Source of the DNA: Scenedesmus sp. ARA3
Lineage: Eukaryota > Chlorophyta > Chlorophyceae > Sphaeropleales > Scenedesmaceae
Reading direction: 5' to 3'
Assembly: GCA_004335835.1 (NCBI GenBank)
Contig: RWJK01000419.1
Coordinates: 1 to 64,000, forward strand
Length of the DNA: 64,000 bases
A program made the position numbers and the translations under genes. Under the pieces are notes generated by a model, which saw only the letters and a program-made list of their open reading frames with translations, did no database searches and was not told where the DNA came from. This document shows, in pieces, positions 1 to 64,000 of this stretch (its first letter is position 1; each line of letters starts with the position of its first letter).

Positions 1-3000
1 CTGCTTGGACTTGTTGAGCGCTGCTTGGCGGTCCTGCAGCATCTTCTGCAGGCGCTCGCGCTCCTTTTGGTGCTTTGCTATTCGCTCCTCCTCCTCGCGG
101 CGCAGCCGGGCTCTGCATGAAGGTGCACCAAATAATGCGGCAAAACAAAGTGTGGCAGCAGGAGCGGCAGCGTGGAAAACAGTGAGGCACTGAAAGCATT
201 GCAGGTGACAGTCCGGCAGCAGCAGAACCAAAACTGAATGTAGGAAGAGAGCAGCAGCACAGAAGGCAATAAGGCATTGAGACAGGTGTTGCTGATAGCC
301 TAGCAGCAGCAAGAGGGTGCGACATGCATGTGTGCTCATTTAGCTGGCATAGACTGCACAGCACCCACAATTGATACAGCACGCATGTTGCCGAAACAGC
401 CAAACATAGAGCAATGAACAGACAGCACATGCACATCGCCAGGCATGCGAGCAGACACGGATAACGGCACGCACGTACCGCAACACATCCGCATGCCCAA
501 CCGCATAAGCTTACAAAGGCACCGCAAAACCAGGAAATTGCAACACCTCCAACGCAATGCATACAAGCATAAGGCAGCCGTTGCAGCACCATTCTAAAAC
601 CTCGCACCAGGCCTCACATGCTTGCAAGACGGTGTTCATTGTGGACTCTGTGGTTGACCAAAGAGTACCCAGTGAACACAGCAGGCAAGCATGCAGCATC
701 AAGTGGAAAATGCCGCACAGATCATCCCCTGCTGCGCCTATGTATCTTGTCATAATCCAGGGACATCCAGAGAGATGTATTCACCCAGTTGTGGCTCATA
801 CCGTCTAAGGTGGTGGCTGGATAGATAAAACAAGCGTCGTCAATTAGGTGTATAACGCCTCCCCTGCAGCACCTCTGCTTCTCCTCAGGATCTAGCAACA
901 ACCACAGCACACATTCAACATGTTGTCATGACAACTGAGTAACAAATCAGCACATTGCTGTCGCTCCCGCACCTCTCTATTTCCTCAGGCTCAAGTGGCA
1001 GCCATTGCACTTGCTCAACACGTTGCGTGCCAACTACAGCAACACTTCAGCACACATGCAACAAGATTTAATAACAACTACATAACACCCAAACAAAACG
1101 ACTAATCTCTGTGTCGCACCTCTCTATCTCCTCAGGGTCCAATGACACAACCTGCACCAGTGCGGGCTTTCTCGGCTGCTGCTGCTGCTGCTCCCCGCCA
1201 GCCTCACCCTCTACTGCTGCTGCTGCTGCATCTGGCTCTACCATGCCATCCTGCATGTACTGCTCATAATCCGCGGCACTCATGTAAGCAGCAGGATCAA
1301 ACTGCTGCCCAGAGGCCCATGGATCGCTGCCACCATATGCATAGTAAGGATCAGCATAAGGATCTGCCATAGGGTAGCCATATGCATTGTACTGCCCATC
1401 CAGAGCAGCTTCTGCTGCTGCCGCTGCAGCAGCTGCTGCTGCTTCCTCTTCAAGCCCCGGTGGCGGCGGCTCTTCAGGCGGCGGCTCCGCTGCTGCTGCT
1501 GCTGCTGTTGCTGCTGATGTGTCCCAGCCGCCGGCGCTGCTGCCGTATGCTGCTGCTGCAGCAGCAGGATCCTGGTAGGGAGCCGCATGCTGCCAGCCGT
1601 AGTATGGATCGTAGTAGCTGCCGTAATGCCCAGACCCGTACCCAGCTGCTGCTGCATACGGGTCCATCCCCGGCTGCTGCTCTCCTCCTGCTGCTGCTGC
1701 TGCTGCTGCTGGATCTGGCAAGCCTAGCTCCACTTCATCACCAGGCGGAGGCGCATCCTGATCATACCACGGAGCCTCAACCTTTGCTGCTGCTGCTGCT
1801 GCTGCTGCGTCTGGTGGGGGTGGCGGGTAGGCTGCTGCATCAGAGGGGCCCTCATGGGGTCCCCAGCTGCCGGGAGGCCCAACACGCCTGTCATGCTGCG
1901 GGTGTGGTGGGCCGTGCATGTCCCGGTGATGCGGCGGAGGGCCTGCAAGTGAATGCAGTGGATGGCAACAGGTTCGCCGTGCACACAGCAGCACAGATGT
2001 GTGAGGGGAGGCATGGCGCCCAGAGATCAAACACTGGCCAGTGCAACAAAATGCGTCAAGTACACAGAGCGTCTCTGGCTTCACGCGCGCTCAGGCTGGC
2101 CTCAAGTGCGCTTCACGAGGCCACTGGCGCGCCCACCAACCCCAAGCAACCACGCTTCAAAAGCCAAAAATCAAGTCATCCAGCCGTCAAGCACGCAGCA
2201 CCAGCTGATGGCTGCAGCCCCAATGAAACATTGAAGATGCCATGGCGCACCAGGCGCCTACCATGCAGCCCAAAGTGTGGCCCAATCTGCCCTCCTCAAT
2301 CGCTCCAGGAGCCCACCCGTGCTCTCGGCACGCCACCAAGCAAACAACCAACCAAGCAAACACCAGCCCATGCTCCATGCCCTCCTCGATCGCCCCAGGA
2401 GGCCACCGGCGCGCCCACCACGCCACCAAGCAACCAAAATCTCACCACACAAGCACAAATCACTGCAGACTCAACCGTGTGGCCCAAAGTCGGGCCCAAT
2501 CTGCCCTCCTAGGTCGCCCCAGGAGGACTGCGGGGCGCCCACCACGCCCACAAGCAACCAACCAACCAAGCAAGCAAAGCACACGCCAATGCCCCAGCCA
2601 ACCAAGTAAGTACGAAAGCAAGCACCACAAAACTGCAGACTCACCGTGTGGGCCAAAGTCAGGCCCGATCTGCCCTCCTCGGTCGCCCCAGGATGCCTGC
2701 GGCGCACCCACCACGCCGCCAAGCAAGTAACCAACCAAGAGCGCAAGCAACAAGAAGAAAGCAGACTCACCGTGTGGCCCAAAGTCAGGCCCGATCTGCC
2801 CTCCTCGGTCGCCCCAGGATGCCTGCGGGGCGCCCACCACGCCGCCGCTGCGGCCGCGGTCATTGGGCCCGTGCCTGCCCTTGATGCGTACCGCCAGGCG
2901 CTTGTTGCCTGCGCAGCAAAAGGATAGACGGCAGACCAGAAAGACGCAAGATTGGATGGCGCGATTGTGCATTAGGGCAGGGCTGAGGGCGGAAGGTTGA

Positions 3001-3292
3001 ACCCTACACACACAGCATGCAGACTACATGTGTACCGACACACCCAGCTCAGTAGGCCAAAGTGAAGCAGTCTGAGTGCACTACGCCTGAACTGTGTTGC
3101 TGATGGCATCATGAAGACATGTGTGCTGTACATAAGCACACAGCACCCAGCCCCACCTATGAGGTAGTTGTCCAGCCGCTGCAGTGCCGCATCTGCCCCC
3201 TCCTGCGTCGCCATACGCACAAACCCGAAGCCCTTGGACTCGTGGGTGTGCCTGTCGCGCACAATCTGGCACTCCAGCACCTCGCCACAGCT

Positions 3293-3351
<59 letters not shown>

Positions 3352-4219
3352 GGCGGGGATTATGCATGTTGTGGTGCCTTGTGCGCATATGTTGGTGCGG
3401 CAGCAGCAGCTGCAGCAGTAGGAGCAACGCATGCAGTCCCGAGCAGCAGCTATGCGCTGCACAGTTGCACACCCATTTGTAGAAGTATCAACCACAGGCA
3501 CCGCATGACAATACACACCGAGTCACAATGAACAGCTGCAAACAGCATCCACGTGATCCATGCGTGCGGAACAATCCTCCGTCATTTGCTTTGTCTGCAT
3601 TACAAGGTACAACCTGGCAGATGCACAACCACAGACGAAACAGCATTGCTGCGATCAACACTCGACACACCTGCGGAACAGTCCCTCCAGCATCTGGTCC
3701 GTCACATGCGCAGCGATGTAGCCCACATACAGGTGGCACGGGTCACTGCCTGGCGGCCCCCTGTCCCGGCCCCCGTCCCTGTCCCGCTCATGCAGGCCCA
3801 GCCCGGGCCGTCCCCGTCCCGGGCCGCCTCTGTCCCGGTCAGCACCTGGGGGCCCTGCCCCTGGTGGGTGACCCTCAGGGCCCGGCTGCTCACCGCCAAG
3901 CTCCTGCAGGCCGCCAACAAAGCAGTTTCCACAGTCATCACAACAGCATGTACACGGGCCAAGGCATGATCCAGAATTTTGTTCTGGCGCATGTTCTGTA
4001 CTCGTTACATAATCTGTCTTGAACTGCTGCGCACAGCCACAGCTGAAGCTGTTGCTTGCACCGACCCACCATCATCACCAACCCACCTGCATGAAGCTCT
4101 TGTATTCATCATCAAAGCGGGGCATCTCCTCCCCGTGCACGCGCGCCACATCACGCCTGTACTGCTCCTCAACGGCCTCTCGCATGTGCTCAGGCAGGCG
4201 GTACACCTCCTTGTCGGCT

Positions 4220-4262
<43 letters not shown>

Positions 4263-7200
4263 GCAGCAGCAGCAACAGGAAACAGTGAGCACATGTACTG
4301 CTCCTCGACAGCTGCACGCATGTGGTCAGGCAGGTAGTGCACCCCTCGTCATCTGCGGCAGCGGAAGCAGCCAAGGCGACACCAGCACAAAGCGACAGCC
4401 AAAGCACACCCCGGGAAGCAGGGCTGAGTCAGCCGCCGGCATCACACGAATGTAGGGGCGTACTGTCACACACCCGCAGCGTGTGCAGCTTTCTTGCCAA
4501 CTGCAATCTTACCGTTGACACCTGTATCGCCACGGAGCACCTCACTCTGCTGCTTGATGAGCCAAAGCCCGAACAGCTGCTGCACTACATGCCGGCCCTG
4601 TGCAGTGTGTGTGTGTGCTACAAGGCGAACGCGCATGCCGCAAATGCGCACGTACCCTCTGCTGCGCGCTGCGCCTCGATGATCTCGTGGTCCCGCAGCG
4701 TGCCGTTGATAGCTGCCAGCTCGCCACAAGCAGCAAGCAGCATGCATTTGATGCAGAAGCACCTGCGCTATGTGCACTAGGCAGCCGCGGCGCAAACCAC
4801 CACCTACAAACTGCTCACCCTCTGCTGCGCGCTGCGCCTCAATGATCTCATGGTCCCGCAGCGTGCCGTTGATTGCAGCCAGTTCCCGCAGCTGCAGCTG
4901 CTTGTGCTCGTTGGTGGCATCATCCATCGGGGTGAGCAGCTTGGCCACCATGGCAGCACCCTGTCAAGTGGAAAAGCAGCAAAACAGCCATCAGGTGCAA
5001 TCCTTGCTTCATGGCCAGCAGGGGCAGCAGCTCAATCAGCACAATGCTCGTCCGTATTGCGCATGTAGCACTTGCTTCTGGGTTGTTTGTGGGTAAAGTA
5101 CATTTATCTTTGCTGTGTGGCTTCATCCATCGGCGTGAGCAGCTTGGCCGCCAAAGCAGCACCATGTGGATGGCAGCAGCCGGGGCAGAGGAGGAGACAC
5201 AAAAACACAAAGCCCACCTTGTCCACGTCAGCGTCGTTGTCACCAGTGACCAGCACGTGCAGCTCCTCAGTGTCACTCGGGTCAGGCTTGCTGCGTAACC
5301 ACCCTAACAGCGCCGCAACCTTTGATTGTCACAGACTCACCTCGTCCACGCTGGCGTCGTCACGCCCAGTGGCAAGCAAGTGCAGCTCCTTGGTGCCGAT
5401 CCCAGTTCAGCACCCTGCACATACCCAAAACAACTGCTGCTACGCTGGTCAAACAATCACCGTGTCCACGTCAGCGTCGTTGTCACCAGTGACCAGCACA
5501 TGCAGCTCCTTGGTGTCACTGGTGCAAAAACGACATTCGCAACGACCACATGACCTTCACATGAGCCCACCTTGTCCACGTCAGCGTCGTTGTCACCAGT
5601 GACCAGCACGTGCAGCTCCTCGGTGTCACTCGGGTCGGGCTTGCCGTCCTTGCGGCTGCGGCCCTCCTTGACACTGCCACGGCCCCTGATGGCAATCTTG
5701 CAGTTGCTCTCCTGCAAGGCGGCAGCAAAGGAAACAGCCACAGGAGAAGAAGGCAGAAGATCGGTATGGTGTAATTCACCGTGTGTTGCTGAAGGTATGA
5801 TCCAGGACATTGCAGAGCCCACCACCCAGCCGCCGCACAGCACACAGCCACTACAGCGCACCAAACAGCACGCCACCCAGCATGCCACCCATCGCACCCA
5901 CTCCCTGCGCTTCTGCCTGTTATCGCGCGGATTGGCGACATGCCTGATCAAGTTGCAGCCCCACAAAACACAGCCCACCAAAGCCCACCACCCAGCCCAC
6001 CGGAGCAACCACGCAGCACGCCACCCGCTCCATGCGCTTCTGCGTGTTGCCACGCAGGCTGATGATGAGCCCTAGGAAGTTACAGCCCCTCATCACACAT
6101 CCCACCACAGCACACCACGCAGCCCACCACTCTGCCACGATTACAGAACGCCACAGAACGCCACCCAGCCCACCACCCAGCCGCCTTACCCGCTCCATGC
6201 GCTTCTGCGTGTTGCCGCGCGGGCCGATGATCAGCCCAATGAAAGTTGCAACCCCAAACCGCACAGCCCGTCACGCAGCACGCCACCAGCCCACCACTCA
6301 GCCGCCTGACTGTGCACTTACCCGCTCCATGCGCTTCTGCGTGTTGCCACGGGGGCCGATGATGAGCCCGATGAAGTTGTACCCCGGGTACTCGTCAATG
6401 GGGATGCGCAGCTTGCGATACTTCTTCTCGGGGCGGTAGTCAGCGGGCGGCTTGTAGCTGGGGTTGGCCTTGATCATCTCCGTGATCAGCTCCTGCAGGC
6501 GTGCAGCAACAATGGAAAACACATGAGTTTGATTTTGTTAGGGAGGGCGCATGCAGCTGGGGGTTGGCCTTGATCGTCTTCGTGATCAGCTCCTGCAGGG
6601 ACCAGGCACAGCAATCTGCATAAAACCTATTGTTCTACTATGTGATATCGATGTGTCAATGTTGGGTCTTGTAGCTGGGGTTGGCCTTGATCATCTCCGT
6701 GATCAGCTCCTGCAAGGTGCACACGTAGTGCAAGGTAAACAGTGTCTATGTTTCAAAGGGGTTTATGCAGCTGGTGTTGGCCTTGATCATCTCTGTGATC
6801 AGCTCCTGCATGATATCAGGTGCAACAATGTATAAATATTGATCCATGAACTGATGTCATTGTGGCTATGTATGATGGGCTGTTGTAGCTGGGGTTGGCC
6901 TTGATCATCTCTGTGCAATGTGAGAAAGGAGATGGTTACGTGGGGTGGCACGTAGGTAATGAATAGGCAGGGTTGACATTGGCCCGTTCCATGTTTAGCT
7001 CCGGCACAGAGAGCAGCCGTCATGACACAGCTTCGCATATGCAGCAGATCTCAGACATACTCACATTTCTGTGCCGGACCAGCTTGTCGCGAGCGCGCTG
7101 CTCGCGCGTGTTGATGCGCGCGCCGCTCTCATTGTAGACCGGCTCAGGGCTGGGTGAGCGGCGCTCCTCTGGGGTGTCGTCCACCAGCTTGCCCTGCGCC

Positions 7201-7695
7201 ACCAGCTGCAGCTTCTGGTTGACCTGCAGTTACAAACACAGTCAGTTCTGTTACAAGCAATGACAAGATGACATTGAAAGATGTGTTGTCCACCAACTTG
7301 CCCTGCGCCACCAGCAGTGATGCTTCTGCTTGTGGTTTGTCAGAGTATTGGTTGCAGGCTGGGAAAAACTGCTGCAGCTGGATGTCCTGTTGTTGCTGCT
7401 GCCATGCAGACTCCTGCTGGTGCTGCCGCCGTTGCTGATGCTGCTGCTACCCATTCCTGTGGCAGGTGTGCTGTCCGACGCCCAGGCATCCGTTTGCTGC
7501 TGCTGCTGCTGCTGCCGCACTGTTGCTGTTGTGATGATCCTGCCCACACTGTTCGGCTGCCGTTGCATCTGCTGCTGCTACCGTACCAAAGTTCCCTCAC
7601 ATCGCCCAGCTGCCTGATAACTGCTGCCGCTACAACTGCCACTGCTGCTGCCGGCAATGCCAGTGTCACTGCTGTTGCCGAGGTTGCTGTTGCTT

Positions 7696-7739
<44 letters not shown>

Positions 7740-9021
7740 ATTGGCATGGCCCCACTCACGTTGACTCGCGGCTGTCACTGCTGCCTTACTGCTGCTGCTG
7801 GCTTACTGCTGTTGCTGGCATTTCTAAGCTGCAACTGCTGCTGCTGCCCGTTGAGCCGCCTTTTTTGACACACATTGTACAGCTGCTGCTGCTGCTGCCC
7901 TGCAGCCACCCCTTCGCTTGCGTCATTGAGCTGGCGCAGCTGCAGCACCCACTGCACCGGTGCAGCTGTTGCTGCCGCTGCTGCCCTGCTGCTGTAACAC
8001 TCAAATGCTCACGTTGTTCAGCTGCCGCTGCAGCTCCATGACTTTGGGGTCCACATGGATGTCAACCAGTGCTGCCAGCGAGGGTGGCAGCAGCGCCAGC
8101 GCGCCAGGCAGCCCAGTCAGCACACCGCCACCACCTGCTGCTGCTGCTGCTGCTGCCGGCTTGGCATCGCTCTCCGGCTCCCACCTGCAGCAGCAGCAGC
8201 AGCAGGAGAGGTAGCAGGGTAGGTGTCAGTGATGAGATATACAAGATGCAGCTGCTGTGTTGAAGCTGATGCTTGCAGGAAAGTGCCTTGGCTGCAAGGA
8301 TGCCCCAGAGCTATGATGGTGATCAGCTGCGCAAGGTATCACCTGCTGCGGTGGCGCACAGCTGGCTAGCTTGTGACATAGGCTTGTGTTCGTATCTGCT
8401 GCAGCTGCATGGATCCCCACATGCATCCTTGTTTTGCGTGCTTGGTTTGCATGCTCTTTCTTTGCTGCAGCTGTGGCTGAGCTTCAGCTGCAATGTAGGG
8501 CCACAACAGTGTTGCACTGCTGCTGCCATTCCACTGCCCATCCTATCAGCAGCTTCGTGTCCCAGCATTGTTTAGCCAGTACTACGTAACATACTGCCTC
8601 TGCTGGGCTTGCAGTGCTTGCAGTACACCAGGTGCTGCTGCGTGCGCTGCAACAGCTACTGCTGTCCATGCACTATGCCCTTCTGCAAACCAGCGCTGCA
8701 GTTGTGATGCAGAATGTGATGGTGTCACAGTTGAACAGCTGGCCCTAGATCTCTGCACAGCATGTGGCTTGCTGCTGCATACCTGCTGCGCCTCTTCTTG
8801 CTGGCTGGTTCCTGCACCTCATCAGCTTGCTTTTGGTCAGCTTGCTGCGGAGTTTCGTCAGAACCCGCGAGCACTTTGAGACCGACTTCCGTCTCTGCAC
8901 CCCATCTAGACTTCTTCTTGCGTGCTCGCCTCTCAGCAGCAGCAGCTGCTGCTGCTTCTGCTGCCTGCTCCTCAGCAGCAGGGCCCGGCTGGGCCTGCTC
9001 GTCATCGTGCACTGAGTCCAT
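1..9021 (-). CDS. SF1: Splicing factor 1 / branchpoint-binding protein, plant type (left-truncated)
   Basis: Recognises the intron branchpoint with U2AF during early spliceosome assembly in the nucleus. Twelve exons (descending): 9021-8783, 8184-8013, 7223-7065, 6492-6322, 5711-5571, 4960-4819, 4217-4087, 3903-3671, 3290-3157, 2908-2771, 1942-1120, 112-1. These give exactly 865 codons, open at the window edge. Two basic-W motifs (KKKSRWG and KKRRSRWEPE, the second formed across exons 1/2) resemble the U2AF-binding ligand motif. Then come the SPSP motif (RRSPSPEP), a KH domain ([20 protein letters not shown], about residues 220-315), a QUA2-like helix ([13 protein letters not shown]) and an RD/G-rich linker. 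An RRM follows (LYVGYI about 441, KGFGFVRM about 485), then an A/P/Y-rich tail ending in a charged helix. The C-terminal RRM is the plant-lineage arrangement. No CCHC zinc knuckle is visible: exon 6 joins directly to an [13 protein letters not shown] segment. The ATG at 9021 opens the only frame reaching exon 1. Many introns hold copies of exon ends. Confidence 0.93.
874..1010 (-). repeat. Two copies of SF1 exon 11 3' end with donor
   Basis: Read on the minus strand, two diverged copies of the end of exon 11 lie in the following intron. One encodes LEPEEIER followed by gtgcgg, the other LLDPEEKQR followed by gtgctg. The functional end encodes SLDPEEIER followed by gtgcga at 1120. Both copies keep a GT directly after the exon-like block. 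Confidence 0.75.
2265..2770 (-). repeat. Ladder of SF1 exon 10 3' ends (about 4 copies)
   Basis: Downstream of exon 10 (2908-2771) its last 70 or so bases recur at about 2640-2720, 2480-2560, 2385-2435 and 2270-2345, increasingly diverged with distance. The block encodes variants of [19 protein letters not shown]. The two nearest copies keep the CACACG|GTGAG-like donor or a close variant. These copies make up nearly all of the intron. Confidence 0.85.
3294..3348. repeat. (CAG)n microsatellite, about 18 units
   Basis: Nearly pure CAG run on the plus strand. On the minus strand it is a CTG run ending in CTGCAG, which is the acceptor of SF1 exon 9. Confidence 0.95.
4221..4356 (-). repeat. CAG run plus copy of SF1 exon 7 5' end
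   Basis: Bases 4221-4260 are a CAG run that provides the acceptor tract of exon 7. Immediately upstream on the minus strand, about 4285-4356 encodes [16 protein letters not shown]. This is a diverged copy of the exon 7 start ([16 protein letters not shown]). Confidence 0.8.
4668..4740 (-). repeat. Copy of SF1 exon 6 3' end
   Basis: Minus-strand block encoding [19 protein letters not shown] then AAEG and gtacgt. It is nearly identical to the end of exon 6 at 4819, which is followed by gtgagc. It lies downstream in the intron and keeps a strong donor, so it could serve as an alternative exon end. Confidence 0.85.
5110..5170 (-). repeat. Copy of SF1 exon 6 5' end
   Basis: Minus-strand block encoding [16 protein letters not shown], a diverged copy of the exon 6 start ([16 protein letters not shown]) placed upstream of that exon. 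Confidence 0.75.
5215..5520 (-). repeat. Three copies of SF1 exon 5 3' end
   Basis: Copies at about 5457-5517, 5340-5400 and 5219-5283 repeat the exon 5 end that encodes [16 protein letters not shown]. All lie downstream of the functional exon (5711-5571). The outer two remain very similar to it, and the middle copy is more diverged. Confidence 0.85.
5895..6245 (-). repeat. Three copies of SF1 exon 4 (KH GxxG) 3' end
   Basis: Copies at about 6190-6245, 6025-6072 and 5900-5955 repeat the exon end encoding [16 protein letters not shown], followed by GT. They contain the KH signature loop, so a profile search would score extra KH fragments here that are not separate domains. Confidence 0.85.
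6545..6915 (-). repeat. Four copies of SF1 exon 4 5' end
   Basis: Copies at about 6555-6600, 6671-6715, 6770-6812 and 6885-6915 repeat the acceptor CCTGCAG and the exon start encoding [13 protein letters not shown]. All lie upstream (minus strand) of functional exon 4, mirroring the 3'-end copies on its other side. Confidence 0.85.
7275..7320 (-). repeat. Copy of SF1 exon 3 5' region
   Basis: Minus-strand block encoding [11 protein letters not shown], a copy of [11 protein letters not shown] from exon 3 (7223-7065), lying upstream in intron 2. Confidence 0.7.
7699..7739. repeat. (CTG)n microsatellite in SF1 intron 2
   Basis: Pure CTG/GCT run within an intron rich in shorter triplet runs. 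It opens long low-complexity frames on both strands that are not genes. Confidence 0.95.
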
Positions 9022-9544
9022 TCAGCTCCTTTCAATCAGCAGACATCGCAATCGTATCTGTATTGTCCAGCGATCATGATCGGAAAATAGTTGCAGGGAG
9101 GTGCAAAGTAGATGCTCGAACTTGCAAAGCAAGAGGTTGGGGTGAAAATTATCAACGTGTTGAAACGTTTGCAAGTTGAATGAGAACGGCCAAACGCCGT
9201 TTGCCAGCTGCTTGAACCAGTGACAAGGTCTTGGTTACCTGACAGGGCATGTGGGCTCCTTCTCTCGTGTTGCAGTGACGGCTCGGATGTTTTAATGGTT
9301 TACTTTGGTTGTGGGTTTTGCTATAGAGAAAAAGCTTGCAGCCAAGGAGTCCTGCAAGCAAACCCTGCGGGCAAGCAGTTCATTAGACAGTCTGTTTCTT
9401 GCGTCTTTTTGGTCTCAGACACATATCAGTGTTTTTGAGTCCACAAACGCAACTCACGGTTACCGCCACCCGGGAGCAGCAGTGTGCAGCAGCCACTGCT
9501 CAGCCTGGTGGCAGCTTACTGTCACTCTGGAAGCAGGTGGCACC
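9022..9544. promoter_or_regulatory. Shared intergenic region of divergent SF1 and DDX24 genes
   Basis: About 520 bp between the two start codons, so it should hold both promoters and 5' UTRs. It contains a perfect 12-bp palindrome CGATCATGATCG near 9072-9083. I see no clear TATA box. Confidence 0.6.
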
Positions 9545-12500
9545 ATGGAAGCCCAACAACTCACAAAGTAGGGTTTATTGGTGTTTCTGATGATGTTCAA
9601 CACCTAAATGGAGCACAATGGTGCAGCAGCAGAATGAGCCGCATGTGCCATGACAGACGACCGCACCAACCACTTCACCATAGCCCCTCACACCTCTGGC
9701 TCCCATCATCGCCTTGCAGGAACAACTCTGCTGCCAAGAAGAAGCAAAAGGGCATCAAAACCGGCGGCAAAGCAAGCAGCAAGGCGCTGTGGGGCTCTGC
9801 ACAGGGCTGGAAGCAGCTGGATGCTGCTGACGAGCTGCTGCTGGGTGCTGAGGAGGGCGGCTTTGCAGGACTGGAAGTGCTGGAGGATGTGAGCCTGCTG
9901 GATGCAGGTGGGTGGCGCACAATTTATTTTCTGGTGAAGTGTTGTTGGTGAACTACGATTGGATGTAGCAGTTGGGTGCTGAGGAGGGCGGCTTTGCAGG
10001 ACTGGAGGTGCTGGAGGATGCGAGCTTGCTGGACGCAGGTGGGTGATGTATTGTTTGTTCTAGTTATGATGTAGGTCTTGATTTTCAAAAGACAGAGCAG
10101 TTGGGGGCTGAAAAAGGCGGCTTTGCAGGACTGGAGGTGCTGGAGGACGTGAGCCTGCTGGACGCAGGTGGGTGGCGTACAATTTTATTTTGCAGGGAAC
10201 TGGTGCAGTCCGCAGCAGCCGTGTGCTGAGCCTAGATGTGTTGCAGCATCTGTACAGCTGGTGCAGGGTGCAGAGTGCACACACTGCAGCTGCTGCACAC
10301 ACCTTGCCAAGATGGCTACGCACTGCTGCTGCCATCACCCTTGGGAGTACTGGCTACAAGCTGTCTTGGGAGATGCATACGCTGCATGTGCAGAGCTGCT
10401 GCCTACTGCTGTCTGCATCTCATGTTGCTGCTGCCGCTGCTGCTGCTTGGGCTTTCAGACCTCCTTGCCTCCCTCAATGGTCAGGCCAAGCAATCCTTTG
10501 ACACAGATGCAGCAGCAGCAGGCAGCAAACCTGGCAAGAAGTCAAAGAAACAACAGCAGCAGCAGCAAAAGAAGGGAGCGCCTGGCTCTGGCAGCAAACG
10601 CAAGCGTGCAGATGCAGCCACAGATGCTGCTGGTGATGCTGCTGATGCTGACGTGGCAGCGCTCAAAGCTCGCCTGAAGAAGCTGGAAGCTGAGAATAAG
10701 GCCCTGAAGAAGCAGAAGAAGCAGCCAGCAGCAGCAGCAGGCAGCACTGCAGAAGATGCCGGCGCTGCAGCAGCAGCGCCAGCAGCAGCAGCAGCAGCAG
10801 ATGGTGAGCCTGCAAGGAAGAGCCGAAAGGAGCTTCGTGCAGAGAAGAAAAAGCAGTACAAGCTAGAGAGGCAGCAGCGGCTTCGGGAGCAGCGCGAGCA
10901 GGCGAAAGCCGCGAAGAAGCAGCAGCGCGAGCAGCAGCAGCAGCCAGGCGTGCAGCAGGGCGCTGCTGCTGCTGCTGCTGCTGAGGTAGATATGAGTGGC
11001 TGGATGCGGTTCAGCTTGCACCCCAAGCTTGAAGCTGCGCTTGCAGCTCAAGGCTTTGCAAGCCCTACACCCATCCAGGACGCTGTGCTGCTGCCGGCGA
11101 TCAGAGATAGACGGGATGTGATTGGTGCTGCACAGACGGGTTCAGGAAAGACGCTGGCTTTTGGTCTGCCTATCCTGCAAGTGCTGCTGCAGGAGCAGGA
11201 GCTGCAGCAGCTGCAGCAGGGGCACGATGCGGCAGCAGTGAATACAGCAGGAGATGCAGCAGATGGCGATGATGAGGAGGAGGGTGGCCAGCAGCAGCAG
11301 CAGCAGCAGCAAAGTAGCCCCCTGCGCGCGTTGATCCTAGCACCCACAAGAGAGCTGGCGCTTCAGGTGAGGGCTAGGGAGCAGCAGTGCTGCTGCTTGA
11401 GGAGATCAGCATTGGTAGCAAGCAGCAGCACCGGGAATGCATCGCGCTGTGCTGGCGCTGTGTATCAGCGAGGTTTGGGAGTTTGAAAATTTAGGTGCTG
11501 CAGCTGCCGCCACCTTGCTGCCGTGCTGCTAACTCTGTCTGCAACCTTGATCTGTTTCAACCTTTACACAGGTGCCTGAGCACTTGCAGGCGCTAGGCAA
11601 GCACGTAGGCATCGGTGTTGCCGCATTGGTTGGAGGCATCGTGCCCGTGCAGCAGGAGCGGCTGCTTCACAGCTCAGGTTCTGCACAGCCCTGACTCAAC
11701 AACCGCTGCTGCTGCCTCTCCCTCGCTGCAAATGCGCAGGCTGCGGAGCACCTGCAGGCCCTAGGCAAGCACGTAGGCATCCGTATTGCTGCTACTGTCC
11801 ACAACACCGACGCCATTTCCACTTTCATACACACAGGCTGCGGAGCACCTGCAGGCGCTAGGCAAGCACGTAGGCATCCGTGTTGCTGCCCTGGTGGGCG
11901 GCATTGCCCCTGTGAAGTAGGAGCGCATGCTGCGCAGCTCAAAATTCGCACACCCCTGACACTCAACAACTGCTGCTGCTGCTGCCTTTCCCTCGCTGCA
12001 AATGCGCAGGCTGCGGAGCACCTGCCGGCCCTAGGCAAGCACGTAGGCATCCGTATTGCTGCCCTGGTTGGCGACATCGTCCCAGTGAAGAGCGCCTGCT
12101 GCATACTTTCTAATGCTGCTTCTGCCTCCCCCTCGCTGCACATGCGCAGGTCGCCAAACGCCTGCAGGCCCTAGGCAAGCACGTAGGCGTCCGCGCGACT
12201 GCTGCTGTTCCCAGCACTAACGCCTTTTTCCTTTTAAACACGCAGGTCGCGGAGCACCTGCAAGCGCTGGGCAAGCACAAAGGCATCTGCTGCCCTGGTG
12301 GGCGGCATTGCCCCAGTAAAGCAAGCACAGCTGCTGCGCAACCCAGGTTCTGCACACCCCTGACACTCAACAATTGCTGCTGCTGGCTCCCCTTCGCTGC
12401 AAATGCGCAGGTTGCGGAGCACCTACAAGCCCTGGGCAAGCACGTAGGCATTTGTGTTGCTGTCCTGGTGGGCGGCATCGCCCCTGTGAAGCAGGAGTGC

Positions 12501-15500
12501 TTGCTGCACAGCTCAGGTTCTGCACACCCCTGACTCAACAACGGCTGCTGCTGCCTCCCCTTTGCTTCAATTGCGCAGGTGGCCGAGCACTTGCAAGCCC
12601 TAGGCAAGCACGTAGGGATTCGTGTTGCTGCTCTAGTGGGCGGCATTGCTCCCGTGAAGCAGGAGCGTCTGCTGCGCAGCTGCCCGCCCGTGGTTGTGGC
12701 AACGCCTGGGCGGCTGTGGGACCTGATGCGCCACGGGCACAAGCACGTGTCGGAGCTGGATCAGCTGAGCTTCTTCGTGCTGGATGAGGCAGACAGGATG
12801 GTGCAGCAGGTGCGTGTTCTGCTGGTCTGCCGCTTGCACAGACATCCATAAACACGGATTGCCCAGCTACAGGTTTTGTTGTTGCTGCGTGCATAGACTG
12901 TTGTGGCCGCCCGTGGTTGTGGCCACGCCTGGACGGCTGTGGGACCTGATGCGGCACGGGCACAAGCACGTGTCGGAGCTGGATCAGCTGAGCTTCTTCG
13001 TGCTGGATGAAGCTGACAGAATGGTGCAGCAGGCGGGTGTCTTGTCTGTTTTTGTGCACTGTACACGTCAGCACTAAAATGTGTTCAAAGAACACAAGCA
13101 CGTGCCTGAGCTGGACCAGCTGAGCCTCTTTGTGCTGGATGAGGCAGACAGGATGGTACAGCAGGTGCGTATCTTGTTTGTTGTTATGCCACTGCACCGC
13201 CATCTCATTGAACAGGTTGTTAGGGCACAAGCAGTTGCAGAAGCTGGACCAGCTGAGCATGTTGTTGGGTGTTGTGTTACGGCGCCATCAGCACATCAAA
13301 CAGTAGGTTTATCGGGCACAGCCATGTCTAGTTGCTGGACCAGCTGAGCTGCTTTGTGCTGGATGAGGCAGACAGGATGGTGCAGCAGGTGGGTGCATTG
13401 CAACTGTTGAGTGGTACCTTGTGCTGCAGTCTCAATTTCAACTTGCAGGATCAGCAGCTGATCCTTGCTCGACATTTTTTCAGCCTTGTTCTTTCCTGTA
13501 TTTCCAGGCACAGTGCAACAATTGGCAACCCGAACTGTGTTTTGCTGGGTGCAGGGCCACTACGCTGAGCTGTCCAGCATCCTGGAGCTGCTGCCAACGC
13601 CCGACAGGGCCTCAGCCAAGGCGGCAGCAGCAGCAGCAGAGGTGGAGGAGCAGCGGCGGCTGGACGAGGCAGCAGCGCAGCACAAGCAGCAGGGTGAGGA
13701 AGAGTCCGACGGTGAGGGTAAAGGTGAAGATAAGGATGAGGCAGATGGTGAAGATGAGGAGGGAGAAGAAGAGGAAGCAGACGGAGAGCAGCAGCAAGAA
13801 GAGGATGATGATCAAGAGCAGCAGCAGCAGCAGCAGAGGCCAAACAAGAAGTACCACGGCAGGGGGCAGCACCAGCCGCGGCAAAAGCAGCAGAAGCGGC
13901 CGCGCGGGCAGCACCACCTGCTGCAGACGCTTGTGTTCTCTGCTACCCTGGCGCTGCCTGCGGCGCTGCACAAGCGGCTGCGGCGCGGCGGCGGTGGCTC
14001 AAGCGGCGCGGCGTCACTGGAGAACCTCATGGACAGGTGCTATTTAAGGTGTTATGTATGTGTATTTTTGCTCGGTCATAGTGTTCTTATTTAGGTGGCG
14101 TATTTAGGTGGCAAACTTTCCAGCTGCAGCTGATCTGTTGCATCCAGGGTGGCTGCCTCATCTCTCATCTCCTTCACACATACAGCGCCATATTGTGTGT
14201 GCCGCAGGCTGTCCTTCCGTGAGCGCCCCGCCATCATTGACCTCAGCCCCTCCAGCCAGCTGGCAGCGCGTGTGACTGAGGGCGTGCTGCACACGCTGGA
14301 AGAGGAGCGGGATGCTACGCTGTACTACTTGCTGGCGCGGCACCCTGGGCGTGCACTGGTGAGTGCAGGTTCAGCACACTTGATCCGATCCCGAACGAAT
14401 GTGATTGAACGGGTGTCACAGTATGATGCGCGCGGTATGATGCGCGTGACGCCACACTATACCACCTGCTGGCGCAGCACATCGGGCCGCGCGCTGGTCA
14501 GCAAGTCAATGAGCGGGCCAGAGTGTTGCCGCCTGCCAGAACCATCATGATGTTGTGTCAATCTGCGTGTACTGGTGAGGCTCGCGGCTTGTCCTGTGGC
14601 TTGCCATACTGCAGACAGCCGCCGTGCAGTGCGGCACACTACCGCCGTGTCTCGGCTTCGCATATTGCTGCAACCGCTTTACTTGTGCTGCTGCCACACT
14701 GCAGGTGTTTGTGAATGCTGTCTCCGCGGTGCGCCGCGTGGCTGCACTGCTGAAGCTGCTGGGGCTGCCGGCAGTGGCGCTGCACGCGCAGCAGCAGCAG
14801 CGGCAGCGCCTCAAGGCGCTGGACAGGTTCAAGAGCCACGAGCATGGCGTGCTGGTGGCCACAGATGTGGCGGCACGCGGTCTGGACATCCAGAACGTGC
14901 AGGTGCGGTTTCAAACCTGCTGCTGACAAAACAAAACGTTTGCTTTTCACAGTCGCTGTGTACTTCCACATTGCTGGTGACACAGCTGCACTTGTCTGGG
15001 CTGTTGCTCACAATTGTGCGCGCCACAGCACACTGTACAAGTATCAATTTGTGATCAGCAGGAGCTAGCCCATGCCTGCATGGCGATCTCATGTTGCTCG
15101 CTGCTGCTGCTGCTGCTGCTGCTGCTGTGTCTGGCATCCAGATCGTGGTGCACTACCAGCTGCCTGCCTCGGCAGACACCTACATCCACAGGAGCGGCCG
15201 CACAGCACGCACAGGCGGCGTGGATGGAGTGGTGCTGGTGAGTACGCAGCAGCAGCAGCATTGCCACGGCAACATGCTCCTGCAGTTGTGCTGCGGTATG
15301 GCAGGGCAGCCTTGCCAGAACTACAGAAGAGACTGCACATGTGGGGTCGATCGGGGCTCATTGATGCTTGCGTGTTTGCGCACTGCTGCTGCCCTGTGCT
15401 GCAACTGCTGCTGTCGCAGTCCATGGTGACGCCGAGTGACGCCTCCCGCTGGGCTGCGCTGCGGCGTGCGCTGGAGGGCCAGGCGGCTCCTCCCAGCTTC

Positions 15501-16741
15501 CCCATTGATGACAGGGTGCTGGGCCAGGCCAAGCAGCGCGTGGCGCTGGCAGCAAAGGTGAGCATGTAGCAGCGCGTGTGTCTTATTGGGGGTTGTGCTC
15601 AATGCATCGAGCTGCAGTAGACGTTTGCAGGCCAAGCAGCGCGTGGCGCTAGCAGCAAAGGGAAGAGTCCTTGTGAGGGGATGGATGCTGCATGCTGGCT
15701 CGATCAAAGCACACATCAACGCCGTACCTCAATCTTGCCTCCCTCATTTCCATGACTGATGCCGACTGTTGCCCGCTGTTTGTTGACTGCTGCTGACTGC
15801 AGATCGATCAGATCCAGCGCCAGGCACGCAAGGCACACGCAGAGACAAGCTGGGCTCGCAGCAATGCAGATGCAGCAGGTATTGCCCTGTCAGACTCAGA
15901 TATAGAAGATGAGGGCCTCTCAGACCTCACCACAGCAGCAATCTCTGCAGCAGGTGCTGGCCGCAAAAAGAACAAGAAGGGTGCGGTGGCAGCAGGGTCC
16001 GAACTGGGGGTAGAGGACCGGCAGGAGTCGCAGGCGGCTGCTGAGCGGGCACATGCAGCAGGGCAGTTGACCGCGGGGCTGGCTGCTCTGCAGCGACAGC
16101 TGGCAGCAGCGCTGTCAATGCCGCTGCAGGCGAGCATTAGCCACAAATTTTTCACAGGAGGGCTGAGTGCTGGTGCTGTGGCTGCAGCAGCAGCTGCCAG
16201 GGCAGGGGAGGTGGCAGCAGCAGCTGGTGAGGCGGAAGGCGAGGAGCAGGATGCAGCAAATGGGGTGCTGAAGCCGCATTCTGTGCTTACAGTGGATGCG
16301 ATTGCTGAGACAGTACAACTGGCAGCACGGCTCAACCAGAGCAGAGCTGGCCAGATTGCAGCAGCAGGTGGCACGGGCGGCCTTGCCAGCGCTGGCAGCA
16401 AGCGCAAGCAGCAGCAAGCTTTGCAGGAGAGCAGCAAGGCCCGGCGCAAAGCTGCTGCTGCGCTGGTGGCTGCAGCAGCAACCAAAGGGGATGCAGTTGC
16501 GCGGGGCCTAGCAGGTGTGGTCAAGAAAGTGAGGAAGCAGGGCGGGGGCAAGCAGGGCGCGAAGCATGCCGCAGCGCAGCAGCAGGTGCTGATGGCCCGC
16601 ATGTTGATGAGCAAGAATGAGAAGAAGCGGCAGCGGCGGCAGGGCGGCATGGTGGTGGTGCGACCTGGTGCGGCTGGGGGTGCATTTGGCAGGGATGCGC
16701 AGGGCGCGTCTGCGCTGGATGTGCTCAACATGAGCCGCTAG
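9545..16741 (+). CDS. DDX24/MAK5: DEAD-box ATP-dependent RNA helicase, DDX24/Mak5 family
   Basis: Nucleolar helicase family needed for 60S ribosomal subunit assembly. Ten exons: 9545-9567, 9720-9907, 10459-11366, 12579-12809, 13555-14036, 14208-14358, 14705-14902, 15142-15237, 15420-15557, 15803-16741. They give 1117 residues plus stop. Visible motifs: Q motif (GFASPTPIQ), I (AQTGSGKT, about 297), Ia (PTRELALQ), TPGR, II (VLDEADRM, about 442), III (SAT, about 578), V ([10 protein letters not shown], about 713) and VI (HRSGRTAR, about 745). An acidic/Q-rich insert of about 100 residues between II and III is typical of this subfamily. The N-terminal 250 residues are K/A/Q-rich. The start rests on a 23-nt exon (MEAQQLTK) whose phase 2 fits the next acceptor. 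The basic C-terminal tail ends ALDVLNMSR. Introns 2-4, 6 and 9 contain copies of exon ends. Confidence 0.93.
9971..10175 (+). repeat. Two copies of DDX24 exon 2 3' end
   Basis: Blocks at about 9971-10042 and 10102-10172 repeat the exon 2 end ([18 protein letters not shown] then gtgggt). Both remain in frame and keep the donor. Confidence 0.88.
11572..12578 (+). repeat. Seven-copy ladder of DDX24 exon 4 5' end
   Basis: Copies of the exon 4 start begin at 11572, 11740, 11837, 12010, 12150, 12246 and 12411; the functional exon begins at 12579. Spacings are 168, 97, 173, 140, 96, 165 and 168 bp. Each copy starts just after a CAG acceptor, often preceded by the same TTCGCTGCAAATGCG tract, and encodes variants of [20 protein letters not shown]. 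Some carry breaks, for example an in-frame TAG in the 11837 copy. The repeat unit is exon start plus adjoining intron. Confidence 0.92.
12900..13395 (+). repeat. Ladder of DDX24 exon 4 3' ends (motif II)
   Basis: Downstream of exon 4, its 3' half recurs at about 12900-13032 (TPGR through DEADRMVQQ, nearly intact), 13090-13164, 13225-13262 (partial) and 13316-13388. Three end in ATGGT(G/A)CAGCAG followed by G(T/C)G donors. Copies shorten and diverge with distance, and contain the DEAD box without any helicase context. Confidence 0.92.
14440..14505 (+). repeat. Copy of DDX24 exon 6 3' end
   Basis: Diverged copy of the exon end that encodes [13 protein letters not shown], followed by gtcagc, 90 bp downstream of exon 6. 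The reading frame is damaged. Confidence 0.65.
15630..15665 (+). repeat. Copy of DDX24 exon 9 3' end
   Basis: Short block after CAG encoding [11 protein letters not shown], matching the end of exon 9 ([10 protein letters not shown] at 15557). Confidence 0.7.
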
Positions 16742-16999
16742 GGGCAGGATTAGTTCAGCACTGTTTGGTGGGAACTGGCGCAGGGATGATATGTTACAGT
16801 TCAGCACCGTGACGCTGGGTTCTAACGTGTCTGGTGTTGTTGCGGTGCACTGCGGTGCTACCCAGTGGGTGATGCACTGATGCACATTAGCAATGTAGCG
16901 TTGTGGGGTCTCTAGGTGGCTCGAGTGTCACTGGTTGTTGTTGAGTCTGTTGATTCTGTTGAGTAGGCCTGGCCACACTTTGTGTTGCATGCCTTGCAA

Positions 17000-17162
17000 G
17001 TGCCGCCAGCAAGCAGAAGCAGCACCCCACGGCAGCTTTGCAGGAAGCAGCAAGACTTGCCGCAAGGCATGGTGGTGGTGCGGCCTGGTGCTGCTGGCGG
17101 CGCTTTTGGCAGGGATGCGCAGGGCGCATCTGCGCTGGATGTGCTCAACATGAGCAGATAAG
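17000..17162 (+). pseudogene. Copy of the DDX24 C-terminal end including stop
   Basis: Repeats the end of the last exon: a degraded [15 protein letters not shown] block, then [20 protein letters not shown] and ALDVLNMSR with a stop. It lies about 420 bp beyond the functional stop at 16741. It is probably 3' UTR or intergenic. Confidence 0.85.
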
Positions 17163-17673
17163 CAAAGCTAGGGGTGTGAGAGGCTGGTTTGCAGAGACTC
17201 TTTGACGGGGATGTTGGGTTGCGCAGGGATGCCAGACGGTGCAGCCCGTTATTGGTAGGTCCTGACGTGTCTCGTGTTGTTGCAGTGCATTGCACTGCGG
17301 TGCATCATGCAGTCGTGCACACTGCCCCTACGTAGGTATGTGTGTATACAGGTATGTCTATCGCATGAACCCGTGCCACTGGACTGCTGTGCCTGCAAGA
17401 CGAGCCCACTCGGAACACCAGGAGCCTTCGGGCAGGGGGGCTTCTGGTTGAGCATTGCTTGAAGGTGCGCAGTTATGCATTCACCTTGTCTAAAACTGTC
17501 TTCTCACACTGACTCATCATATGGGATATGGTAGCGTTGCACAGGTTGTAACTTTGCTGTGGTCCTGAGTTTTTGATGTCATCTGGAAATTCACTTTGAC
17601 GTGGCTGTTCAGCCAAATCCGTCCAGCGAGACATTTTCCATGGCCGTGCAGTTGGAGATTTCTAGGACTGAAG

Positions 17674-17723
17674 TACTGTTGTAGTACTCCTCAGGTAGCT
17701 ACTTGACTTGAAGTACTACAGTA
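17674..17723. repeat. Inverted repeat (imperfect hairpin)
   Basis: Arms TACTGTTGTAGTACT (17674-17688) and AGTACTACAGTA (17712-17723) are complementary apart from a short bulge, with a 23-nt loop that holds the palindrome GTAGCTAC. The element is A/T-richer than its surroundings. Its function is unknown. Confidence 0.6.
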
Positions 17724-18125
17724 TCACAGTTGAGGAACCTGCCACGACTGGTGAACTGCAGCATGCGGCATGCACAGAGGTGTGCAAAGGCGCATCGCAA
17801 GACCAAGACATCACAGAGAGCATGCCCAAGGCCCTGAACGGCTGCTTCTGACAGACAACATACAGTGTCACTGGCAGTAGAGTAGGGTTAGGGTACAGCG
17901 CAGCTATCAGCGAGGATCAGAGGGATTGAGCACTACTAAATGCTGGCATTTTCAAACTTGTTACCAGTTGTGCAAGCATTCAAGCAGCAGGTGTGCCGTT
18001 CAGTGTTGTTTGCTCCACCGTCCGCAGGGTGAACGTCGCCTTGCAGCGACTAAAGGGACGTACAGCCAGCCTTCATAACATACTAAAAGCAAATTAATCC
18101 ACGCTTGCGCCCCGATCTGCCCACC

Positions 18126-21100
18126 ATGCGCATCGTTTTGCTGGCACTGGCCTTGCTGCTGTGCTGGTGTAGTCCATGTCAGTCCGCTCGCAACAAAGCC
18201 ACATGCGCTTTCGAGATCATCGGCAATGGGTTTGGCCTGGAAGGCCTGAAGAGCGTACAGCTGGACTGCAATGGTGACAGGCTCGTTGATGTTGGCATCG
18301 ACAACTCCACCATCAGTGAGCAGCACAGCAGGCTCTTCACAGGAGTGAATGTGTCAGCCGGTCAAGGATGCCAGCAAAAAGTTTCGAAAGGGTTGAATGT
18401 GACAGAGAGTCTACATTGGCTTGTCGAGTCACTGCCGTCAGCAGACTGGCGGCGCAGCATGCAGCATGTGAGGCTGCGCCCACTAGTGTACTTCTGTGGA
18501 GATGACGACTTGACCTTCAACACTGTCACAGTGAAAGATGTGCAGCTTAAGAAGGTACCACCAGTCAGCCTATGGGACAGCGATGTGGACGAAACCGTTT
18601 TCTGGGCTGATTGGCTGATTGCTCCGTACACAACACCCACAACTGAAACTGCAGTGCCGCGAGCAGATGGCCCGCCACGAGAGTGCTTGACAGACCCTGC
18701 CTTTTTCCTGGGCCAGTTTGTGTCCTACACCCGTGACAAGCTAAAGGGCAGCGTGACGTTGGCTGCTGCTGTAGGCTTTGGTGGGGGGGTTTTAGCAAGC
18801 ATGACGGGCGTGCTGCAAGGGAACGCCATCAGTACCTTGATTGTTGCAACCGAGAGCAGCACAATCCAGCTCAGAGACGCTGATATTTCATGGAACATGG
18901 GGTTGACAGGGACTGCTGTGCTCATGGTCGGTGCTTCCACCTTACATGTTGTAAACAGCACACTGTCCGGAAACATTGCTTTCGCATGCGGAGGCGCTAT
19001 AGCAGCATGGCCTGGCACCAATGTGAAGGTGGTCAACAGCAGGTTCACCAACAACGTTGCCGCTGGAGGGGGCGGCCTGTTTCTGTTTGGGAATTACACA
19101 ATTCATCGTAGCTACTTTGAGTTGCCCAGTGACGATGAGCTCCTTGCCGGCAACATCACCGCAGAACGTCAGATTCGTGAAGTGGCTTTTGTGTCTAGCC
19201 AGGCTGCTAGTGTGGAAGTGGCAAATACCACTTTTTCAGGTAACTGTGCAGTAGGCGGGATGGAGCTTGGGCGGCCTCTTGGCCTCCTGTCTGATACAGG
19301 CAGGGGTGGCGCAGTGTGGTCTGTGGGTAGCAACCTCATGTTGATGGCCAACACCACCTTAGATTCAAATGGTGCTAGTGCTGGAGGCGCCGTCAGCAGC
19401 GAGGCAGGCAATTTAACACTCGGTGACTGCTTGCTGCAGCAAAACTTGGCGTCCAAGTATGGCGGGGCAGTGACGGTCTGGCAAGGTTTCGCACACTTTG
19501 TTCACGGCACCAGCTTCTTGAACAACAAAGCCCAGGTGAAATGTTACTCCCCGCTGTACAAGAGGAGGGGCACCTTGGATGAACTGCCATCAACAATCAC
19601 CATTGGCCATTCTGCATGTACGAATAGTGTCACCAGTTGAAGATCATGTTGATGTTTAGTTTATCAGAGTCTCAATGCTACATGCCGCATGGCCAACAGT
19701 GCATTCCTTGCTAAAAGGCTGAGTCCCAAGCGCTATAGTGAAGAAGCATGCATGCATACGAGCCTAGGGAGCCTGACACAAAACAAAGTTGCAAGGCTGA
19801 CGCTGGCCATGAGCAACAACATCATCATATCATCATCATATCACTGTAGTCTGTGATTTGCAGCGCTCTGCTGTTGCTGTGCACTGCTCTGTGGTTGCAG
19901 AACCCTGAGTAACACATGCCATGCTCGGTGCTTGCCTATAGCCAGCACACTCGCAGTGAAACACTGTTGGGTGTGAGATTAAAGAAAAGGTTGTTGGGGC
20001 ATGTCCTTTTCGAATTCAGTCTGGCCGCCTTTGTGTGAAAAAGTGAAAAGTATCTGGATACACCCAACCCCTACACACGCGTCTGCGATTACGAGCTTGA
20101 ACACCCCGTGCTTTCATGGAAGCTAATCTTTATGGTGGAGATTGAGGGAACTTCTTGCTGGAATCTACTACAATGCAGGTGACATCTATCAAGAAAGCGT
20201 GCGTGGCCTAACTGGAGAATGGCCAAGAAACACAAAAAATGTGACGAGGGGTGTTTCTGCCATTGACTTTGTGAACTCCAGTTTCCATAAAAATTTAGGT
20301 GGCGAGGGTTGGGATGTGTATGCTGACAATGCCACCTCCATCTGGTTTGGCCCTGGTGTGAACATGCACAGGCAGAATGCATCTGTCCTTTGGAAGAGGA
20401 ACTGCACGGTTGGTGAAGGGCCTACTGGCGATGGCTCCTGCCTTGCGTGTCCTGCATTCAGCTACAGCTTTGCAGTAGGTGCCGAATGCAGCCAGTGCAG
20501 TCCATCTGCTCACTGTCCAGGAGGAGCGCTGGTGACACCGCTGTCAGGGTTTTGGCATGCGGCCGGAGGCAGGGAGGTTCCACTGTACGCTAACTGCTCG
20601 CTGGATGAAGTCATCAGGTGAAGACACAATTGTCAGATGATGCAGCGGTGGTGTGTAGCTTGTGTGTAGCTTGTGTGTTGCCAAGTTGCCATGGCAGGCG
20701 TCAACAACAGGTTGCAGATGCGCCAGGGCGGCGCTGTTTTGAGCCAGCAGCTGCATGTAGAACAACAGCACAGGCGAGGCAGGCTGCGCTACAGTCACAA
20801 TGCCCAAGGGTGCTAGCTAGCTACAGCATGCATTATTATGCAAAGTAGTTTGAAACGTTGTCCTGCTTCGCACCGCAGAAATGTGTTTGTACAGCAGCTA
20901 TAACTGCTTGTTGTTTGTGTAACCATCTGCACTGTGCCTGTTGACCTTCTGCATTCAATTGCCTACAGGTGTCCCAACCAGCAGGCCTGCAATCACAGTG
21001 TCTCTGAGCTTGTTACACGCAACCTTTACAACCCAAATGTCACCTTGGTGGCAAGCTCATGGGAAGAGTATGGGACGCTGCTGTGCAGCAACAAGTCTGG

Positions 21101-21618
21101 CTATACAGGCCTGCTATGCGCCTCTTGCAAGCCAGGATTTGGTCAGACAGATGCATTCACCTGCAGCGCTTGCCTGGGAGTGTCAGCTAATGGCCAAGGA
21201 GAGGTCAACCGAAGAAAGATTTGGGGTCTACTAGCCACCTATGGTGCGGCGTTTATCGTGGTCATCTGGTCAACGATATGGTGGGGTGTGCAGGAGTCAC
21301 ACACTCAGGAACCAGAACCTGACGACCGAGGCCGTGGCGTGCACGGTCATGGCATGCACGTGGTGGATGTCATCAAAGCCCTTGCCATATACGCACAAGT
21401 GAGTACTCGGAGGTGCAAAGCTGCTCGGTCATGTTATATAAGCTCGCCAACAGTTGCAGCCAACAGCGAAGCCTGCTGGTTCTAATGGTGCACCGCATCG
21501 GCAACTAGCATTGCTTGGAGCAATACGCCTGGCAGACATGCTTGGCTGGAGTTGCTGGGTTGATGCTGGGTCGATGCTGCACAACTCCCAAGGGCGTGCT
21601 CTGTGTTTGACCAGCTTG

Positions 21619-21661
<43 letters not shown>

Positions 21662-23077
21662 TAATGCCTGCTGCTGGTGCTGCTACTGTTTGTCGTGGCT
21701 GTTGCTGTCGTTGCTGCTACCCATGCCTCACAGTACTTTGCTGGAGTGATTGCCAAGCTACCTGTTGAGCTGCCAGATGCAGTCAGCACCACGTTTGGCT
21801 GGCTAGGTGCAGTTTGGAACAGTGCCTTTGGTGCAAATGGATCTCTTGACTGCCTGCTCACACCTGCACATGGAGAGCGTGCAGCAGCCCAGGCAGCCTA
21901 CAAAGGTCTCATCACACTGCTGCTGCCAGTTTGTCTGCTGGCTGCGACGGTGGTGTTACAGGCTGCTTGGTGGCTTGTATGGCCTATCTACATGAACATC
22001 GTCATGCAGGCAGTGCGCTGTCTTACAAAGCTTCCTTGCATGGACAGGGCAGTCATGGCAAAGTTGTTTGGCATTGGGAACGTCCTTGCAAAGCCAAGAG
22101 CTGGCCAGGAGATATGGCTCATGCACAAGCAGGCACAGCTAAGGCGGCACCCGTCTCTGAGGGAGTACCTGTCCATACGTTGGAATATCACTGTGCTTGT
22201 GGTGTCCTTCTTCTTCTACCCTAGCATTGCACGCGTGGGTGTTGGTATGTTTACCTGCCAGCAGGTGTGTGGAGATTGGTATTGGGTGTTAGACATGGCA
22301 CAGAGCTGCCCCACAAACCACCGGAACACACAGCACGGGCACTGGGCGTTGGGTGTCGGGGTGCCGGCTGTGCTGTTTGTTGTGGCGATGCCGCTGATTA
22401 TTGCTGCTTTGCTGTGGACAGCTGCACACAAGCAGATGCTGCAGCAGCCTAGATTCATGGAGAGATTTGGCTTCTTGTACAGCGACTATGAAGTCCACCT
22501 TAAGCAGCAAGCAGCAGCAGATGGTGCGCGGATGTTCCGCGACGTGCGTGCGTTCGCCAGCTGGTGCAGGCACCGCACAACCTTGGTATGGGACGCGGTG
22601 ATCCACTTGCAGACTTTTGCGCTCATGTTCATCTCCGTGTATGGCATGATGATGCACGAGTACCACCAAGTGCTCATTCTCACTGTGGTGTTTGGCATCT
22701 ACCTGATCCTAGTGGTGTGGCTGCGGCCTTTCAGGGTGCATGCCAACCAGCAGCTGCAGGCAGCAAGCACTGCAGTGCTGTTTAGCACCAGCCTGTGCAT
22801 GCTTACCTTCATAAAGCCTGATGGTTTGGATGCACAGCAGCAGAAGGGCTATGAGAAAGTCAAGGACGCAATGGGCGTGGTGGTGCTTGCAGTGAATGCG
22901 CTGTTTGTGGCGATTGGGTTGGTGCTGCTAGTGACATCTGCTATCAAGCTGGCTAAGAAGACGCTGAGCAAGGAGCAAGAGGCAGAGCAGCAGGGCAATG
23001 CCGAGGCTGAGCAGCAGCACCACCAGCAGCAGCAGCAGCAGCAGCAAGGGAATGCACGTGGTCTGGATGCTGCATGA
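18126..23077 (+). CDS. Secreted beta-helix (PMP-like repeat) multi-pass membrane protein
   Basis: Starts at the ATG at 18126 (CCACCATGC context) with a clear signal peptide (RIVLLALALLLCWC). Exons 18126-19535, about 20147-20617, 20969-21398, 21734-23077; roughly 1220 residues. Residues 30-470 carry N-glycosylation sequons and repeats of the GGAV/FxxN type seen in right-handed beta-helix (Chlamydia PMP-like) proteins. A Cys-rich section follows (CLACPAFSY, CSQCSPSAHCPGG, CASCKPGFG). Then come about eight hydrophobic helices, for example FIVVIWSTIWWGV, LLLPVCLLAATVVL and VLILTVVFGIYLILVVWL, and a polyQ tail. It is probably a cell-surface or endomembrane protein; its function is unknown. The exon 1/2 junction is unresolved: the strong donor at 19536 does not match the phase of nearby acceptors, whereas a weaker donor about 30 bases on does. 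Unlike its neighbours, it shows no exon-end copies. Confidence 0.72.
21622..21657. repeat. (CTG)n microsatellite in intron 3 of the beta-helix gene
   Basis: Pure triplet run about 75 bp upstream of the exon 4 acceptor (CACAG, 21733). Confidence 0.95.
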
Positions 23078-23087
23078 AACTGTTGTT

Positions 23088-23129
<42 letters not shown>

Positions 23130-23640
23130 GGCAATGACAGAGGCGCGGAAGCTCCGTAAGCACGTTGTTTGGCAGCAGCACACGTCGAGCTGTCCCTGCA
23201 TCTGTGGACGCAGCAGCAGCAGCAGCAGCAGCAGCACCAGCAGCAGCAGCACCAGCAGCACCAGCAGCGGCAGCAGCAGGTGGTTGGATGAGCTGCACTG
23301 CAGCGTTCAGCAAACGGATCCTGGATGGACGTTCTCTGCGCTGCAGCTGCAGGTGAGATGCAGACTGAGACTATCGGCTGATACGATGCAGGCAGATACT
23401 AGTAGTACTGCCATTTGGTGTGCTGCACAAAGGCTCGCTGTGAAGTGCATGCTGGACCTTGCTTCTGCCGCACATGCCGGCTTCTGCAGAAGCGCCAACT
23501 ACTGCTGTGTGACAGGACAGCTTGCAAACACTGCACGGCAGCGTAGCAGCATGTGGATCCAGCCAGCATCCGCATATTGCTGGCTTGATGCCTGTGACGT
23601 CAAGGTGCTCACTGCTGCTGCCTGTGTCACTTCATCTGCC
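23078..23640. other. Intergenic CAG-repeat region
   Basis: Runs of CAG at 23091-23128 and 23209-23280, each near a GTTGTTTGGCAGCAG motif. Low-complexity ORFs here (polyS, polyA) lack any other coding sign. No gene is seen. Confidence 0.6.
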
Positions 23641-24966
23641 GCAGTCCATGGTGACGCCGAGTGACGCCTCGCGCTGGGCGCCGCTGCGCCGTGCGCTGGA
23701 GGGCCAGGCGGCAGGTTACTGAGCCAGGCCAAGCAGCGCGTGGCGCTGGTGGCAACAGTGAATTAAGTCGGGGCCCAACCTTTAGCCCTGAACTCTGGTT
23801 ACTGGCCCGGGGGCTGCTGGATGGATGGCATGCGGCTGCATAGAGTTGTGCAGTGCTGGGCCAGGCCAAGCAGCACGTGGCTCTGGCCGCAGAGGTGAGC
23901 GTGCAGCACAGGCTGCATCTTTTGTGAATGTCTGTTTCCGTCAACGGTGTTCTCGCTGCTGAATAGACGTGTCCAGGCCAAGCAGCGCGTGCTGCTGGCA
24001 GCAGATGTGAGGGGCTGCTGTGAGGGGCTGCATGCAGCTGCACCAGGGGCGAGGCAATGACACTGCAGCGTCAGCACCCAAGGCGGTCGGCAGCAGCAGC
24101 GATGCAGCAGCAACGCCCGTCACAAGCAGCACTAGCAGCAGCAAGGGGCTATATGGTGCCGGCAGCGAAGGTGGAGGGCTGTTGCGATGGGCTTTGAGAA
24201 GCATGCAGCTGGCAGCGCAAGCGAGCATGTAGCAGACTGTGTCTATTTGATGGAGGCACGGCTGCTGCTTGGCAGAGGCGGGCAGCTGCATAGGAGTGCT
24301 GTAGTTGTGTACTGCTGCCTGCATGTCAGCTGTGCCGCAGGGCTGGCTCGGCACCAGCACCATATACACCAAATACTATTTACTTTATAGGTGTTGCTCA
24401 GCCTTGCTTCCTCCGGGTCTCTGCTGACTGTCATGCCTCTGCATGCTTGCTGCGCTTTGTTTGCTAACTGCTGCTCGCTGTTGCCGACCGTGCCTGCAGA
24501 TCACTCAGATGCACCGTCAGGCGTGTAAGCCGCAGCTGGCAGTGCAGCTCATGATGATGACCAACCAGAGCATGACTGGTCAGATTGCAGCAGCGAGCGG
24601 CACGGGCGGCCTTGCAACGGCTGGCAGCAAGCGCAAGCAGCAGCAGCAGCCTTTGCAGGAGAGCAGCAAGGCTCGGCGCAAGGCTGCCGCTGCGCTGGTG
24701 GCAGCAGCAGCTGTTGACAGAGAGTTTGCATATGGCATCTAAGCATGTAAGTATCCTGAGCACGCTTGATTGAAGTGGGCGTCGAAATCGTTCATCTTAC
24801 TAGGACTTGAACAGACAAATATGGTTTACGGGAGTTATGAAGGGGGGGCGTAGTGCAGGGTGGCATGGTGGCGGTGACACCTGGTCCAGTTGGGGGTGCC
24901 TTTGGCAGGGATGCTGAACAGTTGCGCAGGGCGCATTTGCGCTGGATGTGCTCAACATGAGCCGTT
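23641..24966 (+). pseudogene. Decayed partial duplicate of the DDX24 3' region
   Basis: Starts with a near-exact copy of helicase exon 9 ([19 protein letters not shown]) from about 23644. Exon 9 end copies (AKQRVALVAT, AKQHVALAAE, AKQRVLLAAD) follow at about 23727, 23860 and 23975. An exon 10 start after CTGCAG comes at about 24500. An internal block ([37 protein letters not shown]) covers about 24575-24715, and the tail block (VGGAFGRDA, ending LNMS in another frame) is at about 24870-24963. Intron positions are retained, so this arose from DNA, not mRNA. Frames are broken. It lies in direct orientation about 8.2 kb from the source, with the beta-helix gene in between. Confidence 0.9.
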
Positions 24967-27086
24967 CAGTGGGGTAGCTTGATTTCGACTGGTTGAATTG
25001 TATGCGGGAACGTGGGTTTCGCAGAATGCCGTACCTTGCAGCACGCTGGCGCAGGGTGGGTTCTGATCTGAACCATCATCATGTATGTAGTGGCTGCCAG
25101 CCATGTACTGCGGTGTACACCTGCTAGCAGGCTGCTGTTTGAGCAACATGAAGACATGCCACAAGGGTTGTTGCTGCTGCATGCCACTCAACAGCATACA
25201 TCTTGCAACCGATACAAGGCTCAGCTGAGCAACTGCAGTTGCATTGAATCGGTGGCGCAGAGTTGTGTTGTGGTGCCCTCACGGGTGTGTGCACTGCAGC
25301 AAGAGCTGGCTTAGGGGGCGTCACACAACGCGTACTGTTGTCCTGATCCACTGATCTGTGGGTGCACTGCTCGACCAGCCACACCATGATAGTGATGCCT
25401 CATCACATCTATTCATTGTGCAGCTGGTGTGTGGACTTTGATGATGATGGTGATGCATCAAGCGTGCTCTGTCGAGAGACATAATCATGGTAACAACACT
25501 GACTTGGATACTGGAAAACGGCAACAATGGAGAATGCTGCCAGAGTCAGCAGCGCCTGCAACGGCTTGTTGTGTGGCAAGCACTGCAGCCTGCAGTGCCG
25601 GGCACACGCCTCTGCTTTTACATGCATGTTCCTGCAAGATGTTTTTTGTGTGTGTTTTCTACTCAGTTAGCAGCCTGGCGCCTTAACCACTCGGCCATCG
25701 CTGCTGAGCGCCTTCACCACTCGGCCTGCAAGATGTTCCATCCGGCATGTCAATTGCAGCAGCGCTGCTGCCTGGCAGGGGCTGCGAACCAGTAGAAGGC
25801 ACCGGAAGTGCTGAATGCATGCACTTCGGCACAAACATACAATCACCGTGCATGTGGAAATGGGGAGTACTCAATGTGTGCATCAGATAGCATGGCTGCA
25901 GCTACCCCCTGACACTAACCTAAACTGTGACAGCAGCGGCTGCTTGGAACGAGCTCGTTTCGTTCGTCCTCTCCAGAGGACGCGGCGCATGTTGGACCTG
26001 GTGCAGCTGCTGGGCCGCCTGCAAAACTAACTAGGGGTGTCCTAGCACGCTACGGCGGCCCAGGTTCTTACATATGCTTGCAGCATCCCGCATGGTACTA
26101 TCAGAAGTACTCCCATAGTGTGGTTCGGCCGGGCGCTGTCACAGTATGCAGAGCATACTGTGGTGAAAGTGCAGCCGGGCTGCATGTATGCAGAAGCATA
26201 TCCCATACGCTGCCGCACATTCAACCCTCTAGCGAAAATATTGCTCTGACCAGCACAGGTGGTGGAGGCCTTGCTGCAGCAGGCAGGGAGAGCTATGCTT
26301 CACCTGCAGTGCCGCACTGCAGTTTGCCAGCAAGCGCCATCAAGTTGTATGACGCCAGGGCTGACCACTTCTGTTGCCTTGCTGCGTCATCCGGGTTGGA
26401 TCTATGTTTGGTACGTCCTGCTGCCAGGGTATGGTGCGAATGCTGGGTATGGCAAGGATGTAGCGTGCATGCTGGCAGGCTGCAGGCCTGCAGGCAAAGG
26501 CGGGAAATGCCACCGGGGTGCTGTGACGTGGACAACAGGCAGTTTACAGCTTTAAAGTTGATAGAACTTTAGCATTTCACGTAAGAAACAGCAGGTGCGT
26601 CGTTGGACTTCATGCACGCTGCACCGGTCACACCGGGGCCAGATCCACAATCCGCCTCCGGAAGGCTAGCCTGTTGCATCATAGACTGTCATGCCAGCAA
26701 TTTGAGGCAGTAAAAGCAGGTTCATGCGCGTTGACGGAGCATCACCCGCTCGTATATACGCTGAACGGTTCCTTTGTTCTCGAACCTCTTTGGGGCTTCC
26801 GCCCAACAGCGACCCAGCTGACCCTCTCGCTCTACCTGTAACTAATCGTGGCTTGATCACAGAAGCAGAGTTATCTGCAGCCTAGGAAACACATCACCAA
26901 GTGTTGCCCAAATGCGTGTGTCGTTCCTGGCATCTACACCTAATTCCACTGCTGAAACAGCTTTAGCATCTGCTTTAATGTGTTGTAGCAGCTCCTGTTG
27001 TCGCTATTGTCGCTGCTGAGGCCAGCTATCACTGAGGGAATCATAGGATCCTTCCCGTGTTCAGAGCCGCTCCAACGTAATTCAAA
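24967..27086. other. Intergenic region upstream of UGP3, no protein gene seen
   Basis: About 2.1 kb with no ORF showing family features. It contains tRNA-Ser-like 5' fragments (25662-25727) and a TATA-like palindrome CGTATATACG at 26751-26760, 326 bp before the UGP3 ATG. That palindrome may be promoter or 5' UTR. Confidence 0.55.
25662..25727 (-). pseudogene. tRNA-Ser(GCU)-like 5' fragments, two A-boxes
   Basis: On the minus strand, GCAGCGA, TGGCCGAGTGGTTAAGGCG and CTGCTAA (25704-25667) match the acceptor 5' strand, D-arm and anticodon loop of a tRNA-Ser(GCU). A second A-box-like copy (GGCCGAGTGGTGAAGGCG) lies just upstream on that strand. The anticodon stem pairs poorly and no T-arm follows, so this looks like a relic, not a working tRNA. 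Confidence 0.45.
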
Positions 27087-30000
27087 ATGTTATTGAACGC
27101 TAGCCAGCGCCAGATCAGTTTTAGCAAGCAGGAGACAGGCTCAGCGCAGAATCGAGTGCCTGTTGCACCAACGAAGACTCACTCCTGCCAGCCTTCACAA
27201 CAGCGCCGGTCCCGATGCGTCTCAACAGCAGCACAACCACAACGGAACAGCAATGGTCCGCAGCTGCCTCGCGCAGTGGCCTCGCTGGTCGAAGGCAGCG
27301 TGCAGAGCGGCAACAGCAGCAGGCTGGTCACCCCTGAGACAGTGCTGGCTGAACGTTCTGCTGCTGCATCCCTCAGCTTCGCATCCTTCGAGGATGAGTA
27401 TCGTGGAATGTTTGAGGAGCAGCAGGTCTCACTGGAGCACGAGGCAGAGCGCCTGCAGCAGCTGGTGCAGCAGCTGGCGCAGTGCCGCAGCATAGCAGAC
27501 AAGGTATGGCATGAGGGACTTGAGAGGTCGCTCATTTGGTGCCTCGATATGGCTTCATCGTATGATGCAGCACCTGTTGAGCCCGGCAAGAGTGCCTCAA
27601 AGCAGGACACGGCAGCTGAAAATCCGTTGGTGATGCAATGCGTGCTTGGTGAAGAATATTCCATCAGCACTCGCGCACCTGCAACATCGCAGACATGCCT
27701 GCAGCACAATGCGGTGACTAACATTATAACACTTCTGCTGCTGCTGCTGCTGCTGCTGCAGATTGCCGTGATGCAAGAGCAGCCTTCTTTCCAGCAGTTC
27801 AAGCCAGCCATGGAGTGAGTGCATTGCACTGCACAGCAACGCCAGCAGCACAGCACTGCAGCCGTTGACTTGCAGCGTGCCACACTTCGTGAACAACTGC
27901 ACATATACATGTAATAGAAGAATGCAGTGCAGTCTGATGAACGCTGTTGCAGCCTGGCAGCAGCAAGTTAAACAGCATGCTGCCAGCAGGACACAGCCAT
28001 ACTGCAGTAAACGCACAGCAGCATGTCTGCATTGGCTGCAAGGAAACCACCCACACTTCCGCCTGGCAGCAGCATAATATAAAGCAGCAGTACTCAGCCG
28101 CAGCCATGTTGTGCGTGTTCATTCATCACTGCATTTCTTCTGTTGCTCACTGCTATATGATGCTGTGTGTGGTTGCAGCTGGACTGGCCTGTGGGAGGCA
28201 GTGGAGTCCCTACCCCTGGAGCAGCAGTACGTGCTCATGGCCCTGCCTGTCATTGGGCAGCGGCATGTGCTCATGATGCCTCCTGCAGGTGGGTGGGCAG
28301 CAGCCGCCGCCCCGCTTTTGCAAGCAGCAGCATCGGCATCAGCAGCTGCAGCAGCAACCATAGGCATAGAGTTGCTGCTTAAACAGCATCAGCAGCAGCA
28401 GTGTCAGGTGCGCCAGCAGCAGCACAAGTGCCAGGGCAGAGCAGCAATGCAACTTGCAGGAGCAAGTTGAACCTGAGCCTCTCTGGCTTCTGCTGCATTG
28501 CAACTTGTTCATCCTGTACCATCTTCTGCTGCAGACGGCAAGTGGCAGGGGCCGCTGGCTCTGCTGGCCTCCCGCCTGTGCCGTGTTGAGGCATTTTATG
28601 ACTCCATGGGCGGCCTCCCAGGCTACCAGCTGAAGTCTCTGCAGCTCATCCTAGCCGGCAACAGCAGCGCCCAGCAGCAGCAGCAGCAGCAGCAGGCGCT
28701 CGACGCAGCAGCAGCACTCGCCACAGGCAGCCACACCCAGCAGCAGCAGCAGCAAGAGGGGCTTGAAGATGCACAGGCGCATGTAACATACCACGTGCCA
28801 CCCGGCCTAGACCTTGCAGGGGAGGCTGGCAGTGAGTTAGGTGTGAGAGCAGCAGCACAAGGGCTGCTGGCAATGCCATATCTATCAGAGATTTTGCCAG
28901 TTGGTGGTGCTGGGGACAGGCTGGGCCTGCGGTGTGAGGTCACTGGCGAGGGCCTGCCTGCTGCCATGCTGCCGTACTGTGGCCGGCCCATGATGGCGGG
29001 GCTGATCCGGGACCTGCAGGCGAAGGAGTACCTCTACTGGCAGCTGACCGGCACGCAGGTGGGCAGAATGATATCACTGTGACTGCTTTTGGCTTTTTCT
29101 CGCGTCTGCGGCGGAGATATGCCTGGTGTGGCGGCTGCATTGGTGTGAAATGGAAGGTACCAGACAGAAGGCGCTGTTGCGCATGGCACAGCAAGGGTAG
29201 GCTGGTGCACAGTACAGCTTGTACATCTATACGTTGCCTGCATTGCCCACAAATGCTGCTGCTGCTGCTGCTGCTGCAGGTGACCACCCCCGTTGCCATC
29301 ATGACGTCTGACGCCAAGGGCAACCACGACCGCATCAACGGCTTGATGGACAGCCAGGGCTGGTTCGGACGCGCACCCGACAGCTTCAGGCTCTTCAGGT
29401 GCGCCTGACAGCTGAACACCCTGTAGACGACAGCCACGCCATGGCACATGTGATCGATGCTGCCATTGCAGTTGTCCTGCCCTTGCTCTTGCTTCGCCCC
29501 TGTCTCTGCAAATATCCCTCGTCACAGGCAGCCTATGGTGTGTGATGCTCTGCCATGCCTCGTGTTGATGCTCACAATATGTTCGCTCTCCAACGGTGCC
29601 TCTGCGCTTTCTCACTTTTTGCTTGCAGGCAGCCCATGGTGCCTGTGATTGACGCTGCTGACGGCCGCTGGCTGCTCACGGCCTCCTGCAAGGTCATGAT
29701 GAAGCCGGGGGGGCACGGCGCCATCTGGAAGCTCATGCACGACCAGGGTGAGAGGCAGATGCTGCAAATTTGCTGTTATCATTTCTGGTTGCAGTGAAGT
29801 GGCAGCAGCAGGCCGGGGGTCAGCCTCACTTGCGCCGTCAGCAACTTCGACATGACTGGAGCTCCGTGTCCCTTTTTTGTAAATCGACTTGAAATGTTAC
29901 ACTGGGCGCAGCAGCAGGGCAGGGCTGCCTGGTCATCCGCCAGGTCAGCAGTGACATCACATGTTGCCGCCGCCTCTCCCGCCTCTCTTGCTTTGTGCTC

Positions 30001-33000
30001 CTGCAGGCGTGTTTGACTGGCTGCAGCAGCAGGGCCGCCTGGCCAGCCTCATCCGCCAGGTCAGCAACCCCATGGCGGGCTGCGACACAACGCTGCTGGC
30101 GCTGGCGGGCTCGGGGTTCAGCGCGCGGCGCGCGTTTGGCTTCATGAGCTGCGAGCGCGTGGTGGGCGCGGCCGAGGGCATGAACGTGCTGCAGGTGCGC
30201 TGGGGTTGTAATACATTGTGGGTGTGGTTGCTGTGATTTGGACACTGTGCATGTTATTGACATGTCCCGCCATAGCTATTGTATCCTGCATCCAGTCTTT
30301 CACTCTACATGCGGCTGCTAGCAGCGCAGCTCCACCCCCGCTGCATTGCCCGTTTGCAACGGATCCCCTTCTGTTACCTACAAGGTTGAACCTGTTTGTG
30401 CAGGACGCGCTGCTGCTAGAGGGTGGCGCCTGAAAGTTGCCTATGCCACCACACCATGAAACAGTGCGCAGTTACACATGTTGTTGATGTTCCACTTGTG
30501 CTTGCAGGAGCGCAAGGTGTGGGTAGAGGATGCCTCTCTGCCCGAGGGCGGTTCCTGGCAGTTCGACTACGCCATCACCAACGTAGAGTACACCGAATTC
30601 GAGCGCCTGGGCATTACGGACCAGCCAATGCACGAGGGCAGCAGCCACAGCGCCTTTCCTGCGAACACAAATATTCTGTATGTGGGCCTGGCTGCTGCGC
30701 GCGCTGCTGTGGAGGCTGCGGTGGCGGCTGGCGGCGGGGAGGTGATGCCAGGACTGATCTTCAACCTGAAGAAGAAGGTGAGGCGGCGGCTGCTGCTGCT
30801 TTGTTTTTGTCTTGTATTGGTTTCTTGTATGCTGATTTTCTTGTTTCAGCGTGTAGGCATCACTGACCAGGTCATGCACGAGGGCAGCAGGCACAGCGCG
30901 TTTCCTGCGGACACAAACATCCTGTACATTGGGCTGGCGGCTGTGCGTGCTGCTGAGGCGGCGGCGAGGCAAAGCGTGAAGTTCTCGCTGCACCTGCCCT
31001 GCCCTGCTGTTTTCAACGTCCAGGTGAAGTTCTTTGACCCGTTTTTCCAGGAGGAGTGCGAAGTTCACAGCGCCATCCCCTTCCTGCTTGTAATCACCCC
31101 TCCTGCACTCTTCTTCTCACTTCTCCCAACTTTCAGGTGAAGTTCTTCGACCCGTTCATCCAGGAGGAGCGTGAAGTTCGCGCCGGCCGCATGGAGTGCA
31201 CCATGCAGAACCTGGCAGACTCCCTCACCAGCCGCAGCGCAGCAGCGCTGGCGGGGCCGGGCGCAGGCCCTGGGGCTGAGCAGGCGCTGATGAAGCGGCT
31301 GAGCACCTTCATGGTCTACAACATGCGCCGCAAGGTGGGCGTTGTGCAACATTTTATCACTGGTGTGTTTGGTTCGCTGCCGACAGTTGTGTGTGGTTTG
31401 CATTGGAGGCTGTGTGCTGCAGCTGCGGTGGCAACGTCGTGTTGCAGGAACAGGGAGGATCGTGCGCGTATGATCTTAATGTATCTGCTGCTTGCTGAAA
31501 GCGGCAGCGCTGCACCTCGAGTAATGCTTGGCAGACTGCGTAGCTGGGCCTCACCATGCTGCCACCGCTGCTGGTGCTGCTGCTGCTGCTGCCAGGTCAC
31601 GTCCTCTGCCAAGAAGAAGCGCGACCCCCGCAGCAGCCACATCCACCAGACGCCCGAGGGGGCCTTCTACGACCTGCAGCGCAACGCATGGCAGGTGCGC
31701 ACGTGTGTGTGTGTGTGTGTGTGAGAGAGATAATCCAGAGCAGCTGTACATTTTTGAACTATGCATGTGCACGTGGGTGCTCATCGCCACGTCTAAAGCA
31801 CCAAGTCATGCTGCACAGGTTTGTGCTGGTACCTGCCTCAACCACTGCACAGCTTTTGTGTACCCATGCATGCTCCCACTCATCAAGCCTGCAAATGTGC
31901 CCCCATTCCACGGCTCTGCAGGTGCGGCAGCGCTGCGGCATGCGCCATGTGCCGCCAGTCGGTGACGTGGGCGAGTACATCGCCCATCAAAAGACTTTTG
32001 CTGTCCCTGAAAACTTATATCTCCATGCATTGCCGTGTGCAGGTGCTGCAGCGCTGCGGCATGCGCCACGTGCCGCCGGACGGTGACGTGGCCGAGTACC
32101 TCACACATCATAACATCACTTTTGGATGCTTATTAAAGCCTTGCGTGTCATTTACGCCCCTGCAGGTGCTGCAGCGCTGCGGCATGCGCCACGTGCCGCC
32201 AGTGGGTGATGTCGCCGAGTACCTTACACAAGGCCCCGGCTTCATCTTCCTCTTCCACCCAGCGCCGACACTGATTCGATCAAAATGTTTTTTGCTGCAA
32301 GTGCTGCACCAGCGCTGTGGCATCCGTGCCGCCAGTGGGGAGTGTGAGCTCCTGCCTTGCCCGTCAACATCAGTTTCAATTGCTTGATAAAGCACTACAT
32401 GTCCCTGCATTGCCGCGTGCAGGTGCTGCAGCGCTGCGGCATGCGTCACGTGCCGCCAGTGGGTGATGTGGCCGAGTACCTCACACAAGGCCCCGGCTTT
32501 ATCTTCCTCTTCCACCCAGCACTGGGCCCCCTCTGGGATGTTATTTCCCAGAAGATCCGCGGCGGCGCGCTGCTGGACGGCTCAGAGCTTGTGCTGGAAG
32601 TTGCAGAGGCACGGCTGCTGGATGTAACAGTGGATGGCAGCTTGCTAATCCACGCAGGCAATGTAATGGGCCACCTGGAGCAGCAGAATGCGGCAGATGC
32701 CAGCAGCAGCAGCAGCAGCAGCAGCCGGCTGCAGTATAGTGCGGCCAACGGGCGCGTGCACCTGATGAACGTCACGGTGCAGAACGTGGGCGTGGATTGG
32801 CACCACCCGGGCAACTGCTACTGGCAGCACCGCGTGAACCGGCACGAGGCGTGCAGGGTGGTGCTGCACGGGCGCAGCGAGTTTGAGGCATACGACTGCA
32901 AGATCAGCGGCGACCAGGTGGGCTGTGAACCTGTGTTTTCACTGGTGGTTGGGATTCATATGTGCAATGCTATGCAATGACTTTGCATTGCTGAAGTGCT

Positions 33001-33504
33001 GGGCGCAGCGAGTTTGAGGCATACGACTGCAAGATCAGTGGCGACCAGGTGGCTGTGAGCCTGTGTTTCGTGTGCGTGTGTTTATTGTCTGTAGGTTACT
33101 TGCAGGTAGTCTGTGCAGTTTTAACTGAGGGATGTTATTTTAAGCAACAACTTAAAGAATGCTGCTGCTCCGTCCTAGCTGCTGGCATCCACGTTCACCC
33201 ACTGTGTCCAACACTGTGTTGCTGTCTCCACTCGATTTGCTCTTGCCCGCAGGTGTTCGAGGTGCCAGACGGCTTCCGCATGGTCGTCACAGCAGCAGGC
33301 AGCGCGGGCGGCCTGTCCGTGCAGCTGCTGCCACTGCAGGGCGACAAGCCCACCTGGCAGTGGGCCTACAGCATGGAGCCCTCCGGCGCGCTGCAGCTGC
33401 AGTTTGTGCGCAACGCTGCGCTTGACCTGTGGAGCTCCCCTGTGCTGGCTGCAGCACGCAGCCGGCAGCAGAACGAGGAGGAGGTGCTCGACTTTGTCAT
33501 CTAG
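27087..33504 (+). CDS. UGP3: Plastid UTP-glucose-1-phosphate uridylyltransferase, UGP3 type
   Basis: Makes UDP-glucose from UTP and glucose-1-phosphate in the plastid, the first committed supply step for the sulfolipid SQDG. Twelve exons: 27087-27503, 27762-27814, 28179-28288, 28535-29058, 29280-29398, 29629-29747, 30007-30194, 30508-30777, 31137-31334, 31596-31694, 32423-32917, 33253-33504. They give 947 residues plus stop, somewhat longer than I recall for the plant enzyme. The N-terminus (about 60 residues, S/Q/R-rich, few acidic) fits a chloroplast transit peptide. Family blocks are unmistakable: TTPVAIMTSDAKGNHDRI, WFGRAPDSFRLF, KPGGHGAIWKL (about 430), RQVSNPMAGCDTTLLALAG, GAAEGMNVL and NVEYTEFER. 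An S/Q-rich insert sits in exon 4. Ladders flank exons 7, 8, 9 and 11. Confidence 0.93.
29905..29950 (+). repeat. Copy of UGP3 exon 7 5' region
   Basis: Diverged copy of the exon 7 segment that encodes LQQQGRLASLIRQVS, lying upstream of that exon. Confidence 0.65.
30848..31072 (+). repeat. Copies of UGP3 exon 8 3' part and exon 9 5' end
   Basis: About 30852-30965, after a TTTCAG acceptor, repeats exon 8 (VGITDQVMHEGSRHSAFP, TNILYIGLAAVRAAEAA). About 31023-31070, after CAG, repeats the exon 9 start (VKFFDPFFQEE versus VKFFDPFIQEE). The frame stays open from exon 8 through this whole intron, so retained or alternative forms would be translatable. Confidence 0.85.
31704..31723. repeat. (TG)n microsatellite in UGP3 intron 10
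   Basis: About ten TG units directly after the donor of exon 10. Confidence 0.9.
31919..32345 (+). repeat. Four-copy ladder of UGP3 exon 11 5' end
   Basis: Copies of the exon 11 start begin after CAG (or CAA) at about 31921, 32043, 32166 and 32300; the functional exon starts at 32423. They encode variants of VLQRCGMRHVPPVGDVAEYL. The third copy also extends through TQGPGFIFLFHPA. Spacing is about 122-134 bp. Confidence 0.9.
33001..33050 (+). repeat. Copy of UGP3 exon 11 3' end
   Basis: Near-exact copy of GRSEFEAYDCKISGDQ followed by a GT donor, 85 bp downstream of the functional exon end (32917). Confidence 0.9.
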
Positions 33505-35981
33505 ATCTAGGGTTTGAGGCTCAGGTGGGGGGTTGTGTGGGTGTGGGGTAGGGTGTGGGTGTAGGAATTGTGCGTTGGTGAGAGAGGTGCTGATGGTGGA
33601 AGCCATTGGGAAGGCGCCCGGTTCGGAGGTTTGCGCAGAGCTCGTGGATGCGTGAAGGTGTGAAGAGTTTGCGAAGGAGGTGTATGGAAGGGCCTATGTG
33701 GCCTGATGTACTGTGCTGAGCCAATTACATGCTCTGCACAACAGCTGCAAAGGCTGCTGTTGGTGGTTTGGTTTAATTGGCATTGTCCTGTGCCTGCCTT
33801 GTGTGCTGCTAATGCGCCAGATGTACCAAGTGTACCATGTCTCAGTTGTTCCGAGTCGCCGACTAGGTGGACTGGCAAGAGCATGAAGCTGCTCAGTTTG
33901 TCAACTGGCTGTGCTGCATTGCTGGCAGAGTGTGCTACACACCTGTTACCTACTTTCACAGACAGGCTTTTGCACATAATTGGAGTTGTGCTCGACTTGG
34001 AGGTTGAGATAGGCACACGCGGCCGTAGCAGTGGCGCAAGGCAGAGCTGTAGCCTACTAGAAGCAGATCATTTGCACAACTGCATCAGGATGGCTTCTGC
34101 ATCAGAGGTGAAAGACCCGCTGAGGTTTTGTCGAGGAGGCTGAAAAGAGGTGTAGCTGCAACAGCTTGGCAAGGGTTTTAGCTAGCCCAGGATAGGCTAG
34201 CCGTGTTTGGTGGTGTTTCAAGTGGCGCTGCTGCGCCGCTGCACTCTTGGATACTGTGCATTGGAGGGCTCTGCTGCAGTGGTGTTGATTGCTGCCAGGC
34301 GCCAGGATCGCTGAGTTTTCAATCCTGCTGTCAGCAATTTGGTGGAGTGTCGTATGGTTCCTATTGCTAGGGCACTAGGTTTCTATTTTGTGTCGCTGGG
34401 TCTCTGCTGCAGAGATTGCAGCAGGACCAAACTCCTGTCGCAGCCCAAAATAGCCGATGCTGATGTGGTGTGCTGCTGCACACCCATCGTGCTTTGGGAC
34501 GCGAGATTTCGCTGCCATACATTGCGATGCATATACAAACAGCACCAACCCCGACCCACCCTTCCTGGCTCGCGGTGTTGTGTGTGGTTTGCGATGCAGT
34601 GACCAGCATATGCTATGGTGTGTAGCACTGTTTGGTGGCTCTAGGGATTGCTGGTGTTGGCAGCAGCGACCAGCAAGCGTTGACAGCAGCACTGCTGAGC
34701 CGCCAACGCACGCTGGCCTGGTGTGTTATGCTGTCTGTTGTGCTGTGCAATTCTCCCTCGCTTAAGTTGCACTGGTTGGCCTTGCCATAAGGCCGCAGTG
34801 TTCCTTGCTTGGAATCAAGGAGCTGACTTCGCTCCCTTTGCATCAGTGTGCTGCAGTCAATGCATGGGCAGCTCATGAGGTTGTGTGGTGCTCTGTGGAC
34901 AGGCGCTGGAGGTGGGTGAAGGCAGCTGCGTTTGCACATGCACGTGTCACCTGTTTTATCCACGTGCATTATTTGCCATTCTGTCAGCTGGGCACGTACT
35001 ATGGGGTTATTTTGCATTGAAAAAAGGCAGTGTGTACAGTGTCGCAGCTTCGGTGCACCAGGCTGATTGCCAACCAATCCAAACCTCTCTGTGTTTCTAT
35101 TGAAGAGAGTGTAGTTGGAAGGGTTGAATAAGGCAGAACTTCGTGAGTTGTACTATTGAGCTGGGGGCCTTAGCCCTAACTTTAGCCCCAACTTTGCATG
35201 CTTTCAGACACCATTTCGTCTTTGAGTACTGCACGTTGGATGTGGCAGTGAGGGTGCTGTACAGCTCAGCACTCCTTGTGCATGTGCGAGCTGCATGGAC
35301 AGCTATGTAACATCAGTTGTAAAAATTACATGCAATACACTATTGTGCGGCTTGGTTGGCACGTGAACCCGGGACAATAAAAGAGGATGAGTACTGCTAG
35401 GAGGTGGCCAGCAGCAGTGATGCACTTCTGGCTGCTTGAAAGATCCATCGACCCTAGCAGCATCTGGCTGTACTCAAGTCCACGCTCCTGCAGTGTCGTG
35501 CCTGCCTCGCTCCTCCTGCACCAACATCGACGAGGTGTAGAGAATTTAAAGCCCACGATCGTGCAACCCAAGGACAACAGATGACGTGGCCCACGTGATG
35601 AGGCCCTCATTGTTCCGGGAACAATGCGCTCCTGCTGCCTGATGCAGAGCTGCAAGGTCCCCGCCTTGCACGGCAGTATTTAAACCAATCGATGTGTGGT
35701 TGCTGACGTGCATTCTTAGAAGGATTACGCGGCGGTTGCAGCAGGATCCAGCCTCATCCTCAGAACGAAGTTCCCAGAACTGCCAAGGAGGAAGGCGTTC
35801 CGACTTGCGCGAACGTTCCTTGCCGCTCTAGTTATACGGCACTAATGTTCATCGCATACTCAAACATCTCCTGCGGCAATCATCATTTGCGAAGGATCTC
35901 GTCTCCTGCCTTTTGCTGTTGCTTCCTGTTTCCGTTCCCTCGCAATCCCTCGTTGCTCGCTACCTCGCTCGCTGCAGCACG
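33505..35981. other. Intergenic region between UGP3 and the TauD-like gene
   Basis: About 2.5 kb. ORFs present (the longest about 145 codons) lack recognisable features and start in GT/TG-rich low-complexity DNA. A short hairpin (GCTAGCC/GGCTAGC, 7-nt loop) lies near 34182-34202. TATTTAAACCAATC at about 35677-35690 resembles a TATA/CCAAT element some 300 bp before the next ATG. Confidence 0.55.
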
Positions 35982-37531
35982 ATGTCTCCACCAGATGCAG
36001 CAGCAATCCCCGACCCTGTGGCATATGATTCCACCTGGTACCTGGAGAAGGTGGACAAGATCGGCCAGAAGGTCAAGGCTGCCCCTGCTGCAGCAGCAAA
36101 CGTTGAGTTTGCAAAGGAGCAGGAGGCAATCCCGTAAGTGGACAGCACAGCTGCGTCGTCAATGTGTCTTTAAGAGAAAGACATTTTTAATGGTTTTTTT
36201 CTGCTGGTCAGAAGCTACACTTAGGGCAGATCTGGTGTCTGGTCAGGCGCGCTGATCATCAGGCAACGGTTGCAGATGCTGCTGCATGCAGCCTGAGCCT
36301 ATCAGGCACCTGGCAGCCAGTTCCCTGCAGTTCCGGCATGATCAATCACAACACATTGATGAATCCAACTATGCACTGCAGCCTGCACTGCAGGATGTTC
36401 CAGCACGGCATGTCATTAAATTGTATTGCAGGCTGCGGTGCTGCTGGCAGCCGAAGCTGTTGCGGCACTCCCGGCCTCCCATGTGTTATGGCCACTCTGA
36501 TGTGTGTTTCCCCATAGACATCCTGGCTGCCTGAACCTATTGCTGATGTTCCTGCTGCTGTTGGTATCTGTTACTCCTGCTCTACCCCGCTGCCTTCTCC
36601 ACACCATCTGCCGCATCATCTGCTGTGCAGGCACAGCGGCCCCCAGGGCAAGGTCGTGCCGCTGACCATCATCGACGACCCCGCCGACTGGCGCGCGTCC
36701 GAGCTGAAGCCCGCGGATTACACTTATCACCTGAGCCCCGCCGAGGTGGCGGAGATCATCGCGGCCACCGAGGCCATTCTGGCGCGCGGCGTTAAGGACG
36801 AGGAGGACATCAAGAAGGTGAAGCCGCGGTTGCAGCAGCCAGCCAATATGCGGAGTTTATACATTTTTATATCTTTGCTTTTTTATTTTGCATGCTGTCA
36901 GCTTGCCATGTAAAAGCGGCAGTCATGCCTAGTCCCAGCCAAACCCTAAGCCTGCACATCTCCAGAGCAGACACCTGCCATGCTGCTGTCCTCGATCCAC
37001 CTCAAGCAGCAGTGTAGCAAGGGTGAATCCAGCATGTCATGCAAATCTATGTGCTTCTGTAAGGCAGGCAGACACTCTCAACAAAACGTATTCTCCGTCT
37101 TCAGCTGCAGATGACAGCCGCTGCTGTCTGCATCAGGTGCCTCTGCCGGCTGCAGCTGGCGCTTGGTGTAGCTGCTTGCACACACTCATATGAACCCTTC
37201 TCTGCTGCTGCTGCTGCTGCTGCTGCTTCTGCTGGCTGCAGCTGACGCGCGACGACTACCACCTGCCCAGCCTGGGCCCCAAGCTGATTGAGCTGGCTGA
37301 TAAGGAGGTGACCAACGGCCGCGGCTTCCTCATCATCAAGTGAGCCGCCACTCGAAAATCCATGCATTCACCCTGTTGTGTCTCATACCATCTAAGCGAG
37401 CACCCGATCGAAAATCTGCTTGCACGCATGCTGCATGCCGCGTGACTTACACTGTTCCTGCTAAATGACAGGAAGCTGCTGCTCTGATGCTACCCCTGCT
37501 CCTCGTTCGGGCTGCTGACCATACATGACTC

Positions 37532-37582
<51 letters not shown>

Positions 37583-40173
37583 CTACTGCAGGGGCTTCCC
37601 TGTGCAGCACTTTGCCTCCAACCGTGCCGGCCTGGTGGTGGCATTCTGGGGCTGGGCGCTGCTGCTGGGCAGGGTGCAGATCAGCCAGACCGACTGGAAC
37701 AGCAAGGGCGAGGTGTTTGGCTCCATCTTCAACCACGTCACCGTGGGACGCTTTGCTGACGGTGAGTGGCGGGGCTGCTAGTTGGTGCTTTGAGGCTTAC
37801 CGTAGCCTGCAGTGCGGCCACCTGCATTGGCACTCGGCGCCATCTGTAAACATGTCAATGTGGGACGCTTCACAGACAGAGAGTTGATGTGTTGCTTTGC
37901 TGTGATCTTCAACCACGTCACTGCGGGCGCTTCGCTGGCGGTGAGTGGCGGGGCGGTAGCTGGTGGGTCGCACCCCTGCTGGCAATGTGTATGTTACAAT
38001 TCAGTTACGCACGTTAGCTGGTGGTGTCAGTCCCGTGCATCAACTGATGCGTCACTTTTTCGGCAGTGTTCCCTTGCCCATGTCAGTGGCTGCGCCCTGC
38101 TGGCAGTCTGTGGACAGCATGCTGTGGCTGCAGCAGATGTGATGCAGCTGTACACAGCGATGCTGTGGTGATGCTTGCCTACGCAGTGGCAGGCACAGCA
38201 CGTGACGCCTTCAGACCTGACAGAAGATGACATGATGCTGCTGCTGCTGCTGCTGCTGACTGCAGTGTACACTGAGCCTCACAATGAGTACACCAAGAAG
38301 GGCGATGACAAGAAGCTCTCCTTCCACAGCGACCAGGTGAGGCTGCTGCCTGCAACGCATTCTGAGCGGCTTCATGTTATTATCTTTGCTTCATGCCTGC
38401 AACCTGAAGCAGTGGGCCTACTTTGCACAGCATAAGTGATGGTCTGGGCAGGTGTGTGTAGAGAACAACCGTCCTGTACATGGCGGCATCAAGTGCTGAC
38501 AGCTGGGGCAGCTAATCAAGGGGAGCAGTAGATGCAGCCTCCCGCCCTGAACAGGGAAACTGCTGCCGTGCTGAGATATGTAGTTGTACAACAACTAACC
38601 CATGGACCAACCTGCTGCTGCTGCCACCAGGGCGCCACCGACCTGATCGCGCTGCTGTCGCTGAGTGCTGCCAAGGAGGGTGGCGAGTCGCAGCTGGTGT
38701 CGGCCATCGCCATCCACAACGAGCTGCTGCGGCGTGGGCGCAAGGTGCGCACCAAATACGACATACAATCAGATTGATGTCATTGCGATATAGGTTTGCT
38801 GTACATTGTCTTTTCTTATGGCGGCTGGTGTCAGCCCTTGCCAACCACAGCGAGCTGGCGCTGCAGGGACGTGCAAGGTGGGTAGGTTGGGTGAGCTCAT
38901 GTGATGGCAACGTATGTGTGACTCACAATCTGCAGTGCGCGCAGCACACATGTAGCACTCTGTGCAGTCTTGTACAGCTGAACACATGAGCTGGAGGTGA
39001 ACAGCGTGCAGCCCTAAACCATCGTGCCCTTTACCGCTATGCTTTATCAGCTAGCCGCTTCTGTATATGCCTTCTCCCCTGCTTTCACCCCGTGCGCTGA
39101 CACATGCAACATGTCATGTAACATGTTGCTCTGCCTGTTATGTAAGTGTCATGTGGCATGACCTGATGGAGGTTCTGTCCACGCCAGGCATCTGGCACAC
39201 GGCCAACAGGAGACTCCAGGCATCCGATACACCTCCCAAAACATATAACATGTTACCTCCTAATTGTTACAGATTTATATCATGTTACTTGCTGCTTGTT
39301 ATTCTGTTGTGTAACAGGACCTGGTGGAGGTGCTGTCCACGCCAGGCATCTGGCACACGGCCAAGCAGGAGACGCAGCGCAGTGCCCTGCCTAATGCTGA
39401 TGGCAGCTATGCTGACTATGAGGAGACGCAGCCATTTGAGTACCATGGCGGCTACCTGAGCGTGCATTTTGGTGCCAGGAAGTTTGCAGGTGTGCTGTGT
39501 AGGGAAACGAGGGTTTAGAGGCTTACGGTCAGGGTTGATGGATTGTTAAGTTGCGACCATGTGACCACCATGGCGGCTACCTGAGCGTATGTTTTGCGGC
39601 CGGAATGTTTTGAAAGTGAGCGTATACACAGCATCTCGTACTAAACAGAAGTACTGGCCATAGCATCCCATCGATGACCAGTTCTGTGTGGCGGCACTGC
39701 TCGCATCATGTGCTCTGCTCATGTGGCTGGCAATCACTGTGTGCTTGCAAATCAGCAGGACTTTTGATCCACTCAGTCCTTGTCCCTCATCCTCACTCAC
39801 TGTGTTTCCACTTTCTGACTCCACTGTTTTCCTGCACACTGCAGACACCGCCAAGCAGCTGGCCCCCCTGCAGGAGGAGGCCATCTGGGCAGTGGCTGCC
39901 ATCGCTGAGGACCCCGCCTTCCACCTCAGCCTCAAGCTGGTGCCGGGGGACGTTGAGCTGCTTCGTGAGATGCGATGTTTGTGTTGTTCAATTGATTACT
40001 CGTAGAAGGAACATATGCTTGAGTATAACCATTCAATGATTCTGAGAATGACTTCACACAGGGGCAGGTGTAGACCTACCTATAGGTAAGTGTATGTACA
40101 TAGGCATGGAATGGATGGTCCCTGCCTTCATGAGGTGGTTGACGGCATCAACCGCCACCTGCTTGCTCACATG

Positions 40174-40222
<49 letters not shown>

Positions 40223-40746
40223 GCAGACAACCCCAGCACCTTCCATGCCCGCACCCACGTGGTTGACGGCACCAACCGCCACCTGGTGCGCTGGTGGGTG
40301 CACAGTGACAGCAACAAGCGGCCTGTGGCACCACACTACGCGCCACGCAGCAACGTGGGCGACATTGGCGGGTGAGTGAGCGCAGCAATGACAGGCCACG
40401 CGTGCATGCCTAAACTACTGTGCTGCTGAGGTTCCAGCATTAGCAGGACTCGCATGTGATGAACTTAATTTGCAGGGAACATGACAGCTATGCAGTGCAG
40501 TGTACGCCATGCAGGCTGCATGCACGCCACTGCATTCTTTGTGTGCTGCTTCATCCACAAGATGGCAAGCAAAGCGTGCAACATAGCTCAAAGTGACACT
40601 GCCTGCTGCTGCTGCTGCCGCCTGCTGCTGCTGCCGCCTGCTGCTGCAGCTTCCTGGTGCCGCACTACCCCGACCTGTCCAAGCAGCGGCTGCCGCTGCA
40701 CCCCTACAGCAGGCACGACGGCTTGGGCCAGTCACACGTGGAGTGA
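35982..40746 (+). CDS. TauD/TfdA-like Fe(II)/2-oxoglutarate-dependent dioxygenase
   Basis: Ten exons: 35982-36133, 36631-36817, 37242-37339, 37592-37761, 38266-38336, 38631-38744, 39318-39489, 39845-39964, 40227-40371, 40650-40746. They give 441 residues plus stop. The order of blocks matches the TauD/TfdA (clavaminate-synthase-like) fold: GRGFLIIKGFPVQHF (about 138-152), then LSFHSDQGATDLIAL carrying the HxD iron ligands (H223, D225) and the conserved KEGGESQLVSA. The distal His follows in NPSTFHAR (H368), then the 2-oxoglutarate Arg region DGTNRHLVRWWVHS. The closest remembered relatives are bacterial/fungal TauD-family proteins of unknown substrate, so no substrate is assigned. No obvious targeting peptide is seen. 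Introns 4, 6, 7 and 8 hold exon-end copies, and three acceptors are built from (CTG)n runs. Confidence 0.88.
37531..37588. repeat. (CTG)n run forming the acceptor tract of TauD-like exon 4
   Basis: Interrupted CTG/TTG run that ends in TACTGCAG at the exon 4 acceptor (exon starts 37592). Confidence 0.92.
37830..37945 (+). repeat. Copies of TauD-like exon 4 3' end
   Basis: Two diverged copies (CKHVNVGRFTD-like at about 37840-37880 and IFNHVTAGASLA then gtgagt at about 37905-37940) of the exon end SIFNHVTVGRFAD. Confidence 0.75.
38827..38885 (+). repeat. Copy of TauD-like exon 6 3' end
   Basis: Diverged block (VSALANHSELALQGRAR then gtgggt) resembling VSAIAIHNELLRRGRK, downstream of exon 6. 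Confidence 0.65.
39149..39200 (+). repeat. Copy of TauD-like exon 7 5' end
   Basis: Encodes DLMEVLSTPGIWHTAN, a close copy of DLVEVLSTPGIWHTAK from exon 7 (39318-39489), upstream of it. Confidence 0.85.
39560..39612 (+). repeat. Copy of TauD-like exon 7 3' end
   Basis: Encodes HHGGYLSVCFAA-like sequence, a diverged copy of YHGGYLSVHFGARKFA, downstream of exon 7. Confidence 0.7.
40125..40221 (+). repeat. Copy of TauD-like exon 9 segment plus (CTG)n acceptor run
   Basis: About 40133-40165 (GGTTGACGGCATCAACCGCC) copies the DGTNRHL-coding part of exon 9. The pure CTG run 40173-40221 follows and leads into the exon 9 acceptor CCGCAG. Confidence 0.75.
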
Positions 40747-41791
40747 TGCATGTACAGGCATGCCGCATCGGCGATGCTGGCGGCCTGTCCCGGGCCCCGG
40801 GCCCAGGCCATCCTTCAATGTCGGCTGCTTGGAGTGAAGGCCTAGGCCCGGCACAGGTGGAGTGAGGCATGCGATGATGACCGTCATGGTCCTGCATGAC
40901 GCACCAACACATGGCTATGTCGCATGGGGCCCTAGTCCTGTCAATTGCTTGTGTGAAGCATGATTAAAGATATTGGCTTGAAGTCCAGCGGACGTGTGGT
41001 GGCATCACACCATACAATAAGCAAAACATTAGAGCCAAGATGGCGTCAGTGGCGGCTGCTATGACAGCTAGCCACTTGATCTAGTATTGCGCTGTGATGG
41101 AGAGTCTGGTTATGCTGACTGGTCCTGGGCAGAGTCACTTTATGTTGATGGTATGTGCGGCTCACTGTGCGGCACTTAACGATGTGTATTTTTGATTGTG
41201 GATTAATAGTTTGGACTGCACTACTGGGATATGCGCTGGCTGGCGTGGCTGTACTCCTGGTGTAAGCCTGGTTGCTACACGTATGTACTGTATAACATGT
41301 ACACTGTAACACTGTTGGTTGACTGTTACGCTCCATATGCATGCCGTTGATCTGACAGCACCCTGCAGCTGGCAACAGTGGTCGTGGTAAGGCCCGTGCC
41401 AGCAATGTCTTGGCCTGTCCACTCTTGATTCGTCCTTCTGAACGCTGGTGTGACGCCACAACTCCGTTTCAGCTGCTAGCACTGGGAGTCAACACCACCG
41501 TCATACAAGGCAAATTACAAGGTGAATACAACGTAACACATGGAAGACCATGCACCCCTGTCACCTATGCATGCACATCGGTGACAATAGCGTGCCACAA
41601 CCAAGCCAAGCTGTGTTTTTGGCAAGCCTATGGCACCTAGTGACAGTATGCCTGTCTCGCCACCGGTGACACAGCGCTCTGTAGAGAACTGCCAAAAGAC
41701 CCTGACAACAAATGCCAGCATGCCCGGCACAGCCAGCTACTCAATCTATTAGCCACAGAAGTCTCTTCTACACCAGATCACATGTGGCGCT
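40747..41791. other. Convergent intergenic region, no gene seen
   Basis: Lies between the stops of the TauD-like gene (+) and the Q/A-rich gene (-). TGTAA, the usual chlorophyte polyadenylation signal, occurs near 41304 on plus and near 41517 on minus. Either might be used, but both are far from the stops. Confidence 0.5.
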
Positions 41792-43167
41792 TCATCTGCG
41801 CACAAGCGATGGCAGCTGCTGTGACAGTGCATTCAGGTTTGCCATCTTACGGCCGGCCCCGGGCCGCGGCTGCTGCTGCTGCTTCCCACTCGCATCCTGC
41901 CCCACCCCTGCAGCCGCCACCATCTGCTGCTGCATCTGCATTTGCTGCGAGTAAGCCGCAAACTGCCCTGCTGCTGCTGCTGCCGCGCCTGCCGCACCTC
42001 CTGGCAGTAATCCTGCCATAGGATTAGCCATTCCTGGCAAGCTAGGCACCATTCCTGCAGGCACAGAAGGGTTTGGGATCATCCCAAGCTGCCCCTGAGG
42101 CCTTGGCCAGCTTGCTGGGCTGAAAGGCAGCGACTGAGAGCTGCCACGTGCTAAGGCGGCAGCAGCAGCAGCATTCATCCCTGCTGCTGCTGCTGCTGAT
42201 GTGGATAGAGCAGCAGGTGGCTCTAGAAAGGCCTGTGCCTGGTGCTGGATACTGCTGATCAGCTGCGCAGTCGGGTTGCCTGCCGCCGCACCCTGCTGCT
42301 GCTGCTGCTGCTGCTGCTGGGGTGGTGATGACACTGTAGGTACCCAGCCGCTGCCCGCCTGCTGCTGCTGCTGCCCCTGTGCAGCCGCTGCCGCTGCTGC
42401 TGCTGCCGCCGCCTGCTGCGCTGCCATCATTGGGTTGAACATCATAGGGTTGAACCCCGGATAGGGTAGCGGCATGGGCATTGTAGGGAATCCTGAGGGC
42501 AGCATAGGGGGGCTGAGCATAGCCCCAGAGCCCATGCGTTGCATTGCAGCCTGCTGCTGCTGCCATGCTGCCATTGCCATCTGCTGCTGCTGCTGGTGCT
42601 GCTGGTCCAAAGGGTTTGACACACCACCCATCGCTGCAGATGCTGCTATTGCTGCTGCTGCCGCTGCCGTTGCTGCTGCACTTGCTTGTGCTGCTTGTGA
42701 GGTGGGGACAGGTACCATGCCGTTAGCAAAGGCAGGTGCCTTTAGCCGTCCACCCTCCACGCCCTGCTGCTGCTGCTGCTGCTGTTGTGGCATCCACTCG
42801 GTCAAGCTGCCTACCCGCTGGCCTGAGGCCTTGTTGCTACCAGCAGCCGCCTGTTTCTGTTGCTGTTGCTGCTGCCCCTGCTGTGGCACCCATCCAGAGC
42901 CGCCACCTCCACCTGCTGCTGCAGCAGCACCTGTGCCTGCCCCAGGAGTAGGCATGAAGCCAGGCAGCAGCTTACTTTGCTGCTGCTGCTGCTGCTGCTG
43001 CTGTTGAGGCACCCAGGCGCTCCCTGTAGCAGCAGCAGCGCCGGGTGTAGGAACAAAGCCTGCTGGCACCTGCTGCTGCTGCTGCTTAGGCTGCTGCTGC
43101 ACTGTGTAGTGCCCAGGCCCAAGCATAGATCCACTGCTGGGGGACACCACCCCACTATAGCCCTGCC

Positions 43168-43208
<41 letters not shown>

Positions 43209-45790
43209 TTCCTTGGATCCTCGGGCATGACATGCTGCATCTGCTGCTGCTGTGTGCTGTGTGGGTTGCTGTGCTGCCAGTGTGATGCTGGCATTGCAAG
43301 CCAGGTGCTGCTAGAGGCTCCAGCCGCACCTACTGGAACCATACCCTTTGGCAAAGCTGCCTGCTGCTGCTGCTGCTGCTGCTGGCCTGAGCCTGCTGGT
43401 GCTGCCGCTGCTGCTGAAGCTGCTGCTGCTGAGGGGCTGCCAAAGCCGCCTGCAGTAAACATCGGATCATTGCCCAGATCAAGCAGATCATCCGGGATGT
43501 CGCCGAGATCTGTGTCGATCAGCATCAGGTTCTGGCTATCCTGCCGCTGTGCCTGCTGCTGTGCCTGCTGCTGCTGCTGCTGCTGCTGAGCCTGCTGTTG
43601 CCGAGTCAGCGGTTGCTGTTGCTGCTGCTGCTGCTGTCGCTGCTGCTGGCCCCTACGAGGCCGCTGTGTTGCGATTGAGCCGCTCGCACTTGCACTACCA
43701 CTACCAGCAGTACCAGCCGCCGCTGCTGCGCTGTTTGTTGAGTAGTTGATGCAGCGCTTGGGTGGAGCTTGGGGTTTCTGCTTTGCCTTTGCAGCAGCCT
43801 GCTTGGCGGCACCCTGCTTGCCTGGCTGCTTCCCATGCTTGCTGCTGTTTGAAGCGGCACCCACGCTCGCCGACGCTGCTGCTGCTGCTGCTGCTGCTGC
43901 TGCCCTGCTGCCAGCTGCATGTGCCGGCACTCGTAGTGGCGCTGCTGCTGCATTTGTGGTGCGTCCTGCTGCTGCAAGCATCTTGGCAGGGGGCCCAGAG
44001 TAGCTTGTTGAGCCTGCATGCGGCCGCTTGCTGCCTGCAGTGCTGCTGCTGCCGCCCGCTGCTGCTGCTGCTGCTGCCGATCTGGTGTGCGCTGCTGCTG
44101 AAGCGGCCAGCAGGTGTGTGTTGCAGGTGTCTAGCAATGCAGCAAGGTTGTCTCGCCGCCGCCTGCGAGAGCGATGCAACAGTATGCAGCGCACAGAGTA
44201 GGTGAGTAGGACAACTCACAAAGGTTCAATGCTCAGCATGTGCCAGGGTGTGCAAACAATATCACCTACTTTCTGCACCGTCACCGGCGCAGCTATGTGG
44301 TACATCAGCGCACCATTGCATACAAAACGCCGTGTTCGCTGCACTCTATTTCCCGCATCCACTTCTACTCTCCCACACACCCTGCCACAGCAACACTCAG
44401 CACAACACATCAAACTGCATCATTTTTATCATATCCAGTGCTGCACCACATACCTGTGTGGTGCCAGCGAGCGCCGCCGCCTGCCATGTGGAGCAGCAGC
44501 ACCAGGATGACTCTCCATGCCTACCCCAAGCATAAAAGAAGACCCCACCCCTCTGCTGCCCCTGCCAGCCCCTGCAAGCACAGCCGCATCGCTGCTGCTG
44601 CCGCTGCCGGCAGCGCCGCCGTTGCTGCTGCTGCTGAAGCCGCGCTGCTGCTGCTGCTGCTGCAGGACGGTAATCCCCCCGCCCACCCCGCTAGCAGCAG
44701 CAGCAGCAGCAGCAGCAGTGCTGTTTCCTGCAAGGCCGTACTCTGGTGGGATCGCAGGTGTGGGCAGCCGCGGTGCGGGTGACAGCTCTACAGTAAACCC
44801 GGGATCGCCCCGCAGTTTAGGTGACAGGGATCGCACCAAACCCACACCCCCAGTGCCACCAGTACCTGCAAGCTGGTGTGTCACTATGGCACCTGGCGGC
44901 AGCTGCCCGGGTGCTAAACCCCCTGCTAAACCCAGGCCAGACAGCGAAGGAGCCTTCAGCAGCGGCTTAGGCAGGGGCGGCTTGCCTGCTGCTGCACTGG
45001 CCACATCTACTGCTGCTGCTCCGTACGCCATGGCATTCAAAACAGCGCTGCCGGCACCATGCAGGGAGCTTCCAGGGCCATAGCTGCCAGCTGCTGCTGC
45101 TGTTGCTGCACTGCCGGCGTAGCTTGCAGCTAGCAAGCCACCAGCAGCCCCATCAGCAGCAGCAACAGCAGCAGCAGCAGCGCCGCCCAGGCCACCCCTG
45201 CTTCCTGCAAGCAAGGCTGCAGCGCCATTTGCAGAGAGCTTTGGAGTTCCTGCCCTGTAAGGGTTCAAGTTGCTTGCACCCCGCTTGCTCTTGCTGCCGT
45301 GTGAACCCCGCAGCGCAGCAGCAGTGCCCCCAGCACTGCGGTTGCTGGTGGTGCTGATCGGCGGCGTTGACGGCCGCGCCTGTGCTGCGGCTTTGGCTGC
45401 CAATGCGGCTGCTTGCTTCTCTGCTAGGGCTTTGCGAGCTGCGCAGCGCTGCTGGTGAACCCTAAAGCGCACCGCCAGCACCGGCCGCTTGCAGGAACTG
45501 CAGCTGACCAGCATCGGCGCTGCTGCTGCAGCTGCTGCTGCTTGTAGGACGCTGCTGGCATTGGCGCCTGCTGTGTCGCCTGGTCCCTGATGCTGCTCCT
45601 GCTTTAGCTGTTCTAAGCTCGCTGCAATGCTGGGTGCTGCATCTGTAGGACTACTGCTGCTGTTGTTAGGGCAGTTGTGGTTGGGGTGGCAGTCTCCTGC
45701 AAGGCATAGCTTGCTGCTGCAGGCAGCAGCACCATCTGCTGCTCCAACAACTGCCCCATTCGCTTGCTGCTCCTGCTTAATTCCCTGCTC

Positions 45791-45840
<50 letters not shown>

Positions 45841-46878
45841 TGTGCGCCTGCGCTTGCCATTGCTGCCGCTGCTGCTGCCGCTCCTGCTGCTTCTGGAGCA
45901 CCACTTCCTGCAGCCAGCCCAGCTCAGAATGGTGTGTGTATGTTGTGCTGTCTAGCAGGTGCAGTGTTTCCTGCAGCTGCTTCAAAGACTCTGCTGCCTG
46001 TTGCAGCTGCTCCTTGGTGCATTCGGATGCTGCTGCGGCTTTTGCTGCTGCTGCTGCTGCCTGGCCTGTGCTGGCTGAACAGGGATCGCCTGTGCTGACA
46101 CAGCTGCAGCAGCACAGAGACAGTGGCAGAAGTCAACCACACACTTAAGAAAACGACACAGCTCTGCTTGCTGACCTGCTGGGTGCATGCACTGATGATG
46201 CAAGCACTGGATTGATGCCGAGTGTTGTTCAGTTCGATGTGCGCTGCTTGTGCTGCCAACCGCCGCTGGCATGGCACACTGTCTTCGCAGAACAGCAGCT
46301 GCAGCTCAAGCGGCAACATGTTGGCGGGGCTGATGCAATGCTCAATACATTTGGTCGGTCTGCACATCTGGCGCTCATCAGCTGCTGGTCTTTCTCTGGC
46401 CGCTGTTGTACCAGGACTTGCAGGAAACATGCTTGACCAGCTTCTGCTGAACTCATGTACATCTGCCGGCAATCACAACTGACAGCTAAAACAAACATCT
46501 CAAGCGCCGTTGACGTTTTTTTCACACTGGGTACAGGGCCGACTGCTAGGAGATTGAGCATGCTGCGTTGACATCCTGTGCTGTGCCTGCTGCCTGCTGC
46601 TGCTGGTGCCCCCGACTTGACAGCATTAGCTTGGGTGCTGTAGCTTGGCTGCTGTGTAAGCTGAACACTCACTCTGTAAGCCCAGGAGGTGGCTGGCAGT
46701 CCTCTTTTGCGAAGCATTCAACCAGGCAGTCGAGCAGCAGCGGACAGTTGCTGGACCTGATGACCTCTGGCAGGCCAGCAGATACTGCCTCATTGAGCTC
46801 TGCGGCAGCAGCAGCGCACGCGTGCAATCGTGGACTGTTGGTGCGATCAACATGCAAAGCATGTAACAGTAAGATCAT
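41792..46878 (-). CDS. Very Q/A-rich protein with Sgf11-like C2HC zinc finger
   Basis: Three exons: 46878(or 46884)-46673, 46103-44454, 44162-41792. Phases agree and give 1408 residues from the ATG at 46878. Exon 1 encodes a compact Leu/Cys-rich segment (PEVIRSSNCPLLLDCLVECF). A helical region (AAESLKQLQETLHLLDS) and polyQ follow. At about residues 262-285, CSSCKRPVLAVRFRVHQQRC has the C-x2-C...H-x3-C pattern of Sgf11/SCA7-type zinc fingers of the SAGA deubiquitinase module. The remaining 1100 residues are low-complexity A/Q/S/G/P with RRRR and PPKRCINYS patches. A nuclear co-regulator is a guess from composition and finger. The start is uncertain: CTTTTCAG sits just before 46884, so an upstream exon may exist. 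I do not otherwise recognise it. Confidence 0.68.
45791..45838. repeat. (CTG)n run encoding polyQ in the zinc-finger protein
   Basis: Sixteen uninterrupted units, read as CAG (Gln) on the coding minus strand. Confidence 0.95.
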
Positions 46879-46884
46879 GCACTG

Positions 46885-48169
46885 CTGAAAAGGAGCAGCA
46901 GCGCAGGCTCATTTCGAGTGTGAAGAGCACAGTGCTGGTGCTTGGTGCGTACCCGACAGGAGCTGATGCCTCCTGGAAGCTGCTGACATGATCACATCAA
47001 AAATAAAGCATTGAGAGCACAACAATCCAGTCCCGCTATCATACTGTCCAACTTTTCAATGATGGGACTCGAAATATTTGCCCCTGAGAACTTTAGAATA
47101 AATAAGGTAGGTTGATCATCGTTTCGTGGCGTCTGCAGCGGAGGCACAGGAAAACCTATCACTGGCATGTGCCAACAAGGCAGGTCAGGACAAGGGTGCA
47201 GCGTCTGTCTTGGGTCATGGTCTATGCTGAGTCACGATCTTTGTTTATAAAATCCTTTGCAGTTTGAATGCGGCTAAAAATCCCACCATTACCCTCTGCC
47301 CACAGTACTGCTGTGACTGCTCAATGCTGTGCTGGCGTCGTGTGCTGCCAATGTTGTTGGCCACAATGCTCACGCACCAACAGCGACTAATGCATGTACA
47401 AACTGCTACACATTGAACGTATTATGAACTTTTACATTAACATAGCACAGTCTGGGGTTGTCTGTCGTTTAGTCTCGTACTCAAATCATGAAGACAGTTG
47501 CCTTGCAAACTACTGAACTGGCTGCAGCATCCACACGCAAGCACACCAGGCATGCAAGCTGACAGCTGCCTCCATAACCTAGCAGGCTGCAGGCTGCACT
47601 GCAGCCACGCAGGGTGAACAGGGAAACACACGCTGCACAAATACTGGAGCGTGTCATACAGTCTGTCATGTTACAGTGCATGCCGCATGGCGGCGCCATC
47701 ATCACCTTGCCAATCACGGCTGCTGGCAAAATAGTCTGCCAGCTCTAATGTACACCTAATGTACAGCCGCATGCAGCTCATCTAAGCAAGCTTAGCAACA
47801 GCCCCAAACCAACACGTGTCACCCAAAAGAAGACAGCCCTGCCTACATTGCTGCTGGCCAGCATATATTGAGTATGCATATGCGCTGCCAGCAGAGAATA
47901 CAGCAGCATACTAGGCAGCAGCTGCTGCCTAACCAGAAAATGCAGCAGCTGTAACACAACACGGCTGTACAATGATGACCAATGGCACAGCAGCGCACGC
48001 ATATTCTCAACAATCACTGAAGCGAGCTCACTCCTCCCAGCCAATGCAGAAGTATGTTGTGACCCTTTGAGGGTCTCGTCAGCGTCGGACTGGGGTTCCC
48101 ACTCCTTTGATGAATGGAGTATTTTCAATGACACGACAAATAATAACTACAAACTGAAGGCCAGGTGGC
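46885..48169. other. Region upstream of the Q/A-rich gene, no gene seen
   Basis: Should hold the promoter/5' UTR, or missing first exon, of the minus-strand zinc-finger gene, and the 3' flank of the CPSF-A-like gene. AT-richer around 46990-47110. ORFs here are short and featureless. Confidence 0.5.
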
Positions 48170-48560
48170 ATCAGTCCCAGCAGGGCAGCAGCTGCAGCCT
48201 GCACAGCACAGCATCCAACACAGCCTGCTGCAGCTGAGGCACCTTCAGTGCTGCAGCCAGCCGCCCCGGCAGGCACTGCGCCAGCCCTGCGCTGCCAACC
48301 ATCATGCCAAACAGACGCCCAGCTCTATGCAACCGCCACATCCAGAGCCTGTCAACACCTTGCGTGCCACACATGTATGCACAAATGGATACATAGACGA
48401 GTCCTGCTGACAGAGAGCTGGGTGAGTTATTCCCAGCAGGGCAGCAGCTGCAGCCTGCACAGTACCGCATCCAACACAGCCTGCTGCAGCTGGGGCACCT
48501 TCAACGCCTTCGCTAGCCGCCCCGGCAGGCACTGCGCCAGCCTTGCGCAAACCATCATGC
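48170..48560 (-). repeat. Two copies of the CPSF-A-like C-terminal end with stop
   Basis: Minus-strand blocks at about 48460-48550 and 48175-48290 repeat ARLAQCLPGRLAKALKVPQL then QQAVLDAVLCRLQLLPCW. They lie beyond the functional stop at 48683. Both copies include more downstream sequence similar to the functional 3' flank, so the unit (about 250 bp) spans coding end plus 3' flank. Confidence 0.9.
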
Positions 48561-48682
48561 CCAACCATATGCCCAGCTCTGTGCAGCCGCCACATTCAGA
48601 ACCTATCAACACCTTGTGTGCCATACACGTACTGCACAAATGGATACATAGACGAGTCCTGCTGACAGAAAGCCAGGTTGCA

Positions 48683-51283
48683 TCAGTCCCAGCAGGGCAG
48701 CAGCTGCAGCCTGCACAGCACCGCATCCAGCACAGCCTGCTGCAGCTGAGGCACCTTCAGTGCTTTTGCTAGCCGCCCTGGCAGGCACTGCGCCAGCCGT
48801 GCACTCTGCAGCAGCAGCAGCTGCAGCTCCCCTGGCAGCAGCAGCAGCTGCTGCAGCACCCTGCCATCTACTGCTCCCAGCCTTGCAGGAACTGCCTGCG
48901 CATTTCCTGCAAGCTTTCCTGCAAGCTGCTGCTGCTGCTGCTGCTCGTGCAGTACGCTGTCAGCGCCAATGCACAGCCCGCGAGTGAGCGGGTGCTGCAG
49001 CAGCAGCTGCTGCAGGTGCAGCAGCAGCCGTCCTTCCTGTGCAGGGAGCTTCTGCAGGTGCAGCACTGCGCCACACCTTGAGGCAGCAACAGCAGATGAT
49101 GCTGCCATTCCAGCCGCCGCAACTGCCGACCCTGCTGCTGCTGCTGTTGTGCCAGCTGCAGGATCGTCAGGTGCACCAGCAGCAGCAGCACAAGCAGATG
49201 CCCCACTCGCCGCCGCAGCAGCAGCCAAGGGGTCCTGCCAATGCAGCTGTATGTCCTCAATATCAAGCAGCGCATACAGTGAGCGGCAGAACCAGTCTGC
49301 ACCACTGCTGCCGCCGCTGCCGCTGCTGCTGCTGCTGATACCAGCGGCACCCCCGCCGGCAGCTGGCAGTACGTGCAGGCCTGCAGCAACACCATTCAAA
49401 GGCATGCATGCAACAGTAGCCAGGCACTTCACTGGCACCGCTCTCTGCTTGGCCCAAGACACCTCCAGCACATACCCACGGCTGTCCAGGCACAAGCCAT
49501 GTGCCTTTGCTACAGCTGCACCCCACGCTGCATCTGCTGCAGCTGCAATGCCATTCGCTGCACTGCTGTTGCTGTTGCTGCTGCTGCTGCCAGGGCGCTC
49601 CTTAGCAGCAGCAGCCGCTGCTGCCGCTGCTGCTGCTGCGCTGCCAGATTTGAAGCCTGGCAGGGGTGGCAGGCATGCCACCTGAGCAATAGGCCTCACA
49701 TCATTGTGTGCTGCAACTGCCTGAATGCTGACCTGGCCTGTCTGTTCATGCACATCCAGCTGGTATGCAGTCAGCCCTTGCATCAAATCAGCTGCCAAAA
49801 CTAGCCCACTGCTTGCCTCGGCAACAGAAAGTGACACAATGGGTGCTCGCGTGAAGCAATAGGCTGCCTGCTGCAGCTGGCCCCTTTGCTCAGGATGGGT
49901 GCGGTACGCTGCAAGCACATTACCAACTGCCACCAGCAGCAGCTCATGGCTGAAGCCGCAGACAGCTGTTACTGGCTCGGGCATACGCAGGCGCGCTACA
50001 CGTTGCAGGCTGTAGCTGCTGCTACTGCTGCTACTGCTGCTGCTACTAACACCTGCAGCTGCTGCTGCTGCATGTGGCTGGGTCAGCAGCTGCAGCACAA
50101 TTACTTGACCCCTGCAGCCATCCTCCTGCTCAGATGCACTAGTACCCAGCACCACTAGAGGTCCCGCCCGCTGCCAGTTTGACCAAGTTTGACCAAACCC
50201 TGCTGCCCTCTGCTGAGACCTAAACCGCCCAGGTGCACTGCCAGGAGAGTCCAGGCAACACAGCAGAGCAGCCAGCTGAGCAGCAGCGTCGGCTGCTGCA
50301 CCAGTCGCACTAGCTGCTGCTGCCCTGTTGCCGCTTGGTGCGCTGAAATGCAGCCCCGGTAGACCCTGCTGCTGCTGCTGCTGTTGCTCAGGGCTGCTGC
50401 TTGCGCCACTTCGAGGCCCTTGCCAGTTGCTGAATGCATCTGCTGCTGCATCCCATAGCCCTATGCACACAATGCTCTGACCTCCACTAGGCTGATATGC
50501 TGCTAGCTTTGCACCTGATGATGCATCAAGGCATTGCAGCCAAGTCACGTCTCGCTGCTGCTGCTGCTGGTGTGTAGTGCCACCTCGTAAGCTTGGAACG
50601 CCAGTGCCGCTACACTGCGCCAGCAGCAACTGCTGCTGCTGCTGGGAACAAGGGAAGGCCAGCAACTCAGACACAGCAACTCCAGGCAGCCATGTTTGAA
50701 TACGGTGCTGCTGCAGGTGTGGTAGAGTAAGCAGCTGCAGCTGCCCGTCTGGCAGCACGCACGCAATGTGCTGCTGCTGCTGCTCCTTATCATACTCCTG
50801 CCTGGTACCCTCACTGCTGCTGCTGCTAGTGCTGCTGCTGCTGCGGGGTAGACGCAGCGGCAGCAGCAATGCAGATGCCAGTAGGGCTGGGGGTGCCGCA
50901 ATGTGCCTCAGCTGCACTTGGTGAGACTGACGGCTGATCTGCAGCAGCCATAGCCCCTCGGACACTGCCAGCACATTCACAAACCTGCTGCTTTCCACCT
51001 GCTGCTGCTGCTGCTGTCCTGAGGCACTGCTGCTGCTGCTGCTGGTTGGTGATATGTCAGGCAGCAACTGCAGCTTGGCAGGAGGGCCGGGTAACCGCAG
51101 ATGTGACACCACCCTCAGGTGCTGCTGCTGCTGCTGCTCCACTGCTGCTGCTGCTGCCGCTGCTGCTGCTGCACCACCTAGCTGCTGCTGCTGCTGCTGC
51201 ATCAGCAGAGACTGCACAGCAACATCGTACACTGCCACGTCTCCATTCCTAAAGCTGACAAGCAGCAGCAGGCTGGCAGGCCC

Positions 51284-51315
<32 letters not shown>

Positions 51316-53438
51316 GGCCTGCTCTGTTGCGCCTGCTAGCACTAGCACTAGTTCCAGCTGCTGTTGCTGCTGGCTGGTGCTGCTGCTGTGAGCCGAGCCA
51401 GTGTGATGTACTGCTGCTGCTAGGTATGACGAGGCAGCTGTCAGGTACTACAGGCGACACCATGTGTGCTGCTGCTGTTGCTGCTGCCACTCGGCTGCGG
51501 TCTCCTGTAAGGGACGACAGCAGCCGCAGGGGGTGCAACTGCTCTGTGTTGAATGTAGCTAGTGTATGTATGCTGCCTGTACTGCTTGTACTGCCTGATC
51601 TGATTGTACTGCTTGTACTGCCAGAAGCCAGTTGTACTGCCAGCAGCTGCAGGCTCCCAGTGTAGCTGCCTGCCACTATGTAGTTACTAGGGCAGCTGCT
51701 GAGGCTCCTCTGCATGCTGCTGCTGCTGCTGGCCCAGTGGGCAGCTGCCGAGCTGGCAGCAGCAGCAGCAGCAGGGGCGCTACAGATCTGTATGCATGAC
51801 ACATGCCTGTCCAAAGCGATACCAGCAGCAGGTGTGAGGCACCAGCCGCTTCTGCACCTCTTCTTGCTGGCAGTAGGAAGTGCAGTGGCAGCAGCATCAT
51901 GCTGCTGCTGCTGCTGCTGCTCGTCTGCTGCTGGTGCTGCAGCACATGCAGAGGCCGCCTGCTGCCGCACTTGCTGCTGCTGCTGCTGGCAGGACACCTG
52001 CAGCAGCAGCAGGTCGCCAGAGCTGAGGTAGACAGCTACTGCCCCTGCCACTGCTGCTGCCAGCACCACTGCTACATGTGGCTGCTGCTGCTGCTGCCCA
52101 GGTGCTGCTGCACCTGCCTCCTCCTGCATGCCATCTTCAGACTGCTGCTGCTGCTGGTGTGTGTCGCTCGTCTGCATAACCACGTCGTGCTGATCTGTAT
52201 GCTGCTGCTGCTGCTGCTGCTGTTGTGCTGCATAATCCTGCACTGACCACTGCCAGGCAGAGCCTGCAAAAGGCTGGCTGCTGCTGCACTGCTGCTGCTG
52301 CTGCTGCTGCTGCTGGTTGTCGAGTAGCGTCTTAGGACTGTTGCAGCTCTGCAGCAACACTGCAGCACCTGCTGCTGCTGTTGCCGCTAAGCCCTGTGCT
52401 GCCGGCATCGGTTGCTCTGCCTGTAAGCTGCTGCTGCATGCTGCCAGCCTGCAGGGCACCGCTGCTGCTGCCGCTGCTCCTGCTGCAGTTTCACCTCCAG
52501 CAGCCTCTGCCCAAGCAGCTGATGGCAGCAGCTGCATATGGCCTAAGCTACCTGGTTGCTTCTGCTGCTGCTGTGGCTGCCAGCTGGGTCTGCTGCTCTT
52601 GGGGCTGTGCCGCCACTGCCTGCTGCTGCTGCCGCCGCCTAAACCGCCACCGGCCTCGTCCTTTCCAATTGCTGTGCACAGCAGTGGATCCAGGGGGCAC
52701 AGCCGCACACCAGATGGCGTCACTTGTGCTGCTAAGCCCTCTGCTACACAAGCTGCCAGCAGCGTTGGCTCGTGCTGTGCAATACCCAGGATATCAGACA
52801 CATCTGAAAAGCAGCGCCCTACCGACAGCGCTCGCGACGCAGCAGCGAAGCTCACAACTAGTGCGCAGTGCGGCGCAACACCCTCGCTGCTGCTGCTGCT
52901 GCTGCTGCTGCCAAGCTTGCTGCTTGCTGGTGCTGCTGGCAGCGGCCACATGCCAGTAGCTCCTGAAAGCATGCCCTCTGAGCCACACAGCAGCTGCTGT
53001 GCAGCAGTACCCGCGGTTAGAACCCTTAGGCCCTTGCTGGGCTGCTGGCTTGCTGCTATTAGCTGCGGCCGGCTGGGCCAGCTGCTGCTGCTGCTGCTGC
53101 TGCAGGGTTCAGGTGTGTTAGGCACTTGAACCACAGCACACTTGCCTACAGGGCCAAGCAGCTTCAGCGTGTCGGTTACAGCGTAGCTTGCTGGCAGATC
53201 AGTGGTAGATCGCTCACTGCCATCCTCAGCGTCAGGTGCCAAATCGCACATGTGCTGCTGCTGCTGCTGCTGCCAAAGGCGCTCCACTGCTGCTGCTGGA
53301 GCTATCCAGCCAGGGCTGTCACCAGCAGCAGCAGCAGCAGCATCAGGAGAGCCAGGGGAACCGCCAGCACTCAAGCCCTCAAGCCTGTGAGAATGCAGAC
53401 CACCTGCTGCTGCTGCTGCTGCTGCTGCATCCTCGTCC

Positions 53439-53485
<47 letters not shown>

Positions 53486-55734
53486 GGGTTGGCTGTCTAT
53501 GCCTCGAGGTGTGTCCAGATCCATGTCACTTGCTCCAGCAGCAGTGCCAGCAAACTGAGAATCCAGCTGCAGCTGCCCCAGCTGACGCATTGCAGGAGAA
53601 GCCATGCGCAGTGGCCCCATCAGCTGCTGCTGCTCATCAGGTGTGGCAACCGCTGCTGCTGCCGCTGCTGGAGTAGACAGGGGCTGCTGTAAGCCAGCAG
53701 CGCCAGCAGCAGTTGCGGCGGCGGCAGCTTGCTGCTGGCTATCTGGGCTCAGCAGCAGCACGGTACTGCTGCTGTCAGTCACAGCAAGCAGCTGCTGCTG
53801 CGGCAGCGCAAGCAGCAGCTGTGCCGAGCTGCCGATCGCGTCACTGCTGCTGTCTGCTGCTGCTGCTGGCATCACTTGGAGCGCCTTCTCTCCGACAATG
53901 CTGATGACAGGGCGATCAAATGTGCTGCTGCTGCTGCTGTTGTGAGGCCTAGACTGGTGCTGCTCTGCTGCTGTCAGCAGCAGCCTCAGCAGCCCTCCAG
54001 CAGTGGCCATCACTAGGCAGTCTACTGGAGCAGCAGCAGCAGCAGCAGCAGCAGCGGCGGCAGCAGCAGCCACATCACCTGCTGCAGCAGCCTCAGGGCT
54101 GGCAGGCTGGCCTGGTGCATCCACAGCAGCTGCAGCAGCAGGTTGCTGCTGCTGCTGCTGCTGCTGAGGCAACTGCCAAGCCCAGGCTGTGACGATACCT
54201 GAAGCTTCCTGCAAGGGAGGGTGTGTTACAAAGCAGGGCAGAAAGGCAGCGGCATGTGAGCTGAATGCAGCGACCCACACCTGAATGGGGTTGCTAATGT
54301 GATCTGTTGCACATCAACAATGCAGGGAAGCAGTGTACGCAGCTAGCTCCGAAGATAATTGCCTTGCACAGGTACACCGTGGCCATGCACTGGCACACAT
54401 GATGTCTCCACACAGACCAACAAAAGTCATACCATCTAAGATGGTGCGAGAAACCACATGCGTTACCAAAAGGCGCCGCACACCTGAGCGTTACTGCCTG
54501 AGGTGGGATCATCTGCTTCCTGAGCCCGCAGCCCCGCTGCAGCAGCTGCCTGCTGCCGGCGGACTTCGCGGCGCAGGTCAGCAGCAACAACTGCAGCCGC
54601 CACTGCTGCGACATCCAGCTCCGCCTGGCCCTCGTCCCCTGCCCCTTGATCCTCCAGATCTTCGTCAATATCTTCAAATATCGCGTCATCTGTCGTGTCA
54701 TCTGTTACAGGCAGATCTTCGCCGTCATCGTCATCGCCGTCTTCTGCTGCCCACGCTGCTGCTGCTGCGGCTGCCGCTGCTGCCTCTGCTGCTGCCTCAA
54801 AGGCTTCTGCTGCTGCTGCCGCCGCCTCTGCCTGCTGTACTTCTTGCTGCAGCAGGTGGTGGCCACGTGCTGCTGTTGCTGCTGCTGCTGCTGCTGTGGG
54901 AGAGGCATCAGGAGTGGTGAATGCAGCTGCATCATCGCCTGCAGGTGAGTAGCACAGATGCACCGCCAACGCATTGGCATGTTTCAACAGCAAAAGGCAG
55001 GTATGGTGTGCACCCGCGCATCATCACCCCAGTTTGTGTCAGCAAACACCAGTTAACACACAGTATTCACATATGCCTTGGGTAGGCTGCCCGCATGCAT
55101 CATCTTTGAGCGCTGATGATGGCCCACGAAAACGTAAAACCCCAGCGCTGCAACATACGTGGTGCAGCCTACCTGAGCTCTCGCCCGGCTGCCCTGCTGC
55201 ATGCATGCGTAACCCGTTGTCACCACTACACTCACACAACACACACACAACAAAAAGCCAAAACATGTTACAGCAGCACCCCCACCTGAGCTCTCTGCCC
55301 GCAGCCCTGCTGCCAACGCTACCGGCGCAGAGGGCAGCAGCACCTTGCCCAACCAGCACGGCAGCTCCAGCCGCCGCTGCTGCTGCTGCTGCTGCCACTG
55401 GCCCGGCAGCTGCTGTAGCAGGCACAGGTCGAAGAGGCGGACAGTTGAGGCCACTGCAGCAGCTGAGGCGGCTGGCTGCTGCTGCTGCGCGAGGATGGCT
55501 GAACAGTCCAGCACCAGTGCGGCTTTGATTCCAAGGATCACCAAGGCTGTTTGGAAGGCAGAAAGCAGCAAAAACCGCAGCGTCAGCGTCAGCAGCAGCA
55601 ACAGCAACAGCAGCAGCAACACACACAAAGCCGACAGTGATACCCCGGTGCCCTTCTTCTAGTATGGGCAGCTTTGGACCCAAGGATCACCAGGGCTGCG
55701 TGGAGGATGAAGAGCAGCAGTGGTTGTCAAACAT

Positions 55735-55767
<33 letters not shown>

Positions 55768-57858
55768 CAGCATCAGCATCAGCATCAGCAGCAGCACACA
55801 TCAGTCCAGATTGATGCACAGTAGTCTGACGTCGTTTTTGGTGCAGACAAGCTTGCACATATGCAAGCATGCATGTGCGGTCTGGGTGTAGAAGCAGCAA
55901 CTGGCTGCTACGTGTCAGCCAGTTGCTGCTGCTGCTGCAGCAGCTGCAGCAGCCCTTGCCCTACCTGTCGGGCTGCTGGGCACTGCGCTCAGGTGCAGCG
56001 GCCGGCCTAACACGCCCTCAGGCCCCCGGTGGGCCAGTGTCACCAGCCCTAGCCTGGTCAGGGACTGGCAGTCGGCCTGCCAGCGCAACAGCAGCAGCTC
56101 GCTGCTCGACTCGCCAGGCCTGCGGCAGCGGTACAGTGTGTGGGAAAGTGAGCGAGTGTGACAAGGGCTAGGCTGGTCAGGGAGAGGCAGTTAGCCTGCC
56201 AGCGCAGCAGCAGCAGCTCGCTGCTAGACTCGCCAGGCCTGCAGGGCACAGGAGGCAGAAGGCAGGTGGGTTATTGGTGGGGCACAGCATGCACCAGAGG
56301 AGTGCGGTTACAGCTGGTGCAGGATGAACAGCAAAGTCAGCCCAGCATGCATCAGATGTGCTGAACCCAGCGCTACACCCGCCATAGCAGCCTTACAAAA
56401 CCACCAAGCAGCAAGTGTGCTACACGCATTTGCGCAAGGCATGTGCATCGGCCGTGTTGGAGGTGCATTGTGCAGAGGCTGCACACCTGTAAGAAATGGC
56501 AGCCAAGTGCTGCACATCGCTGCTGCTGCTGCTGCTGCTGCTGCAGGAACAGAAGGCCAGGTCAACAATGCTGCCTAGCTCCAGCTGCTGCTCCCTTGCT
56601 CGGTCAACCGCCACTGCTCCTGCAACTGCTGCTGCTGCAGGCGCGTACACAGCGGGCTCTGAAAGCGCCACACCCTCTGCTGTTGAGGCTACAGCAAGGC
56701 ACGCGACGCGCCCGCGTGCTGCTGCAAGCGCCAAGCTCCTGCCATCTGATGAGATGGCTAGCCTGCATCCCAGGTGGTCCTTGTCCAGGTGATTTCCTGC
56801 AAGCAGTTTGGCATGCGCGGGCAGCAGGATCGGCATGATAAGGAGCGCTTTGACGGCGGCAAAGTTGGGTGTTATGTGCCTGGTGCCAGTGTGGTGACTC
56901 TGCATGTAGGCACAGCAGTACCTACCAAGATGCAGGTGCAGCGAGCAGGGGAAGGCAGTCTTCTCTGCGCATTGGGGTGCATTAGTGCAGTGCGCGCTGC
57001 TGTTACAGAGTCACCACGTCATTGCCGTCAAATGCTTAGAGTATTTACGGACATGAACACCAAGCAATATGACACAGCTGGCAGCGCTCACCACTAGCAA
57101 GCATCAGCTCAGAGACCACCATGAACCTGCAGCACAGCAAGCACAGCTCCTCCGTCACAAACCACAAACACCATGTCCAATGTTGAAGAGATTGATGATG
57201 AAAAGTGCTGCAGCACGAACAGCTGTGTGCATGCGGTGACCTGCCACTGACGGCAGCTCCCACGTCCAATGAGATGTCCTGTTAAGCTGCAGCTGGCACA
57301 CTGTAAAAGTGACTCATACTGTCCAAGATGGTGCCAGGGCTCACGTGTGGCTACCCTTTCTCAAAGTGAACAGTCAGCAACTATGCTGGCGCAGCTTCAG
57401 GAAAATCACATTGCGCAATTGTTGCTGTTCAGTCAAAGTAAAGACAAGTTGTCCTGCAAGCCGCACCTGTTGACCATGCTGTTGTAGCGTAGCACCGCCA
57501 AGCTGCCATTGGCCAGCAGAGCCACCAGCTGATCCAAAGGATACTGTAGGCATGCATGCAGCAGGGCGAGCAGGCAGGCAGTCAGGCAGGCGGGCAGGCA
57601 GGCACAGTGTGCATTCAACAAAAAGGTGTCCTGCAAGACGCAACAGCGTCATATTCGACGTTCCTGCGGGCATGCTTATGTGTGTGACAACAATCATTCC
57701 TGCTCAGCTGGCGTCTGTACACTGTGCCGCTGCCATTGTGCTGTTGCGTGGCGCCCAGAAGGATTCACATGGGACTGCAACATGTTTCTGTGATGCATGA
57801 ATACAAATGCACGCGACAGACTTCACTCACGTCTTTGCTGGCAGCATCAGCGTTGGTT

Positions 57859-57895
<37 letters not shown>

Positions 57896-58136
57896 AAGGC
57901 AGCACCTGCAGGTCCCGCACTTGGTACAGCACAGGCTGCTTGAACAGTGTGACCAGCCTGCCATTAGGGGCCACGCTGAGCACATGCAGCTCTGAACCGT
58001 TGTTTAAGACAACGTCTGACACCCCAGAGTGCCTGAACTGGACTGCACAGGCACTGATAACACTGCCTGCAGCAACCAGGGGTGTGGCAAGCCAATAGCA
58101 GTGAGCCTGCTGGCTGACGTCCTGCTGCTGCGTCAT
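48683..58136 (-). CDS. CPSF-A/DDB1-like beta-propeller protein, giant low-complexity form
   Basis: Eight exons: 58136-57831, 57543-57467, 57126-57092, 56796-56487, 56119-55965, 55546-55286, 54938-54484, 54208-48683. They give 2374 residues plus stop in phase. The N-terminus (SVISACAVQFRHSGVSDVVL, QPVLYQVRDLQVLPF, LDQLVALLANGSLAVLRY) and the later SSELLLLRW and TALVILGIKAALVLDC match plant proteins annotated as CPSF A-subunit family (about 1400 residues), relatives of DDB1, CPSF160 and SF3B3. C-terminal propeller blocks are recognisable (MPEPVTAVCGFSHELLLVAV, IVSLSVAEASSGLVLAADLM). Exon 7 has an acidic stretch (EDGDDDDGEDLPVTDD). The 5.5-kb last exon is inflated by polyQ/A/S. It likely works in a nuclear RNA- or ubiquitin-related complex; which one is not determinable. 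Exon 3 is only 35 nt. Confidence 0.85.
53441..53484. repeat. (CTG)n run encoding polyA in the CPSF-A-like protein
   Basis: About 14 units. On the minus strand the frame reads GCA, giving Ala, unlike nearby runs read as Gln or Ser. Confidence 0.93.
55668..55700 (-). repeat. Copy of CPSF-A-like exon 6 5' end
   Basis: Minus strand encodes AALVILGSK, a copy of TALVILGIK at the start of exon 6 (55546), lying upstream of it. Confidence 0.7.
55738..55795. repeat. CAG/CATCAG compound repeat
   Basis: CAG run followed by CATCAG repeats in intron 5 of the CPSF-A-like gene. Confidence 0.9.
56156..56240 (-). repeat. Copy of CPSF-A-like exon 5 5' end
   Basis: Starts after CTGCAG at 56238 and encodes PGESSSELLLLRWQANC then LSLTSLALVTLAH, closely matching exon 5 (from 56119). 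The copy lacks a usable donor, so the 56119 copy is taken as functional. Confidence 0.88.
57571..57604. repeat. GGCA-type tetranucleotide repeat
   Basis: Imperfect CAGG/GGCA run in intron 1 of the CPSF-A-like gene, next to the exon 2 acceptor. Confidence 0.85.
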
Positions 58137-58633
58137 TCAGGCTAGCCTCGACCTGCTAAGGCTGCAATGGCGGGTTGGAAACTTGTTGATTTCCTGCTAG
58201 CATTGTAAGCAGGGTAACAGCACTGGCAGCAGAGAACGCTGGATAGGCTTTGACAGTCAGTACTGCTTGCAGGGGACAGTGCCGGGGCAAGCGTCGTGTC
58301 CCAAGGCAGCGATCCATTCATATATACAAATAAAGTTTTTTATAATAGCTGTTATGCAATTGTTGCCTTAGCTTATCCCCGGGCCAGCGTGTCACAAAGG
58401 AGTTCGGGTACTATTGCCGGGCCCTGCTGCTCACTTCCCGTGTGCTTCTTGGAGCTCCGTTGATGCCATCAGATATCCACACTGCTTCCTTTGTTGTTTG
58501 TGCTATCGATCCGCGGACGTTGCGTGTACAGTCCTGCTCTTCTGTTTTACTGAAGTTTTCAGTTGGCGGGCCTGTTGCTTCAGCTTGCCTCGGCCTCTGT
58601 ATCTGAATCCTAAACTTTTGTCGATTGGAGAAT
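58137..58633. promoter_or_regulatory. Shared intergenic region of divergent CPSF-A-like and BFR1-like genes
   Basis: About 500 bp between start codons. An A/T-rich core with TATATACAAATAAAG and TTTATAATAG lies at about 58320-58350 and could contain TATA-like elements for either direction. Confidence 0.6.
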
Positions 58634-61600
58634 ATGGCAGAGGCACTGGCAGCAGAGCCGGTGGCAAACGGGAACACGCTCCACGAGGAGCCAGCAGCAG
58701 TGCAGCCCGAGGCAGAGGTAGCAGAGCCCACGGAGCCTGAGCAGACATCGAAGGGACTGTACATTCTTCGCATTCCCCGGCCCACGTTTGATGACTCTGC
58801 GGTGAAGAAGTTGGAGGGCGAGCTGAGCGCGGTGTTCACCAAGCTGAAGGCCATCAACGGCAAGGCGCAGATCAAGAGGGTGAGCTTGATTTGTGCCATG
58901 TTGGCGCAACACATTGCCAGCTGAGTCATGCTGCTGCTGTGCAACCGCTTTTGTCGTTGGGGTGTGTGCTGGGTCCCGGTCAGCAGCAGCTGCTGCACGC
59001 CAGATCCATGCCTTCAAGCCTTTTTACACCCCTTGTACGTGTACCTGCTGCCTAGTTCATCCCTCTTCAACGTCTTTGCTGCCTGCATGCCATCCCATCC
59101 TGGCAAACATGCTGCACCCCTGTGACTGTGCTGCTGTTGCTGCGGTCAACGCCCTGCTACTGTTGTCCTGCAGGGGGAGGCCAACGAGCTGCGCAAGCAG
59201 CTTGGCGTGGCGCGCTCGCTGCGCAACGGCTCCAGCCCCGAGTTTGACGAGAAGATGACGCGGCTCAAGCAGCTGCGCGAGATGCGCAAGGCTATCCTGG
59301 ACAAGGTGGGTGGGGGCAGCAGCTGGGGCTGTAGTTAGAACTGTAGTTGTGTATTGTTCGTTTCTCATGCACCTGGGGCTGCTTTTGAGTTTTACTCCGG
59401 GAGCATAACCCCTAGGTGTCTGTCCTGCATGGTGCATTGAAATATCGCACGACACCTCATTTCACCAGGTATCATTTCACCAGGTATGCCCTCATTTCAC
59501 AGCAAGCCTCTCATTGCAGACTTATGTGCCTCGAGGGAAGCTTTTCAAAGAGTGCGAAGCACATTTTGCATGGCAAGGTCATGTGCAGAGCAGCAGGCAA
59601 CGCTCATCGCACTAGCGAGGCATACCAATCACCCTCCTGCCACCACCTGAACACCACTGTGCGGTTTCCTGCAAACGTGTCCTGCGAGCCAGTCCTGCAA
59701 ACCATTGCCTTGCCGAAGCATGTGTCCTGCACACCCTCAGAAGAGCAACAGGATGAAGCTCAGGCGCCAGAGCCTGGAGTGCCGCATTGTGGGAGAGCTG
59801 GACCTGCACTGCTGCTGTTTCAACCCATCTGGTAACCAAAGTACCCTCTGTCTTGCGAATATCAGACATCATGCAGGTGCAAGAGATGAAGAGCGCGTGT
59901 CAGGGCTTGGAATGCTGCACTGAGGAGGAGCAGGAACTGCGTTGATGCTGCTTCACGCCCTCCGCTGAACTGCAAACCCTCTGTCCTGCAACCCCTTCCT
60001 GCAACCCCCCGCAGGTGCAAGAGATGAAGAGCGGGCGCCAGGGCCTGGAGTGCCGCACCGAGGAGGAGCTGGACCTGCGCATCGCTGAGATGGAGCACTC
60101 CATCCAGCACGACGACCTGCCGCTCAACACGGAGAAGCAGTACGTGCGCAACATCGCGAAGCTGCGCAGCCAGCGCGAGCAGATCCGCGCGGTGCAGGGC
60201 CAGCAGGAGAGCCTGGGTGCCATGGAGGCGGAGGCGAAGAAGATCAAGGCCGTGATCGACGAGGTGGGGGCAATGTTGTGGCTTGGTTGATTGGGAAGAT
60301 GCATGTGATGCTTGTGTACAATGATTTTGATGGTGGTGATGGAGGGCGGAGGCGAAGAAGATTAAGGCCGTGATTGCTGAGGCGGGTTTAGTTGCCTGAC
60401 GTGAGCTCAGCGTGCCATTGTGTTCATTGACCAGCATACGTAGCAGAGATCAGGTGACATTCGCGATAGCACGTGTGGCGTGGCGCTGTGAGTACTTGCA
60501 TTTTTGGCATGCGCCGTGTTGCACCAAATGAATTGGTGCTGCTTATGCAGCAGGTGAACATGCTACGCAATTCATAACAGAACATTGTGTTTTCTTGCAG
60601 AAACGGCGGCAGAAACGGCCACAACCCTGCTGCTGCTGCTGTTCTTTCGTATGTCATGTTTTCTGCTTTGCTTTTCCTGCGCAGGTGGACAGCGAGATGA
60701 ACATCCTGCGTGGCGAGCGCGACCAGGCCAAGGACATCATCGACGACCTGCAGAAGAAGCTGGCCGTGGTGACGGCTGTGCTCAACGACTACGACCTGGA
60801 GCGCCAGGTGCGCACATGTTATGTACACGTGTCTTCTGTGGGTCATATCCGCAATTTACATCCTGGAGCGCGTGGGTTACTGGATGTGCGCAGCAGCCGC
60901 GTGTTGTGTTGTTTGACGCGGCTGGGCTGGGGGATGCTAACGGGCAGCCTGGCCAAGCACAGCTGTTGAGCTAGTTGATGGGCAGTCACGTCGCGTCTGC
61001 CCTGAGCAGCCGCGCCTAAGCGACGTGGAGCAGCCAGGCGCTAAATCTCATGCAGCACGAATCATCAATCCTTGTTGCACTGTGCTCCATTACAACCTGC
61101 AAGACCTGGAGTCCACCAAGCGCGACACCCAGCAGCAGCTTAAGCTGCAGCTTGCGCTGCGCGACGCAGTATGATGTACTGTTACGCAACGCACCCAACT
61201 CATTGCTGTGTTGCTGTGTTTCTTTGCAGGACCTGGAGTCCACCAAGCGCGACATCCAGGAGCAGCTCAAGTCGCTGCGCGAGGAGATCGACGGCCACAT
61301 GTTTGAGTGGCGCGCCAACCGCAAGCTGTCGCTGCAGCTGCGCGACCTGGTGGCGGAGGGCAAGGCTGAGGAGGCGTCCAGCATCGCAGAGCAGCAGGTG
61401 GAGAACTACCTGGGCAAGCTGCTGACGGACATGTGCTTCAGGTGCGTCTATTTTATTCTGTAGGCTTTTGAGGGGTGGTTTTTTTGTCTGGGGTATCTTG
61501 GAGCCACAGCAGCAGGTGGAGAACTACCTGGGCAAGCTGCTGACAGACATGGGCTTCAGGTGCGCTGCAAGGCTCTGTACGAGGCTTCATAGGAGGGTTT

Positions 61601-64000
61601 GTGTGTGTGATAGGAGGGTTTGTGTGTGTGTGTGTGGGGGGGTGATGCACAGCAGCAGGTGGAGAGCTGCATGGGCAAGCTGCTGACAGGTACAGGCTTC
61701 AGGTGCAACGAAGGGGGTCTGCGGAGGGGTGTTGTATTCTTGCGTTGTTTCAAGTTCTGTTGAACTGTGTTTTGACTGCGTTGACTGTCTGTGTGCTTGT
61801 GTCTGCTGTTGCCTCTGCTTGTTTTGTATGCGCTGGTACATCATGCTGCTTACACTGCCTGGTCATATGTACTGCTGCTGACATACATATGTGCTGCTGG
61901 CTTTCTTCTCGTTGTCCCTCTGCTCGTGCGAGTGCATCAAGCTGTGTCGAGCGCCGCTACCTCTGCTTGTGCTGCTGCTGACGTGCATGTTCGTGTCCGT
62001 TGCTCCGTTTTGTCCCTTCTGCCGCACCTGCAGGCGCGAGTACATCAAGCTGTGGTCGGAGCAGCGCCGCTACCTGGTCAGCGAGCTGCTGCCAGACAGC
62101 GGCGCCCCAGAGCCCAAGCCAGCAGCAGCAGCAGGCAAGGCCGGCGACAAGGGCAAGGGCAAGCCAGCAGCACCCCTGGTGCCGCAGGGCGCCATGAAGG
62201 CGCAGGCCATCATTGCGGCTGCGCTGGCTGAGGCTGATGCTGCTGTGGCGGCAAAGCGGCTGGCGGAGCCGCAGGCGCCGGTGCAGGAGGAGCACAGCGA
62301 GCATGAGGAGGAGGCGGAGGAGGAGGCAGCGGCACCCGCAGCGCCTGCAGGTGAGTTTGGAAGCTTGGTGATATGTTGTTGATGCGCTTTTGATTTTGGA
62401 TGGTGGCGCACAGCGAGCATGAGGAGGAGGCAGAGGAGGAGGCAGCGGCTCCTGCAGCGCCTGCAGTTTGGTTAAAGCGTGATGTGTATTGTCGTGTAGT
62501 TATTGTTTCTGAGTCGATGATGGCGCACAGCGAGCATGAGGAGGAGGCAGCGGACCCTGCAGCGCCCGCAGGTGGGTTGAAAGCGTGGTGTGTATTGTCA
62601 TGTAGTTAAGTTGTTCTACGTCGATGATGGCACGCAGCTAGCCGGGGGCGGTGGAGGAGGCCACGGCCCCTGCAGCGCCTGCAGATGGGTTTTATTCAGG
62701 ATTTGGGGTGTGTTTTGTTGGTCTATTGGTTTAAACCAAACCCCTTGCGCAGCAGGGGCGGGAATAGGTAGGCGCCGCAGTTCACTGCTTATCTGCACTG
62801 CGCATCATGGCGCAACTGATACGCTGGTGGCCAGCAGCGCCAAGGTGCCGTGCGTTATGACATACAGTGCGCTTTCGCACCGTGCTGACTCATCTGCTGT
62901 GCCTGCTTCTCTGCATGCAGTGCGCATCGTGCCTGGCATCATTGATGAGCTGGTCGCCAGCAGCGCCAAGGCGGCGCGCATTATGTCACAACATGCGTCT
63001 TCGCACTGTGCTGACTCATCTGCTGTGCCTGCTTTGCTCCATGCAGTGCGCATCGTGCCCGGCATCACTGACGAGCTGGTGGCCAGCAGCGCCAAGGCGG
63101 CGTGCATCATGCATACCGTGCGTCTTTGCACTGTGCTGACTCGTCTGCTGTGCCTGCTTTGCTCCATGCAGTGCGCATCGTGCCTGGCATCACTGACGAG
63201 CTGGTCGCCAGCAGCGCCAAGGCGGCGCGCGCGCACGCCAAGCCCGCAGCAGACAAGTACAAGGCCGTGGCTGAGCTGCCGGAGGTGCCCGACTACGAGT
63301 ACATCATGCCACCCCCTAAGGAGGTGTCAGCAGAGACAATGAGCAAGGAGGAGCTCAAGGTGCGCTGCTGTGTGGCTGCTCCCTTTCTGAAATGCGTGGG
63401 TGTGCACCGTTTTGTGCAGTACTGCATCGGTTGGGGGCTGACGTGTGCCAGGAATTGAAGTCGTGAACAATCAAGGAGCGCCACACTTGATTGTATGTCA
63501 TACCAGACATGTTGCCTGGCAGTGTTGGGTGTGCAGAGAAGCCATGCACGCCACCAGCAGCAGAAGGCCCAGATGCCCTTCTGAGATCAGGACACACTGC
63601 TCGATACTCCCGGCAACCACTGCATGTGATGTACTCTTCCTCCCACTTTCTGCTGTCGCCACTGCTGCTGCTGCTGCAGGCGCGCGTGCGCGAGGAGCAG
63701 CGCCAGAAGGCCGCAGAGGCTGAGCTGCGCAAGAAGCGCCGCCAGGAGCAGCAGGTCAAGAAGGCAGCAGCAGCCAAGCAGAAGGCCGCAGAGCAGGCCG
63801 CCGCAGCAGCGTCAGCACCCCCAGTGGTTGCCGCCGGCCGTGTGGCTGCTGCACCTGTTGCGGATGAGATTGAGGGCGCATCTGGCACAGATGGCGAGAA
63901 CGAGGCAGCTGAGGATGTGGCCGCAGTGCAGCAGCAGCAGCAGGTGAAGCAGCGCAAGGCCGACAACAAGCACCTGCCGGCGAAGGCAAAGCAGCAGCTG
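58634..64000 (+). CDS. BFR1 / proton-pump-interactor-like coiled-coil protein (right-truncated)
   Basis: Eight exons: 58634-58879, 59174-59305, 60015-60263, 60685-60807, 61230-61441, 62034-62350, 63172-63359, 63680-64000 (open). They give 596 whole codons. The ATG at 58634 follows an in-frame TTG that is not a start. Order: acidic N-tail, a GLYILRIPRPTFDD strand, and long charged coiled coils (MTRLKQLREMRKAIL). The diagnostic block is EEELDLRIAEMEHSIQHDDL then EKQYVRNIAKLRSQ. Another coil follows (ESTKRDIQEQLKSLREEIDG), then a K/A-rich acidic linker, DYEYIMPPPKE and a KKRRQEQQ coil. The combination matches the fungal Bfr1 and plant PPI families (ER/mRNP- or H+-ATPase-associated). Which role applies here is not decided by sequence. 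Ladders flank exons 3, 5, 6 and 7. Confidence 0.82.
59735..59940 (+). repeat. Two copies of BFR1-like exon 3 5' end
   Basis: Blocks at about 59745-59815 and 59877-59940 copy VQEMKSGRQGLECRTEEELD. The second follows CAG and then runs into an in-frame TGA. Both lie upstream of exon 3 (60015). Confidence 0.85.
60340..60385 (+). repeat. Copy of BFR1-like exon 3 3' end
   Basis: Encodes EAEAKKIKAVIAE then GCGGGT, a copy of EAEAKKIKAVIDE with its donor changed from GT to GC. Lies downstream of exon 3. Confidence 0.8.
61085..61170 (+). repeat. Copy of BFR1-like exon 5 5' end
   Basis: After CTGCAA, encodes DLESTKRDTQQQLKLQLALRD, a copy of the exon 5 start, upstream of the exon (61230). Confidence 0.85.
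61500..61705 (+). repeat. Two copies of BFR1-like exon 5 3' end
   Basis: At about 61509-61560 and 61652-61702, encoding QQVENYLGKLLTDMGFR and QQVESCMGKLLTGTGFR. Each ends TTCAG|GTGC like the functional end at 61441. Confidence 0.92.
61920..61965 (+). repeat. Copy of BFR1-like exon 6 5' end
   Basis: Diverged copy (CECIKLCRAPLP in place of REYIKLWSEQRR) about 100 bp before exon 6. Confidence 0.65.
62400..62690 (+). repeat. Three copies of BFR1-like exon 6 3' end
   Basis: Blocks ending at about 62466, 62571 and 62685 repeat AHSEHEEEAEEEAAAPAAPA followed by GCAG. The second keeps GTGGGT, the others are GT-less or changed. All lie downstream of exon 6 (62350). Confidence 0.9.
62800..63165 (+). 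repeat. Copies of BFR1-like exon 7 5' end
   Basis: A partial copy at about 62817-62860 and two full copies after CATGCAG at about 62922 and 63047 encode VRIVPGITDELVASSAKAA. The functional exon starts at 63172. Unit spacing is 125 bp, and the intron part (CTGTGCTGACTCATCTGCTG) repeats too. Confidence 0.92.

What the first reader, a model, noticed from the sequence alone, without database searches (positions are those of the whole stretch)
1..64000. Splice-junction ladders: exons flanked by tandem copies of their own ends
In SF1, DDX24, UGP3, the TauD-like gene, the CPSF-A-like gene and the BFR1-like gene I count more than 50 partial exon copies inside introns or 3' flanks. The arrangement has no exception I could find. 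Copies of exon 5' ends (acceptor plus exon start) sit upstream of the exon, and copies of exon 3' ends (exon end plus donor) sit downstream. Copies diverge with distance. Repeated tandem duplication across boundaries would produce this, since duplications wholly inside exons would be purged. Tandem duplication is a known route to intron gain, but dense ladders on both sides of many neighbouring genes are, to my knowledge, not a described genome feature. They may drive intron growth and supply decoy or alternative splice sites.
Basis: partly seen in the sequence, partly recalled or inferred. Interest (0 to 1): 0.87.

Follow-up and report, generated by a model that had tools for sequence, protein, structure and literature searches.

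The report
Exon-edge copies laddered inside algal introns
In a green alga, many exons are flanked by decaying partial copies of their own ends, made by small tandem duplications; oddly, the exon-derived parts of the copies often look fresh beside intron parts that no longer match, which suggests that exons may keep overwriting their copies.

Summary
The ladders are real and widespread. The window is from Tetradesmus obliquus or a very close strain (UGP3 piece listed at 100% identity). Of 30 curated exon ends, 29 carry 59 copies on the intron or flank side. In the window plus 19 other stretches, 102 of 431 predicted exon ends carry 163 copies, against 3 in a chance control.

The geometry is what any tandem duplication across an exon edge must give if the exon stays intact. 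Copies diverge only weakly with distance, and exceptions exist. Copies decay neutrally (copy-specific changes 53/55/57 by codon position), so selected decoys are not supported.

The surprise: exon-derived parts stay similar beside intron parts that no longer align. Exon and intron similarity are uncorrelated in the large set (rho 0.04) and weakly correlated in the curated set (0.31). At 93% or more exon identity, 38% keep an alignable flank, against 68-98% under neutral simulation.

Best account: tandem duplication in units of about 120 bp, well supported, plus exon-anchored gene conversion, inferred; a mosaic test found no direct trace.

The parts
2260..2771 (-). SF1-like: exon with donor end at 2771 and four downstream copies of its 3' end (2621-2714, 2449-2545, 2357-2421, 2260-2331)
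4217..4371 (-). SF1-like: acceptor 4217 with one upstream copy (4294-4371)
4641..4819 (-). SF1-like: donor 4819 with one copy (4641-4722)
4960..5180 (-). SF1-like: acceptor 4960 with one copy (5108-5180)
5206..5571 (-). SF1-like: donor 5571 with three copies; the farthest (5211-5291) is 97.5% identical, the middle one 77.6%
5896..6322 (-). SF1-like: donor 6322 with three copies
6492..6915 (-). SF1-like KH-region exon: acceptor 6492 with four upstream copies, one 100% identical over the 36 bases compared
   Evidence: Pfam SF1-HH and KH
7223..7332 (-). SF1-like: acceptor 7223 with one copy
9907..10191 (+). DDX24-like: donor 9907 with two copies in a tandem array of period about 129 that still shows intron part
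11553..12579 (+). DDX24-like: acceptor 12579 with seven upstream copies; intron part at 0.75-0.83 in four of seven (tandem array)
12809..13395 (+). DDX24-like: donor 12809 with three clear downstream copies (12963-13048, 13095-13193, 13323-13395) and one weak; exon part 92-97% over the 36 bases compared, intron part 48-59%
14358..14501 (+). DDX24-like: donor 14358 with one copy
15557..15661 (+). DDX24-like: donor 15557 with one short copy
16741..17160 (+). DDX24-like: end of last exon with stop codon (16741) and one copy in the 3' flank; similarity drops beyond the stop (0.92 against 0.49)
29895..30007 (+). UGP3: acceptor 30007 with one copy (two weaker hits not counted)
30848..30966 (+). UGP3: downstream copy of the inside of exon 30508-30777 without its end (exception to the rule)
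   Evidence: no end copy found at 30777
31014..31137 (+). UGP3: acceptor 31137 with one copy
31895..32423 (+). UGP3: acceptor 32423 with four upstream copies
32917..33068 (+). UGP3: donor 32917 with one copy
37761..37964 (+).
39132..39318 (+). 'TauD-like' gene: acceptor 39318 with one copy
39489..39626 (+). 'TauD-like' gene: donor 39489 with one copy
48153..48683 (-).
56119..56251 (-). 'CPSF-A-like' gene: acceptor 56119 with one copy
59725..60015 (+).
60263..60386 (+). 'BFR1-like' gene: donor 60263 with one copy
61073..61230 (+). 'BFR1-like' gene: acceptor 61230 with one copy
61441..61706 (+). 'BFR1-like' gene: donor 61441 with two copies
62350..62692 (+). 'BFR1-like' gene: donor 62350 with three copies (period 105 array)
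62777..63172 (+). 'BFR1-like' gene: acceptor 63172 with three copies; two keep the intron part at 86-97% over the 36 bases compared

Best explanation
Step 1 (shown by sequence): small tandem duplications, mostly in units of 110-140 bp, arise across this genome. One that spans an exon edge and leaves the exon intact is tolerated, and leaves a partial exon copy in the intron or 3' flank. Repeats of the event build a ladder and lengthen the intron. Step 2 (shown): the copies mutate neutrally at the protein level and so are not kept as coding exons. Step 3 (inferred): the functional exon keeps overwriting the exon-derived part of its copies by short-tract gene conversion or unequal exchange. Selection holds the exon and its splice site (about +1 to +6) constant, so that stretch stays recombinable, while the intron parts of exon and copy drift until they no longer pair. 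The result is exon-sized islands of similarity that end near the splice site or stop codon, with age largely uncoupled from the intron part beside them.
For: Step 1: direct, local repeats with 110-140 bp spacing; the same spacing range in 35 of 136 one-exon and 21 of 80 non-exon repeat pairs; full-unit arrays; donors at geometry-correct repeat edges 40 times against 10 at wrong edges among 103 repeats. Step 2: copy-specific changes 53/55/57 over codon positions, 4 new stops against 4.2 expected, 34 of 41 indels not multiples of three; 129 of 156 in the larger set. Step 3: exon and intron similarity uncorrelated in the large set, rho 0.04, n = 155; alignable intron flank in 61 of 147 copies against 121.7 expected; fraction with a long alignable flank flat at 0.43/0.33/0.39/0.38 over rising exon identity, against 0.50/0.76/0.91/0.98 and, with the heaviest indels, 0.21/0.25/0.39/0.68 in neutral simulations; in the curated set 14 of 18 copies with at least 93% exon identity have intron parts at the unrelated level; a step at the splice site for window donors, repeated less sharply for both site types in the other stretches. 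Where the exon's amino acid differs from the Scenedesmus sp. NREL 46B-D3 protein, copies match the exon 40, the outgroup 3 and neither 6 of 49 comparisons (DDX24 and UGP3, one exon site counted once per copy).
Against: In the curated set exon and intron similarity are weakly correlated (rho 0.31, p = 0.018, n = 59), as drift would give. No mosaic of converted and unconverted patches: mismatch clustering seen with 5-10 nt edge trim vanishes with 15-nt trim. Longer islands are not more similar (rho -0.19), where conversion might predict the reverse, although detection bias pulls the same way. Conversion over tracts of about 60 bp at about 10% divergence is demanding. Residual intron homology below threshold is weak (0.113 against 0.100, p = 0.0037). 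Window acceptors show a smaller drop than donors. Exon ends outside UGP3 and DDX24 rest on my own gene finder and reading; 4 of 225 confident exons may themselves be copies.
Confidence: 0.46

Rival explanations
1. Plain neutral model: random tandem duplications, drift and frequent large indels, no conversion. Exon-edge copies are merely the ones that stay visible because the exon side changes slowly.
For: Some copies fit: exon and intron parts about equally diverged (4 of 7 at DDX24 12579, 2 of 3 at BFR1-like 63172, 1 of 2 at CPSF-A-like 48683). Weak positive correlation in the curated set (rho 0.31). Non-exon repeats exist (up to 80 of 230 pairs). The heaviest large-indel regime brings the overall alignable fraction close to that observed (0.39 against 0.37).
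Against: All four regimes simulated predict that flank alignability rises with exon identity (0.68 to 0.98 at 93% or more, against 0.38 of 34 observed). The heaviest gives more breaks inside exon parts than seen (0.0049 against 0.0021 per base); the regime nearest to that figure (0.0014) predicts 0.65 alignable. No correlation in the large set.
Confidence: 0.26
2. Exon-only copying: some repair or template-switch process inserts copies of exon ends that never carried much intron, so the spacer was always unrelated.
For: Many high-identity copies have flanks at the unrelated level (19 of 32 copies with exon identity of at least 93%).
Against: Arrays with full intron parts exist. Regular 110-140 bp spacing. 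Copies almost always run through the exon edge: homology ends before +3 in 10 of 163 and at +3 or beyond in 153. Slight residual intron homology.
Confidence: 0.13
3. The copies are functional decoy or alternative splice sites kept by selection.
For: Splice dinucleotides are still present in many copies: 37 of 41 donors and 33 of 37 acceptors in the other stretches, 15 of 21 and 9 of 16 in the window (weak and edge-lost copies left out); 21 of 28 and 19 of 28 in the curated set. In the other stretches donor GT identity (0.95, 0.95) is a little above exon identity.
Against: In the window it is a little below (0.86, 0.81). Neutral codon pattern, frameshifts, stops. No clear 3-base phasing of distances (donors 32/22/23, acceptors 29/24/25 for remainder 0/1/2; no test run). 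The UGP3 protein with copies skipped is listed at 100% identity to an annotated T. obliquus protein, though whether that assembly carries the copies was not seen.
Confidence: 0.07
4. Assembly artefact.
For: None found; raw reads were not available.
Against: Copies of one exon end differ from each other by about 19% in the exon part on average. Local direct repeats occur in 18 of 20 other stretches, all on different contigs. An SF1-like paralogue in the same assembly shows none in the 3.1 kb held.
Confidence: 0.02

Closest known systems
[quoted passage not shown] reviewed in PMC3443670, passages read; potato RdRp case PMC4974935, passages read)
   Same: Tandem duplication inside genes; in potato the duplicated segment also crosses an intron-exon boundary.
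   Different: Here no new intron is evident in UGP3: copies lie in skipped introns. Many ladders across the genome rather than single events, with exon and intron ages largely uncoupled.
Minisatellite-like tandem repeats in introns
   Same: Head-to-tail units of about 100-130 bp, several found by Tandem Repeats Finder.
   Different: In excess at exon edges, and in many ladders only the exon-derived part of the unit is still recognisable.
Tandem exon duplication and mutually exclusive exons (recalled, no call)
   Same: Copies of exon sequence inside an intron.
   Different: Partial, frame not kept, neutral decay.
Introns limiting gene conversion between duplicates (hypothesis in PMC9220161, abstract and section list read)
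   Same: Intron divergence blocks recombination between duplicates.
   Different: That paper concerns whole duplicated genes; here the partner is a fragment inside the gene's own intron.
Introner elements (PMC9860276, search listing only)
   Same: Growth or gain of introns in diverse eukaryotes.
   Different: Introners are copied to many genes; here copies stay beside their own exon.

Membership tests
Tandem genomic duplication | Direct, adjacent, head-to-tail copies | tested here: met
   72 direct against 0 inverted within 1.5 kb in the window, 160 against 5 in the sample; arrays found by TRF
Tandem genomic duplication | Copies homologous over the whole unit when young | tested here: inconclusive
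   True for some arrays. All 11 repeats of at least 95% identity cover under 0.7 of their offset, but some of those pairs lie two or more units apart, which lowers the ratio
Intron gain by tandem duplication (AGGT model) | A new intron with the coding sequence unchanged | tested here: not met
   In UGP3 the copies lie in introns that are skipped, and the protein equals the annotated one; intron positions in relatives were not compared
Introner elements | One sequence family in introns of many genes | tested here: not met
   Only 7 non-simple matches between different stretches among the window and 20 stretches; exon-end queries find 3 hits in unrelated flanks of 431. Not searched genome-wide
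Mutually exclusive or alternative exons | Protein-level constraint and reading frame kept in the copies | tested here: not met
   53/55/57 by codon position, 34 of 41 indels out of frame
Mutually exclusive or alternative exons | Use in mRNA | not testable with these tools
   No RNA data; the annotated UGP3 protein equals the model with copies skipped
Gene conversion / concerted evolution | Copies in one genome more alike than their age allows | tested here: met
   taking the intron part as clock for the same event; the curated set is weaker (rho 0.31)
Gene conversion / concerted evolution | Mosaic tracts inside copies | tested here: not met
   Clustering not significant after 15-nt trim (58 of 500 and 288 of 500 permutations reach it)
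Gene conversion / concerted evolution | Copies within a strain more alike than the same copies between strains or species | not testable with these tools
   No DNA of a second strain held; at protein level copies match their own exon over the outgroup 40 to 3

The most novel reading that the evidence does not exclude
Exon-anchored concerted evolution: across an algal genome, functional exons continually overwrite the decaying fragments of themselves in their own introns through very short conversion tracts. The introns therefore grow by about 120-bp steps and carry fresh-looking pseudo-exons with splice sites whose flanks are old.
Probability: 0.37. Interest if true: 0.78.

Novelty: new variant of a known kind. 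Interest (0 to 1): 0.6.

Why it matters
If about a quarter of exon ends carry such copies (102 of 431 here), tandem duplication is a major source of intron length in this alga: 68 introns with ladders have a median of 571 bp against 313 for 117 without, though copies need room, so part of this is circular. It might help explain long introns in green algae; PMC8226300 (passages read) reports medians of 198-343 bp and no short-intron peak in Chlamydomonas relatives. The uncoupling of exon and intron ages offers a test bed for very short gene conversion tracts in a nuclear genome. In practice, ladders may mislead gene prediction: one T. obliquus DDX24 annotation (P0122) starts inside the laddered exon or its first copy, which match it equally.

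Tried and rejected
Functional copies: rejected on codon-position, stop and indel tests. An early hint of constraint (third-position excess in exon-copy differences) is read as change in the exon lineage; copy-specific changes show none. cDNA-mediated conversion: unlikely, because in the other stretches splice sites in copies are as well kept as exon parts; in the window they are less well kept. Mosaic evidence for conversion: apparent at 5-10 nt trim, lost at 15 nt, so not claimed. Single-large-indel survivor model: 21 of 32 high-identity copies lack an exact match of 15 nt or more in their flanks, 11 have one, so this is weakened, not excluded. Acceptor motif at repeat edges: uninformative, 62 against 62. 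SF1-like paralogue as a shared-ladder control: it has no ladders in the stretch held. Gene names: two single exons of the TauD-like gene and one of the BFR1-like gene gave no Pfam hit; the CPSF-A-like piece was not scanned. My quick TauD and BFR1 splices had stops and were not used.

Rows dropped before counts: simple-repeat matches (81 to 78); self-overlaps and copies scoring under 25 (87 to 59); the 462-base stretch in gene-finder work; copies whose edge could not be mapped or whose flanks were too short, then those outside the exon-score bins (163 to 155 to 147); weak or edge-lost copies in the profiles.

Full report
Where it is from. A 790-residue piece of UGP3, spliced from ten window exons with all ladder copies skipped, is listed at 100% identity over 100% of its length to Tetradesmus obliquus OEZ85_004516 (P0001; by eye the two differ in the length of one serine run). 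Whether that other assembly carries the copies was not seen. The assembly holding the window has 87.3 Mb in 1567 contigs. The joined exons of UGP3 and DDX24 are open throughout when copies are skipped. SF1 is supported by Pfam SF1-HH and KH. DDX24 is supported by homologues named DDX24/MAK5.

What is there. Self-comparison of the window gives 71 direct matches within 1 kb and 1 inverted among 78. At 29 of 30 exon ends examined in the six genes I find 59 copies. Two of these ends are stop codons of last exons (DDX24 16741, CPSF-A-like 48683), so a splice site is not required. In 20 other stretches of the genome (185 kb) there are 160 direct and 5 inverted repeats within 1.5 kb; the direct ones cover 12.8% of bases and occur in 18 of 20 stretches. 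The window is typical, at 14.8%.

Control for exon excess. I trained a small hidden-Markov gene finder on curated exons and ran it on the window and 19 stretches. It finds many curated exon ends but also calls some copies as exons; 4 of 225 confident exons may be copies of a longer one. Of 230 local direct repeat pairs, 136 join one exon copy to a non-exon copy, 80 touch no confident exon and 14 have both in exons. Random placement gives 59.6 one-exon pairs (sd 5.8, maximum 74 in 200). The 80 is an upper bound, since two of the 24 'noncoding' repeat loci are known exon-end ladders in the window. Of 431 exon ends, 102 have copies: 163 on the intron side, 29 on the opposite side. Mid-exon queries give 14 copies from 96 queries. 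The chance control gives 3, so the opposite-side and mid-exon copies are not chance either.

Geometry. A tandem duplication spanning an exon start must leave the partial copy upstream, and one spanning an exon end must leave it downstream, if the gene is to keep one intact exon. Spacing is diagnostic: 80 of 163 steps are 110-140 bp and none is below 80. Non-exon repeat pairs also favour this range (21 of 80, against 35 of 136 for one-exon pairs), so it points to the mutational process rather than to splicing, with the caveat that some 'non-exon' pairs are unrecognised exon ends.

Neutrality. In curated ladders with two or more copies (934 sites), changes private to one copy fall 53/55/57 on codon positions 1/2/3; 53 are synonymous (44.9 expected, p = 0.16) and 4 are stops (4.2 expected). 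Changes private to the exon are 4/3/8. Of 41 indels in all curated copies, 34 are out of frame; in the larger set 129 of 156. Distances from the real splice site modulo 3 are 32/22/23 for donors and 29/24/25 for acceptors (no test run). The copies behave as pseudo-exons.

The anomaly. Over 36-base windows, exon-derived parts have median identity 0.89 to their exon and intron-derived parts 0.55, with unrelated introns at 0.49. Between copies, where neither is functional, the figures are 0.82 and 0.51. Position by position, window donors drop from about 0.9 to baseline by +8; window acceptors drop less, to about 0.45. The other 19 stretches repeat the step, less sharply: exon side about 0.88 for donors and 0.87 for acceptors, intron about 0.5 near the site and 0.33 farther out, baseline 0.24 to 0.30. 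Exon and intron similarity are uncorrelated over 155 copies (rho 0.04, p = 0.62), but weakly correlated over the 59 curated copies (rho 0.31, p = 0.018). Even there, only 4 of 18 copies with at least 93% exon identity have intron parts above the unrelated level, against 6 of 41 others. Of 147 copies in the binned range, 61 have an alignable intron flank, against 121.7 under neutral simulation. Because large indels plus ascertainment could mimic this, I simulated four indel regimes. All predict that flank alignability rises with exon identity, reaching 0.68 to 0.98 at 93% or more. The observed values are 0.43, 0.33, 0.39 and 0.38 (n = 14, 51, 64, 34).

Dating. In 49 codon comparisons in DDX24 and UGP3 where the exon's amino acid differs from the Scenedesmus sp. 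NREL 46B-D3 protein, copies match the exon in 40, the outgroup in 3 and neither in 6; one exon site is counted once per copy. The exon parts thus appear to share ancestry with this species' exon after that split, whatever the state of the flanks.

Interpretation. The simplest mechanism that yields old flanks, young neutral exon parts and an edge at the limit of constraint is conversion by the functional exon. I could not show it directly. Mosaic clustering fails after stricter trimming, longer islands are not more similar, the curated set shows some correlation, and no second strain's DNA was available. I therefore give the two-step account 0.46, and the duplication step alone about 0.9.

Literature. 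Potato RdRp shows a single boundary-crossing tandem duplication (PMC4974935, passages). A review's table gives 188 unambiguous events of intron gain by tandem duplication (PMC3443670, passages). The passages seen in these two do not describe ladders. The listings (17 to 20 papers shown of up to 4,422) held no paper that I recognised as describing exon-edge ladders; the library lacks most subscription journals and says it holds no bioRxiv preprints.

Noticed in passing
23606-24962 against 15377-16737: A decayed copy of the 3' part of the DDX24-like gene lies about 8.2 kb downstream; by eye it has extra repeats of one exon end of its own.
   Followed up: partly
C1213 of the same genome, locus L007: An SF1-like paralogue with exons about 74-80% identical shows no ladders in the 3.1 kb held, and its KH exon appears to be interrupted by an intron that the window gene lacks.
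   Followed up: partly
12579-12809: The T. obliquus OEZ86_008600 annotation of DDX24 (P0122) begins inside this laddered exon or its first copy and lacks the N-terminal part that the Scenedesmus sp. protein P0121 has; ladders may break gene prediction.
   Followed up: partly
whole window, for example 3288-3348, 7698-7739, 40174-40221: Very frequent (CAG)n/(CTG)n runs; UGP3 differs by one serine from the public T. obliquus protein in such a tract (by eye).
   Followed up: no
894-1147 (minus strand gene): Probably a further exon-end ladder in the SF1-like gene, not among my 30 ends.
   Followed up: no
L026 7767-8391: A 130-bp direct repeat array of several copies at about 91% identity with no confident predicted exon, so the process may not be confined to exon edges.
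   Followed up: no
17451-17508, with L023 6089-6146, L021 203-264, L016 1786-1823: A short dispersed repeat shared between stretches, perhaps part of a mobile element.
   Followed up: no
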